Assembly (NCBI RefSeq): GCF_014775655.1
Contig: NZ_CP061274.1
Span: 682,001-746,000, forward strand
Origin: Clavibacter zhangzhiyongii
Lineage (GTDB): Bacteria > Actinomycetota > Actinomycetes > Actinomycetales > Microbacteriaceae
DNA: 64,000 nucleotides
Direction: 5' to 3'
Shown piece by piece: positions 1-64,000 of this stretch. The first letter of the stretch is position 1, and the number at the start of each line of letters is the position of its first letter. The notes under the pieces were generated by a model, which saw only the letters and a list, made by a program, of their open reading frames with translations, ran no database searches and was not told where the DNA came from. The translations under genes were made by a program, and so were the position numbers.

Positions 1-10558: not shown

Positions 10559-10957
10559 CTAGCCGAGGGCCGCGCTGCTCCAGCCGTAGATGCGGCCGCT
10601 GGCGCCGAACAGGGCCCAGCCGTCGGCGCACGAGACCTGGGCGGGGTCGATCTCCGGCGGCCACCAGGTGTCCTCGATGGTGGGCAGCTCCAGGTCGGTG
10701 CAGCCGCCGGGCGCCGGGGCGGCCTGCCCGGTCTGCACGGCCACGATGGTGCCGGCCTTCTTGTCGACCTTGGTGCGGATGAGGGTGCCGTCCTCGGGGA
10801 TCCACGCCGGCGTCGACGCGCCGAGCGCCGTGCGGGCATCCGCGGTGGTGGCGTAGATGGCGGTCGAGGGTGCGTCGAACTGGGACTGGACCCCGCATCC
10901 GGACAGGAGCGCCGCGCTCGCGACGGCGGCCAGGACGGTGAGGGTCGGTCGATGCAT
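10559..10957 (-). CDS. Secreted lipoprotein, unknown function
   Basis: 132 residues. The signal peptide ends in a lipobox (ALLSGC, modified Cys at about residue 21). The mature domain of about 110 residues carries two further Cys (GGCTDLELP and VSCADGW), which could form a disulphide, and several Trp (DTWWPPE). The predicted site is the outer face of the membrane. The ATG at 10957 is chosen because it begins a good signal peptide; longer in-frame readings run into the next gene. No family is recognised. Confidence 0.75.
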   Translation of the reverse strand: MHRPTLTVLAAVASAALLSGCGVQSQFDAPSTAIYATTADARTALGASTPAWIPEDGTLIRTKVDKKAGTIVAVQTGQAAPAPGGCTDLELPTIEDTWWPPEIDPAQVSCADGWALFGASGRIYGWSSAALG

Positions 10958-10974
10958 CCCCCTAGTGTGCCTGG

Positions 10975-11373
10975 TCAGCGACGACGGCGGATCCGGATGG
11001 GCCCCTTGGCCGTGGAGGGATCGACGACCGACCCCTTCTGCGTGATCTCGACCTCGCCCGCGTCGACCAGCCGCCGGGCCGCGCGGCGGGCCGGCTCCAT
11101 GAGCTCGCGCCAGTCGTCGGGCGACTCGGCGCGGGCCGCCTCGGACGGGCAGATGGTGGCGCCGCCGGCGCGGTGGGCGAGGAGGTCGAGGATCCGCCGC
11201 TCGAGCGACGCGTCGACGTCGGTGACGCCGCGGCGCCGGCACGCGTCGCTGCAGTAGCGCACCTCGTCCCAGTCGCGCTCCCACTTCCTCCGCCACTCGA
11301 TGGTGCGGCCGCATGAGGCGCAGGTCTTGGGCTCCGGGACGCGGTCCGTCGTCGTCGATGCCCGGTGCGCCAT
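10975..11373 (-). CDS. DUF2256 and DUF3253 domain protein
   Basis: 132 residues from ATG 11373. The N-terminal zinc-ribbon-like DUF2256 module has [16 protein letters not shown] and then [10 protein letters not shown], giving four Cys for metal binding. The C-terminal DUF3253 module (about residues 48-130) is a winged-helix-like fold ending [10 protein letters not shown] and a basic [10 protein letters not shown] tail. The fusion is common in bacteria, but its role is unknown; a nucleic-acid-associated role is plausible from the zinc ribbon and the basic tail. An alternative ATG at 11403 adds ten residues. It is divergent from the RND gene across about 190 bases. Confidence 0.8.
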
Positions 11374-11561
11374 CCCTCCAGCATGCTCCGCGGCGACGGG
11401 CATCGGGTGGACGCACGGCGAGCCGTTCGAAAACCCGGCGCGAGCGGGGATTTCCCGGCCACGGGTGCGATACTGCCCGCACGGGGCGGGTTCCCGGTGC
11501 GGGCGATCAGCGGTCCGAGCGACCGCCGCACCCGCGGCCCGCATCGCACAAGGAGCACCCC

Positions 11562-14500
11562 CTGCATCTCCTCTCCGTCTTCAGCCTCCGCAACCGGGCG
11601 CTGATCGCGCTCATCACGATCGTCATCGGGGTGTTCGGCGGCATCGCGCTGACGACCCTCAAGCAGGAGCTCATCCCGTCGGTGTCGTTCCCGCAGCTCG
11701 CTGTCGTCACGGCGTACCCGGGCGCCTCGCCGGCGGTCGTCGACTCCGACGTGTCGACGCCCATCGAGCGCGCGATCCAGGCGGTGCCGGGCCTCGAGTC
11801 CTCCACCGCGACCTCGCGCACCGACTCGTCCGTCATCTCCGCGTCGTTCACCTACGGCACCGACCTCGCGACGGCCGAGCAGAAGATCGACCAGGCCATC
11901 AACCGCATCCGCACCACGCTGCCCGACGGCATCGACCCCGTGGTCATCGCGGGCAGCATCGACGACCTGCCGGTGATCCAGATCGCGGTCACGAGCGACC
12001 TCAGCCCGCAGGACCTCACGGCCGCGCTCGAGCGCTCGACGCTGGCGGACATCCGCAAGCTCGAGGGCGTGCGCGACGCGAGCCTGCTCGGCACGGTGGG
12101 GCAGCGCGTGGTCATCACGCCGGATCCCGCCGAGGTGCAGGCCGCCGGGCTCACGAACCAGGCCATCCGCGACGCGCTCGACGCCAACGGCTCGCTGCTC
12201 CCCGCGGGCGCGGTGACCGAGGACGGCACCACGCTGTCGGTGCAGTCGGGCACGCGCCTCGGATCCACGGAGGACCTGTCCTCCCTGCCGCTCCTCGGCG
12301 CCGCGAACGGGCGCCAGCTCACGATCGGCGACGTCGCGACGGTGGAGCTCGGCCAGGACCCGACCACCGGCATCTCGCGCGTCGACGGCGAGCCGTCGCT
12401 CACCATCGCCGTGACGAAGACGCCCGCGGGCAACACGGTCGACGTCTCGCACCTCGTGACCGAGCTCCTGCCGCAGCTCGCCGACGACCTCGGGAACGGC
12501 ACGGAGTTCACGGTCGTGTTCGACCAGGCGCCGTTCATCGAGCAGTCGATCTCGAGCCTCACGACCGAGGGCCTGCTCGGCCTCGTGTTCGCGGTGCTCG
12601 TGATCCTCGTGTTCCTCATGTCGATCCGGTCGACCATCGTCACCGCGATCTCGATCCCGGCCTCGGTGCTCATCACCTTCATCGGGATGCTCGCCTCCGG
12701 CTACACGCTCAACATCATCACGCTCGGCGCGCTGACGATCGCGGTCGGGCGCGTGGTGGACGACTCGATCGTGGTGATCGAGAACATCAAGCGGCACCTC
12801 TCCTTCACGCCCGACCGGCTCGAGGCGATCCGCGCCGCCGTGCGCGAGGTCGCGGGCGCCGTCACGGCGTCGACCGCCACGACCGTCGCCGTGTTCCTGC
12901 CGATCGCGCTCGTCGGCGACATCACGGGCGAGCTGTTCCGGCCGTTCGCGCTGACGGTGACCATCGCGCTCGCCGCGTCGCTGTTCGTCTCGCTGACGAT
13001 CGTGCCGGTGCTCGCGTACTGGTTCCTGCGGCCGGAGGGGGAGTCGCGGCGCGCGCGCCGGAAGGCCGCTGCCGCTGCCGCCGCAGCCGCTCCCGCGGCC
13101 GACGGCGCCGTCCGCACGGGCGCCCACGCCGCGGTCGCCGGCCCGATCGACGACCGCGAGCTCGCCGACCGGCCCGCCCGCGGATCGCACGCCGCCCACG
13201 ACGAGGGCGAGGGGATGGGGAAGCCCACGCGCCTGCAGCGCGGCTACCTGCCGATCCTCGCCTGGACGCTCAAGCACTCCGCGGTCACGCTCGTGCTCGC
13301 GATCCTCGTGCTCGGCGGCACGGTCGCGCTCATCCCGAGCATGAAGACGAACTTCCTCGGCGACAGCGGGCAGAACACGCTCACCGTCTCGCAGGAGCTG
13401 CCGAGCGACACCAGCCTGGAGGCCCAGGACACGGCCGCCACGCAGGTGGAGCAGGCGCTCATCGGCGTCGAGGGCGTCGACACCGTGCAGACCTCCATCG
13501 GCTCGGACAGCACGTCGCTCACGGCCGCGTTCAGCGGCGGCGGCGGGATCACGTTCTCGCTGACGACCGATCCCGACGCCGACCAGGAGGCGATCCGCGA
13601 CCGCGTGCGCGACGCCGTGGACGGCCTCTCCGACGTGGGCGACGTGTCGCTCGCGGCCGCATCCGGCGGGTTCTCCTCGAGCGACATCGAGGTGGGCATC
13701 ACGGCGAACGACTCCGACGACCTCAAGGCCTCGGCCGACGCGGTGCTCGCCGCGGTGCAGGACATCCCGTCCATCGAGCAGGCCACGAGCAACCTCTCGG
13801 AGACGCAGCCGTACATCGCGGTGACCGTCGACCGGGCCAAGGCCGCGGCGGCCGGGCTCAGCGAGCAGGCCGTGGGCGGCATCGTGACCGCGAGCCGGCT
13901 GCCGGCCGCGGTCGGGCAGGTGGTCATCGACGAGAAGACGCTGTCCATCTACATCCAGGACCCGGACGCCGCGCAGAGCCTGCAGGGGCTGCGCGACTTC
14001 CGGATCCCCACCGCGCGCGGCCTCGTGCCGCTCAGCGACCTCGCGACCGTCGAGGTGGCCGACGGCCCCGCGACCGTCACGACCACGGGCGGCTTCCGCA
14101 GCGCCACCGTGAGCGCGACGCCGGGCAGCGACGACGTGGGCTTCGCCTCGGCGGAGGTGACGCAGGCCATCGCGGACGTGCAGCTGCCCGCCGGGGCGCA
14201 GGCCTCGATCGGCGGCGTGGCCTCGCAGCAGTCGAACGCGTTCGGCCAGCTCGGGCTCGCGGTGCTCGCGGCGATCCTGATCGTGTACATCATCATGGTG
14301 GCGACGTTCCGGAGCCTCGTGCAGCCGCTCGTGCTGCTCGTCTCGGTGCCCTTCGCGGCGACGGGCGCGGTGCTCCTGCAGGTGGTGACGGGCGTGCCGC
14401 TCGGCGTCGCCTCGATCATCGGCCTGCTGATGCTCGTGGGCATCGTGGTGACCAACGCCATCGTGCTCGTCGACCTCGTGAACCAGTACCGGACGCGCGG

Positions 14501-14843
14501 GATGGAGCTCCGCGAGGCGATCCTGCAGGGTGCCGGGCGGAGGCTCCGGCCCATCCTCATGACGGCGCTCGCGACGATCTTCGCGCTGCTGCCGCTCGCG
14601 ATCGGCCTCACCGGGCACGGCGGGTTCATCTCGCAGCCGCTCGCGATCGTCGTGATCGGCGGCCTGCTGTCCTCGACCGTGCTGACGCTCGTCGTGCTGC
14701 CGTCGCTGTACTCGCTCGTCGAGCGCGGCGGGCTGCGGATCCGGGCGCGCGGCGAGCGGCGTCGGGCCGAGCGCGGGCTGCCGGTCGCGGGTTCCGCGAC
14801 GTCGTCGGCCGCGACGCCGTCGGGGGAGGGTGCGGCGCGCTGA
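11562..14843 (+). CDS. RND-superfamily efflux permease (AcrB/SwrC-like), probable CTG start
   Basis: About 1093 residues with the AcrB topology: TM1 near residue 15, a large extracytoplasmic loop, five TMs (about 330-500), a cytoplasmic linker, TM7, a second large loop, and five more TMs. [15 protein letters not shown] in TM4 carries the proton-relay acidic pair, and [12 protein letters not shown] lies in the second half. No periplasmic adaptor gene is adjacent, as in Gram-positive SwrC/YerP transporters. AAGGAG at 11550-11555 sits six bases before CTG at 11562. No in-frame ATG, GTG or TTG with a ribosome site occurs nearby, and the next downstream GTG would cut TM1. The linker (about residues 495-565) contains nine consecutive Ala. 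Confidence 0.85.
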
Positions 14844-14868
14844 TCCGCCGGCGCTACCCCGCGTGACC

Positions 14869-14913
14869 CCGCCCGGGGGCGCCCTCCGCACCATGCGGGG
14901 CGCGCCCGGGCGG
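14869..14913 (+). terminator. Hairpin terminator after the RND gene
   Basis: CCGCCCGGG at 14869-14877 pairs with CCCGGGCGG at 14905-14913. Additional inner GCGC pairing gives a long GC stem 25 bases beyond the stop. Confidence 0.65.
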
Positions 14914-14943
14914 AGCGGTGCCCTGGTGCGGGGTGGCCGGATC

Positions 14944-15181
14944 GGGTAGTGTCGTCCAGTCGGCTCTTGACACCGCTACCGGACCATCCATCCGGGCGGA
15001 TGGATTTGTCAGTCAGGTGGGCCGGTTTCCCCCTCTCGTTCCGCAGAGGGGTACGTCACGCGATGACACGGCCCCCGGTCGACGACTGCCCGGGTTGAGA
15101 GCAGCTCTGCGCACCCTGATCCTGTAGCGCGCTGCTTCGAATGAGCATTGTCATGCACTCGAGCAGAACGAGGAATCCCTC
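14944..15181 (+). promoter_or_regulatory. Long structured leader and promoter region of the DEAD-box helicase
   Basis: About 240 non-coding bases precede the helicase ATG. TAGTGT at 14947-14952 is a possible -10 box and TTGACA at 14967-14972 a possible -35 of a second promoter. ATCCATCC/GGATGGAT (about 14985-15005, 4-base loop) and CCCCTCT/AGAGGGG (15030-15051) form hairpins. Long leaders are common on cold-shock RNA helicase mRNAs. The exact transcription start cannot be fixed from sequence. Confidence 0.4.
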
Positions 15182-17419
15182 ATGCCCTACAACAACGACT
15201 CCCCGCGCGGCGCCAAGCGCGCCCCGGCCGGATCCCGCAGCCCGAACCACCGCGGCTACAACTCCGATCCCGCGCCCAAGAAGCAGCGCTGGAACGCCGA
15301 CGAGCGCGCCCAGCGCTCCGGCCAGGACGACCGCCCCCAGCGCGGCGGCGCAGTCCGCCCCGCGCGCGGCGGCGACCGCCCCAACTGGGAGCCCCGCTCC
15401 GAGCGTCCCGCCGGCCGCGGCGAGCGTCCCGCGTACGGCGACCGCCCCAACCGCGCCGGCCAGCGCCCCGAGCGCGGTGACGCCCGCCCGCAGCGCGGCG
15501 AGCGTCCCTCCTACGGCGGCGGGAACGACCGCGGCCAGCGCAGCGAGCGTCCCTCCTACGGCGCCGAGCGCGGCCAGCGCTCCGAGCGTCCGTCGTACGG
15601 GAACGACCGGCCCGCCCGCGGTGGCGAGCGCTCCGAGCGTCCCGCGTACAACGACCGCGCGCCGCGCAACGACCGTCCCTCCTACGGGAACGACCGGCCG
15701 CAGCGGTCGGAGCGTCCCGCGTACAACGACCGGAACGAGCGCCCCTCGTACGGCGACCGCGCCCAGCGCTCCGAGCGTCCGGCGTACAATGACCGCGCCG
15801 CTCGCACGGAGCGCCCGTCGTACAACGACCGCAACGACCGCAACGCCCGCACGGAGCGCCCCGCGTACAACGACCGCGCCCCGCGCACCGAGCGTCCGGC
15901 TTACAACGACCGTCCCGCCCGCACCGAGCGCCCGTCGTACAACGACTCGCGCCCGGCCCGCACGGAGCGCCCGTCCTACGGCGACCGCGCCGAGCGATCC
16001 GAGCGTCCCTCCTACAACGACCGTCCGGCCCGCACCGAGCGCCCGTCGTACGGCAACGACCGCCCGCAGCGCTCCGAGCGTCCGTCCTACGCCGACCGCC
16101 CCCAGCGCAGCGAGCGCCCGTCCTACGACGACGCGCGCCCGAAGCGCGACAGCGACTACTACCCGAGCAAGGAGGGCGCCCCGCGCCACGCGCCGTCCGA
16201 GGACGTCGTGCTCGAGCGCCTCGAGGCCCAGGCCACCACGGCCAAGGACGTCGACGGCGTGACCTTCGCGGCGCTCGGCCTCGGCCAGAACATCGTCCGC
16301 GTGCTCGAGGAGCTGGGCGCGTCCAGCCCGTTCCCGATCCAGGCCGCCACCATCCCCGACGTGCTCGCGGGTCGCGACGTGCTCGGCCGCGGCCGCACCG
16401 GATCCGGCAAGACCATCGCGTTCGGCGCGCCCCTCGTGGAGCGCCTGCTCGAGAACGACGGCGCGAAGAACCGCAAGATGGGCCGCAAGCCCCGCGCGCT
16501 GATCCTCGCCCCCACGCGCGAGCTCGCCATGCAGATCGACCGCACGGTGCAGCCCATCGCCCGCTCGGTCGGCCTGTTCACCACCACGATCTTCGGCGGC
16601 GTGCCGCAGTTCAAGCAGGTCGGTGCGCTGCAGCGCGGCGTCGACATCCTCATCGCGACCCCCGGCCGCCTCGAGGACCTCATCGACCAGGGCCGCCTCG
16701 ACCTCTCCGAGATCGTGGTCACGGTCCTCGACGAGGCCGACCACATGTGCGACCTCGGCTTCCTCGAGCCCGTGCAGCGGATCCTCCGTCAGGTGAAGAA
16801 GGACGGCCAGCGCCTGCTCTTCTCCGCCACGCTCGACAAGGGCGTCGCGACGCTCGTCAACGAGTTCCTGCCGTCGCCCAGCGTCCACGAGGTCGCGGGC
16901 GAGGACCAGGCGTCGTCGACCATCGACCACCGCGTGCTCCTCATCGAGCAGCGCGACAAGGCCGCGATCATCGAGCAGCTCAGCTCCGGCGAGGGCAAGA
17001 CGCTGATCTTCGCCCGCACCCGCGCGTTCGCCGAGCAGCTCGCCGACCAGCTCGAGGACGCCGGCATCCCGGCCACGTCGCTGCACGGCGACCTCAACCA
17101 GGCGCGCCGCACGCGCAACCTGCAGCTCCTCACGAGCGGCAAGGTCCGCGTCCTCGTGGCGACCGACGTGGCCGCCCGCGGCATCCACGTGGACGACATC
17201 GGGCTGGTCATCCAGGCCGACGCGCCGGACGAGTACAAGAGCTACCTCCACCGCGCCGGCCGCACGGGCCGCGCGGGCAAGCAGGGCACCGTCGTGACGC
17301 TGATCACGAAGGCCCGCCGCCGTCGCATGGACGAGCTCCTCGAGCGCGCCGAGATCTCCGCGAAGACGGTCATGGCCGCCGCCGGGGACCGCGTCATCGC
17401 GGACCTCGCGCGCGCCTAG
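15182..17419 (+). CDS. DEAD-box RNA helicase with a long Arg-rich N-terminal repeat domain
   Basis: 745 residues. Residues about 45-320 are a disordered repeat region built from units of about 11-12 residues of the form ERPSYNDRxxRT and ERPSYGNDRPQRS. The helicase core follows: Q motif (FPIQAATIP, about 383), Walker A TGSGKT (Lys410), DEAD (517-520), SAT (FSAT), and HRAGRTGRAG in motif VI. The core is complete, so ATP-dependent RNA unwinding is expected. The Arg/Tyr-rich repeat resembles RNA-binding, condensate-forming tails, which normally sit at the C-terminus. GAGGAAT supports the ATG. Likely roles are cold adaptation, ribosome assembly or mRNA decay. Confidence 0.93.
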   Translation: MPYNNDSPRGAKRAPAGSRSPNHRGYNSDPAPKKQRWNADERAQRSGQDDRPQRGGAVRPARGGDRPNWEPRSERPAGRGERPAYGDRPNRAGQRPERGDARPQRGERPSYGGGNDRGQRSERPSYGAERGQRSERPSYGNDRPARGGERSERPAYNDRAPRNDRPSYGNDRPQRSERPAYNDRNERPSYGDRAQRSERPAYNDRAARTERPSYNDRNDRNARTERPAYNDRAPRTERPAYNDRPARTERPSYNDSRPARTERPSYGDRAERSERPSYNDRPARTERPSYGNDRPQRSERPSYADRPQRSERPSYDDARPKRDSDYYPSKEGAPRHAPSEDVVLERLEAQATTAKDVDGVTFAALGLGQNIVRVLEELGASSPFPIQAATIPDVLAGRDVLGRGRTGSGKTIAFGAPLVERLLENDGAKNRKMGRKPRALILAPTRELAMQIDRTVQPIARSVGLFTTTIFGGVPQFKQVGALQRGVDILIATPGRLEDLIDQGRLDLSEIVVTVLDEADHMCDLGFLEPVQRILRQVKKDGQRLLFSATLDKGVATLVNEFLPSPSVHEVAGEDQASSTIDHRVLLIEQRDKAAIIEQLSSGEGKTLIFARTRAFAEQLADQLEDAGIPATSLHGDLNQARRTRNLQLLTSGKVRVLVATDVAARGIHVDDIGLVIQADAPDEYKSYLHRAGRTGRAGKQGTVVTLITKARRRRMDELLERAEISAKTVMAAAGDRVIADLARA

Positions 17420-17425
17420 CGCTCA

Positions 17426-17480
17426 CGCACGACCCGACGGCCGTCCCATCCCTCGCGGGTGGGGCGGCCGTCGTCGTGCG
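17426..17480 (+). terminator. Hairpin terminator after the DEAD-box gene
   Basis: The arm CGCACGAC...CGACGGCCG (17426-17444) pairs with CGGCCGTCG...GTCGTGCG (17465-17480). It begins seven bases after the stop codon. Confidence 0.65.
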
Positions 17481-17512
17481 CGGGCTGCGGGCGGTCTGGC
17501 ATCCTCGATGCC

Positions 17513-18043
17513 GTGCCCGACCGGATCCGCCTGCTGACGCACGACGACGCCCCCGCCCTCTCGGAGCTGCGCCTCCGGAGCCGCGCGTCCCTCGCACCCT
17601 GGGAGCCGATCCGGCATCCCGACCACGACACCCCCGCCGGCCAGCGCGCCGACCTCGACGCGGCGCTCGCGCAGCACGCGCGCGGGCAGGGCGTGCCGCT
17701 CGCGATCCTCGACGACGACGGATCCGTGGCCGGCCGGCTCGACCTCAACGCCATCGTGCGCGGCGCGTTCGAGTCGTGCGCGATGGGGTACTGGCTCGCG
17801 GCGGATCGCACCGGCCGCGGGCTGGCGACCGCGGCGGTGCGCGCTGCCGTGTCGCTCGCGTTCGACGACCTCGGGCTGCACCGGGTCGAGGCCGGCACGC
17901 TCCTCCGCAACCACGCCTCGCAGGCGGTGCTCGCGCGCGCGGGCTTCACGCGGTACGGGCTGGCGCCGCGCTACCTCCGCATCGCGGGGGAGTGGCAGGA
18001 CCACGTGCTGTTCCAGCGGCTGGCGGACGACCCGCCGAGCTGA
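17513..18043 (+). CDS. GNAT acetyltransferase, RimJ/RimL-like
   Basis: 176 residues from GTG 17513 (IRLLTHDDAPALSELR). The acetyl-CoA loop is seen as GRGLATAAV (about residues 101-109), and the RimL-type C-terminus HRVEAGTLLRNHASQAVLARAGF matches the RimJ/L group that acetylates ribosomal protein N-termini or small amines. The substrate is unknown. There is no clear Shine-Dalgarno. It ends seven bases before the convergent SDR gene. Confidence 0.82.
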   Translation: MPDRIRLLTHDDAPALSELRLRSRASLAPWEPIRHPDHDTPAGQRADLDAALAQHARGQGVPLAILDDDGSVAGRLDLNAIVRGAFESCAMGYWLAADRTGRGLATAAVRAAVSLAFDDLGLHRVEAGTLLRNHASQAVLARAGFTRYGLAPRYLRIAGEWQDHVLFQRLADDPPS

Positions 18044-18049
18044 TCCCGA

Positions 18050-18772
18050 TCAGCGCGACCCGCCGTACGCCGCCGGCACCAGGTCCATGCGGGCGTCCCC
18101 GCTCGCGATGAGCGCGAGCACCGCGTCGGCCACCGTCTCCGGGGTGTCGAAGGTCGCGCCCGCCGTCATCGCCTCGGCCTCGGCGCGGCCCGCGCGGATC
18201 GAGGTCATGAACTCGGTCGCCGTGGCGAAGGGGATGAGCGTCGAGACGACCACGCCCGAGCCCTCCAGCTCCGCGCGGGCGATCGCCGACAGGCGCTCCA
18301 GCGCGATCTTCGACGCGACGTAGCCGCCCGTGCCCGGCACGTCGGCGAACGTGGTGCCCGAGCTCACGTTGACGATCGCGCCGGCGCCCTGCGCGCGCAT
18401 CGTCGGCAGCACGGCCTGCATCGCGGCGAGCGGCGCCACGAGGTTCAGCTCGAGGACGGCGCGGAGGTCGTCGAGCGCGAGGTCCTCGGCGGTCGCCTGC
18501 AGGCCCTGGCCCGCGTTGTTGACGAGCACGTCGATGCGGCAGAAGGCGTCGAGGGCGGCCCGCGCGAGCGCCTCCACCTGCGCGCGGTCGGTCACGTCGC
18601 AGCGCACCGCGATCGCGCCGCCGCCGATCTCGGCGGCCATCTCCCGGATCCGCTCCTCCCGCCGCGCCGCGAGCACGACGCGCGCGCCCGCCCGCGCCGC
18701 CGCCCGGGCGGTGGCCGCCCCGATGCCCGACGACGCCCCGGTGATGACGACGACCGCGTCCTGGATCCGCAT
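18050..18772 (-). CDS. Short-chain dehydrogenase/reductase
   Basis: 240 residues with the classical SDR landmarks: the nucleotide loop TGASSGIG (11-18), NNAG (about 84-87), the catalytic Ser in VNVSSGT, and YVASK (Tyr and Lys). The Arg pair after the first strand (LAARREER) favours NADP(H). The natural substrate is unknown. It is divergent from a TetR regulator with a palindrome between them, so the SDR is the likely target of that regulator. Confidence 0.88.
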   Translation of the reverse strand: MRIQDAVVVITGASSGIGAATARAAARAGARVVLAARREERIREMAAEIGGGAIAVRCDVTDRAQVEALARAALDAFCRIDVLVNNAGQGLQATAEDLALDDLRAVLELNLVAPLAAMQAVLPTMRAQGAGAIVNVSSGTTFADVPGTGGYVASKIALERLSAIARAELEGSGVVVSTLIPFATATEFMTSIRAGRAEAEAMTAGATFDTPETVADAVLALIASGDARMDLVPAAYGGSR

Positions 18773-18814
18773 GGCTCCTCCTCCTGCGACCGCGACGCGG
18801 CCTGCGAGGAGTAA

Positions 18815-18832
18815 CGCTACCGCAGAGTAGCG
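18815..18832. promoter_or_regulatory. Candidate TetR operator, CGCTAC-N6-GTAGCG
   Basis: A perfect 6-bp inverted repeat (18815-18820 with 18827-18832) lies in the 90-base gap between the SDR and TetR genes. Size and position fit a TetR-family operator controlling both promoters. Confidence 0.5.
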
Positions 18833-18862
18833 GAATGGGGCGACGGGCCTATCCTGGACCGG

Positions 18863-19477
18863 ATGGACACCCCGGACGCCGCCCCCCGACCCCGCGTCGG
18901 CCGTCCCGTCGACCGCTCGAGCGACACCGCGATCCTCTCCGCCGCCCTCGACCTCGTCGCCGAGCGCGACTACGAGCGCATGACGCTCGACGAGGTCGCC
19001 GCCCGCACGGGCAAGGCCAAGACCACGATCTACCGGCGCTGGGCGACGAAGGAGGACCTCGTGCTCGCGGCGATCCGCGCGGCCGGCGGCCCACCCGAGG
19101 CCGCGGCGCTCCCCGACACCGGGTCCCTCCGCGGCGACCTCGTCGCCGTCGTCGACTCGGCGTGGCTCGGCGGCCCGGACCGCCGCACGGCCCTCTTCGC
19201 CGGGCTCGCCCCCGCGATGCGCGGCTCGGAGCGGCTGGCGGCGGCGATCCGCGCGGAGGTCACGGAGCCGTACGTCGCCGTCTACGGGCGCCTCCTCGCG
19301 CGCGCGATCGAGCGGGGCGAGGTGGCCGCGCGGCCGGCCGAGGCCGTCGCCGTGCTCGCGGAGGTCGTCCCCGCGATGAGCACGCACCTCCTCGCCGCCG
19401 GCCGCGGGCCCGTGCGGCGCGACGACTTCCTCGCGGTGATCGACCACGTGCTGCTGCCGGCGCTCGGGGTCGGCTGA
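18863..19477 (+). CDS. TetR-family transcriptional regulator
   Basis: 204 residues. The HTH lies at about residues 24-70, with MTLDEVAARTGKAKTTIYRRW as recognition region. The C-terminal ligand domain resembles the TetR_C_16/AcrR-like group, ending with VLLPALGVG. It is probably an autorepressor and repressor of the divergent SDR gene. The GNAT gene 37 bases downstream may be co-transcribed. Confidence 0.87.
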   Translation: MDTPDAAPRPRVGRPVDRSSDTAILSAALDLVAERDYERMTLDEVAARTGKAKTTIYRRWATKEDLVLAAIRAAGGPPEAAALPDTGSLRGDLVAVVDSAWLGGPDRRTALFAGLAPAMRGSERLAAAIRAEVTEPYVAVYGRLLARAIERGEVAARPAEAVAVLAEVVPAMSTHLLAAGRGPVRRDDFLAVIDHVLLPALGVG

Positions 19478-19514
19478 CCCGACGTCCGCCGCGCCGCCGG
19501 ATACCCTCGACCGC

Positions 19515-20006
19515 ATGCAGATCCGCCCCGCCGTCGACGCCGACTGGCCCCTGATCCACCCCTTCTACCGCCGGATCGTCGACGCCGGCCGCACCTACGC
19601 GCTCCCCGCCGGGCAGTCGCTCGAGGAGGCCCGGCCGAACTGGATGGCGGAGGCGCCGGCCCGCACCTCCGTGGCGGTCGACGACGACGGCACGGTCCTC
19701 GGATCGGCCAAGGCCGGCCCGAACCGGCCCGGCCGCGGGGCGCACGTCGCCACCGGGTCCTTCCTCGTGGATCCCGCGCACGCCGGCCGAGGCGTCGGCC
19801 GTGCGCTCGGCGAGTCCGTGATCGCGTGGGCGCGCGCGGAGGGCTACCGCGCGATCCAGTTCAACGCGGTCGTCGAGACCAACCGGGCCGCCGTGCACCT
19901 GTGGGAGTCGCTGGGGTTCCGGATCATCGGCACGGTGCCCGAGGCGTTCGACGACGCGGAGGAGGGGCTCGTCGGCCTGCACGTGATGCACCTGCCGCTG
20001 CGCTGA
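19515..20006 (+). CDS. GNAT N-acetyltransferase
   Basis: 163 residues covering a full GNAT fold. Motif A reads FLVDPAHAGRGVGRALGESV (about residues 77-96) and the B motif is NRAAVHLWESLGF. Close relatives are annotated as generic acetyltransferases; the substrate is not predictable. It follows the TetR gene on the same strand. Confidence 0.85.
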   Translation: MQIRPAVDADWPLIHPFYRRIVDAGRTYALPAGQSLEEARPNWMAEAPARTSVAVDDDGTVLGSAKAGPNRPGRGAHVATGSFLVDPAHAGRGVGRALGESVIAWARAEGYRAIQFNAVVETNRAAVHLWESLGFRIIGTVPEAFDDAEEGLVGLHVMHLPLR

Positions 20007-20045
20007 CCCGCGGCCGTCGCTCCGCTCTCGCGGCCCAGACCCTAT

Positions 20046-20057
20046 TTCCTATAGGAT
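20046..20057. promoter_or_regulatory. GntR operator candidate, palindrome TCCTATAGGA
   Basis: TTCCTATAGGAT at 20046-20057 contains the perfect palindrome TCCTATAGGA, about 45 bases upstream of the 20102 gene. The same core occurs at 25898-25909 in front of the kinase operon. TATAGG or TAGGAT may also serve as the -10 box, so binding would block transcription. The GntR gene at 22035-22766 is the obvious candidate regulator. Confidence 0.65.
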
Positions 20058-20101
20058 CTGGATCCCGAGTGCTCGGGACCCGACGACCGCGATGGAGCAG
20101 C

Positions 20102-21061
20102 ATGCCGGAGACGCCCGCGACGACCCCGCCCCCCTACGACGCGGAGTCGTGGCCGATCGCCACGTGCCTCCACTCGTTCGCCACCGTCGGCCGCGACGGC
20201 ACCGCGCTCCACGACGCGGACACCGCGGTCTGGGATCGCATGTTCGCCGACATCGCGCGCGAGGGCTTCACCCTCGCCGAGCTCGCTGACAGCCACGTGC
20301 GGCCCGCGGACCTCGAGCCGTCCCGCCGCGAGGAGCTCGTCTCCGTCGCCCGCGCGCACGGCGTCGGCATCCCGTCGGTGCACCTGCAGCGGCAGAGCGT
20401 GATCATGCCGGGGCACGAGGAGCGGAACCTCGCCTACGCGCACCGCACCATCGACGCCATCGCCGAGATGGGGATGGACGTCTTCTCCACCGGGCTGCAT
20501 CAGCCGTTCAGCGAGGCGCAGCGGAAGGCGCTGTGGTTCTGGACCGCCGAGGGCCCGAAGGACCCCGACGACCCCGAGGTGCGGGCCGCCGCCGTCACGC
20601 GCCTCCGCGAGCTCGGCCGGCACGCCGCCGACCTCGGCCTCCGCATGGCGCTCGAGATGTACGAGGACACCTACCTCGGCACGGCCGACAGCGCCGTGCG
20701 GCTCGTGGAGGAGATCGGCCTCGACAACGTCGGCCTCAACCCCGACGTCGCGAACCTCATCCGCCTGCACCGCCCGGTCGAGAGCTGGCGCGAGCTGTAC
20801 GCGAAGACGCTTCCGTACGCGAACTACTGGCACGTGAAGAACTACATGCGCGACGAGGCCGCCGACGGGAGCTGGGCCACCTCGGTGCCCACCACCATGC
20901 GCTCGGGCCTCATCGACTACCGGCAGGTGATCCGCGACGCGGTCGAGCTCGGCTTCGACGGGATCATCCTCGTCGAGCAGTACGGCGGGGACAGCCTCGG
21001 CGTCTGCGCGGAGAACCGGGACTACATCCGCACGCTGCTGCCGCAGACGCGCGACGCTTAG
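20102..21061 (+). CDS. Sugar-phosphate isomerase/epimerase-fold TIM barrel, possible OiaC-like decarboxylase
   Basis: 319 residues of the xylose-isomerase-like/AP-endonuclease-2 barrel. The likely metal ligands are visible in order: Glu in LEMYEDTY, Asp in NPDVANLI, His in YWHVKNY and Glu in ILVEQYGG. Members act as ketose epimerases, isomerases or beta-ketoacid decarboxylases. As I recall, OiaC of apionate catabolism, which yields L-erythrulose, has this fold. It begins the rightward operon behind the TCCTATAGGA site, 12 bases before the dehydrogenase gene. The pairing with a 3-hydroxyacid dehydrogenase and a tetrulose kinase makes decarboxylation to erythrulose an attractive inference. Confidence 0.75.
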   Translation: MPETPATTPPPYDAESWPIATCLHSFATVGRDGTALHDADTAVWDRMFADIAREGFTLAELADSHVRPADLEPSRREELVSVARAHGVGIPSVHLQRQSVIMPGHEERNLAYAHRTIDAIAEMGMDVFSTGLHQPFSEAQRKALWFWTAEGPKDPDDPEVRAAAVTRLRELGRHAADLGLRMALEMYEDTYLGTADSAVRLVEEIGLDNVGLNPDVANLIRLHRPVESWRELYAKTLPYANYWHVKNYMRDEAADGSWATSVPTTMRSGLIDYRQVIRDAVELGFDGIILVEQYGGDSLGVCAENRDYIRTLLPQTRDA

Positions 21062-21073
21062 GGAGAGGGCACC

Positions 21074-22027
21074 ATGACCGCACGCAACATCGCCATCGTC
21101 GGATCCGGCTACATGGGCGGCGGCATCGCGCAGGTGCTCGCGCTCGCGGGCGCGACGGTGCGCATCGCCGACATCTCGGAGGAGATCGCCGTCGCGAACC
21201 ACGCCCGCCTCATCGCCGAGGCGGAGCGCTTCGTCGCGGACGGGCTGTTCCCGGCCGACGCCGTGGAGCGGATCCGCGCGGCCGTGACGCCCGCCGCGTC
21301 CATCGAGGAGGCCGTCGCCGACGCCGACTTCATCGAGGAGGCCGTGCCGGAGAAGCTCGAGATCAAGCACGCGACGCTCGCGCGGATCTCGGCGGCGGCG
21401 CGGCCCGACGCCGTCATCGGATCCAACACCTCCACCATCCTCATCGGCTCGCTCGCCGAGGCCGTCACGAACCCGGAGCGGTTCCTCGGCGTGCACTTCT
21501 CGAACCCCGCGCCCTTCATCCCCGGCGTCGAGCTGATCCCGCACGCGGGCACCGAGGAGTCGGCCATCCAGGCCGCGGAGGCGCTCGTCGCGTCGACCGG
21601 CAAGGAGACCGCGCGCGTCACGGACTCCACGGGCTTCGTGCTCAACCGCCTGCAGTACGCGCTCTTCCACGAGGCGACGCAGATCGTCGAGGAGGGCATC
21701 GCGACCCCCGAGGACATCGACACGATCGTCCGCACCACGTTCGGCTTCCGCCTGCCGGTGTTCGGCCCGTTCGCGATCGCCGACATGGCCGGGCTCGACG
21801 TGTACGCGTTCTGCTACGCGTCGCTGCAGACCCGCTGGCCCGAGCGCTTCGCGACCCCGGCGTCGCTGCAGGCGCACGTGGACGCGGGGGAGTACGGCAC
21901 CAAGACGGGCGCCGGCTACCTCGACGTGCCCGCCGAGCGCACCGAGGCGCTGGTGGCGTACCGGAACAAGGCGTACGTCGCGATCAAGGAGCTGATGGAC
22001 GAGCTGGGGCCGGCGCCGATCGGGTAG
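21074..22027 (+). CDS. 3-hydroxyacyl-CoA dehydrogenase-family protein, probable hydroxyacid dehydrogenase
   Basis: 317 residues. The N-terminal Rossmann domain has GSGYMGGGIAQ (10-20). The catalytic His lies in GVHFSNPAP (about residues 139-147), and the C-terminal helical domain ends in GAGYLDVP. Besides beta-oxidation enzymes, the family includes L-gulonate 3-dehydrogenase and carnitine dehydrogenase, which oxidise free 3-hydroxyacids to 3-oxo acids. The lone gene sits in a sugar-type operon with no thiolase or hydratase, so a sugar-acid substrate is more likely than an acyl-CoA. The ribosome site is AGGGAGAGG. Confidence 0.82.
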   Translation: MTARNIAIVGSGYMGGGIAQVLALAGATVRIADISEEIAVANHARLIAEAERFVADGLFPADAVERIRAAVTPAASIEEAVADADFIEEAVPEKLEIKHATLARISAAARPDAVIGSNTSTILIGSLAEAVTNPERFLGVHFSNPAPFIPGVELIPHAGTEESAIQAAEALVASTGKETARVTDSTGFVLNRLQYALFHEATQIVEEGIATPEDIDTIVRTTFGFRLPVFGPFAIADMAGLDVYAFCYASLQTRWPERFATPASLQAHVDAGEYGTKTGAGYLDVPAERTEALVAYRNKAYVAIKELMDELGPAPIG

Positions 22028-22034
22028 GCGGACG

Positions 22035-22766
22035 TCAGCCCGCGGGCGCGTCGGGCGCGTCGTCCGCGTCCCGCCGCGACCGCTCCCGCACGCGCTCGAT
22101 GTGCTCCCGCATCGCGGCGGCCGCGGCGTCCGGGCCCTCCGCGACCGCGTCGATGATCGCGCGGTGCTCGTGCACGGCGTCGTCGGCGTCGTGGACGCCT
22201 GTGCGCATCGTCTGGCGCATGCGGTGGACGCGGGTGGAGATCGCCTCGGACATGTCGAGGAGGAACGGGTTGCCGGTCGCCTCGAAGATGCGGTGGTGGA
22301 AGTCCCAGTCGACGACGAAGTACTCGCGGATGAGGCCCACCGGCATGTCGGCGCCGTCGCCGGACGCGCGGATCCGCCGGGTCGTCTCCTCGTGCGCGGC
22401 GAGCGCGTCCTCGAGCGCGGGCACGAGGCGCGCGGGATCCGCCGCCGCCAGCGCCGTCGCCCCGCCCTCGAGCACGACGCGCGCGTCGAAGAGCGCCTCG
22501 AGCTGCTCACCCGCGATGGGTGGCGCCACCCGGTAGCCCTTGTGCGCCTCGCGGGCGACGAGCCCGGTGCGCTCGAGCTGCACGAGCGCCTCCCGCACGG
22601 GCGTGGGGGAGACGTGCAGGTCGCGCGCGATCTGGTCGATGGCGAGGCGGGAGCCGGGCTCCATCGCGGATCCCATGAGCATGTCGAGCACGAGGTCGTA
22701 GACGCGGTCGCGCAGCCCCTGCCGGGCGGGCAGCGAGGTCGCGTCGAGCGGGAGGCCGGAGGTCAC
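22035..22766 (-). CDS. GntR-family regulator, FCD/FadR subgroup
   Basis: 243 residues from a GTG start. The winged helix lies at about residues 15-82 (PGSRLAIDQIARDLHVSPTPVREAL). The all-helical FCD domain has Asp and three His (FDARVVLEGG, DFHHRIFEAT, HEHRAIIDAV) that can bind a metal and a carboxylate ligand. It is the last gene of the leftward kinase operon and ends seven bases from the stop of the convergent dehydrogenase. It probably represses both operons at the TCCTATAGGA sites, with a sugar acid or sugar phosphate as inducer (inference). Confidence 0.87.
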   Translation of the reverse strand: MTSGLPLDATSLPARQGLRDRVYDLVLDMLMGSAMEPGSRLAIDQIARDLHVSPTPVREALVQLERTGLVAREAHKGYRVAPPIAGEQLEALFDARVVLEGGATALAAADPARLVPALEDALAAHEETTRRIRASGDGADMPVGLIREYFVVDWDFHHRIFEATGNPFLLDMSEAISTRVHRMRQTMRTGVHDADDAVHEHRAIIDAVAEGPDAAAAAMREHIERVRERSRRDADDAPDAPAG

Positions 22767-22781
22767 CAGGACAGTCTGCCG

Positions 22782-23615
22782 TCAGCGGGCGGGGTCGGGC
22801 GCCGGGCGGGCCGCGGCGCGCGCGTGCACCTCGTCGAGGATCGCCGCGACGGCCCGCGGGTCGTGGGCGAACCGGCCGAGGAACAGGCCGTCGACGTCGT
22901 CGCCGATGCGCGTGAGGAGGCCGGGGCCGGCGCTGCCGCCGTAGATGACGGCGGATCCCGGGTGGGCGTCGAGCGCGCGCACGCGGGCGCGGAGGTCCCG
23001 GCAGACGGCGCGGATGTGCGCGTCCGAGGCGGGCGCGTCCGCGCCGATCGCCCACTGCGGCTCGTAGGCGACGACGATCCGGCCGCCGTGCCCGGACTCC
23101 CGCGCGAGCGCCAGCGCGTCCTCGAGCTGGCGGCCGCACTCCCGGGCCGCGTCGGCCGGATCCTGCTCCGCCTCCTCGCCGAGGCAGAGGATCGGCACGA
23201 GCCCGGCCCGCAGCGCGGCGTCGGCCTTCCGCCGCACGACCTCGTCCGTCTCGCCGTAGAGCCGCCGCCGCTCCGCGTGGCCGACCTCGACGAACGCGCC
23301 GCCGAGCTCCCGCACCTGCCCGCCGGACACCTCGCCCGTGAAGGCGCCGGAGTCCTCGGTCGCGAGGTCCTGGGCGCCGACCGCGGCGATCCCGTCGAGG
23401 ATCCCGACCGCGGCCGGCACCGACAGGTACGACGGCAGCACCACGAGCTCGGCCTCGCCGCCCGCGGTCGCCGGGTGCGTGCGGGCGATCCCCGCCACGG
23501 CCTCGCACCAGGCGACGGTCTCCGCGTGCCCCAGGTACATCTTCAGGCTCACGCCGACGATCGCCGGACGCGCGACCCGCCCCGCGTCCTGCCGCACGTC
23601 CGCCGGCGCGGGCAC
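22782..23615 (-). CDS. Triose-phosphate-isomerase homologue, probable tetrulose-phosphate isomerase (LerI/EryH type)
   Basis: 277 residues from a GTG four bases after the RpiB stop. All TPI catalytic residues are present: Lys in SLKMYLGH, His in EVGHAERRR and Glu in AYEPQWAIG. The usual NWKM is SLKM, so Asn is replaced by Ser, a change I recall in EryH-type paralogues rather than housekeeping TPI. Position between an RpiB homologue and a DhaK-type kinase matches operons in which this enzyme interconverts L-erythrulose 1-phosphate and D-erythrulose 4-phosphate. The glycolytic tpiA normally sits with gap and pgk, which are not here. Confidence 0.82.
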   Translation of the reverse strand: MPAPADVRQDAGRVARPAIVGVSLKMYLGHAETVAWCEAVAGIARTHPATAGGEAELVVLPSYLSVPAAVGILDGIAAVGAQDLATEDSGAFTGEVSGGQVRELGGAFVEVGHAERRRLYGETDEVVRRKADAALRAGLVPILCLGEEAEQDPADAARECGRQLEDALALARESGHGGRIVVAYEPQWAIGADAPASDAHIRAVCRDLRARVRALDAHPGSAVIYGGSAGPGLLTRIGDDVDGLFLGRFAHDPRAVAAILDEVHARAAARPAPDPAR

Positions 23616-23619
23616 GGCC

Positions 23620-24081
23620 CTACTTCGCCTCGTACGCGCGGATCTCGTCGACCTTGTCGGCCGACGCGCTCGACGTGTCGAACTCGTAGGTCAGCCACTC
23701 GCGCACGTTCCGCCGCGCGAGCTCCAGCCCGATGACGCGCTGGCCCATGCAGAGCACCTGCGCGTCGTTGGAGAGCACGCTGCGCTCGACCGAGTAGGAG
23801 TCGTGGGCCGTGACGGCGCGGATCCCCGCGACCTTGTTCGCCGCGATCGCGACGCCGAGCCCGGTGCCGCACACCAGCAGCGCCCGGTCGGCCTCGCCGC
23901 GGGCGACCATCTCGGCCGCCGTGGTGGCGACGGTCGGGTAGGCCGTGTGCCCGTCCGCGTCGACGCCCACGTCGACCACGGAGACCACGAGGTCGCTCGC
24001 CTCGAGGTCGGCCTTGAGCGCCTCCTTGTGCTGGTAGCCCGCGTCGTCCGAGCCGACGACGATGCGCCATGTCCTGGTCAT
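23620..24081 (-). CDS. RpiB/LacAB-family isomerase, probable D-erythrulose-4-phosphate isomerase (DerI/EryI type)
   Basis: 153 residues. The N-terminal signature is GSDDAGY instead of GSDHAGY. The catalytic Cys is in VCGTGLG, followed by [11 protein letters not shown]. The region [16 protein letters not shown] resembles, from memory, EryI/DerI rather than canonical RpiB (which has ATREHNNAN). It would convert D-erythrulose 4-phosphate to D-erythrose 4-phosphate, feeding the pentose phosphate pathway. The start has AGGAGGAGG upstream. A second, housekeeping ribose-5-phosphate isomerase would be expected elsewhere in the genome. Confidence 0.85.
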
Positions 24082-24127
24082 GCTGTCCTCCTCCTGGCCG
24101 TGCTGATGGTGCCGATGCCGGTGGACG

Positions 24128-25864
24128 TCACCGGTCGGCGAGGGTGCGGCCGACGGCCGCCGTGATGAGCGCGAGCGAGACGGCGCCGGGGTCGGGCGTG
24201 CCGACCGAGCGCTCGCCGTGCGAGCGGGCCCGGCCCATGCCGGGCTTCAGGGCCGCGGTCGCGTCCGCCGCCTCCTGCGCGGCCGCGCTCGCGTCGGCCC
24301 ACGCCTCGGCGAGCGGGGCGCCGGATCCGACCCGCTCGGCGAGCGCCTCGGCGAACGGCACGAGCGCGTCGACCATGGTCTTGTCGCCGACGGACGCCTT
24401 GCCGTGGCCCATCACGGCGTCGCGCGCGTCGCCGACGCCGCGGGCCACCGCATCGGCGGTGTCGGGATCCGCGTCCTCGTCGTCGAGCGCGTCGCCCAGC
24501 GCCTGCAGGATGAGCCCCCAGAGCGCGCCCGAGGTGCCGCCGCCCTTGTCCGACCAGGCGTCGCCCGCGAGCCGGAGCGCGGTGCGGGCGCCGGCGCCCT
24601 GCTCCACGGCCGCGGCGGCGCGCTCGGCGGCGGCCCGGGATCCGCGGAGCATGCCGATGCCGTGGTCGCCGTCGCCCGCGATCGCGTCGAGCCGGCCGAG
24701 CTCGTCGGCGTGCTCGGCGACGGTCGCGTGCACGGCGTCGAGGGCGTCGGAGATGCGCGCGGCGGCTTCCCGCGACGCCTCGCTCGCGTCCGGGATCGCG
24801 GCCTCGACCTCGTCGTCCTCGCGCGCGTCCACGGCCTGGAGCCCGGATCCGTCGACGGCGCCGCTGCGGAACGCCGGGGTGTCGGCGGGCGCGGTCCACA
24901 GCCGCTCCAGCTCCTCGTTGAGCCAGAACAGGGTGAGGGAGGCGCCGGCCATGTCGAAGCTCGTGCAGAACTCGCCGACCTGCGGGTCCACGATCGTGAT
25001 CCCGGCCTCCTCCAGGAGGTCCGCGACGCGCGTGAACACGACGAACAGCTCCTCGTTCTTCACGGAGCCGAGGCCGTTGAGCACGGGCACGACGCGGGCG
25101 CCGCGCACCTCCACGCCGTCGGGGACCTCGGCCTCCGCGAGCAGGTGCGTCACGAAGAGCTCCGCCAGGCCGTCGGCCGAGGGGATGTCGGTCTCGTCGA
25201 TGCCGGGCTCGCCGTGGATCCCGAGCCCGATCGCCATCCGCCCCTCGGGGACGGAGAACAGCGGCTCATCCGCGCCCGGCAGCGTGCACCCAGTGAAGGC
25301 GACGCCCATCGAGCGGGTGCGGGCGTTCGCGAGGGCCGCGACGCGCTCGGTGCCGTCGAGGTCGTAGCCGGCCGCCGCCGCGGCGCCCGCGGCCTTGAAC
25401 ACGGTGAGGTCGCCCGCGATCCCGCGGCGCTTGGCCTGCTCCTCGGGCCCGGCGCTGAAGATGTCGTCGGTGACGACGACCGTGCGGCAGTCGATCCCGT
25501 CGCGGCGCACGCGCTCCTGCGCGTCGTCGAAGTGCAGCACGTCGCCCGCGTAGTTGCCGTAGAGGAGGAGCGCGCCGCGGCCCTGCTCGCTCGTGCGGAT
25601 CACCGACTCGACCTGGTGCGCCGACGGCGAGGCGAAGAGGTTGCCCATCGCGGCGCCGTGGGCGAGGCCGGGGCCGACCAGGCCGCCGAACGCGGGGTAG
25701 TGGCCGGATCCGCCGCCGATGACCACCGCCACCTCCGGCTCGGCCGCGCGGGTGGAGCGGGAGACCCCGCCGTGCACCCGCCGGACCCACCGGGCGTTGG
25801 CGCGGACGAAGCCCGCCGTCATGTCGTCCGCGAAGTCAGCGGGGTCGTTCCAGAGCCGGGTCAT
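24128..25864 (-). CDS. Fused DhaK-DhaL dihydroxyacetone-kinase-family kinase, probable L-erythrulose kinase (LerK type)
   Basis: 578 residues. The DhaK substrate domain (about 1-340) keeps the catalytic set His55 (GGGSGHYP), Asp108 (NYAGDV) and the hemiaminal His217 (GLGIHGEPG). A linker leads to a DhaL ATP-binding domain (about 375-578) with [10 protein letters not shown] for ADP and magnesium. The GHYPAF variant and start [11 protein letters not shown] match the single-chain kinases of actinobacteria that phosphorylate tetruloses and use ATP rather than a PTS. It is first in the operon kinase-rpiB-tpi-gntR, with GAGGAGG before the ATG. The TCCTATAGGA site lies about 35 bases upstream. Confidence 0.87.
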
Positions 25865-25897
25865 CCGTCGTGTCCTCCTCGTCGAGCACGTGAGGAG

Positions 25898-25909
25898 ATC
25901 CTATAGGAT
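25898..25909. promoter_or_regulatory. GntR operator candidate, perfect palindrome ATCCTATAGGAT
   Basis: A 12-bp perfect palindrome lies between the ABC ATPase stop (25972) and the kinase start (25864). It repeats the core found at 20046-20057. On the minus strand it contains TATCCT/TAGGAT, which may be the -10 box. Upstream, 25939-25965 is a short run of CGACGC units with no evident function. Confidence 0.65.
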
Positions 25910-25971
25910 ATTGGATCCGTCGCGGGAGGGTGCTGCGCGCCGACGCCGACGCCGACGCCGGCGACGGCGGA

Positions 25972-26784
25972 TCAGCGGGCGGCCCGGCCGCCTCCGTCCG
26001 CGTCCGGGTCCCGCGCCAACTCGTGCGCGAGCGCGTCGAGCTCGGCGCCGCCGGCCATCAGGCGGGTGAGCTCGTCGAGCGTGATCCCGTCCTTCTCGAA
26101 CGTGCCGAGGGCGGATCCGCGGCTGAGCACGAGGAACCGGTCGCCCACCGGGTACGCGTGGTGCGGGTTGTGCGTGATGAACACCACCCCGAGCCCCCGG
26201 TCGCGCGCGCGGGCGATGTACCGCAGCACGACGCCGGACTGCTTGACGCCGAGCGCGGCGGTCGGCTCGTCGAGGATCAGGACGCGGGCGCCGAGGTGCA
26301 CGGCCCGCGCGATGGCAACGGACTGGCGCTCGCCGCCGGAGAGCGTGCCGATGGGCTGGTCGACGTCGCGCAGGTCGATGCCCATCCGCCCGAGCTGCTC
26401 GCGCGTGATCGCCCTCATGGCCCGCACGTCGAGCCGGCGGAGCGGCCCCCGGCCCGTGGTCAGCTCGGAGCCGAGGAAGAAGTTCCGCCACACGGGCATG
26501 AGTGGGACGACCGCGAGGTCCTGGTGCACGGTGGCGATGCCCGCCTGCAGGGCGTCCCGCGGCGAGGCGAACGTCACGGGCTCGCCGTCGAGGAGCATCG
26601 TGCCGGAGGTCGGCGCGTGCACGCCCGCGAGCACCTTGATGAAGGTCGACTTGCCCGCGCCGTTGTCGCCGAGCACGCACGTGACCTCGCCGGCCGCGAC
26701 CGCGGTCGAGATGCCGGAGAGCGCCTCCACGGCGCCGTACGACCTGCCGATTCCGCGGACCTCGAGGACGGGCGCGCCGGTCAT
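25972..26784 (-). CDS. Ribose/fructose-type ABC transporter ATPase (FrcA-like, single domain)
   Basis: 270 residues with Walker [10 protein letters not shown] (about 39-47), the signature LSGGERQ, Walker [13 protein letters not shown] and switch His in FITHNPHH. A single nucleotide-binding domain, rather than the RbsA tandem, is typical of FrcA-type importers. The ATG overlaps the permease stop by 4 bp. The three-gene order (binding protein, permease, ATPase) upstream of the tetrulose kinase suggests import of the pathway substrate. A separate promoter is likely because the operator follows this gene. Confidence 0.9.
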
Positions 26785-27821
26785 CGCGCGCCTCCCGCCC
26801 GGGTGCGCACCCAGTGGTTGAGGAGCACGGCCGCGAGCAGCATCACGCCGAGGATCGTGCGCAGCCAGTTCGTGTCCCACTGCGCGAAGGTGATGCCCTG
26901 GAAGACCATCCCGTAGACGAGCGCGCCGAGGGCCGCGCCGACGGCCGAGCCGAAGCCGCCCGTGAGCAGGCACCCGCCGACAACCGCGCAGATGATGTAG
27001 ATGAACTCCTGGCCGACGCCCGTGTTCGCCTGCACCGTCGAGGTGCGGAACAGCGAGATCATGCCGACGAGCCAGGCCGCGCCCGCGGTGCCCATGAAGA
27101 GGCCGACCTTGGTCCGGAGGACCGGCACGCCCACCTGGCGGGCGGACTCCTTCGCGCCGCCGACCGCGAAGATCCAGTTGCCGGCGCGGGTGCGCAGCAG
27201 GATCCACGTCGCCGCGGCCGTGACGATCGCCCACCACAGCACCGAGACGTAGAACGTGCCGCCGCCCAGCTGCAGCGACGAGCCGAAGACCGGCTGGATC
27301 TGGTCGTAGGACGGCACCTTCGTCATGCCCTGGATCGCGACCTGGCCCGTGATGGCCTTCGTGACGGCGAGGTCGACGCCCGCCAGCGCGAAGAACGTGC
27401 CGAGCGTCACGATGAAGCTGGGCAGCCCGGTGCGCATGACGAGGAACCCGTTGAGCGCGCCGATCGCGAGGGCCGCCGCGAGCGACACGAGCACGGCCAC
27501 CCAGATGCTGAGGCCGTAGTGCGAGGTGAGGATGCCGACCACGAGCGCCGAGAAGCCCGTCATGACGCCGGCGGAGAGGTCGAACTCGCCGCCGATCATG
27601 AGCATCGCGACGGCGACCGCCATGATCCCGAAGGTCGAGGCCGACTCGAGCCACACGCCGGCGCCCGCGAGGGTGAGGAACTGCGGCGTGTAGACGGAGA
27701 AGAAGACGAGCACCGCGAGGGCGGCCGCGAGGGCCCCGACCTCCGGGCGGGCGAGGAGGCCGCGGAGGCGTCGGGGCGCGGGGCGCGGCCTCGCGGGCGT
27801 CGTCGTGGCGGGGGTCGTCAT
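26781..27821 (-). CDS. Ribose-type ABC transporter permease (RbsC/FrcC family)
   Basis: 346 residues with about ten hydrophobic helices after a Pro/Arg-rich cytoplasmic N-terminus. [14 protein letters not shown] (about 82-95) and the loop [15 protein letters not shown], the cytoplasmic contact for the ATPase, are hallmarks of BPD_transp_2 permeases. AGGAG lies 11 bases before the ATG. The gene forms one transcription unit with the flanking binding-protein and ATPase genes. Confidence 0.9.
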
Positions 27822-27885
27822 CGGCGGTGCTCCTGGTCTGGGCGGATGCGGACGGGCGGGGACGGGCGGGTCGGGCGGGCGCGGG

Positions 27886-28857
27886 TCAGCGCGTGCCGTC
27901 GGCCGCGTGCTCGGCGACCTCGGCCGCGTTCTCGCGGGTCACGAACGCCGGGCCGGAGTACACGGGCTGGCCGCCGCCGATCACGGTGCCGTTCGTCGCG
28001 TTCAGCTGCAGCGCGGTGATCCCGAGGAACCCCTGCACGTACGGCTGCTGGTCGACGGCGAACAGGATCGAGCCCGCCTGGACGTCCGCCACGACGTCCT
28101 CGCTGAGGTCGAAGGTCGCCACCTGGGCCCGGCTGCCGGACTCGGCGACGGCGCCGACCGCGTCGATCGCGTACTGGCCGCCGAGCGTCAGCACGCCGTC
28201 GAGCGAGGGATCCGCCTGCAGCTTCGACTTGACGGTGGCCTTCACCTCGGCGTCGTTCGTGCCGTCGACCTGGAGGTTCGTCATGCGGCCCCCGAAGGCG
28301 CCGGCGGCCGCGCGGCAGCGCTCCTCGTGGCCGACGTTGCCGGCCTCGTGGATCACGCACAGCACGTTCCCGAGGCCGGCCTGGCCGAGGCGCTCGCCGA
28401 CGGCCTCGCCCGCGACGGTCTCGCTCTGGCCGATGTGCGCGAGGGCGCCGAACTCGGCGGAGCGCTCCATCCCCGAGTTGATGGTGACGACGGGGATGCC
28501 CGCGGCGACGGCCTTCTCGACGCTGTCGCGCAGGCCGTCGGGGTTCGCCATCGACACGACGATGCCGTCGGTGCCCTGGGCGACGGCGCTGTCGATCAGC
28601 TGCGACTGGCGCGCGGGATCCGGGTCGCCCGTGTAGGAGACGCTCGCGCCGTAGTCCGCGCCCGCCGCCTCCGCGCCCGACTTCACGCGGTCCCAGAACG
28701 TGTCGCCCGGGCCCGAGTGGGTGACCACCGCGAAGGAGAGGTCGCCGTCGCCGGACGCCGCCGAGGGGGCGGGATCCTGGCCCGTGCCCGCGCAGGAGGT
28801 GAGGAGGAGGCCGGCCGCGATCACGAGGCCGAGCGGGGCGAGGGAACTGGTCTTCAT
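27886..28857 (-). CDS. Sugar ABC transporter substrate-binding lipoprotein (Peripla_BP_4)
   Basis: 323 residues. The signal peptide ends in lipobox LLTSC (Cys about 22), so the protein is anchored outside the membrane. The mature part has the two-lobe type-I fold, with FAVVTHSGPGDTFWDRVKSG, GTDGIVVSMANPDGL and LTLGGQYAIDAVGAV as typical ribose-binding-family landmarks. AAGGAG precedes the ATG. The ligand is not predictable from sequence; context suggests a C4-C5 polyol or sugar acid. No copy of the TCCTATAGGA operator is seen upstream. Confidence 0.9.
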   Translation of the reverse strand: MKTSSLAPLGLVIAAGLLLTSCAGTGQDPAPSAASGDGDLSFAVVTHSGPGDTFWDRVKSGAEAAGADYGASVSYTGDPDPARQSQLIDSAVAQGTDGIVVSMANPDGLRDSVEKAVAAGIPVVTINSGMERSAEFGALAHIGQSETVAGEAVGERLGQAGLGNVLCVIHEAGNVGHEERCRAAAGAFGGRMTNLQVDGTNDAEVKATVKSKLQADPSLDGVLTLGGQYAIDAVGAVAESGSRAQVATFDLSEDVVADVQAGSILFAVDQQPYVQGFLGITALQLNATNGTVIGGGQPVYSGPAFVTRENAAEVAEHAADGTR

Positions 28858-29134
28858 CGAGCGCTCCTTGTCGGGCGGGCACCCGCACGGCCGCGCGCAT
28901 GCCGCGCATCGCCGTCGGGGGAGCCGGTCGACCGACCCGAAGGACAAGTCTGCGCCCTCCGCGGGCCGTCGCGCGCCGCGGGCGTGCCCGGAGGGCCTCG
29001 CGCCGGCACCGGGACGGCCGATGACGACCCGATGACGATCCGGTGACGAGCCCCCGTCCGGGGCGCGGCCCGGCCTACGCTCGACCGGAGATCCCCCGCG
29101 TGGGGGAACCCGCGACGCCGAGGGGGACGACGCC

Positions 29135-31276
29135 ATGATCGACACCGAGACCGCACCTGCATCCGCCGACGGGGAGCGCCGGCCGGCCCGCGTCCGCCGC
29201 GCCGCCCGCCCGCTCGCCGTCGCGACGGCCCTGGCCCTCGGCCTCTCGGCGCTCGTCGCGTCGCCGGCCCAGGCCGCGACCGTCGCCATCGCCGACGTGC
29301 AGGGCACCGGCAGCGCGACCCCGTACGCCGGCCAGGTCGTCACGGTCGAGGGCGTCGTCACCGCCGACCACCGCGGCGCCAGCGGGTACGCCGGCATCGT
29401 GATCCAGACCCCGGGCTCCGGCGGCACGGCGGACGCCACCCCGGGCGCCTCCGACGGGATCTTCGTCTACCTCGCGAGCGCCGACCCCGCCGTCGCGATC
29501 GGCGACCTCGTGCGCGTCACGGGCACCGCCTCCGAGCGCCAGGGCCAGACCCAGGTCGCCGCGACCGCGACCGACCTGGTGCAGGCCGCCGTCGGCGCGC
29601 CCGCCGCCACGCCGCTGCCCGACACGCTCCGCGGCGCCGACCGCGAGTCGCTCGAGAGCATGCTCGTGACGCCCACGGGCGACTACCTGGTCGGATCCGC
29701 GCACCAGCTGGAGAACTTCGGCACCCTCTGGCTGAGCGCCGGCGCCGAGCTCCCGGTCAAGTCCACGGACGAGGTGCGCCCCGGCCCCGAGGCCGACCGG
29801 ATCGCTGCCGACAACCGCGCGCGCCGGCTCCTGCTCGACGACGGCTACAACATCCAGCTCACCAACGGCGCGTACCCGGCGGGTGCGACGCAGCCGTACT
29901 ACACGGCCGACCGCGTCGTGCGGAACGGCGACGTCCCCGTCTTCCCGACCACGCCGTACGTGCTCGGCTACGGCTTCGACGACTGGCGCCTCCAGCCCAC
30001 GACGCCGCTCACGTCGCTCGACGCGGCCGGCCGCGTGCCGACCTTCACGAGCGGGAACCCGCGCCCCGCGTCCTCGCCCGAGGTCGGCGGCGACGTCCGC
30101 ATCGCGGGCTTCAACGTCCTCAACTACTTCACGACGCTCGGCGAGCGCGGCGCGCAGGACGCCGCGGCGTTCCAGCGGCAGCGCGCCAAGATCGTGACCG
30201 CCATCACCGGCCTCGACGCCGAGGTCGTGACCCTGATGGAGATCGAGAACTCGTCCCGCTTCGGCGAGCCGGCCGACACCGCGACGGCCGACCTGGTGCG
30301 CGGCCTCAACGACGCCGCCGGCTCCACGGTGTGGGACTACGTGCGCACCCCGGCCGCGCTGCAGTCGACGCCGACGGACGAGATCCAGAACGCGATCATC
30401 TACCGCACCGACGCCGTCACGCCCGTCGGCGCCGCCGCGACGCAGATCGACGAGACCGTGTGGGGCAACGCCCGCGAGCCGATCGCGCAGTCCTTCCGCG
30501 GCGACGACCGCACCTTCACGGTGGTCGCGAACCACTTCAAGTCGAAGTCCGGCTCGGGCACGCAGCCGGCCGACGGCCAGGGCTTCTTCAACGCCGACCG
30601 CGTCGCGCAGGCGAAGGCCGTGGCGCGCTTCGCGACCGAGCTGCGGGCCTCGAGCGGCTCCGACCTCCTCTACCTGCTCGGCGACTTCAACGCCTACGCG
30701 CAGGAGGACCCCATCCAGGTGCTCCGCGACGCCGGGTTCGTCGACCTCGTGCCCGCGAAGGCGCCGGGGGAGCGCACGTACTCGTTCGACGGCGAGGTCG
30801 GATCCCTCGACCACGTCCTCGCGACGGGCGCGGGCGCCGCGGCCGTGACGGGGGTAGGGGTCTGGGACCTCAACGCCCCCGAGTGGGCGGCGCGCGAGTA
30901 CGACGGCACCGCGACCGACGGATCCAGCGCCTTCCGGTCGAGCGACCACGACCCCGTCAAGGTCGGCCTCGACACCGTCCGCGACGCGTCGACCCTCGTC
31001 GGGTACGCCGACCGCCTGCTCGCCCGCAGCGGCCAGCCCGTGCGCTACACGGTGCGGCTCGCCGCGGGGGCCAGCGCCCCCACGGGCCGCGTGCAGGTCC
31101 TCGACCGGGGCCGCGCCATCGCCTCCGTCGACCTGACCGCCGCCGACGCGGGCCGCGCGACCGTCACGCTGCCGGCGCTCTCCCGCGGGATCCACCTGCT
31201 CACCGCCTCCTACGCGGGCGGCGACGCCGCGAAGGGCTCGAGCACGGTCTGGCCGTCGATCGTCCTCGTCTGGTAG
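29135..31276 (+). CDS. Secreted ExeM/NucH-type extracellular endonuclease
   Basis: 713 residues. The Sec signal peptide (about 1-47) ends PAQAATV. An OB-fold domain (about 48-150, TPYAGQVVTVEGVVT) is followed by an endonuclease/exonuclease/phosphatase domain (about 305-610) with its metal and catalytic motifs LMEIEN, NHFKSK, LGDFNAY and SSDHDPV. A C-terminal Ig-like domain (about 620-713) follows. It is probably a cell-wall-exposed or released DNase for nucleotide scavenging or escape from host DNA traps. It lacks an LPXTG sorting signal. Confidence 0.88.
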   Translation: MIDTETAPASADGERRPARVRRAARPLAVATALALGLSALVASPAQAATVAIADVQGTGSATPYAGQVVTVEGVVTADHRGASGYAGIVIQTPGSGGTADATPGASDGIFVYLASADPAVAIGDLVRVTGTASERQGQTQVAATATDLVQAAVGAPAATPLPDTLRGADRESLESMLVTPTGDYLVGSAHQLENFGTLWLSAGAELPVKSTDEVRPGPEADRIAADNRARRLLLDDGYNIQLTNGAYPAGATQPYYTADRVVRNGDVPVFPTTPYVLGYGFDDWRLQPTTPLTSLDAAGRVPTFTSGNPRPASSPEVGGDVRIAGFNVLNYFTTLGERGAQDAAAFQRQRAKIVTAITGLDAEVVTLMEIENSSRFGEPADTATADLVRGLNDAAGSTVWDYVRTPAALQSTPTDEIQNAIIYRTDAVTPVGAAATQIDETVWGNAREPIAQSFRGDDRTFTVVANHFKSKSGSGTQPADGQGFFNADRVAQAKAVARFATELRASSGSDLLYLLGDFNAYAQEDPIQVLRDAGFVDLVPAKAPGERTYSFDGEVGSLDHVLATGAGAAAVTGVGVWDLNAPEWAAREYDGTATDGSSAFRSSDHDPVKVGLDTVRDASTLVGYADRLLARSGQPVRYTVRLAAGASAPTGRVQVLDRGRAIASVDLTAADAGRATVTLPALSRGIHLLTASYAGGDAAKGSSTVWPSIVLVW

Positions 31277-31288
31277 CCACGACCGGCC

Positions 31289-31319
31289 GGCGGTCCCGCG
31301 CGGAATGCGCGGGGCCGCC
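31289..31319 (+). terminator. Hairpin terminator after the nuclease gene
   Basis: A 13-bp stem (31289-31301 with 31307-31319, one G-T pair) has a five-base loop and begins 13 bases after the stop. Confidence 0.65.
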
Positions 31320-31371
31320 TCCGGGTTGCACCCCGTGACCGCATGACCTGAGGACGAGAAGAGGACGCACC

Positions 31372-31773
31372 ATGGCCACCACCGAGCTCACGCAAGAGAA
31401 CTTCGAGAGCATCGTCGACTCCAACGGCATCGTCGTCGTCGACTTCTGGGCCGACTGGTGCGGCCCCTGCAAGCAGTTCGCCCCCGTCTTCGACAAGTCG
31501 AGCGAGAAGCACGCCGACATCGTCCACGGCAAGGTCGACACCGAGGCGCAGCAGTTCCTCGCGCAGCAGGCGAACATCTCCGCCATCCCGACGCTCATGA
31601 TCTTCAAGGACCAGACGCTGATCTTCAGCCAGGCCGGCGCCCTGCCCGCCCCGGCGCTCGAGTCCCTCATCGAGGAGGTGCGCGCCGTCGACGTGGCCGC
31701 CCTCAAGGAGCAGGCCGCCGCCGAGGCCGCGCAGGCGACCCCCGGCGCGAGCGCCGACCCGACCGCGATCTGA
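31372..31773 (+). CDS. trxA: Thioredoxin
   Basis: 133 residues with the classical active site WCGPC (about residues 29-33), the cis-Pro in SAIPTLMIFK and the DFWADW approach strand. A C-terminal extension of about 25 residues (EQAAAEAAQATPGAS) is Ala-rich and not part of the fold. It is a cytoplasmic disulphide reductase. No thioredoxin reductase is nearby. The gene is flanked by terminators on both sides and is therefore monocistronic. Confidence 0.92.
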   Translation: MATTELTQENFESIVDSNGIVVVDFWADWCGPCKQFAPVFDKSSEKHADIVHGKVDTEAQQFLAQQANISAIPTLMIFKDQTLIFSQAGALPAPALESLIEEVRAVDVAALKEQAAAEAAQATPGASADPTAI

Positions 31774-31792
31774 CCCGCGCCTGATCCGTGCC

Positions 31793-31823
31793 GACGGCCC
31801 CTCCCCATGCGGGAGGGGCCGTC
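31793..31823 (+). terminator. Terminator between trxA and recQ
   Basis: A perfect 13-bp stem (GACGGCCCCTCCC at 31793-31805 with its complement at 31811-31823) has a five-base loop, 20 bases after the trxA stop. Confidence 0.75.
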
Positions 31824-31875
31824 CGCGTCCACACCGCTCGCACCGCCCGCATCGCGTCCGCGGGCCCCGGATACG

Positions 31876-33771
31876 ATGGCCCCGATGACCTCCACCCCTC
31901 CCGCTCCCGCCGGCACGGCGCCCTCCGCCGACGTGCTCGCCCCCGCCCTCGAGCGCCTCGGCACGGTCTTCGGGTACGACGCCTTCCGCGGCGACCAGCA
32001 GGAGATCGTCGAGCACGTCATCGGCGGCGGCGACGCTCTCGTGCTCATGCCCACCGGCGGCGGCAAGTCGCTCTGCTACCAGATCCCGAGCCTCGTCCGC
32101 GAGGGCACCGGCGTCGTCATCTCGCCGCTCATCGCGCTCATGCAGGACCAGGTCGACGCGCTCCGGGCCGTCGGCGTGAAGGCCGCGTTCCTCAACTCCA
32201 CGCAGGACCTCGAGACCAGCCGCGAGGTGGAGCGCGCGCTCCTCGACGGCGACCTCGACCTCCTCTACCTCGCCCCCGAGCGCCTCATCCTCGACCGGAT
32301 GGGGCGCCTCCTCGACGAGGCGCGCATCGCCCTCTTCGCCATCGACGAGGCGCACTGCGTCTCCCAGTGGGGCCATGACTTCCGCAAGGACTACCTCGCG
32401 CTGTCCATGCTCCAGGAGCGCTGGCCCGAGGTGCCGCGCATCGCCCTCACGGCCACGGCCAACGAGGCCACGCACGCCGACATCACGGCGCGCCTCGGCC
32501 TGCAGGACGCGCGCCACTTCGTCTCCTCGTTCGACCGCCCGAACATCCGGTACCGCATCGTGCCCAAGGCCGAGCCGCGCAAGCAGCTCATCGACCTCAT
32601 CCGGAACGAGCACGCGGGCGATGCGGGCATCGTCTACTGCCTGAGCCGCAAGACCGTCGAGCAGACGGCGGAGGCGCTGAACAAGCAGGGCATCACGGCG
32701 CTCCCGTACCACGCGGGCCTCGACGCCGCCGTGCGCCAGCGCAACCAGGCGCGCTTCCTCCGCGAGGACGGCATCGTCATGTGCGCCACCATCGCGTTCG
32801 GCATGGGCATCGACAAGCCCGACGTGCGCTTCGTCGCGCACGTCGACCTGCCCAAGTCCATCGAGGGCTACTACCAGGAGACCGGCCGCGCGGGCCGCGA
32901 CGGCCTGCCCTCCACCGCGTGGCTCGCCTACGGCCTGCAGGACGTGGTGCAGCAGCGCCGCATGATCGACCAGTCCGAGGGCGACGCGCAGCACCGCCGC
33001 CGGCTCTCGCAGCACCTCGACGCGATGCTCGCCCTCTGCGAGACCGTCGGCTGCCGGCGCGTGCAGCTCCTCCGCTACTTCGGCGAGGAGACGGGCCCCT
33101 GCGGCAACTGCGACACGTGCCTCGAGCCCGTCGCCACGTGGGATGCGACGGTGCCGTCGCAGAAGCTGCTGTCCACCGTCGTGCGCCTCCAGCGCGAGCG
33201 CGGCCAGCGCTTCGGCGCCGCGCACCTCATCGACATCCTGCTCGGCAACGAGACCGACCGCGTCCGGCAGCAGGGCCACGACCAGCTCGCCACCTTCGGC
33301 ATCGGCGGCGAGCTCACCGACGTGCAGTGGCGCGGCGTCGTCCGCCAGCTGCTCGCGCAGGGCCTCCTCGGCGTGAGCGACGACGGCTACGGCACGCTCG
33401 TCATCACCCCGGGCAGCGGCGACGTGCTCACGGGCGCGCGCCAGGTGCCCATGCGGCAGGAGCCCGAGCGCATCGTGCGCGGCCGCGGCACCCGCACCAC
33501 GCGCGCCAAGGGCGGCCAGGTCGTCGACCTCCCCGAGGAGGCGCAGGGCCTGTTCGAGGCGCTGCGCGCGTGGCGCTCGGAGCAGGCGAAGGAGCAGGGC
33601 GTGCCGGCCTACGTGGTGTTCGCGGACGTCACCCTGCGCGAGGTCGCCACGGTGCGCCCGCAGGACCTCGGCCAGCTCGCCGGCGTCACGGGCGTCGGCC
33701 AGAAGAAGCTCGACACGTACGGCGAGGGGCTCCTCACGGTGGTCCGGGAAGCCGGCGGCGCGGCCGTCTGA
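31876..33771 (+). CDS. recQ: ATP-dependent DNA helicase RecQ
   Basis: About 631 residues. The helicase core shows Walker A PTGGGKS, DEAH-type [18 protein letters not shown] and motif [12 protein letters not shown]. The RecQ zinc ligands are GYYQ-distal CETVGCRR, then CGNCDTC. The RQC winged helix (about 400-500) and a C-terminal HRDC domain (about 545-625) are present, so this is a full-length RecQ for recombination and fork repair. ATG 31876 or 31885 is the start; a longer reading would run into the trxA terminator. With no Shine-Dalgarno and GATACGAT at the start codon, a leaderless mRNA is possible. Confidence 0.92.
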
Positions 33772-33826
33772 GACGCCCGGATCCGCGCCCGCGCGCAGGC
33801 CCACGGCCGACGGCGGGGGAGAGGGA

Positions 33827-33860
33827 CCCGGCCCCGAGCCTCGAGGGCTGCGGGACCGGG
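33827..33860 (+). terminator. Probable terminator after recQ
   Basis: CCCGGCCCCG-AGCC (33827-33840) pairs with GGCT-G-CGGGACCGGG (33846-33860) with one bulge. The gap 33772-34163 also holds a second hairpin, GACAGCTC/GAGCTGTC at 33909-33931 with a seven-base loop, and then the GH127 promoter region. Confidence 0.5.
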
Positions 33861-34109
33861 CCGCGCACACGACCGACTTTTACCCGAAGACCGGTCCGGC
33901 GCTGGCGGGACAGCTCACCCGAAGAGCTGTCGCCGTTGCCCACGATCGTACTGGTCCCTCCGCGGCCCCCGACGCGGGTTGTGGGGAGTCGACGCGCGAC
34001 CGCCGCGAGCCCCGCCTGCCTCCCGCGGGCTGGCCGGTCGGATGTAAACACCGTGTAACGAGAGGGCTCCGACGCCTCATCGCCATTGCCAACACGGCAT
34101 GGAGTATTT

Positions 34110-34121
34110 GTAATATGTCAC
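34110..34121. promoter_or_regulatory. Operator of the hydroxyproline regulon (copy 1), overlapping a -10 box
   Basis: GTAATATGTCAC is the exact reverse complement of GTGACATATTAC at 45304-45315, upstream of the hydroxyproline operon. TAATAT at 34111-34116 is a good -10 hexamer, with TTGCCA at 34086-34091 as possible -35 (19-bp spacing). Binding here would therefore block the GH127 promoter. The FCD-type GntR encoded at 44548-45261 is the likely ligand-responsive repressor. Confidence 0.65.
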
Positions 34122-34163
34122 CTACCACCGACCACCCGAGGTCGGCGAGGGAGCGGGGTGGCT

Positions 34164-36164
34164 GTGACACGAGCGGATGCGGACGCCGCGGACCGGACGG
34201 CACGACGTGCCGCGGTCCTCCCCGGCACCGGCTCCCGACGCCCGCTGGGCAGCGGCGCCGTCACCCTCGAACCCGGCCTCCTCGCCGCGTGGCAGGAGCG
34301 CAACCGCGCGCGCACCATCCCGCACGCCATCGCGTCCATGACCGCCGCCGGCAACCTCGACGACCTCCGCGCGGCGGTCGACGGCGCGGGCGAGCGCCCC
34401 ATGCCGCGGTACCCGTTCCTCGACACCGACGTCTACAAGACGCTCGAGGGGATCGCCTACGAGGTGGGCCGCGGCAGCGCGACCGCGGACATGCGCGCCT
34501 TCCTCGCCGAGGCCACCGACGTGCTCGAGCGGGTGCAGGCCGACGACGGCTACATCGGCTCCTTCGTGCAGCGGCCCGGATCCGACCGCGAGCCCTGGTC
34601 CGACCTCGCCTGGGGCCACGAGCTCTACAACCTCGGCCACCTGATCCAGGCCGCCGTCGCCGACTCCCGCCAGGGCGGCGACAGCCGGCTCCTCGCCGTC
34701 GCGCGCCGCTTCGCCGACGCCGCCGTCCGCGCGTTCGGCCCGGGCGGCCGCGAGGAGGTCTGCGGGCACCCCGAGGTGGAGATGGCGCTCGTGGAGCTCG
34801 CCCGCGAGACGGGGGAGCGCGCGTACCTCGACCTCGCCTCCGTGTTCGTCGACCGGCGCGGCCACGGCACGGTGGCGACGCGGATCTTCCCGGCCGAGTA
34901 CTTCCAGGACGCGCACCCCTTCCGCGACATGCCCTCCGTCACGGGCCACGCCGTCCGCATGGCGTACCTCGCCGCGGGCGCCACCGACGTCGCCGTGGAG
35001 ACGGGCGACGCGGATCTGCTCGCCGCCTCCGTCCGCCTCTTCGACGACGCGGTGCGCACGCGCCTCTACGTGACGGGCGGGCTCGGCAGCCGCCACTCCG
35101 ACGAGGCGATCGGCGACGCGTACGAGCTGCCCAGCGAGCGCTCCTACAGCGAGACGTGCGCGGCCATCGCCGTGATGCAGTGGGCCTGGCGCCTCTTCCT
35201 CGCGACCGGCGAGCCGCGCTTCCTCGACGTGCACGAGACCGTGCTGCTGAACGCCTACGCGGTGGGCCTCTCCGCCGACGGCACGGGCTTCTTCTACGAC
35301 AACCCGCTCCAGCGGCGGCCCGACCACCACGCGCAGTCGGGCGCCGAGACGGAGGGCGAGCTCCTGCGCCGCCCGTGGTTCACCTGCCCGTGCTGCCCGC
35401 CGAACATCGTGCGCTGGATGAGCGAGCTGCAGGACCACGTCGCCGTGCAGGACGGCGACGACCTCGTGATCGCGCACCCGACCGCCTGCCTCATCCGCAC
35501 CGTCGCGCTCGACGTGCGCGTGACGACCGCGTACCCGTGGGACGGATCCGTCCGCGTGGAGGTGCTGCGCGCATCCGGCGCGACCACCGGCCTCATCCTC
35601 CGCCGCCCCGGGTGGTGCCGGTCCGCGTCCGCCTCCGTGCTGGGCGCCGACGGCGCCAGCGCGGCGGTCGACGCGACGGCGGACGACCGGTGGATCCGCG
35701 TCACCCGCGCCTGGGCGCCCGGCGACGCGCTCGTGGTCGAGCTCGACATGCCCGTGCGCGCGCTCGGGTCCCACCCCCACCTCGACGCGACGCGCGGCGC
35801 CCTCGCGGTCGCCCGCGGCCCGGTCGTCTACGCGGTCGAGCAGCAGGACGTCGGCGCGCCCGTCGACGACCTGCTCCTCGATCCGCGCGACCTGGCGGCG
35901 GCGCACCCCGTGCCGCTGCCCGTCGACGCGCCGTGGGGTCCCGCGTCCGCCGCGACGGATCCCGCGTCCGGCGTCGCCCTCGCCCTCCGCCTCCGCCGCG
36001 CGGTGCCCGCGCCCGACGAGCTCTACCCCGAGGTCGTCCCCGGCACCGCCGCCCCCGCCCCGTCGGCCGACCCCGTCGACGCGGTCCTCGTCCCGTACGC
36101 CCTGTGGGGCAACCGGGACGCGGGGGCCATGCGCGTCTGGATCCGCGCGGCCGACCCCGGCTGA
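34164..36164 (+). CDS. GH127 beta-L-arabinofuranosidase (HypBA1-like), intracellular
   Basis: About 666 residues. All residues known from Bifidobacterium HypBA1 can be placed: Glu314 (DEAIGD, acid/base, HypBA1 Glu322), Glu330 and Cys332 (SETCA, Glu338/Cys340), Cys410 and Cys411 (CPCCPPN, Cys417 nucleophile and Cys418). The spacing between the two Glu is identical, 16 residues. Such enzymes remove beta-1,2-linked arabinofuranose from hydroxyproline-rich plant glycoproteins. There is no signal peptide, so it acts on imported glycopeptide or arabinosyl-hydroxyproline. AGGGAG precedes GTG 34158 and GTG 34164; the latter has better spacing. It opens the 34-52 kb locus. Confidence 0.88.
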   Translation: MTRADADAADRTARRAAVLPGTGSRRPLGSGAVTLEPGLLAAWQERNRARTIPHAIASMTAAGNLDDLRAAVDGAGERPMPRYPFLDTDVYKTLEGIAYEVGRGSATADMRAFLAEATDVLERVQADDGYIGSFVQRPGSDREPWSDLAWGHELYNLGHLIQAAVADSRQGGDSRLLAVARRFADAAVRAFGPGGREEVCGHPEVEMALVELARETGERAYLDLASVFVDRRGHGTVATRIFPAEYFQDAHPFRDMPSVTGHAVRMAYLAAGATDVAVETGDADLLAASVRLFDDAVRTRLYVTGGLGSRHSDEAIGDAYELPSERSYSETCAAIAVMQWAWRLFLATGEPRFLDVHETVLLNAYAVGLSADGTGFFYDNPLQRRPDHHAQSGAETEGELLRRPWFTCPCCPPNIVRWMSELQDHVAVQDGDDLVIAHPTACLIRTVALDVRVTTAYPWDGSVRVEVLRASGATTGLILRRPGWCRSASASVLGADGASAAVDATADDRWIRVTRAWAPGDALVVELDMPVRALGSHPHLDATRGALAVARGPVVYAVEQQDVGAPVDDLLLDPRDLAAAHPVPLPVDAPWGPASAATDPASGVALALRLRRAVPAPDELYPEVVPGTAAPAPSADPVDAVLVPYALWGNRDAGAMRVWIRAADPG

Positions 36165-36174
36165 CCTGCCTCCC

Positions 36175-36217
36175 GCGCGCGCCGCCCGGGCCCACCCGGC
36201 CCGGGCGGCACGCGCGC
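36175..36217 (+). terminator. Intercistronic hairpin between GH127 and the peptide importer
   Basis: GCCGCCCGGG (36181-36190) pairs exactly with CCCGGGCGGC (36200-36209), extended outward by GCGCGC arms with one bulged A. It may terminate most GH127 transcripts or stabilise the downstream mRNA. No separate operator copy is seen before the importer, so read-through is likely. Confidence 0.5.
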
Positions 36218-36303
36218 ACCCTCCTCCCTCCGATCCCCCTCATGAACCGTCCGTCACTCCCCACCCGGTGCGCCTCGGCCGCCCTCCACGAAACGAGAGT
36301 CCG

Positions 36304-37986
36304 ATGAACAGACGAATCCCCGCACTCGGGCTGGCCCTCGCGGCCAGCCTCGCCCTCACGTCCTGCGCCGGAGCGGGAGGGGGCGGCGCGAGCGGCGACG
36401 TCACCGGCCCGGCCGACACGGGCGGCACCATGCAGGTGCTGCAGAGCACCGACTTCTCGCACCTGGATCCGGAGATGGGCTACGACACCGGCGTCCAGAA
36501 CCTCTACCGGCTCATCTACCGCACCCTGACGACGTCGTCGGGGAAGGACGGCGCGACCATCGCCCCCGACCTCGCCACCGACACCGGCACGCCGAACGAG
36601 GACGCGACGGTCTGGACCTTCACGCTCAAGGACGGGCTGAAGTTCGAGGACGGCTCGCCCATCACGAGCCAGTCCGTCAAGTTCGGCGTCGAGCGCTCGT
36701 TCGCCCCCGCGCTCGCCATCGGCACGCCGTACACGCGCCTCTACCTCGCCGGCGGTGACACCTACAAGGGCCCGTACGAGTCGGGCGACCTCGCCTCCAT
36801 CGAGACGCCGGACGAGCGGACCATCGTCTTCCACCTCAACCGCTCCGTCCCGGAGTTCGCGAGCGTCGCCGCGCAGAGCACGTTCACGCCGTTCCCCGTG
36901 GACAAGGACAAGGTGACGGTCACGAGCATGGACCAGCAGCCCATCGCCTCCGGCCCGTACCGCGTCACGGCCCGCACCGCCGGATCCTCCCTCACCCTCG
37001 CGCGGAACCCCGAGTGGGACCCGGCGACCGACGAGGTGCGCACGGCGAAGCCCGACGGCTGGCAGTTCACCATCGGCCTCGACCAGGCCACCATCGACGA
37101 GCGCATGCTCGCCGGACAGGGCGACGACAAGGACGCGATCGCCGGCGCCATCACCGCCGCCTCGGTCTCCCGGATCCAGACGCCCGCGATCAAGGCGCGC
37201 ACCGTCTCCGGCGACTTCGGCTGCACCACCTACCTCGGCCTCAACACCACCAAGCCGCACCTCGACGACCTCCGCGTCCGCCAGGCGATCGCGTACGCGG
37301 TCGACAAGAAGTCCCTCGCCGACGTCGCCGGCGGCCCCATGCTCGCGTCGCCGGCCTCGACGATGCTCACCCCGACCATCCCGGGCCACAAGGACTTCGA
37401 CCTCTACGCGAGCACCGACAGCGCCGGCGACGTGGACAAGGCCAAGGCGCTGCTCGCCGAGGCCGGGCTCCCCGACGGCTTCACCATGACGCTCGACGTG
37501 CGCAACCTGCCGACGGCCCAGAAGCAGGCCGAGGCGCTGCAGCAGTCGCTCGCGAAGGCCGGCATCACGCTCGAGCTCAACATCATCGACACCGCCACGT
37601 ACTACGAGACCATCGGGACGCCCTCGCAGCAGCACGACGCGGCCGTCACCGGCTGGTGCCCGGACTGGCGCTCGGCCAGCACGGTCCTGCCGACGCTGTT
37701 CGACGGGCGTCAGATCAGCGAGAAGGGCAACAACGACATCGCCCAGCTGAACGACCCCGCGGTGAACGCGAAGATCGACGAGGTCTCCGCGATGACCGAC
37801 CTCGAGGCCGCCAAGACCGCGTGGGGCGAGCTCGACGAGCAGATCCAGGAGCTCGCGCCGACCGTCCCGCTGCTCTTCGGGCAGACCGTCATGGTGGTCG
37901 GGCAGGACGTGCGGAACGCGTACTCGAACCCGCTCTGGGCGGGCGGCATCGACTTCGCCACCATCGGCCTGCACACGGGGAAGTAG
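36304..37986 (+). CDS. Peptide ABC transporter substrate-binding lipoprotein (SBP family 5, DppA/OppA)
   Basis: 560 residues. The lipobox LTSC (Cys about 20) anchors it outside the cell. The SBP_bac_5 landmarks are present: IAPDLATDTGTPNEDATVWTF region, LRVRQAIAYAVDK near residue 325, and WCPDWRSAS late. It would capture di- or oligopeptides. The four following transport genes overlap one another and complete a Dpp/Opp importer. In this locus the ligand is probably a hydroxyproline-containing (glyco)peptide, which is inference from context. Confidence 0.9.
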   Translation: MNRRIPALGLALAASLALTSCAGAGGGGASGDVTGPADTGGTMQVLQSTDFSHLDPEMGYDTGVQNLYRLIYRTLTTSSGKDGATIAPDLATDTGTPNEDATVWTFTLKDGLKFEDGSPITSQSVKFGVERSFAPALAIGTPYTRLYLAGGDTYKGPYESGDLASIETPDERTIVFHLNRSVPEFASVAAQSTFTPFPVDKDKVTVTSMDQQPIASGPYRVTARTAGSSLTLARNPEWDPATDEVRTAKPDGWQFTIGLDQATIDERMLAGQGDDKDAIAGAITAASVSRIQTPAIKARTVSGDFGCTTYLGLNTTKPHLDDLRVRQAIAYAVDKKSLADVAGGPMLASPASTMLTPTIPGHKDFDLYASTDSAGDVDKAKALLAEAGLPDGFTMTLDVRNLPTAQKQAEALQQSLAKAGITLELNIIDTATYYETIGTPSQQHDAAVTGWCPDWRSASTVLPTLFDGRQISEKGNNDIAQLNDPAVNAKIDEVSAMTDLEAAKTAWGELDEQIQELAPTVPLLFGQTVMVVGQDVRNAYSNPLWAGGIDFATIGLHTGK

Positions 37987-37989
37987 GCG

Positions 37990-38952
37990 GTGACCGCCGC
38001 ACTGCAGGGCGCCCAGGCGCCCGACTCGGCCCCCGCCTACCCGACGGGACGGCCGCCCGCCGTCACGCCGGCCAAGCGGGTGGTCACGGCCCTCCGGTCG
38101 ACGCCGTCCGTCATCGCCAGCGTCGCGTTCGTGGTGCTGGTCATGGTGCTCGCGATCTTCGCGCCGCTCCTGTCCGGGATCACCGGCTGGGGCCCGACGA
38201 CCTTCGACGCGACGGCCGTCGACCCCGTCCTCGGCGGCCTGCCCATCGGCCCGTTCGGCGGCGTCAGCGCCTCGCACTGGTTCGGCGTCGAGCCGCAGAA
38301 CGGGCGCGACGTCTTCGCCCGGATCGCGTACGGCGCCCGGGTGTCGATGCTCATCGCGGTCTCCGCGACGGTCGTCACCACCACGGTCGGCGTCGTGCTC
38401 GGCATGGTCGCGGGCTACTTCGGCGGCATCGTCGACCAGGTCGTGTCGCGGGTCATGGACTTCCTCATGGCCTTCCCGGCGCTCATCTTCATGATCGCGA
38501 TCCTGTCGGCGCTGCCCGCGGGCAACCGGCCGGCGCTGCTCGTCGTGGTGCTCAGCATCTTCGGCTGGCCGTACACGGCGCGCATCGTGCGCGGCCAGAC
38601 CATGACGATCCGCACGCGCGACTTCGTGGAGGCGGCCCGGGCGTCCGGCGCCTCGTCGATGCGCGTGATCTTCCGGGAGGTGCTGCCGAACCTGCGCGGC
38701 ACGATCATCGTGCTCGCCACGCTCGCGGTGCCCGGCTACATCGGCACGGAGGCGGGCCTGTCCTTCCTCGGGGTCGGCGTGCAGCCGCCGACGCCGTCGT
38801 GGGGCCAGATGATCGCCGACTCGGTGGCCTGGTACACGGTCGACCCCGCGTACTTCATCGTGCCGGGCTCGTTCCTCTTCCTCACGGTGCTGTCGTTCAC
38901 GGTCTTCGGCGACCACCTCCGCACCGCGCTCGAGCAGGGGGAGGCGGCATGA
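37990..38952 (+). CDS. Peptide ABC transporter permease, DppC/OppC type
   Basis: 320 residues from a GTG three bases after the binding-protein stop. A basic cytoplasmic N-terminus precedes six membrane helices. The EAA loop, contact site for the ATPases, reads EAARASGASSMRVIFREVLPN (about residues 215-235). The periplasmic DVFARIAYGARVSM segment is a DppC hallmark. The stop overlaps the next start by 4 bp. Confidence 0.9.
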   Translation: MTAALQGAQAPDSAPAYPTGRPPAVTPAKRVVTALRSTPSVIASVAFVVLVMVLAIFAPLLSGITGWGPTTFDATAVDPVLGGLPIGPFGGVSASHWFGVEPQNGRDVFARIAYGARVSMLIAVSATVVTTTVGVVLGMVAGYFGGIVDQVVSRVMDFLMAFPALIFMIAILSALPAGNRPALLVVVLSIFGWPYTARIVRGQTMTIRTRDFVEAARASGASSMRVIFREVLPNLRGTIIVLATLAVPGYIGTEAGLSFLGVGVQPPTPSWGQMIADSVAWYTVDPAYFIVPGSFLFLTVLSFTVFGDHLRTALEQGEAA

Positions 38953-39941
38953 TCGGCTACCTCGTGCGCCGTGCCGGATCCGCGCTGATCGTGCTCGCGC
39001 TCATCAGCCTGTTCACCTACATGATCTTCTTCCTGCTCCAGCCGGACCCCGCGGTCACCATCTGCGGCAAGACCTGCACGCCGGACAAGATCGACTCCAT
39101 CCGCCAGCTCCTCGGCCTCGACCGGCCGTTCTGGGCGCAGTACGGCGACTTCATCGCCGGCATCTTCACGGGCCGCTCCTACGGCGACGGCGCCACCGCG
39201 ATCCGGTGCGCGGCGCCCTGCCTCGGCTTCAGCTTCCAGACGCAGCAGTCGGTGCTCGACATGATCGTGTCCCGCCTTCCCGTGAGCATCACGCTCGCGG
39301 TCGGCGCGGCGATCCTCTGGGTGGTCCTCGGCGTCGCCGGGGGCCTGGTCAGCGCGATCAAGCAGGGCACCGTGTGGGACCGGGCGGCCATGGCCGCGGC
39401 GCTCACCGGGATCAGCGTGCCGGTGTACTTCGCGGCGCTGCTCCTCCAGTACGTGCTCGTGGTGCAGCTGCAGGTCCTGCCGTTCCCGCAGTCGGTGGCG
39501 TTCGGCGACGACCCCGTCGCCTGGCTGCAGTCGTACGTCATGCCGTGGCTCGTGCTCGCGCTCGGCTACGCGTCGGTCTACGCGCGCATCGTGCGGGCCA
39601 ACGTCATCGACACGCTGCAGGAGGACTACCTGCGGACCGCGCGCGCCAAGGGCCTGTCGTCGGCCCTCGTGATCCGCCGCCACGCCCTCCGGCCGTCGCT
39701 CACCCCCGTCGTCACGCTGTTCGGCATGGACTTCGCCGGGCTGCTCGGCGGGGCCGTGATCACCGAGACCGTCTTCGGCCTCAACGGCGTCGGCAAGCTC
39801 GCCGCCGACTCCATCGCCAAGAACGACCAGCCCGTCATCATGGGCGTCACGCTCCTCGCCGCGGCCTTCGTGGTCGTCGGGAACGTGGTCGTCGACGTGC
39901 TGTACACCGTGCTCGACCCCCGAGTGAGGATCACCGCGTGA
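38949..39941 (+). CDS. Peptide ABC transporter permease, DppB/OppB type
   Basis: 330 residues. It begins with a membrane helix (YLVRRAGSALIVL), typical of DppB, and has five further helices. The EAA loop is RTARAKGLSSALVIRRHALR (about 233-252). An insertion of about 40 residues after TM1 carries four Cys (ICGKTCTP and CAAPCLG) and lies outside the membrane, so one or two disulphides are possible. This loop also occurs in other actinobacterial DppB proteins. It is translationally coupled to its neighbours. Confidence 0.9.
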   Translation: MIGYLVRRAGSALIVLALISLFTYMIFFLLQPDPAVTICGKTCTPDKIDSIRQLLGLDRPFWAQYGDFIAGIFTGRSYGDGATAIRCAAPCLGFSFQTQQSVLDMIVSRLPVSITLAVGAAILWVVLGVAGGLVSAIKQGTVWDRAAMAAALTGISVPVYFAALLLQYVLVVQLQVLPFPQSVAFGDDPVAWLQSYVMPWLVLALGYASVYARIVRANVIDTLQEDYLRTARAKGLSSALVIRRHALRPSLTPVVTLFGMDFAGLLGGAVITETVFGLNGVGKLAADSIAKNDQPVIMGVTLLAAAFVVVGNVVVDVLYTVLDPRVRITA

Positions 39942-40804
39942 CCGCCGCCGCACCGCACCAGCCGCCCGCCCGGGCCGTCCCCGGGACCCCGCTCCTCGAG
40001 GTGGAGCACCTCACGATCGCGTTCCCCACCTCGCGGGGGCCGGTCGAGGTCGTGACCGACCTCTCCTTCCGCGTGGAGCCCGACAGCACCCTCGGCATCG
40101 TGGGGGAGTCGGGGTCGGGCAAGTCGATGACCTCGCTCGCCGTGATGGGCCTCGTGCCCCGCGGCGGCACGGTCACCGGCAGCATCCGGCTCGCGGGCGA
40201 GGAGCTCGTCGGCCGCTCCGACCGGGAGCTGCGCGCGATGCGTGGCGACCGGATGGCGATGGTCTTCCAGGATCCGCTCTCCTCGCTCAACCCGTACTAC
40301 ACGGTGGGGCTGCAGGTCGAGGAGGCGTACCGGGCGCACCGCACGGGCTCGCGCCGGGCCGTGCGGACCGTGGTGCAGGACGCGCTCGAGCGCGTCGGCA
40401 TCAAGGAGGCCGGCACGCGCATCGACCACTACCCGCACCAGTTCTCGGGCGGCATGCGGCAGCGCATCATGATCGCGATGGCCCTGTGCCTCGAGCCCGA
40501 GCTGCTCATCGCGGACGAGCCGACCACCGCGCTCGACGTGACGGTGCAGGCGCAGATCCTCGACCTGCTGCGATCCATCCGCGCCGAGACGGGGATGGGG
40601 ATGCTCGTCATCACTCACGACCTCGCCGTCGTGTCCTCCCTCGCCGACGAGGTGCTCGTCATGCAGGGCGGGTACCGGGTCGAGAGCGGCACCACCGAGC
40701 GCGTCTTCACCGCGCCCGAGGACCCCTACACGCACGCCCTGCTCGAGGCGATCCCGCGCATCGACGCCGCCTACGAGCACCTGACGACGGGATCCGCCTC
40801 ATGA
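39938..40804 (+). CDS. Peptide ABC transporter ATPase, DppD/OppD type
   Basis: 288 residues from GTG 39938 (GTGA overlap with dppB). Walker A is GESGSGKS (about 50-57), the signature FSGGMRQR, Walker B LLIADEPTTALD, and the switch His in ITHDLAVV. Its C-terminus (about 265-288) is short and has no visible Cys cluster of the DppD [4Fe-4S] type. It pairs with the DppF-type protein encoded next. Confidence 0.9.
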   Translation: MTAAAPHQPPARAVPGTPLLEVEHLTIAFPTSRGPVEVVTDLSFRVEPDSTLGIVGESGSGKSMTSLAVMGLVPRGGTVTGSIRLAGEELVGRSDRELRAMRGDRMAMVFQDPLSSLNPYYTVGLQVEEAYRAHRTGSRRAVRTVVQDALERVGIKEAGTRIDHYPHQFSGGMRQRIMIAMALCLEPELLIADEPTTALDVTVQAQILDLLRSIRAETGMGMLVITHDLAVVSSLADEVLVMQGGYRVESGTTERVFTAPEDPYTHALLEAIPRIDAAYEHLTTGSAS

Positions 40805-41748
40805 GCCCCCACGACGCCCGCCCCGACGGCCCGGCCGCGCCCGCCGCGACCGCGCCCGAGCCCTTCCTCTCCGCGCGCGACCTCGTCAAGGAGTACGCGA
40901 CCCGCAGCGGCCGCGGGCTCCGGCCGACCGTGCGGCGCTTCCGGGCGGTCGACGGCGTGAGCCTCGACGTGCCGACCGGGCAGACGCTCTCCATCGTGGG
41001 GGAGTCGGGATCCGGCAAATCGACGACCGCGCGCATCATCGCGCACCTGCTCGACCCCACCTCCGGCACGTTCGCGCTGCGGGGCGAGGACATGACGCAC
41101 GCGAAGGGGGCGGCCCTCCGCGAGTTCCGGCGCCAGGTGCAGGTGGTGTTCCAGGATCCCGCGTCGTCGCTGAACCCGCGGCACACGGTGGAGCAGATCA
41201 TCAGCGCGCCGCTGCGGTACCAGGGCATCACCACGCCGGGCGGCCACGGGCGGCTCGTGCGCGACCTGCTCGACCGCGTGGGGCTGAACCCGGACCACGC
41301 GCAGCGCTACCCGGCGCAGTTCTCGGGCGGGCAGTGCCAGCGCATCGGGATCGCGCGGGCGCTCGCCGTGGGGCCGGGCCTCATCGTGTGCGACGAGGCG
41401 GTCTCCGCGCTCGACGTGACGGTGCAGGCGCGAGTGATCGCGCTGCTGCGCGACCTCCAGCGCGAGCGCGGGCTCAGCTACGTCTTCATCGCGCACGACC
41501 TCGCCGTGGTGCGCCAGCTCTCCGACCGCGTGGCCGTGATGAGCTCCGGGGAGGTCGTGGAGGAGGGGACGCGCGACGACGTGTTCGAGCGGCCGCAGCA
41601 CCCGTACACGCGGTCGCTGCTCGACGCCGTGCCGCGGATCGACCCCGAGTGGGACCGGCGGCGCTCCGCCGCGCGCGCGGCCGCGGGGCTCGCGCCCGGA
41701 TCCCTCGGCACGGGCGCGGTCCGCACGTCGGACGGGTCAGCGGCATGA
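40801..41748 (+). CDS. Peptide ABC transporter ATPase, DppF/OppF type
   Basis: 315 residues. Walker A GESGSGKST (about 68-76) and Walker B LIVCDEAVSALD are intact. The signature reads FSGGQCQRIGIARAL. Walker B has DEAVSALD, the usual DppF/OppF variant. ATGA overlaps link it to dppD upstream and the prolyl aminopeptidase downstream, coupling import to intracellular hydrolysis. Confidence 0.9.
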   Translation: MSPHDARPDGPAAPAATAPEPFLSARDLVKEYATRSGRGLRPTVRRFRAVDGVSLDVPTGQTLSIVGESGSGKSTTARIIAHLLDPTSGTFALRGEDMTHAKGAALREFRRQVQVVFQDPASSLNPRHTVEQIISAPLRYQGITTPGGHGRLVRDLLDRVGLNPDHAQRYPAQFSGGQCQRIGIARALAVGPGLIVCDEAVSALDVTVQARVIALLRDLQRERGLSYVFIAHDLAVVRQLSDRVAVMSSGEVVEEGTRDDVFERPQHPYTRSLLDAVPRIDPEWDRRRSAARAAAGLAPGSLGTGAVRTSDGSAA

Positions 41749-43058
41749 TCGTGGGGACCGCGACCGCGACCGTGCCCGGCGTCCACGTCACCGACCACGA
41801 GATCCGCGTCCCGCTCGACTGGGCCGCGGCGCACGACGGCGAGCCGACCCCCACGATCACCGTCTTCGCCCGCGAGCTCGTCGCACCCGACCGCCGCGGC
41901 GACGACCTGCCCGCGCTCCTCTACCTCCAGGGCGGGCCGGGCGGGAGGTCGCCGCGCGTGATGGACGACGGCGGCTGGATCGGCCACGCCCTCCGCACCC
42001 ACCGCGTCGTGCTCCTCGACCAGCGCGGCACCGGGCGGAGCACGCCGATCACGGCGCGCACGATGGCGCGGTTCGGCGACGACCACCCGGCCGCCGCCCG
42101 GCACCTGGCGCTGTTCCGGGCCGACTCGATCGTGCGGGACGCCGAGGCGCTCCGGCACCACCTCGAGGGCGGCCGGCGCTGGTCGACCCTCGGCCAGAGC
42201 TACGGCGGGTTCCTCACGCTCACCTACCTGTCGCTCGCGCCCGAGGCGCTCTCGGCCTGCTACGTGACGGGCGGCCTCGCGTCCCTCGACCCCGACGCGG
42301 ACGAGGTCTACCGCCGCACCTACCCGCGGACGGCCGCGAAGAACGCCGGCCACCACGCGCGCTACCCGGGCGACGCGGCGATCCTGTCGCGCCTCGCCGA
42401 CCGGCTCGCCGCGGGCGACGTGCGGCTGCCCGACGGCGACGTCCTCACGGTCGAGCGGCTGCAGACCGTCGGCATCGACCTCGGCATGGGGCCCGGGCGG
42501 GAGCGGATCCACGCCATGCTCGACGAGGCGCTCGACGACCGCGGCGAGCCGACCGACGTGCTCCTCGCCGAGCTGCAGCGCCTCACCTCGTACGCGGCGA
42601 ACCCGCTGTTCGCGGTGATGCAGGAGAGCATCTACGCGTCCGGCACCCGGCCCGCCACCGCGTGGGCCGCCGAGCGGCTGCGCGCCGCGCACCCGGAGTT
42701 CGCGCCCGGCGCCCGGCCTCTGCTGCTCACGGGCGAGATGATGTACCCCTGGATGTTCGAGCAGATCCGGCTGCTGCGCCCGTTCCGCGGCGCGGTCGAG
42801 GAGACGGCGCGGCGCGACGACTGGCCGGAGCTGTACGACACCGCCCGCCTCGCCGCCAACGAGGTGCCGCTGGCGGCCGCGATCTACCACGACGACATGT
42901 TCGTGGACGCGGGCCTCCAGCAGGAGACGGCCGCGCGCGTCGGGAACGCCCGCGCGTGGATCACGAACGAGCACGAGCACGACGGCCTGGGGGCGCCCGG
43001 CGTCCTCGGCCGGCTGATGGACACGATCGCCCGCGATGGAGGAGGGATCCCCCGATGA
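41745..43058 (+). CDS. Prolyl aminopeptidase (S33 alpha/beta hydrolase, large PIP type)
   Basis: 437 residues. The oxyanion strand reads LYLQGGPGGRSP, the nucleophile elbow GQSYGGF (Ser about 150), and the catalytic His lies in EHDGLGAPG near the C-terminus. The size and the cap region (about 190-340) match the large proline iminopeptidases that release N-terminal Pro or hydroxyproline from peptides. It follows the peptide ATPase by an ATGA overlap, so freed Hyp would be produced where peptides enter. The exact specificity needs assay. Confidence 0.85.
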   Translation: MIVGTATATVPGVHVTDHEIRVPLDWAAAHDGEPTPTITVFARELVAPDRRGDDLPALLYLQGGPGGRSPRVMDDGGWIGHALRTHRVVLLDQRGTGRSTPITARTMARFGDDHPAAARHLALFRADSIVRDAEALRHHLEGGRRWSTLGQSYGGFLTLTYLSLAPEALSACYVTGGLASLDPDADEVYRRTYPRTAAKNAGHHARYPGDAAILSRLADRLAAGDVRLPDGDVLTVERLQTVGIDLGMGPGRERIHAMLDEALDDRGEPTDVLLAELQRLTSYAANPLFAVMQESIYASGTRPATAWAAERLRAAHPEFAPGARPLLLTGEMMYPWMFEQIRLLRPFRGAVEETARRDDWPELYDTARLAANEVPLAAAIYHDDMFVDAGLQQETAARVGNARAWITNEHEHDGLGAPGVLGRLMDTIARDGGGIPR

Positions 43059-44530
43059 CCGACACGACCCACGACGCGACGCCCGCGGCCCCGGCCCCGG
43101 CGGCGGAGGCCCCGGCTGCCGCCGCCGCCGCCCGACGCCCGCCCCGCCTCGCCCAGGTGCCCGCGTTCCGCGACCTCATGGCCACGGGCTGGATCACGCC
43201 CGACCGCACGCCGTCGACCGTGCCCGGCGCCGTCGAGGCGGCCGCCGCGCACCGCGACCGGCTGAGCGCCGCGATGCCCGGCGTCACGATGGCCGTCGTC
43301 AGCGGGTACGCGCCCACGCGCAACGACGACTGCCGCTACGCCTTCCGCGCCGACAGCGACTTCGTCTGGCTCACGGGCGTGCAGATCGAGGGGGCCGTGC
43401 TCGTGATGCACGCGGTGCCCGGCGGGCACGACGCCGTCCTGCACGTGCCCGCCCCCGCGCACCCGGGCGACCCGCGCTTCTTCTCCGACGCCGACCACGG
43501 CGAGCTCTGGGTGGGCCCGGCGCCCGCGCACGCCGACTGGCAGCGGGCGCTCGGGATCCCGGTGCGCGACCCCGACCGGATCGCCCGCGACCTCGCCGGC
43601 GTGCGCGACGTGCGTCGCGCCGGCGCCGTCACGGGCGTCCCGTCCGCGCTCGCCGACGTGCCGCGCGACCCGGCGCTCGTGGCGGCGCTCGGCGGGCTGC
43701 GCGTGATCAAGGACGCGTGGGAGGTCGAGGAGCTGCGCCGCGCGGTCGACGACACGGTCGAGGGCTTCGCCGAGGTCGTGCGGGCGATCCCGCGGGCACG
43801 GGCCCACGGCGGCGAGCGCTGGCTGCAGGGCACCTTCGACCGGCACGCCCGCACGGTCGGCAACGGGCCCGGCTACGCCACCATCGTGGGCGGGGGCGCG
43901 CACGCGACGATCCTGCACTGGGTGCGCTGCGACGGCCCGCTCCGGGACGGCGAGCTCGTGCTGCTCGACATGGGCGTGGAGGCCCGGAGCCTGTACACGG
44001 CCGACGTCACCCGCACGATCCCCGTCGACGGCGCCTTCACGCCCGAGCAGCGCCTCGTGCACGACATCGTCGAGCGCAGCCACCGCGCGGGCCTCGACGC
44101 CGTCGCGCCCGGCCGGCCGCTCGTCGACTTCCACCACGCGTCCATGGAGGTGGTGGCCCAGGGGCTGCACGACCTCGGGATCCTGCCGGTCTCGGTCGAC
44201 GAGGCCCTCTCGCCCGCCGGGCAGCACCACCGCCGCTGGCTCGTGTGCGGCATCGGCCACCACCTGGGCCTCGACGTGCACGACTGCTCGGGCGCCGGCA
44301 CCGCCGGGTACGACCGCGCGGTCGAGCCGGGCATGGTGCTGACGGTGGAGCCCGGCCTCTACTTCCCGCCGGACGACGCGACCGTGCCCCCCGAGCTGAG
44401 GGGCATCGGCGTGCGGATCGAAGACGATATCGTGGTGACGCAGACGGGGTCCGACGTGCTGTCGGACGCGCTGCCGATCGATGCCCGGGGCCTGGAGTCC
44501 TGGATGCGGGAACAGCGGTCCCCGTCCTGA
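43055..44530 (+). CDS. pepP: Aminopeptidase P / Xaa-Pro aminopeptidase (M24B)
   Basis: 491 residues. An Ala/Pro-rich leader of about 30 residues precedes an APP N-terminal domain (about 35-190) and the pita-bread catalytic domain. The five metal ligands are visible: Asp in LLDMGVE, Asp in TADVTRT, His in GIGHHLGLD, Glu in TVEPGLY and Glu in GVRIEDD. It cleaves the bond before Pro (X-Pro), and by inference X-Hyp, complementing the prolyl aminopeptidase encoded just upstream (ATGA overlap). Together they would fully dismantle Pro/Hyp-rich peptides. Confidence 0.9.
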   Translation: MTDTTHDATPAAPAPAAEAPAAAAAARRPPRLAQVPAFRDLMATGWITPDRTPSTVPGAVEAAAAHRDRLSAAMPGVTMAVVSGYAPTRNDDCRYAFRADSDFVWLTGVQIEGAVLVMHAVPGGHDAVLHVPAPAHPGDPRFFSDADHGELWVGPAPAHADWQRALGIPVRDPDRIARDLAGVRDVRRAGAVTGVPSALADVPRDPALVAALGGLRVIKDAWEVEELRRAVDDTVEGFAEVVRAIPRARAHGGERWLQGTFDRHARTVGNGPGYATIVGGGAHATILHWVRCDGPLRDGELVLLDMGVEARSLYTADVTRTIPVDGAFTPEQRLVHDIVERSHRAGLDAVAPGRPLVDFHHASMEVVAQGLHDLGILPVSVDEALSPAGQHHRRWLVCGIGHHLGLDVHDCSGAGTAGYDRAVEPGMVLTVEPGLYFPPDDATVPPELRGIGVRIEDDIVVTQTGSDVLSDALPIDARGLESWMREQRSPS

Positions 44531-44547
44531 CCCAGGAGGAGGACCGC

Positions 44548-45261
44548 GTGAGCCTCTCCGCTCTGCGACCCGCACCACCGCGCGCGAGCCTGCGCGAGCA
44601 CGTGCACCAGGCCCTGTCCGCGGCCATCGTCTCCGGCGAGCTCGAGCCGGGCACGCTGATCACCGTCCCCACGCTCGCCGTGCGCTTCGACGTGTCGGCG
44701 ACGCCGGTGCGCGAGGCCGTGCTCGAGCTCGAGAAGCGCGGCTTCGTCGAGACCGTCCGCAACAAGGGCTTCCGGGTCACCGCGGTGAGCGACGAGGAGC
44801 TCGGCCACCTCGTGCAGGTGCGCCAGCTCCTCGAGGCGCCCGCCATGGAGCGGCTCGCGGGCCGGCTCCCGGACGGCGCGCTGTCCGGCCTCGAGGCCCT
44901 CGCCGACCGGATCGAGCAGGGCGCGCGCGAGGGCGACCTCCGGGCGTACCTCGAGGCCGACCAGGAGTTCCACCTCTCGCTCACGCGCATGCTCGGCAAC
45001 CCGGTGCTCACGGCGTCCATCGCCGACCTGCGCTCGCGCACGCGCCTCGTCGGCCTCGCGTCGATGAAGGAGAGCGCCATGCTCGACGCGTCGGCGGCCG
45101 AGCACCACGAGCTGCTGCGGGCGCTGGTCGCGGGCGACGGCGCCGCCGCGCACGAGCTCATGGTGCGGCACATCCGGCACGCCACCGGCTGGTGGGCGGG
45201 GCGCGGCGAGGGCGACGACGCGGCCGACGGGGTCGCGGATCCCGCCTCCCCGAGCGCCTGA
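44548..45261 (+). CDS. GntR-family FCD regulator of the hydroxyproline locus
   Basis: 237 residues from a GTG preceded by AGGAGGAGG. The winged helix (about residues 10-78) reads PGTLITVPTLAVRFDVSATPVREAV. The FCD domain has Asp-Glu-His positions in EADQEFHLSL and two more His in AEHHELLRALV and RHIRHATGW. It lies between the importer/peptidase genes and the Hyp operon, and the 12-bp element GTGACATATTAC flanks both blocks. The likely effector is hydroxyproline or a pathway intermediate (inference). LhpR of other bacteria is from a different family in some species, so no symbol is given. Confidence 0.88.
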   Translation: MSLSALRPAPPRASLREHVHQALSAAIVSGELEPGTLITVPTLAVRFDVSATPVREAVLELEKRGFVETVRNKGFRVTAVSDEELGHLVQVRQLLEAPAMERLAGRLPDGALSGLEALADRIEQGAREGDLRAYLEADQEFHLSLTRMLGNPVLTASIADLRSRTRLVGLASMKESAMLDASAAEHHELLRALVAGDGAAAHELMVRHIRHATGWWAGRGEGDDAADGVADPASPSA

Positions 45262-45303
45262 TCCGACCTCTCCGGCGCCCGTGCTTCCCCTCCGCCACGA
45301 TGT

Positions 45304-45320
45304 GTGACATATTACTGTCA
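45304..45320. promoter_or_regulatory. Operator of the hydroxyproline regulon (copy 2)
   Basis: GTGACATATTAC at 45304-45315 is identical, as reverse complement, to 34110-34121. Here it also forms the inverted repeat TGACA-N6-TGTCA (45305-45320). TATTAC may be the -10 box of the operon starting at 45376. The site lies 40 bases after the GntR stop. Confidence 0.65.
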
Positions 45321-45375
45321 TCACCGACCACCGCCGCCTGATCGAGGCGCTCCGACCCGTGAGACGAGGGACCGC

Positions 45376-46590
45376 ATGACGCGTCACGTGGTGGTCGTCG
45401 GGGGCGGCATCGTCGGCGCCGCGTGCGCCCGCTCGCTGGCCCGGGCCGGGATCCGCGTCACCGTCGTCGAGCGGGCCGCCGTCGCGTCCGGCACGAGCGC
45501 GCAGGGCGAGGGCAACATCCTCGTCAGCGACAAGGGGCCGGGCGCCGAGCTGGAGCTCGCGCAGCTGGCCGCCCGCCGCTGGCCCGAGGTCGCCGCCGAG
45601 CTCGCGGACGAGCTGGGCGACGCGCTCCCGTCCATCGAGTACGAGCCCAAGGGCGGGCTCGTCGTCACGACCACCGACGAGGGCGCGGATCCGCTCCTCT
45701 CCTTCGCCGCCGGGCAGCGCGCCGCCGGGGTCGACGCGATCCCGGTCGACGTGCGCCGCGCGCTCGAGCTGGAGCCCTGGCTGAACCCCGGGATCACCGC
45801 CGCCGTGCACTACCCCGAGGACGCGCAGGTGCAGCCCGCCATCGCGACCGAGGCGCTCGCGGCGTCCGCCCGGCGCGCGGGGGCGGACGTCCGCACCGGC
45901 GTCGAGGTCATCGGCCCGCTCCTCGACGCGGACGGCGCGCTCCGCGGCGTGCGGACGAGCGCGGGCGACATCCCCGCCGACGACGTGCTCGTCGCCGCCG
46001 GTCCCTGGTCCGGCGAGGTGGCGCGCACCCTCGGGGTGGAGCTGCCGGTGCTGCCGCGGCGCGGGGTCGTGCTCGTCACCACGCGCATGCCGCACCGGAT
46101 CCTGCACAAGGTCTACGACGGCGACTACGTGGGTGCGGTCGGATCCGGCGACGGCGCCCTGCAGACCTCGGGCGTCGTGGAGTCGACGCCGTCGGGGACC
46201 GTGCTCATCGGATCCAGCCGCGAGCGCGTGGGCTTCGACGCCTCGCTGCGCGTGGCCGTGCTCGAGGAGCTCGCCGCGAAGGCCGTGCGGCTGTTCCCCT
46301 TCCTCGCCGAGGCGAGCGCCATGCGCTCCTACGGCGGCTTCCGGCCGTACCTGCCCGACCACCTCCCGGTGATCGGCCCCGACCCGCGGCTGCCCGGCCT
46401 CTGGCACGCGAGCGGGCACGAGGGCGCCGGGATCGGGCTCTCCGTCGCGACCGCCGACCTCGTCGCCGCGCAGATGGGCGGGGCCGCGACCGCGCTCGAC
46501 GTGCGGCCGTTCTCGGTCGCCCGGGCGTCGCTCGGGCTCCTCCTGCCGGGTGCCGCGGAGCCCGCCGACGCAGGACGGGTGCGGGCGTGA
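45376..46590 (+). CDS. FAD-dependent D-hydroxyproline dehydrogenase, catalytic (beta-like) subunit
   Basis: 404 residues of the DAO/glycine-oxidase fold. The FAD motif GGGIVGAACARSLARAG lies at residues 8-24. The Hyp/sarcosine-oxidase-type region GTSAQGEGNILVSDKGP follows (about 41-57), and the C-terminus has RSYGGFRPYLPD and GHEGAGIGLS. The set of three genes (this one, a small 2Fe-2S protein and an FAD/NAD protein) matches heteromeric D-Hyp or D-Pro dehydrogenases such as LhpB/E/F and HcnABC. It would oxidise cis-4-hydroxy-D-proline to 1-pyrroline-4-hydroxy-2-carboxylate. Confidence 0.85.
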   Translation: MTRHVVVVGGGIVGAACARSLARAGIRVTVVERAAVASGTSAQGEGNILVSDKGPGAELELAQLAARRWPEVAAELADELGDALPSIEYEPKGGLVVTTTDEGADPLLSFAAGQRAAGVDAIPVDVRRALELEPWLNPGITAAVHYPEDAQVQPAIATEALAASARRAGADVRTGVEVIGPLLDADGALRGVRTSAGDIPADDVLVAAGPWSGEVARTLGVELPVLPRRGVVLVTTRMPHRILHKVYDGDYVGAVGSGDGALQTSGVVESTPSGTVLIGSSRERVGFDASLRVAVLEELAAKAVRLFPFLAEASAMRSYGGFRPYLPDHLPVIGPDPRLPGLWHASGHEGAGIGLSVATADLVAAQMGGAATALDVRPFSVARASLGLLLPGAAEPADAGRVRA

Positions 46591-46961
46591 CGCCGCGGCG
46601 CGTGGATGCGGCCCGCGACCCGATCCGCCCGGAGCCCGCGGAGGCCGTGCGCTTCACCGTGGACGGGGATCCCGTCGCGGGCGTCCGCGGCCAGACCATC
46701 GCCGGCGCGCTGCTCGCCTCCGGCACGCTCGCCTGGCGGACGACCGCGAGCGCCGGGCGCCCGCGCGGCGTCTTCTGCGGCATCGGCGTGTGCTTCGACT
46801 GCACCGTCACCGTCAACGGGCTGCCCGACGTGCGCGCCTGCCAGCGCCGCGCGGTCGAGGGCGACGTGGTGGAGACGGGGCCGGGGGCCACGGTGCCGGA
46901 CGCCGCTGCCGCCGCCGACGCCGACCGCGCGCAGCCCGGCCACGACGGGAGCGCCTCGTGA
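46587..46961 (+). CDS. (2Fe-2S)-binding small subunit of D-hydroxyproline dehydrogenase
   Basis: 124 residues from a GTG overlapping the previous stop. The plant-type ferredoxin-like domain has Cys in GVFCGIGVCFDCTVTVNG and VRACQR (four Cys for one cluster). This is the HcnA-like module that shuttles electrons between the FAD subunits. The Ala/Asp-rich last 25 residues are not part of the fold. It is co-translated with both neighbours. Confidence 0.87.
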   Translation: MTPRRVDAARDPIRPEPAEAVRFTVDGDPVAGVRGQTIAGALLASGTLAWRTTASAGRPRGVFCGIGVCFDCTVTVNGLPDVRACQRRAVEGDVVETGPGATVPDAAAAADADRAQPGHDGSAS

Positions 46962-48595
46962 GCGGCGCGGACCACGGGCGGCACGTCGTCGTCATCGGCG
47001 CCGGACCCGCGGGGCTGGCCGCCGCGGTCGCCGCCCGCGGGCGCGGGGCGCGGGTCACGCTGCTCGACGCGTCCGACGAGCTGGGCGGCCAGTACTGGCG
47101 GCACCTGCCGGCGTCGCGCCCGGCCGCGCGCGAGCGGATCCTCCACCACGGCTGGGACGCGTTCACCGCGCTCCGGGCCCGCCTCGCCGCGGACGAGGGC
47201 TGCGAGATCGTGACGGGCGCACAGGTGTGGGCGATCGAGCGGCCCGCGGACGGCGCGGACGGCGCGGCCGACGCCCCCGCCGCCGTCGTGCACGCGCTCG
47301 TCGGGCAGGTCGACGGATCCCGCCGGGAGCCCCTGTCCCTCCGCCCCGACGCGCTCGTGCTCGCGACCGGCGCGCACGACCGCACGCTGCCGTTCCCCGG
47401 CTGGGACCTGCCGGGCGTCTTCACCGCGGGCGCCGCCCAGGCCCTCGCGAAGGGCGAGCGCGTGGCGATCGGCGACCGCGTCGTCGTCGCGGGCGCCGGC
47501 CCCTTCCTCCTCCCCGTCGCCGTCTCGCTCGTGCAGGCCGGGGCGCGCGTCGTCGGGATCCACGAGGCCGCCCGCGTGCCGGCGCTCGCCCGCGGCTGGC
47601 TCCGACGTCCGGCGGGGCTCGCCCGCGCGCCGCACAAGGCCGCCGAGCTGGCGGGCTACGTGTCCGTGCTGGCGCGCGAGCGGATCGGCTACTCCACCGG
47701 CAGCGCGGTCGTCGCCGCGCATGGCGTCGACCGCGTCGAGGCCGTCACCGTGCAGCGCCTCGACGCGTCGTGGGCGCCGATCCCGGGCACCGAGCGGCGG
47801 ATCCCCGTGGACGCCGTGTGCGTCGGCCACGGGTTCACGCCCCGGCTCGAGCTGCCGATCGCGGCGGGCTGCCGCATCGGGGCCGACCGGTTCGTCGAGG
47901 TCGACGCGGCGCAGGGCGCCGGGCCGCGCGGCGTCTTCGCCGCGGGCGAGATCACGGGCATCGGGGGAGTGGACCAGGCGCTCGCGGAGGGCGAGGTCGC
48001 GGGGCACTGCGCCGCGGGTGGATCCCCGGCGGACGCGGCCGTCGCGCCCGCCGTCCGCCGCCGGACCGTCGCGCACGACGTGGCCGGCCGCATCGAGGCC
48101 GCGCACGGCATCCGCCCCGGCTGGACCGGCTGGCTCCGCGACGACACGCTCGCGTGCCGCTGCGAGGAGGTGCCCGTCGGGCGGATCCGCGCCACCGCTC
48201 GCGCCGCGCGCTCCACCGACCTGCGCTCCATGAAGCTCGCCACGCGCGCCGGCCTCGGCATCTGCCAGGGCCGGGTCTGCGGACGCACCGTCGAGGAGCT
48301 GCTCGCGGGGGAGGCGCCGTCCGCCGGATGCGCGCACGTCGGGTCCGCGTCCGCGTCCGCCGCGCCCGCAGGCCCCGGCTCCGACCGCCGCCCCATCGCG
48401 TCGCCCGTGCGCCTCGGCGAGCTCGCCGCCGCCTACGACCTGCGCGACGCCGGACCCCCGTCCCTCGCCGCGGCCGCCCCCGGCGTCGACGACCCGCCGG
48501 GCGATCCCGCGCCCGTGCCCGTGCCCGTGCCGCGCACCGCGCCCCCGACCACCCCCGCACCGCCCCGCACCACCGACCGGAAGGACCTGCCATGA
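46958..48595 (+). CDS. FAD/NAD(P)-binding subunit of D-hydroxyproline dehydrogenase, BFD-like [2Fe-2S] domain
   Basis: 545 residues from GTG. An FAD motif (GAGPAGLAAAVAARGRG, about 12-28) is followed by a second dinucleotide motif (VVAGAGPFLLPVA, about 177). A BFD-like domain near residues 385-445 supplies CRCEEV and GICQGRVCG, four Cys for a [2Fe-2S] cluster. This is the HcnB/LhpF-like alpha subunit. The last 100 residues are Ala/Pro-rich and end in a PVPVPVPRTAPP stretch with no known role. The stop overlaps the next ATG. Confidence 0.85.
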   Translation: MSGADHGRHVVVIGAGPAGLAAAVAARGRGARVTLLDASDELGGQYWRHLPASRPAARERILHHGWDAFTALRARLAADEGCEIVTGAQVWAIERPADGADGAADAPAAVVHALVGQVDGSRREPLSLRPDALVLATGAHDRTLPFPGWDLPGVFTAGAAQALAKGERVAIGDRVVVAGAGPFLLPVAVSLVQAGARVVGIHEAARVPALARGWLRRPAGLARAPHKAAELAGYVSVLARERIGYSTGSAVVAAHGVDRVEAVTVQRLDASWAPIPGTERRIPVDAVCVGHGFTPRLELPIAAGCRIGADRFVEVDAAQGAGPRGVFAAGEITGIGGVDQALAEGEVAGHCAAGGSPADAAVAPAVRRRTVAHDVAGRIEAAHGIRPGWTGWLRDDTLACRCEEVPVGRIRATARAARSTDLRSMKLATRAGLGICQGRVCGRTVEELLAGEAPSAGCAHVGSASASAAPAGPGSDRRPIASPVRLGELAAAYDLRDAGPPSLAAAAPGVDDPPGDPAPVPVPVPRTAPPTTPAPPRTTDRKDLP

Positions 48596-49509
48596 CCGCA
48601 CCCGCCCTGGACCTCGGAGGCGTCGTCGTCGCCACCACGCTGCCGTTCCGCGAGGACGCCTCCGCGCCCGCCGGCCTCGCCGTCGACTACGACGCGTACG
48701 CCGCGCACTGCGACTGGCTCATCTCGAACGGCTGCCGCGGCGTCGGACCGAACGGGTCCCTCGGCGAGTACTCCTCGCTCACCGACGAGGAGCGCCGCAA
48801 GGTCGTGCAGGTCGCGGTCGAGGCGGTCGGCGGGCGCGGGATCGTCGTGGCCGGCGTGCACGGCGTCGGCTGGCACCAGGCCAGGAAGTGGGCCGAGATC
48901 GCGGCCGAGGACGGCGCCGACGGCGTGCTCCTGCTGCCGCCCACCATCTACCGGGCGAGCGACGACGAGGTCGTCGAGCACTACGCGCGCGTCGACGAGG
49001 TGGGCCTGCCGATCATGGCCTACAACAACCCGTTCGACACGAAGGTCGACCTGACGCCGGACCTCCTCGTCCGCATCGACGCGCTCGAGAACGTCGTCGC
49101 CGTCAAGGAGTTCTCGGGCGACATCCGCCGGGTGCTGGAGATCCAGGACAAGACGGGCCTCGACGTCATCGCGGGCGCCGACGACCTGCTGCTCGAGTCG
49201 CTCGTGATGGGCGCCGTCGGCTGGTTCGCGGGCTACCCGAACGCGTTCCCGCGCGAGGCCGTCGAGCTGTACGGGCTCGCGACCACGGGCCGCATCGAGG
49301 AGGCGAAGGAGCTGTACCGCCACCTCGTCCCCGTGTTCCGATGGGACTCGCGCACCGAGTTCGTGCAGGCCATCAAGCTGTCGATCGACGTGGCCGGCGA
49401 GAGCACGGGCGGCCCGACGCGTCCGCCGCGCGCCCCGCTGCCCGCCGCCGTCGCCGAGCAGGTGACGCGCGACACGCGCCGCGCGCTCGACCACCTCGCC
49501 GGGCGGTGA
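48592..49509 (+). CDS. DHDPS-family lyase, 1-pyrroline-4-hydroxy-2-carboxylate deaminase
   Basis: 305 residues of the DapA/N-acetylneuraminate lyase barrel. The Schiff-base Lys is in VVAVKEFSGD (about residue 166), the Tyr in MAYNNPFDT, and the substrate loop is GPNGSLGEYSSL. In hydroxyproline operons this family removes ammonia to give 2-oxoglutarate semialdehyde. The position between the dehydrogenase and epimerase genes supports that over lysine synthesis, whose dapA would sit with dap genes. Confidence 0.88.
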   Translation: MTAPALDLGGVVVATTLPFREDASAPAGLAVDYDAYAAHCDWLISNGCRGVGPNGSLGEYSSLTDEERRKVVQVAVEAVGGRGIVVAGVHGVGWHQARKWAEIAAEDGADGVLLLPPTIYRASDDEVVEHYARVDEVGLPIMAYNNPFDTKVDLTPDLLVRIDALENVVAVKEFSGDIRRVLEIQDKTGLDVIAGADDLLLESLVMGAVGWFAGYPNAFPREAVELYGLATTGRIEEAKELYRHLVPVFRWDSRTEFVQAIKLSIDVAGESTGGPTRPPRAPLPAAVAEQVTRDTRRALDHLAGR

Positions 49510-49516
49510 TCGACGG

Positions 49517-50518
49517 ATGAGGTCCTCCCGCGTCTTCCACGCCGTCGACTCGCACACCGAGGGCATGCCGACCCGCGTCGTCACGAGCGGGTTCGGCGTG
49601 ATCCCCGGCGCGACCATGAACGAGCGCCGCCTGCACCTGATCGAGCACCTCGACCACCTGCGGCTCCTGCTCATGACCGAGCCGCGCGGGCACGCGGCCA
49701 TGAGCGGCGCGATCCTGCAGCCGCCCACGCGCGACGACTGCGACTGGGGCGTCCTCTACATCGAGGTGTCCGGCTGCCTGCCCATGTGCGGCCACGGCAC
49801 CATCGGCGTCGCGACCGTGCTGGTGGAGACCGGGCTCGTGGAGGTGCAGGAGCCGGTCACGACCATCCGGCTCGACACCCCGGCCGGGCTCGTGATCGCG
49901 CGGGTCGACGTGGAGGACGGCCGCGCCGCGTCCGTGACGATCGAGAACGTGCCCTCCTACGTCGAGCGGCTCGACGCGGAGATCGAGGTGCCCGGCTACG
50001 GCACCGTGCCGTACAGCCTCGCGTTCGGCGGCAACTTCTACGCGGTCGTCGAGCTCGACGCGCTGGGGCTGCCGTTCGACCGGGAGCGGCAGCAGGAGAT
50101 CCTCGCGGCCGGGCTCGCGATCATGGGGGCGGTCAACGAGCAGGCGCCGCCCGCGCACCCGGAGATCGCGGGCGTCGACCACTGCCACCACGTGGAGTTC
50201 CTCGCGCCCGGATCCGACGCCCGGCTCTCTCGGCACGCCATGGCCATCCACCCCGGCTGGTTCGACCGGTCGCCGTGCGGCACCGGCACGTCCGCGCGCA
50301 TGGCGGAGCTGTGGGCGCGCGGCGAGCTGGCGGTCGGCGACGAGTTCGTCAACGAGTCCTTCATCGGCAGCCGCTTCACCGGGCGGATCCTCCGGGAGAC
50401 GACCGTCGCCGGCCGGCCGGCGATCGTCCCCGCCATCACGGGCCGCGCCTGGATCACCGGCATGGGCCAGTACCTGCTCGACCCCACCGACCCGTTCCCG
50501 AGCGGCTTCCGGTTCTGA
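49517..50518 (+). CDS. 4-hydroxyproline 2-epimerase (proline racemase family)
   Basis: 333 residues. Both catalytic Cys are present: PMCGHGTIG (about residue 91) and SPCGTGTSA (about 255). A Cys/Cys pair is expected for racemases and 4-Hyp epimerases; dehydratase relatives have Thr in place of one Cys. It interconverts trans-4-hydroxy-L-proline and cis-4-hydroxy-D-proline, the entry step. The gene starts seven bases after the deaminase stop. Other members act on proline, but the surrounding Hyp genes decide the call. Confidence 0.9.
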   Translation: MRSSRVFHAVDSHTEGMPTRVVTSGFGVIPGATMNERRLHLIEHLDHLRLLLMTEPRGHAAMSGAILQPPTRDDCDWGVLYIEVSGCLPMCGHGTIGVATVLVETGLVEVQEPVTTIRLDTPAGLVIARVDVEDGRAASVTIENVPSYVERLDAEIEVPGYGTVPYSLAFGGNFYAVVELDALGLPFDRERQQEILAAGLAIMGAVNEQAPPAHPEIAGVDHCHHVEFLAPGSDARLSRHAMAIHPGWFDRSPCGTGTSARMAELWARGELAVGDEFVNESFIGSRFTGRILRETTVAGRPAIVPAITGRAWITGMGQYLLDPTDPFPSGFRF

Positions 50519-50547
50519 GCCGGCCGCCGCCACCGAAGAGGAGAGAC

Positions 50548-52044
50548 ATGACCCCGCAGGACACCGCCCCGACCGACCCGGCCGTCGCCGCCCGGGTGGA
50601 CGCCGTCGCCTCGCGCGCCGCCGCGGCCGCCGCGCCGCTCGCCGCCCTCGCCCCGGCCGCGCGCGCCGACGCGCTCGAGGCGGTGGCCGACGCCCTGGAG
50701 GCGATCCGGCCCGAGCTGCTGCCCGTCGCCGAGCGGGAGACCGCGCTCGCCCCCGGCCGCCTCGCCGGCGAGCTGACGCGCACGACCGTGCAGCTGCGGA
50801 TCCTCGCGGCGGCCGTGCGCGACGGCGGGCACCTCGACGTGCGCATCGACCTGGCGGATCCCGGCGCCGCCCCCGCGCCGCGGCCGGACATCCGGCGCCA
50901 CCTGGTGCCCGTCGGGCCCGTGCTCAACTTCGCGGCGTCGAACTTCCCGTTCGCGTTCTCGGTCGCGGGCGGCGACACGGCGTCGGCCCTCGCGGTCGGC
51001 TGCCCGGTGGTCGTGAAGGCGCACCCGGGCCACCCCGAGCTGTCGCGCCGCGTGGCGGAGGCCGCGTCCGCCGCGCTCGTCGCCGCGGGCCTGCCCGAGG
51101 GGACGCTCCAGCTCGTCGAGGGCGAGGAGGCCGGGCTCGCGATGCTGCGCGACCCGCGGATCCGCGCCGCCACCTTCACGGGCTCCCTGCGCGCCGGCCG
51201 GTTCCTCGCCGACGTCGCCGCGGCCCGCCCCGACCCGATCCCGTTCTTCGGCGAGCTCGGCAGCGTGAACCCCGTCGTCATCACGGAGCGCGCGGCCGCC
51301 GAGCGGGGCGAGGCCATCGCGCGAGCCCTCGTGGCGAGCGCCGCCGGATCCGCCGGGCAGCTCTGCACCGCGCCCGGGATCGTGCTGCTCCCCGCCGGCC
51401 ACGGCCTCGACGCTGTGCTCGCGGAGGAGGCCGGCGCCGTCGCCCCGCACGGGATGCTCAACGCCAAGATCGCGGAGGGCTACGCCGACGGACGCGCCGC
51501 CGCGATCGCGGTCGACGGCGTGCGCCTCGTCGCGGAGGGCCGCGCGGCCGCCGGCTCCGACGGATCCGTCACCCCCACGATCGCCGCCGTGCCCCTCGCG
51601 GCGTTCGAGGCCGCGGGCGACGCCCTCCGCCACGAGGTCTTCGGCCCGTTCGCGCTGCTCGTCGAGTACCCCGCGGGCACCGACCTCGCCGCGCTCGCCG
51701 CCCGCACCCTCACCGGCGAGCTGACCGCGAGCGTCCACCTCGGCGACGGCGAGGCCGACGGGGCGATCGCGGAGCTCGTCCGCGTGCTCGCCGCGCGCGC
51801 CGGCCGCGTGCTCGTCGACGCCTGGCCCACCGGCGTCTCCGTCACCGACGCCCAGCAGCACGGCGGGCCCTGGCCCGCCACCACGCTCGACCGCGGCACG
51901 AGCGTCGGCACCGCGTCGCTCGACCGGCTGCTGCGGGGCGTCGCGTTCCAGGGCGTGCCCGAGGCCCTGCTGCCCGAGCCGCTCCGCACCGCCAACCCGT
52001 GGGGCGTGCCGCAGCGGATCAGCGCGCGCGGCGCCCGGGCATAG
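50548..52044 (+). CDS. 2-oxoglutarate semialdehyde dehydrogenase (ALDH family)
   Basis: 498 residues of the KGSADH-type aldehyde dehydrogenase group. The Glu is in FFGELGSVNPV and the nucleophilic Cys in AGQLCTAPG (about residue 275). The N-terminal Ala-rich stretch (VASRAAAAAAPLAALAP) is typical of this subgroup. It oxidises the semialdehyde made by the DHDPS-family enzyme to 2-oxoglutarate. GAAGAGGAG precedes the ATG. It is the last gene of the hydroxyproline operon. Confidence 0.9.
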   Translation: MTPQDTAPTDPAVAARVDAVASRAAAAAAPLAALAPAARADALEAVADALEAIRPELLPVAERETALAPGRLAGELTRTTVQLRILAAAVRDGGHLDVRIDLADPGAAPAPRPDIRRHLVPVGPVLNFAASNFPFAFSVAGGDTASALAVGCPVVVKAHPGHPELSRRVAEAASAALVAAGLPEGTLQLVEGEEAGLAMLRDPRIRAATFTGSLRAGRFLADVAAARPDPIPFFGELGSVNPVVITERAAAERGEAIARALVASAAGSAGQLCTAPGIVLLPAGHGLDAVLAEEAGAVAPHGMLNAKIAEGYADGRAAAIAVDGVRLVAEGRAAAGSDGSVTPTIAAVPLAAFEAAGDALRHEVFGPFALLVEYPAGTDLAALAARTLTGELTASVHLGDGEADGAIAELVRVLAARAGRVLVDAWPTGVSVTDAQQHGGPWPATTLDRGTSVGTASLDRLLRGVAFQGVPEALLPEPLRTANPWGVPQRISARGARA

Positions 52045-52098
52045 GGCGCGCGCGGTCCGTCCGGCGGTCGCCGACGGCCCGCGCGACGATCCGCGACG

Positions 52099-52129
52099 CC
52101 CGCGGCTGAGGGTTCCCACAAGCCGCGGG
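52099..52129 (+). terminator. Terminator of the hydroxyproline operon
   Basis: CCCGCGGCT (52099-52107) pairs exactly with AGCCGCGGG (52121-52129), with a 13-base loop, 55 bases after the stop. Confidence 0.6.
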
Positions 52130-52247
52130 TGCGCTCCGCGGGAGGGCGTTGGAGGCCCCGCCAGTGATATTCGGCGGGTGGAGGATCCGTCCGTAGCGTG
52201 GCCGGTGCCGGCAGGGACGCCGGCGCAGGCGAACTGGCGGAGGATCC

Positions 52248-54431
52248 ATGGTCGACACGGCGGCACGACGCACCACCCGCGGCACGAGGGGACGAGGCCC
52301 CGTCGCGGGAGCGCTCCGGGGGACGCCCGTGCCGGTCGCGGACGCCGTCGACGCCGAGGTCGCGCAGGACCTCGACCGCACGGACGGCCGGGCCGACGCG
52401 ACGGGGACGGGTCCCCGTGTCGACGTCGCGTCGCTCGGGCGGATCCTGCTCGGCCGCTGGGCCGACGTCCGCACCTCGTCGCGCGAGCTGACGAGCCGTC
52501 CCGAGCTCCACCGCGTCGAGGGGCTCGACATGCACCAGCACCGGGCGCGCGTGACCGAGCAGCTCCAGGTGCTCGTCGAGCACGGCGGCGTGCACCGCGC
52601 GTTCCCGCGGATCGTCGGCGGGCTCGAGGACCACGGCGGCAACATCGCCGGGTTCGAGGAGCTCGTGGCGGCGGATCCGTCGCTCCAGATCAAGGCCGGC
52701 GTGCAGTGGGGCCTGTTCGGCTCCGCGGTGATGCACCTCGGCACCGAGCGCCACCACCGCGAGTTCCTCCCCGGGATCATGTCGCTCGAGACGCCCGGCG
52801 CGTTCGCGATGACCGAGACGGGGCACGGCTCCGACGTCGCGAGCATCGGCACGACGGCCACCTACGACCCCGAGACCGGCGAGTTCGACCTGCACACCCC
52901 GTTCCGCGCCGCGTGGAAGGACTACCTCGGCAACGCGGCGGTCGACGGCCGCGCCGCCACGGTGTTCGCGCAGCTCGTGACCCGGGGCGTCAACCACGGC
53001 GTGCACTGCTTCTTCGTGCCGCTCCGCGACGAGACCGGTGCGTTCCTGCCCGGCGTCGGCGGCGAGGACGACGGCCTGAAGGGCGGGCTCAACGGCATCG
53101 ACAACGGCCGGCTGCACTTCGACCACGTGCGCGTGCCGCGCGCGAACCTGCTCAACCGCTACGGCGACGTGGCCGAGGACGGCACCTACACGTCCGAGAT
53201 CATGAGCCCCGGCCGCCGCTTCTTCACGATGCTCGGCACGCTCGTGCAGGGCCGCGTCTCGCTCGACGGGGCGGCGACGAGCGCCGCGAAGATCGCGCTG
53301 CAGATCGCCGTCACCTACGGCAACGAGCGCCGCCAGTTCGTGGCGGGCGGCACCGACGAGGAGGTGCTGCTCGACTACCAGCGGCACCAGCGCCGGCTGA
53401 TCCCGCGCATCGCCACCACCTACGCCGCGTCGTTCGCGCACGAGGAGCTCCTCGGCCAGTTCGACTCGGTGTTCTCGGGCGCCACCGACACCGACGAGGA
53501 CCGGCAGGACCTCGAGACCCTCGCCGCCGCGCTCAAGCCGCTCAGCACCTGGCACGCGCTCGACACCATCCAGGAGGCGCGCGAGGCGTGCGGCGGCCAG
53601 GGCTTCCTCGCCGAGAACCGCCTCGTGGGCCTCCGCGCCGACCTCGACGTCTACGCGACCTTCGAGGGCGACAACACCGTGCTCCTGCAGCTCGTCGCCA
53701 AGCGCCTGCTGACCGACGTCAACCGCCGGTTCGCGAAGGCCGACTTCGGGGTGCTGGCGCGCTACGTCGTCGAGCAGGCGACCGACCGGACGCTCCGCTC
53801 GACCGGCCTCCGCACGCTCGGGCAGGCGCTCGCGGACCGCGGATCCACCGCCCGCTCCGTGGGCCAGCTCCGCGACCCGGACACCCAGCGCGCGCTGCTC
53901 ACCGGCCGCGTCGAGACGATGGTCGGCGAGATCGCGACCGCGCTCCGCGGCACGCGGAAGATGCCGGCGGGCGAGGCCGCGGCCCTGTTCAACCGGCACC
54001 AGCACGCGCTCATCGAGGCGGCCCGCGCGCACGCGCAGCTGCTGCAGTGGGAGGCGTTCACCGAGGCGCTCGACCCCGCGTCGGAGACCGGCCGGGCCAT
54101 GGACGACGGCACCCGCCGCATCCTCACCTGGACCCGCGACCTCTTCGGCCTCCGCCTCATCGAGGAGGACCTCGCCTGGTTCCTGATCCACGGCCGCATC
54201 AGCGCGACGCGCGCCCGCGCCGTCACCGCGTACATCGACCGGCTCGTCGCGCGCCTGCGCCCGCACGCGCAGGACCTCGTGGACTCCTTCGGCTACACGC
54301 CGGCGCACGTCCGCGCGGCCGTCGCGTCCGGCGAGGAGCGCGACCGGCAGGACGAGGCGCGCGCGCACCGCGACGCGCGGATCGCCGACGGCACGGCGCC
54401 GCGAATGGAGAAGGGCGAGAAGAAGAGGTAG
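52248..54431 (+). CDS. Acyl-CoA oxidase/dehydrogenase family protein
   Basis: 727 residues, the length of peroxisomal-type acyl-CoA oxidases rather than the usual 380-residue dehydrogenases. AMTETGHGSDV (about 185-195) is the FAD/substrate signature. EARECCGGQG-like sequence (REACGGQGFLAENR, about 447) lies in the catalytic region, and the ACOX C-terminal domain follows (about 490-700). It likely oxidises acyl-CoAs with direct transfer of electrons to oxygen. The last residues (MEKGEKKR) lie in a 60-bp tandem duplication. GGAGG precedes the ATG. Confidence 0.88.
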   Translation: MVDTAARRTTRGTRGRGPVAGALRGTPVPVADAVDAEVAQDLDRTDGRADATGTGPRVDVASLGRILLGRWADVRTSSRELTSRPELHRVEGLDMHQHRARVTEQLQVLVEHGGVHRAFPRIVGGLEDHGGNIAGFEELVAADPSLQIKAGVQWGLFGSAVMHLGTERHHREFLPGIMSLETPGAFAMTETGHGSDVASIGTTATYDPETGEFDLHTPFRAAWKDYLGNAAVDGRAATVFAQLVTRGVNHGVHCFFVPLRDETGAFLPGVGGEDDGLKGGLNGIDNGRLHFDHVRVPRANLLNRYGDVAEDGTYTSEIMSPGRRFFTMLGTLVQGRVSLDGAATSAAKIALQIAVTYGNERRQFVAGGTDEEVLLDYQRHQRRLIPRIATTYAASFAHEELLGQFDSVFSGATDTDEDRQDLETLAAALKPLSTWHALDTIQEAREACGGQGFLAENRLVGLRADLDVYATFEGDNTVLLQLVAKRLLTDVNRRFAKADFGVLARYVVEQATDRTLRSTGLRTLGQALADRGSTARSVGQLRDPDTQRALLTGRVETMVGEIATALRGTRKMPAGEAAALFNRHQHALIEAARAHAQLLQWEAFTEALDPASETGRAMDDGTRRILTWTRDLFGLRLIEEDLAWFLIHGRISATRARAVTAYIDRLVARLRPHAQDLVDSFGYTPAHVRAAVASGEERDRQDEARAHRDARIADGTAPRMEKGEKKR

Positions 54432-54516
54432 CGCGGGCCGTGCGCCGCCGCCGCGGCGCCGCGGATGGAGAAGGGCGAGAAGAAGAGGTAGCGCGGGCCG
54501 TGCGCCGCCGCCGCGG
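54394..54516. repeat. 60-bp tandem duplication across the acyl-CoA oxidase stop codon
   Basis: The sequence repeats with a period of exactly 60 bp (54394-54456 against 54454-54516), with a single mismatch at 54404/54464. Because 60 is a multiple of three, copy 2 encodes the same MEKGEKKR-stop in the same frame. It is a recent duplication, since the copies have hardly diverged. Confidence 0.9.
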
Positions 54517-54547
54517 GCGCCGGACGACGCCCCCGTAGGCTCGGGGG

Positions 54548-55516
54548 ATGCGCAGCCTCTTCCCCGAGATCGACCCGCACGACACCGGCATGCTCGACGT
54601 GGGGGACGGCCAGCTCCTCTACTGGGAGACCTCGGGGAACCCCGACGGCATCCCGGTCGTATTCCTGCACGGCGGCCCCGGTGGCGGCACGAGCCCCACC
54701 CACCGGCGCCTGTTCGACCCGGCGCGCTACCGCATCGTCCTCGTCGACCAGCGCGGCTGCGGTCGGAGCGCCCCGCACGTCTCCTCGCCCGACGCCGACC
54801 TCTCGGTCAACACCACGTGGCACCTCGTCGCCGACCTCGAGCGGCTGCGCGAGCACCTGGGCGTCGAGCGCTGGCTCGTGTTCGGCGGGTCCTGGGGCTC
54901 GACCCTCGCGCTGGCCTACGCCGAGACGCACCCGAGCCGCGTCACCGGCCTGATCCTCCGCGGCATCTTCACGCTGCGCGCGTCCGAGCTCGACTGGTTC
55001 TACGAGGGCCCGGCGGGCATGGTCTACCCGGACGGGTGGGAGGCCTTCACGGCGCCCGTGCCCGGCGTCGCGCGCGGCGGGATCATCGCGGCGTACGCGG
55101 CGCTGCTCGCGGATCCCGACCCCGCGGTGCACGGGCCGGCCGCGGTCGCGTGGTCCACGTGGGAGGCGTCGGGGATCACGCTGCTGCCGCGACCCGAGCT
55201 CGTCGCGCGCTTCGCCGAGCCGACCTACGCGCTCGCGTTCGCCCGCATCGAGAACCACTACTTCATGCACGGCGGGTGGATGGAGGACGGCCAGCTGATC
55301 CGCGACGCGCACCTGCTCCGCGGCATCCCCACCGAGATCGTGCAGGGCCGCTACGACATGTGCACGCCGCCCGCGACCGCGTGGGACCTGCACCGCGCGC
55401 TGCCGGAGGCGCGCTTCACGATGGTGCCGGACGCGGGGCACGCGTTCGACGAGCCCGGGATCCTCGACGCGCTCGTCGAGGCGACCGAGCGCGCGGCGGA
55501 GCGGCTGGGGGCCTGA
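54548..55516 (+). CDS. pip: Prolyl aminopeptidase (S33, short Pip type)
   Basis: 322 residues, full length. HGGPGGGTSPTHRR (about 40-53) gives the oxyanion hole, GGSWGSTLALAYA (about 115-127) holds the nucleophile Ser, and the His is in DAGHAFDEPG. It releases N-terminal Pro from peptides in the cytoplasm. It lies 2.5 kb beyond the hydroxyproline locus and is a different subfamily from the protein at 41745-43058. It could supplement that system, but no shared operator is seen. Confidence 0.92.
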   Translation: MRSLFPEIDPHDTGMLDVGDGQLLYWETSGNPDGIPVVFLHGGPGGGTSPTHRRLFDPARYRIVLVDQRGCGRSAPHVSSPDADLSVNTTWHLVADLERLREHLGVERWLVFGGSWGSTLALAYAETHPSRVTGLILRGIFTLRASELDWFYEGPAGMVYPDGWEAFTAPVPGVARGGIIAAYAALLADPDPAVHGPAAVAWSTWEASGITLLPRPELVARFAEPTYALAFARIENHYFMHGGWMEDGQLIRDAHLLRGIPTEIVQGRYDMCTPPATAWDLHRALPEARFTMVPDAGHAFDEPGILDALVEATERAAERLGA

Positions 55517-55564
55517 CGGCGGTCAGCGCGCGGTGAGCGCGACGGCCGGGTCCGGCGGATCCCG

Positions 55565-56059
55565 CTAGCGGCTGACCAGCGTCTGGGTCGCGTGGCCCGC
55601 GGGCTGCGGCAGCGTCGCGAGCGGGGACGCGGCCGCGCCGACGCCGCTGAGGACGTCGAGCGCGCGACGCAGCCGCGTGCTGGAGGTGTGCATCGTGTAC
55701 GGGAAGTACACGACCTCCACGCCGACCGCGGCGAACTCGGCCTCGAGGCGCTCGCCCTTCGGGGTGCCGCGCCAGTCGTCGCCCTTGAAGAAGACGTCGA
55801 AGCGCACGTCGCGCCAGGTGTCGAGCTTGTCCGGCAGCGTCTCCGCGCGGGCCTCGTCGACGTAGCTGATGTGGCTCACGATCTCGAGGCGCTCGGCGAG
55901 CGGCACCACGGGCGTGATGCCCTTGTTGCGCTCGAGCATCTCGTCGGAGACGACCCCCGCGATGAGGAAGTCGCACCGGCTCTTGGCGTGCTTGAGGATG
56001 TTGAGGTGGCCGACGTGGAACAGGTCGAATGCTCCAGCGGCGTAGCCGATTCGGGTCAT
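55565..56059 (-). CDS. TagD-like glycerol-3-phosphate (nucleotidyl) cytidylyltransferase
   Basis: 164 residues. The nucleotidyltransferase motifs are complete: FHVGHLNIL (HxGH, about 16-19), VSHISYVDE (RYVDE-like) and TSSTRLRRAL (ISSTxLR). It would make CDP-glycerol or another CDP-alcohol, the donor for a phosphodiester-linked cell-surface polymer. The divergent glycan cluster includes a CDP-alcohol phosphotransferase, which could use the product. GGAAGAACGACGAGCC precedes the ATG. The C-terminal 25 residues are not in TagD. Confidence 0.85.
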   Translation of the reverse strand: MTRIGYAAGAFDLFHVGHLNILKHAKSRCDFLIAGVVSDEMLERNKGITPVVPLAERLEIVSHISYVDEARAETLPDKLDTWRDVRFDVFFKGDDWRGTPKGERLEAEFAAVGVEVVYFPYTMHTSSTRLRRALDVLSGVGAAASPLATLPQPAGHATQTLVSR

Positions 56060-56094
56060 GGCTCGTCGTTCTTCCGGGTGGACCGCGTCCGGGC

Positions 56095-56181
56095 GCGGGT
56101 ACGCCGTGGAGCGGGATCGGGTGCAGCCCGGTGCGGGTACGCCGGGCGGGATCCTCCTGCTCGGGCGACGCGGGTACGTCG
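56095..56181. repeat. Three direct repeats GCGGGTACGYCG in the divergent glycan-cluster intergenic region
   Basis: Copies lie at 56095-56106, 56133-56144 and 56170-56181, spaced 38 and 37 bp. CGTACCCGC (the reverse of the core) recurs at 59160-59168 and 59322-59330 before the sugar transferase. The rest of the 56060-56433 gap holds an imperfect hairpin (GTGTCCTCC/GGGGGACAC, about 56302-56323) and CCCGTACGGG near 56355. Regulatory binding sites are possible. Confidence 0.45.
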
Positions 56182-56433
56182 GCCGCCTGGGTGGGGCGGC
56201 GTCGAGCGGCGGATCTGCTGAGGATCCTACGGTGCCGGACCCCGCCGACGGTAGGCGCGCACCCGAACGGGGGTGGCGCCTCCGCGGGACGAAGTCATGA
56301 CGTGTCCTCCGTTCGGGGGACACGGAGCCCCCTTTCTGGGTTATCTTCGACGAACCCACCCGTACGGGGGGCATCGCGCCCCGCCTGCCCGAGGCCTGCC
56401 CGACGGAACCCACCCGAGCAAGGACCCGCCCGA

Positions 56434-59016
56434 ATGACGCCCTCATCCCCGCCTGCCCGCTCTCGACATCTCGTCGCCCTCGCCGTCGCGATCGGCCTCG
56501 CCGTGCCCGCCGCCCTCGTCGTCCCGGAGGCCGCGCACGCGGCCGGCGGGCAGGGCCTGGTCGCCGGCGCCCCCGTCTTCACCGACTCCTTCACCCGCAG
56601 CACGAGCGGCGGATGGGGGTCCTCGTCCGGAGCCGCCCCGTACGCGCACGACGTGTCGTCCGCGTTCCGCGTCAACGGCGCGCGCGGCGTCATCGACCTC
56701 GGCCGCGCCGGCACCGCCGCCGCCGCGACCATCCCCGCCGCGGTCCCCGCGGACAGCGAGTCGACGGTGCGCATCACCATGCCGCGGGTGCCCGCCGCGG
56801 GCAACGGCGTCTCGGCCGGGCTGCAGCAGCGCGTCTCCGGGTCGTCGTACTACCAGTCGACCGTCCGGGTCGACAGCACCGGCACGGCCTTCCTGTCGAT
56901 CATCCGCGTCACCGGGTCGACGGCCGCGCAGACCACCCTCGTGCCCGGCGCCGTGGTCGCCCGCGGCGTCCAGCCGGGCCAGGCCATCACGCTCCAGTCC
57001 CGCGTCTCCGGCACCGGCACGGTCTCCGTCGACGCCCGCGCGTGGCTCGACGGCCAGGCGACCCCGGCCTGGCAGGCGGCGACGGCCGACACGAGCGGCG
57101 CCCGCCTCACGTCGGGATCCGGCGCGCGCGTCTGGTCGTACCTCTCGGCCTCCTCCAGCGCCCAGGCCGTCTCGTTCGACGACTTCGCCGTGCGGCCGCT
57201 GACGGCGTCGACCGCGCCCGTGACGCCGACCCCCGCGCCGACGACGCCGGCCCCCGCACCGGCGCCCGCCCCCGCCCCCGCTCCGGCGCCCGCCCCCGCG
57301 ACGGGGACGGGCGACGCCGAGCAGGCCGTCCCGATGGCCGACGCGCGTCCCGGGTCCGGCTCCGCGCCGGTCGGCTCGACGCGCTACGCCGTGCCGTCGA
57401 ACGCGCTGTTCGTCGCGACGACCGGCTCCGACGGCGCGTCCGGCTCGCAGTCCGCGCCCTTCCGCACCATCCAGCGGGCCGTCGACGTGGCGGCCTCCGG
57501 GCGCACCGTCGTCGTCCGCGGCGGCACCTATCACGAGTCCGTCGTGATGCCGAAGGGCGAGGCGCTGACGCTGCAGTCGTACCCCGGCGAGAAGGTCTGG
57601 CTCGACGGCAGCCGGAAGCTCTCCGAATGGGTCGCGTCCGGATCCGGCTGGTACGCGCCGGGATGGAACCTGTCCTTCGACACCAGCCCCACCTACACGC
57701 GCGGCGCGCCCGACGGCACCTCGGCCAGCTGGTCGTTCGTCAACCCCGCCTTCCCGCTCGCGGCGCACCCCGACCAGGTCTGGTTCGGCGGCACCGCCCA
57801 GAAGCAGGTCGCGACCCGGGCGCAGGTCGTGCCGGGCACGTTCTTCGTCGACCGCGCGGCCGACCGCCTGTACGTCGGATCCGACCCGCGCTCGTCCAGC
57901 GTCCGCTCCAGCGACCTCATCAGCGCGCTCCAGGTGCGCGGCGACGGCAGCACCGTGCGGGGCATCGGCATCCGCCGCTACGCCCCCTCCGTCCCGGACC
58001 AGGGCGCGGTGCAGATCCACGGCACGCGCGTGGCGTTCGAGAACGTCGCCATCACGGACATCGCCACCATCGGCCTCTCGGTCATGGCGACCGACGCCCG
58101 GCTGACCGCGGTCACCTCGGCCCGCAACGGCATGCTCGGCATGCGCGCGGTCTACGCGGACCGCCTCGTCGCGACCCGTCTGCTCGTCGCCGACAACAAC
58201 CTCGAGCGCTTCAACCGGGCCCCGGTGTCGGGCGGCTTCAAGATCGGCCGGTCGCGCGACATCCAGGTGCTCGACAGCGACTTCCAGCGCAACGCCGGCA
58301 ACGGCCTGTGGTTCGACGAGTCCGTCTACGACATCACGCTCACGGGCAACGACGTCCTCGACAACACCGGCGCCGGCATCGTCCTCGAGCTCTCCGCCAC
58401 GGCGACGGTGGCGGACAACGTCATCGCCCGCAGCGGCGAGGAGGGGCTCTGGATCGAGAACTCCGGGCACATCGGCGTCTGGAACAACACCTTCGCCGCC
58501 AACGACCGGGACATCGACATCTCGCAGGGCGACCGGATCGCGACGAACCTGTCGACCGCCGGCCACGACCCGCGCCAGAAGCTGCCGGACCCCACGGTGA
58601 CCTGGGTCGTGACCGACATCACGATCTCGAACAACGTGCTCCAGGGCAGCACCGGCAACGCGCTGCTCGCCGTCGAGGACCACACGCACAAGCGCTCCGC
58701 CGCGCAGATGGGCATCCGCACGTCGGGCAACGTCTACCAGCGCGACCAGGCCGGCAGCCCCGGCTGGGCCGTCATCTGGAGCCGCGGCGTCGGCAACCCG
58801 GCCGTGTACGGGACGCTCGCCGCGTTCCGCGACGCGACGGGCAACGACCGCACGAGCGTCGAGGTGATCGGCCGGCGGGTCCTCGGGTCCGACCTGCGCA
58901 TCACGGGCGAGATCGCGTCGCTGCAGTCGAGCATCGCCGTGGGCGTCCCGTCGCTCATCGGCTCGCTCACGGGCATCGTCACGGGCTCGCGGACGGTCGG
59001 GGCGACCGCCGGCTGA
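56434..59016 (+). CDS. Secreted right-handed beta-helix protein with N-terminal carbohydrate-binding-like domain
   Basis: 860 residues. A Sec signal peptide (about 1-36, cleavage after AHAAG) leads to a jelly-roll/lectin-like domain (about 45-255). A Pro-Ala linker (about 262-293, repeated PAPA) connects to a parallel beta-helix (about 320-760). This begins FVATTGSDGASGSQSAPFRTIQRAVD, the usual opening of DUF1565/Beta_helix polysaccharide lyases and epimerases. No catalytic residues can be assigned. The position at the head of a glycan export cluster suggests trimming or modifying that polymer outside the cell. GCAAGGA supports ATG 56434. Confidence 0.85.
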   Translation: MTPSSPPARSRHLVALAVAIGLAVPAALVVPEAAHAAGGQGLVAGAPVFTDSFTRSTSGGWGSSSGAAPYAHDVSSAFRVNGARGVIDLGRAGTAAAATIPAAVPADSESTVRITMPRVPAAGNGVSAGLQQRVSGSSYYQSTVRVDSTGTAFLSIIRVTGSTAAQTTLVPGAVVARGVQPGQAITLQSRVSGTGTVSVDARAWLDGQATPAWQAATADTSGARLTSGSGARVWSYLSASSSAQAVSFDDFAVRPLTASTAPVTPTPAPTTPAPAPAPAPAPAPAPAPATGTGDAEQAVPMADARPGSGSAPVGSTRYAVPSNALFVATTGSDGASGSQSAPFRTIQRAVDVAASGRTVVVRGGTYHESVVMPKGEALTLQSYPGEKVWLDGSRKLSEWVASGSGWYAPGWNLSFDTSPTYTRGAPDGTSASWSFVNPAFPLAAHPDQVWFGGTAQKQVATRAQVVPGTFFVDRAADRLYVGSDPRSSSVRSSDLISALQVRGDGSTVRGIGIRRYAPSVPDQGAVQIHGTRVAFENVAITDIATIGLSVMATDARLTAVTSARNGMLGMRAVYADRLVATRLLVADNNLERFNRAPVSGGFKIGRSRDIQVLDSDFQRNAGNGLWFDESVYDITLTGNDVLDNTGAGIVLELSATATVADNVIARSGEEGLWIENSGHIGVWNNTFAANDRDIDISQGDRIATNLSTAGHDPRQKLPDPTVTWVVTDITISNNVLQGSTGNALLAVEDHTHKRSAAQMGIRTSGNVYQRDQAGSPGWAVIWSRGVGNPAVYGTLAAFRDATGNDRTSVEVIGRRVLGSDLRITGEIASLQSSIAVGVPSLIGSLTGIVTGSRTVGATAG

Positions 59017-59027
59017 CCCGCGCACCC

Positions 59028-59067
59028 CGACGACGGGCCGATCCCACCCGGGGTCGGCCCGTCGTCG
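59028..59067 (+). terminator. Terminator after the beta-helix gene
   Basis: A perfect 14-bp stem (59028-59041 with 59054-59067) has a 12-base loop. It starts 11 bases after the stop codon. Beyond it, 59068-59401 holds a possible -10 TAGCAT (59124-59129), a small hairpin CACCGT/ACGGTG (59133-59150) and two CGTACCCGC sites. Confidence 0.75.
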
Positions 59068-59401
59068 CGTCCGCGGTCGTCCGTCCCCCGAAGGGGGAGG
59101 GGCCCGGAGGCCCGGCGAGCGCTTAGCATTGCCACCGTCACCACACGGTGTTCACCCGTCGTACCCGCGACGGTCACTCCCCGGACGAGGCCCACCCAGC
59201 CGCATCCGACACGGAGCCATGCACCCGACGAGGTCCACCCCGGCCGCGTCGCACCCCGCACCACCCACCTGTAACCCGAAACGCAGGCACACACCCGATG
59301 AACCCGTCATCGGCGCACGACCGTACCCGCGGTCCGCGCCTCCCCGCGCCCACCCGACCCCACGACACCCCGCGACCGCTCCGCGCGCTGCCCGGCACGC
59401 G

Positions 59402-60946
59402 ATGAGCACCACGAGGAACCGCCCCGCGACCCGGGGCGAGCGCAGCCGCGTGCGCCCGGAGCGCCGCTCCGCGCACCGCCCGATCATCGGATCCGGCGTC
59501 GCGCCCGCCGTCCCCGTCGTCCCCTCGGGGCGCCGCTGGGCCCGCGACTACCGCACGCGGCTCATCGCGACCGACTGGGCGATCATCATCGTCACCGTCC
59601 TCGCCGCGCAGCTCACCCGCTTCGGCACGGGCGACGCGGCGGTCGACGCCGGCTCGGTGCAGCTGGACTACGGCATCGTCTCGGTGGTCGTCGTCGCCGC
59701 GTGGATCGCCGTCCTGGGCGCCTTCCGCACCCGCGACGCCCGCATCGTCGGGGTCGGCGTCGGCGAGTACAAGCGCGTCGTCAACGCCTCGGCCATCACG
59801 TTCGGCGCGCTCGCGATCGCGTTCCTCCTCCTGAAGGTCGACATCGCCCGCGGCTACGTCGTGCTCGCGTTCCCGCTCGGCGTCGTCGCGCTGCTCCTGG
59901 CCCGGTGGAGCTGGCGGCAGTGGCTCATCCGCCGCCGGATGCAGGGCGCGCACCTCTCCCGCGTCGTCGTGGTCGGCACCCGCGCGGACGTCGAGGACGT
60001 CGCCGAGCAGATCCTGCTGCGCCCCGCCTCCGGCTACACGGTCGTGGGCGTCGCGATCGACGAGCACCTCGACGGCCTCGAGGTCGCCGGGCGCACGATC
60101 CCCGTCGTCTCCGACCTGGGATCCGTCGCCGCGGCCGCCTCCCGCACCGCCGCCGACGCCGTCATCGTCGCCAGCCAGCCGCGCGCCGGCAGCAACGCCG
60201 TCCGCACGCTCGGCTGGGAGCTCGAGGGCTCGTCGATCGAGCTGGTGCTCGCGTCGCGGCTCACGGACGTCGCCGGCCCGCGGATCCACTTCCGCCCGGT
60301 CGAGGGCCTGCCGCTCATCCACGTCGAGATCCCGCAGTTCGAGGGCGGCAAGCACGTCATGAAGCGGGCCCTCGACATCGCGGTCGCCGGCCTCGCGCTG
60401 GTGGTCCTCTCGCCCGTGATGCTCCTCGTCGCGCTCGTGGTGCGCCTCGACAGCCCGGGCGGCGCCATCTTCCGCCAGGAGCGCGTCGGCAAGGCCGGCC
60501 AGGAGTTCCACATGCTCAAGTTCCGCTCGATGCGGGTCACCGCCGAGGCGGAGCTTGCGGCGCTGACGGCGGCCAACGAGGGATCCGGCCCGCTGTTCAA
60601 GATGCGGAAGGACCCGCGCGTCACCCGCGTGGGCGCCGTGCTCCGCCGCTACTCGCTCGACGAGCTGCCGCAGCTGTGGAACATCCTCGTCGGCGACATG
60701 AGCCTGGTGGGCCCGCGTCCGCCGCTGCGCCGCGAGGTGCAGGGCTACGAGAGCCACGTGCACCGCCGTCTGTTCATCAAGCCGGGCCTCACCGGCATGT
60801 GGCAGGTGAACGGCCGGAGCGACCTGAGCTGGGACGAGAGCGTCCGGCTCGACCTGTACTACGTCGAGAACTGGTCACTGACCGGCGACGTCATGATCAT
60901 GTGGCGCACCTTCCGGGTGCTCACCCGACCCGTAGGGGCTTACTGA
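59402..60946 (+). CDS. Polyprenyl-phosphate sugar-1-phosphate transferase (WbaP/CpsE-like)
   Basis: 514 residues from ATG 59402. Four N-terminal membrane helices (about 45-185) precede a CoA-binding-like domain (about 195-300). The bacterial sugar transferase domain follows a fifth helix (about 320-345). KRALDIAVAGLALVVLSP, LKFRSM, RYSLDELPQLWNI and GDMSLVGPRPP are its hallmarks, and the C-terminus has GLTGMWQVNGRS. It starts repeat-unit assembly by loading the first sugar phosphate on undecaprenyl phosphate. An in-frame ATG at 59129 would add 91 Pro/Arg-rich residues and is unlikely. It is one base from the next gene. Confidence 0.9.
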   Translation: MSTTRNRPATRGERSRVRPERRSAHRPIIGSGVAPAVPVVPSGRRWARDYRTRLIATDWAIIIVTVLAAQLTRFGTGDAAVDAGSVQLDYGIVSVVVVAAWIAVLGAFRTRDARIVGVGVGEYKRVVNASAITFGALAIAFLLLKVDIARGYVVLAFPLGVVALLLARWSWRQWLIRRRMQGAHLSRVVVVGTRADVEDVAEQILLRPASGYTVVGVAIDEHLDGLEVAGRTIPVVSDLGSVAAAASRTAADAVIVASQPRAGSNAVRTLGWELEGSSIELVLASRLTDVAGPRIHFRPVEGLPLIHVEIPQFEGGKHVMKRALDIAVAGLALVVLSPVMLLVALVVRLDSPGGAIFRQERVGKAGQEFHMLKFRSMRVTAEAELAALTAANEGSGPLFKMRKDPRVTRVGAVLRRYSLDELPQLWNILVGDMSLVGPRPPLRREVQGYESHVHRRLFIKPGLTGMWQVNGRSDLSWDESVRLDLYYVENWSLTGDVMIMWRTFRVLTRPVGAY

Positions 60947-60947
60947 A

Positions 60948-62180
60948 ATGTCTGTCATCGAACCGCGTCGTCTCCGCATCGCCATGGTCGGCACCCGAGG
61001 GGTCCCCGCCGCGTACGGCGGATTCGAGACCGCCATCGAGGAGATCGGGCAGCGCCTCGCCGCCCGCGGCCACGACGTCACCGTCTACTGCCGCTCCGCG
61101 AACCGCTCGCGTCCCCGCACCCACCTCGGCATGACGCTCGTGCACCTGCCGGCGCTCAAGACCAAGTCGATCGAGACGCTCAGCCACACCGCGCTGTCCG
61201 CGATCCACCTGGCCCTCGGCAAGCGCCAGGACGCGGCCTTCGTGTTCAACGCCGCCAACGCGCCGTTCGTCCCGCTCATCCGCTCGCGCGGCACGGCCAC
61301 CGCCGTGCACGTGGACGGCCTCGAGTGGAAGCGCGGCAAGTGGGGCCGCATGGGCAAGAAGTACTACCGCGTCGCCGAGCAGATGGCCGTCAAGGACGCC
61401 GACGCGCTCATCTCCGACGCGCAGGGCATCGCCGACTACTACGACCACGAGTTCGGGATCCCCACGGAGCTCCTCACCTACGGCGCCAACATCCTGCGCG
61501 ACCCCGCGTCGGACCGCCTGGCGGAGCTCGGCCTCGAGCCCGGCCAGTACCACCTCGTCGTCGCGCGCTTCGAGCCGGAGAACCACGTCGACGTCATCGT
61601 CGACGGCTACACCGCCTCGGGCGCGACCCTGCCGCTCGTCGTCGTCGGATCCGCGCCGTACTCGGCCGCGTACACCGACCGCATCGAGCAGGTCGCCACC
61701 GCCGACCCGCGCATCCAGCGCCTCGGCGGGGTGTGGGACCAGGAGCAGCTCGACCAGCTCTACGCCCACGCGCTCACCTACCTGCACGGCCACTCGGTCG
61801 GCGGCACCAACCCGTCGCTGCTACGCGCCATGGGCGCCGCGACCGCGACGCTCGCGAACGACAACGTCTTCAACCGCGACGTGCTCGGCGAGGACGGCCG
61901 CTTCTGGTCGGACGCCGCCGGCGTCGCCGCGCTCGTCGAGGGCGCGGAGGCCGCGGCCGACGAGGCCGTCGCGATCGGCCGCCGACTGCAGGAGCGCGCC
62001 GAGGAGACCTACGACTGGGACGCCATCGCCGACGGCTACGAGGAGCTCGCCGCCCGCCTGACGCGCGGCTACTCCACGCGCGGCATGAGCCGCGGCGTCC
62101 GCTCGGCCACCCGCTGGGAGCCGGAGCTGCGCGCCAGCGACGCCGGCCGCACCTCCTTCCTCCTCGAGGAGAGCCGATGA
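60948..62180 (+). CDS. DUF1972 glycosyltransferase, GT4-like
   Basis: 410 residues. The DUF1972 N-terminal domain opens AMVGTRGVPAAYGGFETAIEE (about 12-32), and the GT4 Rossmann half includes VVVARFEPENHVDVI and HGHSVGGTNPSLLRAMG (about 282-298) for the nucleotide-sugar phosphates. It probably adds the second sugar to the lipid-linked intermediate, as rhamnosyltransferases of this family do. It overlaps the next gene by 4 bp. Confidence 0.9.
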   Translation: MSVIEPRRLRIAMVGTRGVPAAYGGFETAIEEIGQRLAARGHDVTVYCRSANRSRPRTHLGMTLVHLPALKTKSIETLSHTALSAIHLALGKRQDAAFVFNAANAPFVPLIRSRGTATAVHVDGLEWKRGKWGRMGKKYYRVAEQMAVKDADALISDAQGIADYYDHEFGIPTELLTYGANILRDPASDRLAELGLEPGQYHLVVARFEPENHVDVIVDGYTASGATLPLVVVGSAPYSAAYTDRIEQVATADPRIQRLGGVWDQEQLDQLYAHALTYLHGHSVGGTNPSLLRAMGAATATLANDNVFNRDVLGEDGRFWSDAAGVAALVEGAEAAADEAVAIGRRLQERAEETYDWDAIADGYEELAARLTRGYSTRGMSRGVRSATRWEPELRASDAGRTSFLLEESR

Positions 62181-62974
62181 CCGCCACCGCCGACCCGCGC
62201 GCGGAGTCGTACCTCGACGTCGTGCGCCGCCTGGCGTCCGCGCAGAAGAAGGCGGCCCGGGGCGCGCCCGCGTACTCGATCCGCGTCAACCGCCCGGCCG
62301 GCCGCCTCCTCGCCGCGTGGGCCTACCGCGCGGGGCTGACCCCGAACCAGGTCACCGCGATCAGCGCCGCCTTCACGTTCACGGGCATCGCGCTCGTGGC
62401 GCTCGTGGAGCCCGCCGCCTGGCTCGGCATCGCTGTGTGGCTGCTGCTCGCCGTGGGCTACGCGTTCGACTCGGCCGACGGCCAGGTCGCGCGCCTCCGC
62501 GGCGGCGGATCGCTGTCGGGCGAGTGGCTCGACCACGTCGTCGACTGCATCAAGATCTCGTCGCTGCACCTCGCGGTGCTCGTGTCGATGTACCGCTGGC
62601 CCGCCACGGACTCCGACGCGTGGCTGCTCGTGCCCGTCGTCTACGCGATCGTGGCCGCCGCGAGCTTCTTCGCGATGATCCTCAACGACCAGCTGAAGCG
62701 CGTCCACCAGGTCGCCGGCGGCCCCGCCCCCGAGGCCGGCCGCTCGACCCTGCTGCGCTCGCTGCTCGTGATCCCCACCGACTACGGCTTCCTCTGCATC
62801 GTGTTCGCGCTGCTCGGCGCGCCCGTCGTGTTCCTCGCGGTCTACGCGCTGATGATGCTCGCCAACGCCGGGCACCTCGCCCTCGCGTCGGTCAAGTGGT
62901 TCCGCGACATGGGCGCGCTCGACGCGCGCCGTGCCGAGGCCGCGTCCGTCGGATCCGCGCAGGTGCCCGCGTGA
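62177..62974 (+). CDS. CDP-alcohol phosphatidyltransferase-family membrane protein
   Basis: 265 residues with about six membrane helices. The complete CDP-OH-P signature D-x2-DG-x2-AR-x8-G-x3-D-x3-D runs through DSADGQVAR and GEWLDHVVD (about residues 95-120), so it is active. Its place among glycosyltransferases, not lipid genes, suggests transfer of a CDP-activated alcohol phosphate to a glycan or lipid intermediate. The TagD-like enzyme at 55565-56059 could supply the donor. It is co-translated with both neighbours (ATGA and GTGA overlaps). Confidence 0.87.
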   Translation: MTATADPRAESYLDVVRRLASAQKKAARGAPAYSIRVNRPAGRLLAAWAYRAGLTPNQVTAISAAFTFTGIALVALVEPAAWLGIAVWLLLAVGYAFDSADGQVARLRGGGSLSGEWLDHVVDCIKISSLHLAVLVSMYRWPATDSDAWLLVPVVYAIVAAASFFAMILNDQLKRVHQVAGGPAPEAGRSTLLRSLLVIPTDYGFLCIVFALLGAPVVFLAVYALMMLANAGHLALASVKWFRDMGALDARRAEAASVGSAQVPA

Positions 62975-64000
62975 CCGCGTACGCCGACACCGAGCGCGCG
63001 CTCGCGCAGGCCGAGGACGAGGGCGCGGACCTCCGCGGCCGCACGATCCTCGTCGCGCACCCGAGCGCGGAGCTCTACGGATCCGACCGGGTGCTCCTCG
63101 AGAGCGTCGCCGGCCTCGTCGCCGCGGGCGCCCGCACGGTGGTCACCCTGCCGGCGGACGGCCCGCTCGTCGACGCCCTCACCGGCGTCGGCGCAGTCGT
63201 GCACCACGCGCCCACGCCCGTGCTCCGGAAGGCGATGCTGCGCCCGCGCGGCTTCGCGGCCCTCGTCGGCCAGTCGGCCCGCGGCCTGTCCGCGGGCCTC
63301 GGCCTCGTGCGGCGCACGCGCCCGGACGCCGTCTACGTCAACACCGTCACGATCCCGCTCTGGATCCTCGTCGGCCGCCTCACCGGCCGCCCCGTCCTCT
63401 GCCACGTGCACGAGGCGGAGGGATCCGCGTCGCGCGCGGTCGGCACGGCGCTCGCCCTGCCGCTCGCCCTGGCGACGCGCGTGGTCGCGAACAGCCGCTA
63501 CAGCGTCGAGGTCCTCGGCCGCGCCCTCCCGCGGGTCGCGCGCCGGGCCGTGGTCGTGCACAACGGCGTGCCCGGCCCCGCGGATCCCGCCCCCGCGCGC
63601 CCCGCGCTCGAGGGCGGGCTGCGGGTGCTCTACGTCGGCCGGCTCTCCGACCGCAAGGGCGTGGACGTCGCCGTCGAGGCGATCGTCGAGCTCCGCGACC
63701 GCGGCGTGCCGGCGACGCTCGACATCGTGGGCGCCGTGTTCCCCGGCTACGAGTGGTACGAGGAGCAGCTGCGCACGACGATCCGGGTCCTCGACCTCGA
63801 GGCGCTCGTGACCCTGCACGGCTTCCACGCCGAGGTGACCCCCTACCTCGCCGCCGCGGATGCGTGCGTCGTCCCCTCCCGGGTGGACGAGCCGTTCGGC
63901 AACACCGCCGTGGAGGCACTGCTCGCCGCACGGCCCGTGGTGGTCAGCGACACCTCCGGCCTCCGCGAGGCCGCGGGCGGGTACGAGTCGGCGCAGCTGG
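62971..64000 (+). CDS. Glycosyltransferase family 4, 3' end outside window
   Basis: The gene reads from GTG 62971 for 343 codons to the right edge. An N-terminal extension of about 25 residues precedes RTILVAHPSAELYGSDRV, the opening of GT4 acceptor domains. VHNGVPGP, LYVGRLSDRKGVDVAVEAI and VVPSRVDEPFGNTAVEALLAARP (with the family E-x7-E) are visible, so the catalytic domain is nearly complete. It is the next glycosyltransferase of the surface-polymer operon. Confidence 0.9.
   Translation, partial: MTAYADTERALAQAEDEGADLRGRTILVAHPSAELYGSDRVLLESVAGLVAAGARTVVTLPADGPLVDALTGVGAVVHHAPTPVLRKAMLRPRGFAALVGQSARGLSAGLGLVRRTRPDAVYVNTVTIPLWILVGRLTGRPVLCHVHEAEGSASRAVGTALALPLALATRVVANSRYSVEVLGRALPRVARRAVVVHNGVPGPADPAPARPALEGGLRVLYVGRLSDRKGVDVAVEAIVELRDRGVPATLDIVGAVFPGYEWYEEQLRTTIRVLDLEALVTLHGFHAEVTPYLAAADACVVPSRVDEPFGNTAVEALLAARPVVVSDTSGLREAAGGYESAQL

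What the first reader, a model, noticed from the sequence alone, without database searches (positions are those of the whole stretch)
34110..52129. An 18-kb hydroxyproline-glycopeptide (extensin) utilisation locus
Seen: on one strand, GH127, a five-gene peptide importer, two Pro-specific peptidases, a GntR regulator, and all genes to turn trans-4-hydroxyproline into 2-oxoglutarate, mostly with 4-bp overlaps. Known: GH127 enzymes such as HypBA1 remove beta-L-arabinofuranose from hydroxyproline-rich plant glycoproteins, and the Hyp pathway is well defined. Inference: the genes form one system in which glycopeptides from extensins are imported, de-arabinosylated, cut and burned. Joining the arabinosidase, peptide uptake and Hyp catabolism under one regulator is, to my knowledge, not described, and it would be a nutritional or virulence trait in a plant-associated actinobacterium.
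Basis: partly seen in the sequence, partly recalled or inferred. Interest (0 to 1): 0.88.

Follow-up and report, generated by a model that had tools for sequence, protein, structure and literature searches.

The report
Hydroxyproline-glycopeptide utilisation regulon
A plant-associated bacterium of the genus Clavibacter carries one co-regulated set of genes that seems built to import sugar-decorated hydroxyproline peptides from plant cell-wall proteins, strip off the arabinose, cut the peptides and burn the hydroxyproline; the parts are known, but this combination under one switch appears undescribed.

Summary
Fifteen co-directional genes at 34158-52044 encode a probably cytoplasmic GH127, an Opp/Dpp-type importer, a DM3-like hydrolase (putative prolyl aminopeptidase), aminopeptidase P, a GntR/FCD regulator and the hydroxyproline (Hyp) pathway to 2-oxoglutarate. 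GH127 keeps all HypBA1 active-site residues tested; the epimerase has the Cys-Cys pair plus the Ser and His typical of HypE. The decisive new evidence is an operator: GTAATATGTCAC occurs twice in the 3.1-Mb genome (<=1 mismatch), before GH127 and before the Hyp-dehydrogenase genes. Relatives in other families carry AGTRCAATGYCAC at the same two units; its core is the experimentally determined site of HypR, the Hyp-responsive GntR repressor of Streptomyces coelicolor. The window's regulator keeps HypR's zinc-site residues. All 11 of 11 named loci with this GH127 and HypE have sites at both units. In 299 family genomes this GH127 subgroup is beside the importer in 24/24 and within 25 kb of HypE in 22/24; other listed GH127s of HypE-bearing genomes in 2/35. 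One regulon for Hyp-arabinoside glycopeptides is thus well supported, a new variant of known HypR/Hyp systems. Extensin as substrate is inferred. A virulence role is untested; analogous Xanthomonas mutants stayed pathogenic.

The parts
34110..34121 (+). HypR-type operator GTAATATGTCAC; its first base is 48 bp before the GH127 start
   Evidence: exact; one of two sites (<=1 mismatch) in the 3.1-Mb genome; 0 of 100 shuffles of the window had 2 or more
34158..36164 (+). GH127 beta-L-arabinofuranosidase-like enzyme, 668 aa, no signal peptide seen
   Evidence: PF07944 275.5 bits, PF20736, PF20737; HypBA1 residues H142, Y145, H194, R273, E322, E338, C340, C417, C418 all conserved, and H270, Y386
36304..37986 (+). 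Opp/Dpp-type solute-binding lipoprotein, 560 aa
   Evidence: PF00496 246 bits; best solved relative 2wok, oligopeptide-binding protein 2
37990..38952 (+). importer permease (OppC type)
38949..39941 (+). importer permease (OppB type)
39938..40804 (+). importer ATPase (OppD type)
40801..41748 (+). importer ATPase (OppF type)
41745..43058 (+). DM3-like alpha/beta hydrolase, putative prolyl (Hyp) aminopeptidase, 437 aa
   Evidence: 8jgn, 332.7 bits; model pLDDT 82.3, 8jgn TM 0.89 and 41% identity; conserved GQSxGG with S152
43055..44530 (+). aminopeptidase P (M24B), expected to cut Xaa-Pro bonds
   Evidence: PF00557 + PF05195
44548..45261 (+). HypR-type GntR/FCD regulator, 237 aa
   Evidence: residues R92, E96, D138, F141, H142, E185, H186, H208 as in HypR
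45304..45321 (-). second operator, dyad GTGACATATTACTGTCAT (+ strand reading)
45376..46590 (+). D-Hyp dehydrogenase, DAO subunit (LhpB/SCO6289 type)
   Evidence: PF01266 221 bits
46587..46961 (+). D-Hyp dehydrogenase, 2Fe-2S subunit (LhpF/SCO6290 type)
   Evidence: PF13510
46958..48595 (+). D-Hyp dehydrogenase, FAD/BFD subunit (LhpE/SCO6291 type)
   Evidence: PF07992 + PF04324
48592..49509 (+). DHDPS-family pyrroline-4-hydroxy-2-carboxylate deaminase (LhpC/SCO6292 type)
   Evidence: PF00701
49517..50518 (+). 4-hydroxyproline 2-epimerase (Cys91/Cys254, Ser63, His225)
   Evidence: with residue rules from PMC4364671
50548..52044 (+). aldehyde dehydrogenase, putative alpha-ketoglutaric semialdehyde dehydrogenase
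   Evidence: NCBIfam family-level matches only; Pfam not run on it

Best explanation
The locus is a HypR-controlled system that feeds on hydroxyproline-arabinoside glycopeptides of plant origin by importing first and digesting inside. Proposed steps: (1) short arabinosylated Hyp peptides, released from Hyp-rich plant glycoproteins by other proteases, bind the lipoprotein and enter through the Opp/Dpp-type importer (inferred); (2) the cytoplasmic GH127 removes beta-L-arabinofuranose from Hyp, the arabinose going to the araA-bearing operon elsewhere in the genome (active-site residues shown, location and substrate inferred); (3) aminopeptidase P cuts Xaa-Hyp bonds and the DM3-like hydrolase removes N-terminal Pro/Hyp, a pair that would suffice for Ser-Hyp-Hyp-type sequences (inferred); (4) free Hyp is epimerised, oxidised by the three-subunit D-Hyp dehydrogenase, deaminated and oxidised to 2-oxoglutarate (pathway known in relatives); (5) the HypR-type repressor binds operators before GH127 and before the dehydrogenase genes and is relieved when Hyp or a product of it accumulates, so that uptake, sugar removal, proteolysis and catabolism are induced together (operators shown, response inferred from S. 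coelicolor HypR).
For: Domains and residues. Linkage in 299 Microbacteriaceae genomes: this GH127 subgroup (>=53% identity) in 24 genomes of 8 genera; importer binding protein beside it in 24 of 24; HypE in the genome in 24 of 24 (68 of 299 overall), within 25 kb in 22 of 24; g7 within 10 kb in 23 of 24. Control: 126 other listed GH127 places, 35 of them in HypE-bearing genomes, 2 of 35 linked. Named loci: of the 80 nearest g7 loci kept, 26 have this GH127 and all 26 have the importer; 11 have this GH127 and HypE, in Clavibacter, Okibacterium, Leifsonia, Agromyces, Planctomonas and, with a different Hyp-gene order, Nonomuraea. Operator: 2 sites in the own genome, both here; 67 sites in 1.63 Mb of the 80 loci, 59 of them -60 to +400 bp before the extrapolated start of a cluster gene, versus 2 in one mononucleotide shuffle and 1 for the reversed patterns; both units carry a site (<=1 mismatch) in 11 of 11 GH127+HypE loci; proximal GH127 site in 19 of 24 family loci. 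In eight genomes of 8-12 Mb (six Kribbella, two Nonomuraea) 8 of 9 exact AGTGCAATGYCAC sites are the GH127 one, reversed control 0. Where the two units lie 1.17 Mb apart (G079) both still carry sites. The motif, found without that knowledge, has the core of the footprinted HypR site TACAATGTCAC / TGCAATGTCAC (PMC6608401). L-arabinose isomerase and an FGGY sugar kinase lie together in the genome.
Against: No biochemical or expression data. GH127 also contains an aceric acid hydrolase (BT1003), and sequence scores do not separate the substrates. g7 scores far below the prolyl-aminopeptidase cut-offs. HypE scores 350.7 bits against a cut-off of 376 for PRK13971, and its site-5 residue is Ile, neither the Cys/Tyr of HypE nor the Phe of ProR. 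Five of 24 family GH127 loci lack a proximal operator: L011 and L022-L025. In Kribbella the GH127 unit carries the operator but the separate Hyp genes did not in 4 of 4 loci examined. 24 of the 80 g7 loci had none of the other features scored, and 28 had neither a GH127 nor HypE within reach (some are cut by contig ends). Three Streptomyces loci have g7 and Hyp genes without GH127 or this importer. No GH43 was found in the own genome, so the alpha-1,3 cap of Ara4-Hyp would need one of the three GH51 matches. No extracellular protease was looked for. The importer could carry Hyp-arabinosides or plain peptides.
Confidence: 0.78

Rival explanations
1. A HypR regulon for plain Hyp/Pro peptides (for example collagen-like or unglycosylated peptides), with GH127 serving an unrelated sugar and only a neighbour.
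For: S. coelicolor HypR controls a collagenase and Hyp genes, no GH127 among its annotated targets (PMC6608401). Paeniglutamicibacter L061 and Streptomyces hainanensis L104 have importer, g7 and Hyp genes without GH127, and three other Streptomyces loci g7 and Hyp genes alone; 7 HypE places in the family have g7 within 25 kb but no GH127 of this subgroup.
Against: GH127 is first in the importer unit, carries the operator, and is beside the importer in 24 of 24 family genomes and with it in 26 of 26 named loci. Even Kribbella, without Hyp genes nearby, keeps the HypR-type site (<=1 mismatch) before GH127 in 11 of 11 loci. In Rhizobium pRL10 a different GH127 with a sugar importer sits beside g7- and Xaa-Pro-peptidase genes.
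Confidence: 0.1
2. The system takes up free Hyp-O-arabinosides (Ara-Hyp to Ara3-Hyp) rather than glycopeptides; the peptidases serve other peptides.
For: [quoted passage not shown] substrate range of the SBP family is broad (recalled).
Against: Importer is of the peptide class and two peptidases, of complementary Pro specificity if rightly named, are inside the same unit with 4-bp overlaps; g7 linkage is nearly as strong as the importer's (23 and 24 of 24).
Confidence: 0.08
3. Two independent units (GH127-importer-peptidases for glycans or peptides, and Hyp catabolism) that lie side by side by chance.
For: They are separated in G003, G079, Kribbella and some Nonomuraea; two promoters are likely.
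Against: 22 of 24 linked against 2 of 35 for other listed GH127s; same operator at both units, also when 1.17 Mb apart; conserved in families with different gene order.
Confidence: 0.04

Closest known systems
HypR regulon of Streptomyces coelicolor (SCO6289-SCO6294, PMC6608401; abstract, outline, sections 20 and 25 and passages read)
   Same: GntR/FCD repressor with a zinc site, operator core RCAATGTCAC, same five-gene Hyp set in the same order DAO-Fer2-PyrR-DapA-HypE, induced by L-Hyp
   Different: There the other annotated targets are a secreted M9 collagenase, a 2-oxoglutarate enzyme and an MdlB-type transporter; no GH127, peptide importer or Pro-peptidase is in its Table 2, and the semialdehyde dehydrogenase lies elsewhere
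Bifidobacterium longum HypAA-HypBA2-HypBA1 system (PMC7263609 passages)
   Same: Cytoplasmic GH127 with the same active-site residues, serving Hyp-linked beta-L-arabinosides, next to an ABC importer
   Different: Bifidobacterium cuts outside (GH43, GH121) and imports the disaccharide with a sugar-type importer; here an Opp-type importer, no GH43 in the genome, and peptidases and Hyp catabolism joined on
Xanthomonas euvesicatoria XeHypAA-XeHypBA2-XeHypBA1 (PMC6085000 passages)
   Same: Plant pathogen with arabinosidases for Hyp-linked arabinose, a broken prolyl oligopeptidase gene alongside
   Different: Enzymes with signal peptides; XeHypBA1 is called GH146 in PMC10850190 (passages); the xehypBA2-AA operon is under HrpX; no importer or Hyp catabolism in the passages read; deletions did not reduce pathogenicity
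Hyp pathway of Pseudomonas aeruginosa (Lhp) and Sinorhizobium meliloti (Hyp), as cited in PMC6608401
   Same: Epimerase, D-Hyp dehydrogenase (three-subunit type in Pseudomonas), deaminase, semialdehyde dehydrogenase
   Different: Regulator of Pseudomonas is of the AraC family and the S. meliloti dehydrogenase is unrelated; no arabinosidase mentioned in what was read
Rhizobium johnstonii 3841 pRL10 cluster (RL_RS28715-28755)
   Same: g7-like hydrolase, Xaa-Pro peptidase, GntR, DapA-family gene and a GH127 side by side
   Different: GH127 of another subgroup with a sugar-type importer; no proline racemase or Hyp epimerase annotated in the 45 kb shown

Membership tests
GH127 beta-L-arabinofuranosidase | GH127 catalytic, middle and C-terminal domains | tested here: met
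   PF07944, PF20736, PF20737 all above cut-off
GH127 beta-L-arabinofuranosidase | Zn/nucleophile residues E338, C340, C417, C418, carboxylate E322, and subsite residues H142, Y145, H194, R273 of HypBA1 | tested here: met
   residue roles from passages of PMC10728902 and PMC10850190
GH127 beta-L-arabinofuranosidase | Activity on Hyp-linked arabinose | not testable with these tools
   needs an assay; BT1003 shows other substrates exist in the family
HypR (GntR/FCD) regulator | GntR + FCD domains with the zinc-site and neighbouring residues R92, E96, D138, F141, H142, E185, H186, H208 | tested here: met
   L209 of HypR is Ile here
HypR (GntR/FCD) regulator | Operator RCAATGTCAC before target genes | tested here: inconclusive
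   Window carries GTAATATGTCAC (same ATGTCAC arm, different middle); relatives in other families carry the HypR form, up to one mismatch, at the same units. Binding not shown.
4-hydroxyproline 2-epimerase | Pro_racemase family with Cys-Cys pair | tested here: met
   C91, C254
4-hydroxyproline 2-epimerase | HypE-type ligand residues (site 1 Ser/Val, site 4 His, site 5 Cys/Tyr) | tested here: inconclusive
   S63 and H225 met, I244 at site 5 fits neither HypE nor ProR (positions transferred by eye from the alignment)
4-hydroxyproline 2-epimerase | NCBIfam PRK13971 curated cut-off | tested here: not met
   350.7 bits against 376, so assigned by residues and neighbours, not by the model
Opp/Dpp peptide ABC importer | SBP_bac_5 protein, two permeases and OppD- and OppF-type ATPases in one operon | tested here: met
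   (class only: no curated NCBIfam equivalog cut-off reached in the rows shown)
Opp/Dpp peptide ABC importer | Peptide as ligand | not testable with these tools
   family includes other ligands
Aminopeptidase P (M24B) | AMP_N and Peptidase_M24 domains | tested here: met
   NCBIfam PRK10879 228.1 bits is below its cut-off of 465
S33 prolyl aminopeptidase | NCBIfam prolyl aminopeptidase cut-offs | tested here: not met
   37.1 bits against 259.75. Fold and sequence fit DM3 of Arabidopsis, recalled from the literature to be a prolyl aminopeptidase; works-like claim only
B. longum-type extracellular HypBA2/HypAA system | GH43 HypAA enzyme | tested here: not met
   no PF04616 match in the own genome
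B. longum-type extracellular HypBA2/HypAA system | GH121 HypBA2 enzyme | not tested
   no search was made for GH121

The most novel reading that the evidence does not exclude
The natural substrates include secreted arabinosylated plant peptide signals (CLE-type or Hyp-rich systemin-type peptides, which carry Hyp-linked arabinose chains; recalled), so that plant-associated actinobacteria, some living in xylem, would import and consume host peptide hormones as well as wall-protein fragments, with HypR as the sensor of that food.
Probability: 0.08. Interest if true: 0.85.

Novelty: new variant of a known kind. Interest (0 to 1): 0.62.

Why it matters
It gives a complete, testable import-first route for the use of Hyp-rich plant glycoproteins, in contrast to the cut-outside route known from Bifidobacterium and Xanthomonas, and it enlarges the HypR regulon from free Hyp and collagen to plant glycopeptides. 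It predicts functions for a GH127 subgroup, an Opp-type importer and a DM3-like peptidase family across several actinobacterial families, and offers an operator with which further members of the regulon can be found. It also hints at a parallel assembly in Rhizobium, on plasmid pRL10.

Tried and rejected
Chance neighbours: rejected by the 22/24 against 2/35 linkage and by shared operators. Proline racemase or trans-3-Hyp dehydratase for g14: disfavoured by the Cys-Cys pair, Ser63 and His225 and by the D-Hyp dehydrogenase, deaminase and aldehyde dehydrogenase beside it. A link of the arabinose operon to the same operator: the best other genomic match of the longer pattern (811190, two mismatches) lies before a LacI-type gene of the araA locus and looks like that regulator's own site, so it was not counted. 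A simple dyad search upstream of GH127 missed the site because the own-genome site at GH127 is one-armed; the DAO site gave it away. Literature searches for a prior description of GH127 joined to Hyp catabolism or a peptide importer found none in the held open-access library. Limits: of most papers only the listing was seen; one search listed 30 of 32 papers and one search listed 15 of 32; some searches returned zero papers and so say little. One search found HypR. The Fisher values ignore shared ancestry and are not used as probabilities. For one search only the 54 best of the g7 places listed (51% identity or more) were entered. The structure prediction of g7 and Foldseek only confirmed the DM3-like fold. 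The extra exact site in G301 (C1:2799835) has no cluster gene within the 12 kb looked at and stays unexplained.

Full report
What is there. The window lies in a 3,098,336-base single-contig genome that I take to be of the genus Clavibacter (Microbacteriaceae): the closest named loci, 88-90% identical in the g7 protein, are Clavibacter. The species was not identified. Fifteen genes run on the + strand from 34158 to 52044: GH127 (34158-36164), a five-gene Opp/Dpp-type importer (36304-41748), a DM3-like alpha/beta hydrolase called g7 here (41745-43058), aminopeptidase P (43055-44530), a GntR/FCD regulator (44548-45261), three subunits of a D-amino-acid dehydrogenase of the LhpB-LhpF-LhpE type (45376-48595), a DHDPS-family deaminase (48592-49509), a Pro_racemase-family epimerase (49517-50518) and an aldehyde dehydrogenase (50548-52044). 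Eight of 14 junctions are 4-bp overlaps. The names rest on Pfam domains, residues and context: no protein of the 15 reached a curated NCBIfam cut-off in the rows shown.

Residue-level checks. Eleven HypBA1 positions were compared and all are conserved in the window GH127: H142, Y145, H194, R273, E322, E338, C340, C417 and C418, whose roles I saw in passages of PMC10728902 and PMC10850190, and H270 and Y386. No N-terminal hydrophobic stretch like that of the lipoprotein was seen, so the enzyme is probably cytoplasmic. The epimerase has the Cys-Cys pair (C91, C254), Ser63 at site 1 and His225 at site 4, as PMC4364671 gives for HypE, but Ile244 at site 5, where HypE has Cys/Tyr and ProR has Phe. 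It scores below the curated cut-off of the HypE model (350.7 against 376). g7 is far below the prolyl-aminopeptidase cut-offs; its nearest solved relative by sequence and by fold is DANGEROUS MIX 3 of Arabidopsis (8jgn; 332.7 bits, TM 0.89, 41% identity), which I recall to be a prolyl aminopeptidase.

Linkage in the family. In 299 genomes of the family (drawn evenly from a larger group), the GH127 subgroup at 53% identity or more occurs in 24 genomes of 8 genera; the next GH127s fall to 47% or less. The binding protein at 56% or more occurs in the same 24 genomes and lies beside GH127 in all 24. HypE is present in 24 of 24, against 68 of 299 overall, and lies within 25 kb in 22 of 24 (exceptions G003, G079); g7 lies within 10 kb in 23 of 24 (exception G053). 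Of the 126 other GH127 places printed (the list was cut), 35 lie in HypE-bearing genomes and 2 of 35 are within 25 kb of HypE.

Linkage in named genomes. Of the 80 loci nearest to g7 in genome contigs (196 relatives were found, 80 kept), 26 hold this GH127 subgroup, all 26 with the importer; 17 hold HypE; 11 hold both; 20, all Rhizobiales, hold another GH127; 52 hold a GH127 or HypE; 24 hold none of the features scored. Some loci are cut by contig ends. The full set occurs in Clavibacter, Okibacterium, Leifsonia, Agromyces, Planctomonas and three Nonomuraea (Streptosporangiaceae), the last with the Hyp genes in another order. Kribbella has the GH127-importer-g7 unit without Hyp genes nearby in 11 of 17 loci; HypE is elsewhere in 9 of 9 genomes searched of the kind GH127 without HypE nearby (six Kribbella, two Nonomuraea, one Glaciibacter). 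In Rhizobium johnstonii pRL10, a g7-like gene, a Xaa-Pro peptidase, a GntR gene, a DapA-family gene and a GH127 with a sugar-type importer are neighbours.

The operator. A dyad, GTGACATATTACTGTCAT, lies before the dehydrogenase genes, and its arm GTAATATGTCAC recurs with its first base 48 bp before GH127. With up to one mismatch this 12-mer has two sites in the whole genome, both in this locus; the reversed control has none, and 0 of 100 window shuffles had two. In relatives outside the family the same places carry AGTRCAATGYCAC. Both forms together, with up to one mismatch, give 67 sites in the 1.63 Mb of the 80 loci: 59 lie -60 to +400 bp before the extrapolated start of a cluster gene, 6 more about 20 bp from a GH127 site, 2 elsewhere. 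Controls: 2 in one mononucleotide shuffle, 1 for the reversed patterns, 0-7 for each permuted pattern. All 11 GH127+HypE loci have a site at both units. In the family set a proximal site precedes GH127 in 19 of 24 loci (in L026 it falls on the extrapolated start); L011 and L022-L025 lack one, L024 and L025 having a one-mismatch match about 350-380 bp away. In eight genomes of 8-12 Mb, 8 of 9 exact AGTGCAATGYCAC sites are the GH127 one. In G079, where the two units are 1.17 Mb apart, both carry sites; in G003 only the Hyp unit does. Separate Hyp units of two Nonomuraea carry a site (2 of 2), those of Kribbella do not (0 of 4), and the Glaciibacter one has only a two-mismatch match.

What the operator is. 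After finding the motif I met PMC6608401 (read: abstract, outline, sections 20 and 25, passages). HypR of Streptomyces coelicolor, a zinc-binding GntR/FCD repressor, protects TACAATGTCAC and binds TGCAATGTCAC; it represses the Hyp operon SCO6289-SCO6293, a collagenase gene and SCO5281, and the Hyp operon is induced by L-Hyp. The motif found here in Nonomuraea, Kribbella, Paeniglutamicibacter and Streptomyces hainanensis is that site, with one mismatch in some copies. The window's regulator keeps R92, E96, D138, F141, H142, E185, H186 and H208 at the same numbers as HypR. [quoted passage not shown] this holds here too.

Reading. The simplest account is one HypR-type regulon for Hyp-arabinoside glycopeptides: import, arabinose removal, exopeptidase digestion by two enzymes of complementary Pro specificity, and Hyp oxidation. 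Arabinose, rather than collagen, points to plants. The genome has L-arabinose isomerase beside a sugar kinase of the FGGY family, three GH51 matches and no GH43. Shown: genes, active-site residues, conserved linkage, shared operators. Inferred: every substrate, the order of steps, induction. Not supported: a virulence role.

Known or new. Each part is known. Literature searches (open-access library only, mostly listings) found no description of GH127, peptide importer and Hyp catabolism as one system. Bifidobacterium (PMC7263609), Xanthomonas (PMC6085000) and a Latescibacteria in silico study (PMC4454575), of each of which I read passages, describe arabinosidases for Hyp-rich glycoproteins without it in what I read; the proline-racemase neighbourhood study (PMC4113996, passages) mentions transport systems near the 4HypE clusters, and peptidases near a t3HypD cluster, while the stem 'glycos' does not occur in its text. 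I rate it a new variant of a known kind.

Noticed in passing
window 54548-55516: A clear prolyl aminopeptidase (TIGR01249, 377.7 bits, cut-off 259.75) lies 2.5 kb beyond the locus, after an acyl-CoA-oxidase-like gene at 52248-54431; neither of the two genomic operator sites is near it.
   Followed up: partly
L113:13494-24107 (R. johnstonii 3841 pRL10, record 268493-279106): g7-like hydrolase, Xaa-Pro peptidase, GntR, DapA-family gene and another GH127 with a sugar-type importer are neighbours; a GH127 of another subgroup lies near g7 in 20 Rhizobiales loci. Looks like an independent assembly of a related system.
   Followed up: partly
L124:7778-11641 (own genome 293778-297641, minus): Second GH127-domain protein, 1287 aa ORF with DUF6805 and DUF4986, next to a permease gene; no operator site there.
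   Followed up: partly
L011, L042, L022 upstream of GH127: A different dyad, TGTGAACGGTCACA or close to it, stands before GH127 in some family members, two of which (L011, L022) lack the HypR-type site; perhaps a change of regulator.
   Followed up: no
L156:5835 (G301 C1:2799835): An exact AGTGCAATGTCAC site in a Kribbella genome with no cluster gene within 12 kb; a possible further regulon member.
   Followed up: no
window 41745-43058: This bacterial protein is 41% identical to the Arabidopsis protein DANGEROUS MIX 3 in the structural alignment, a close plant-bacterium match.
   Followed up: no
window 56029-59016: 995-aa protein with a right-handed beta-helix region.
   Followed up: no
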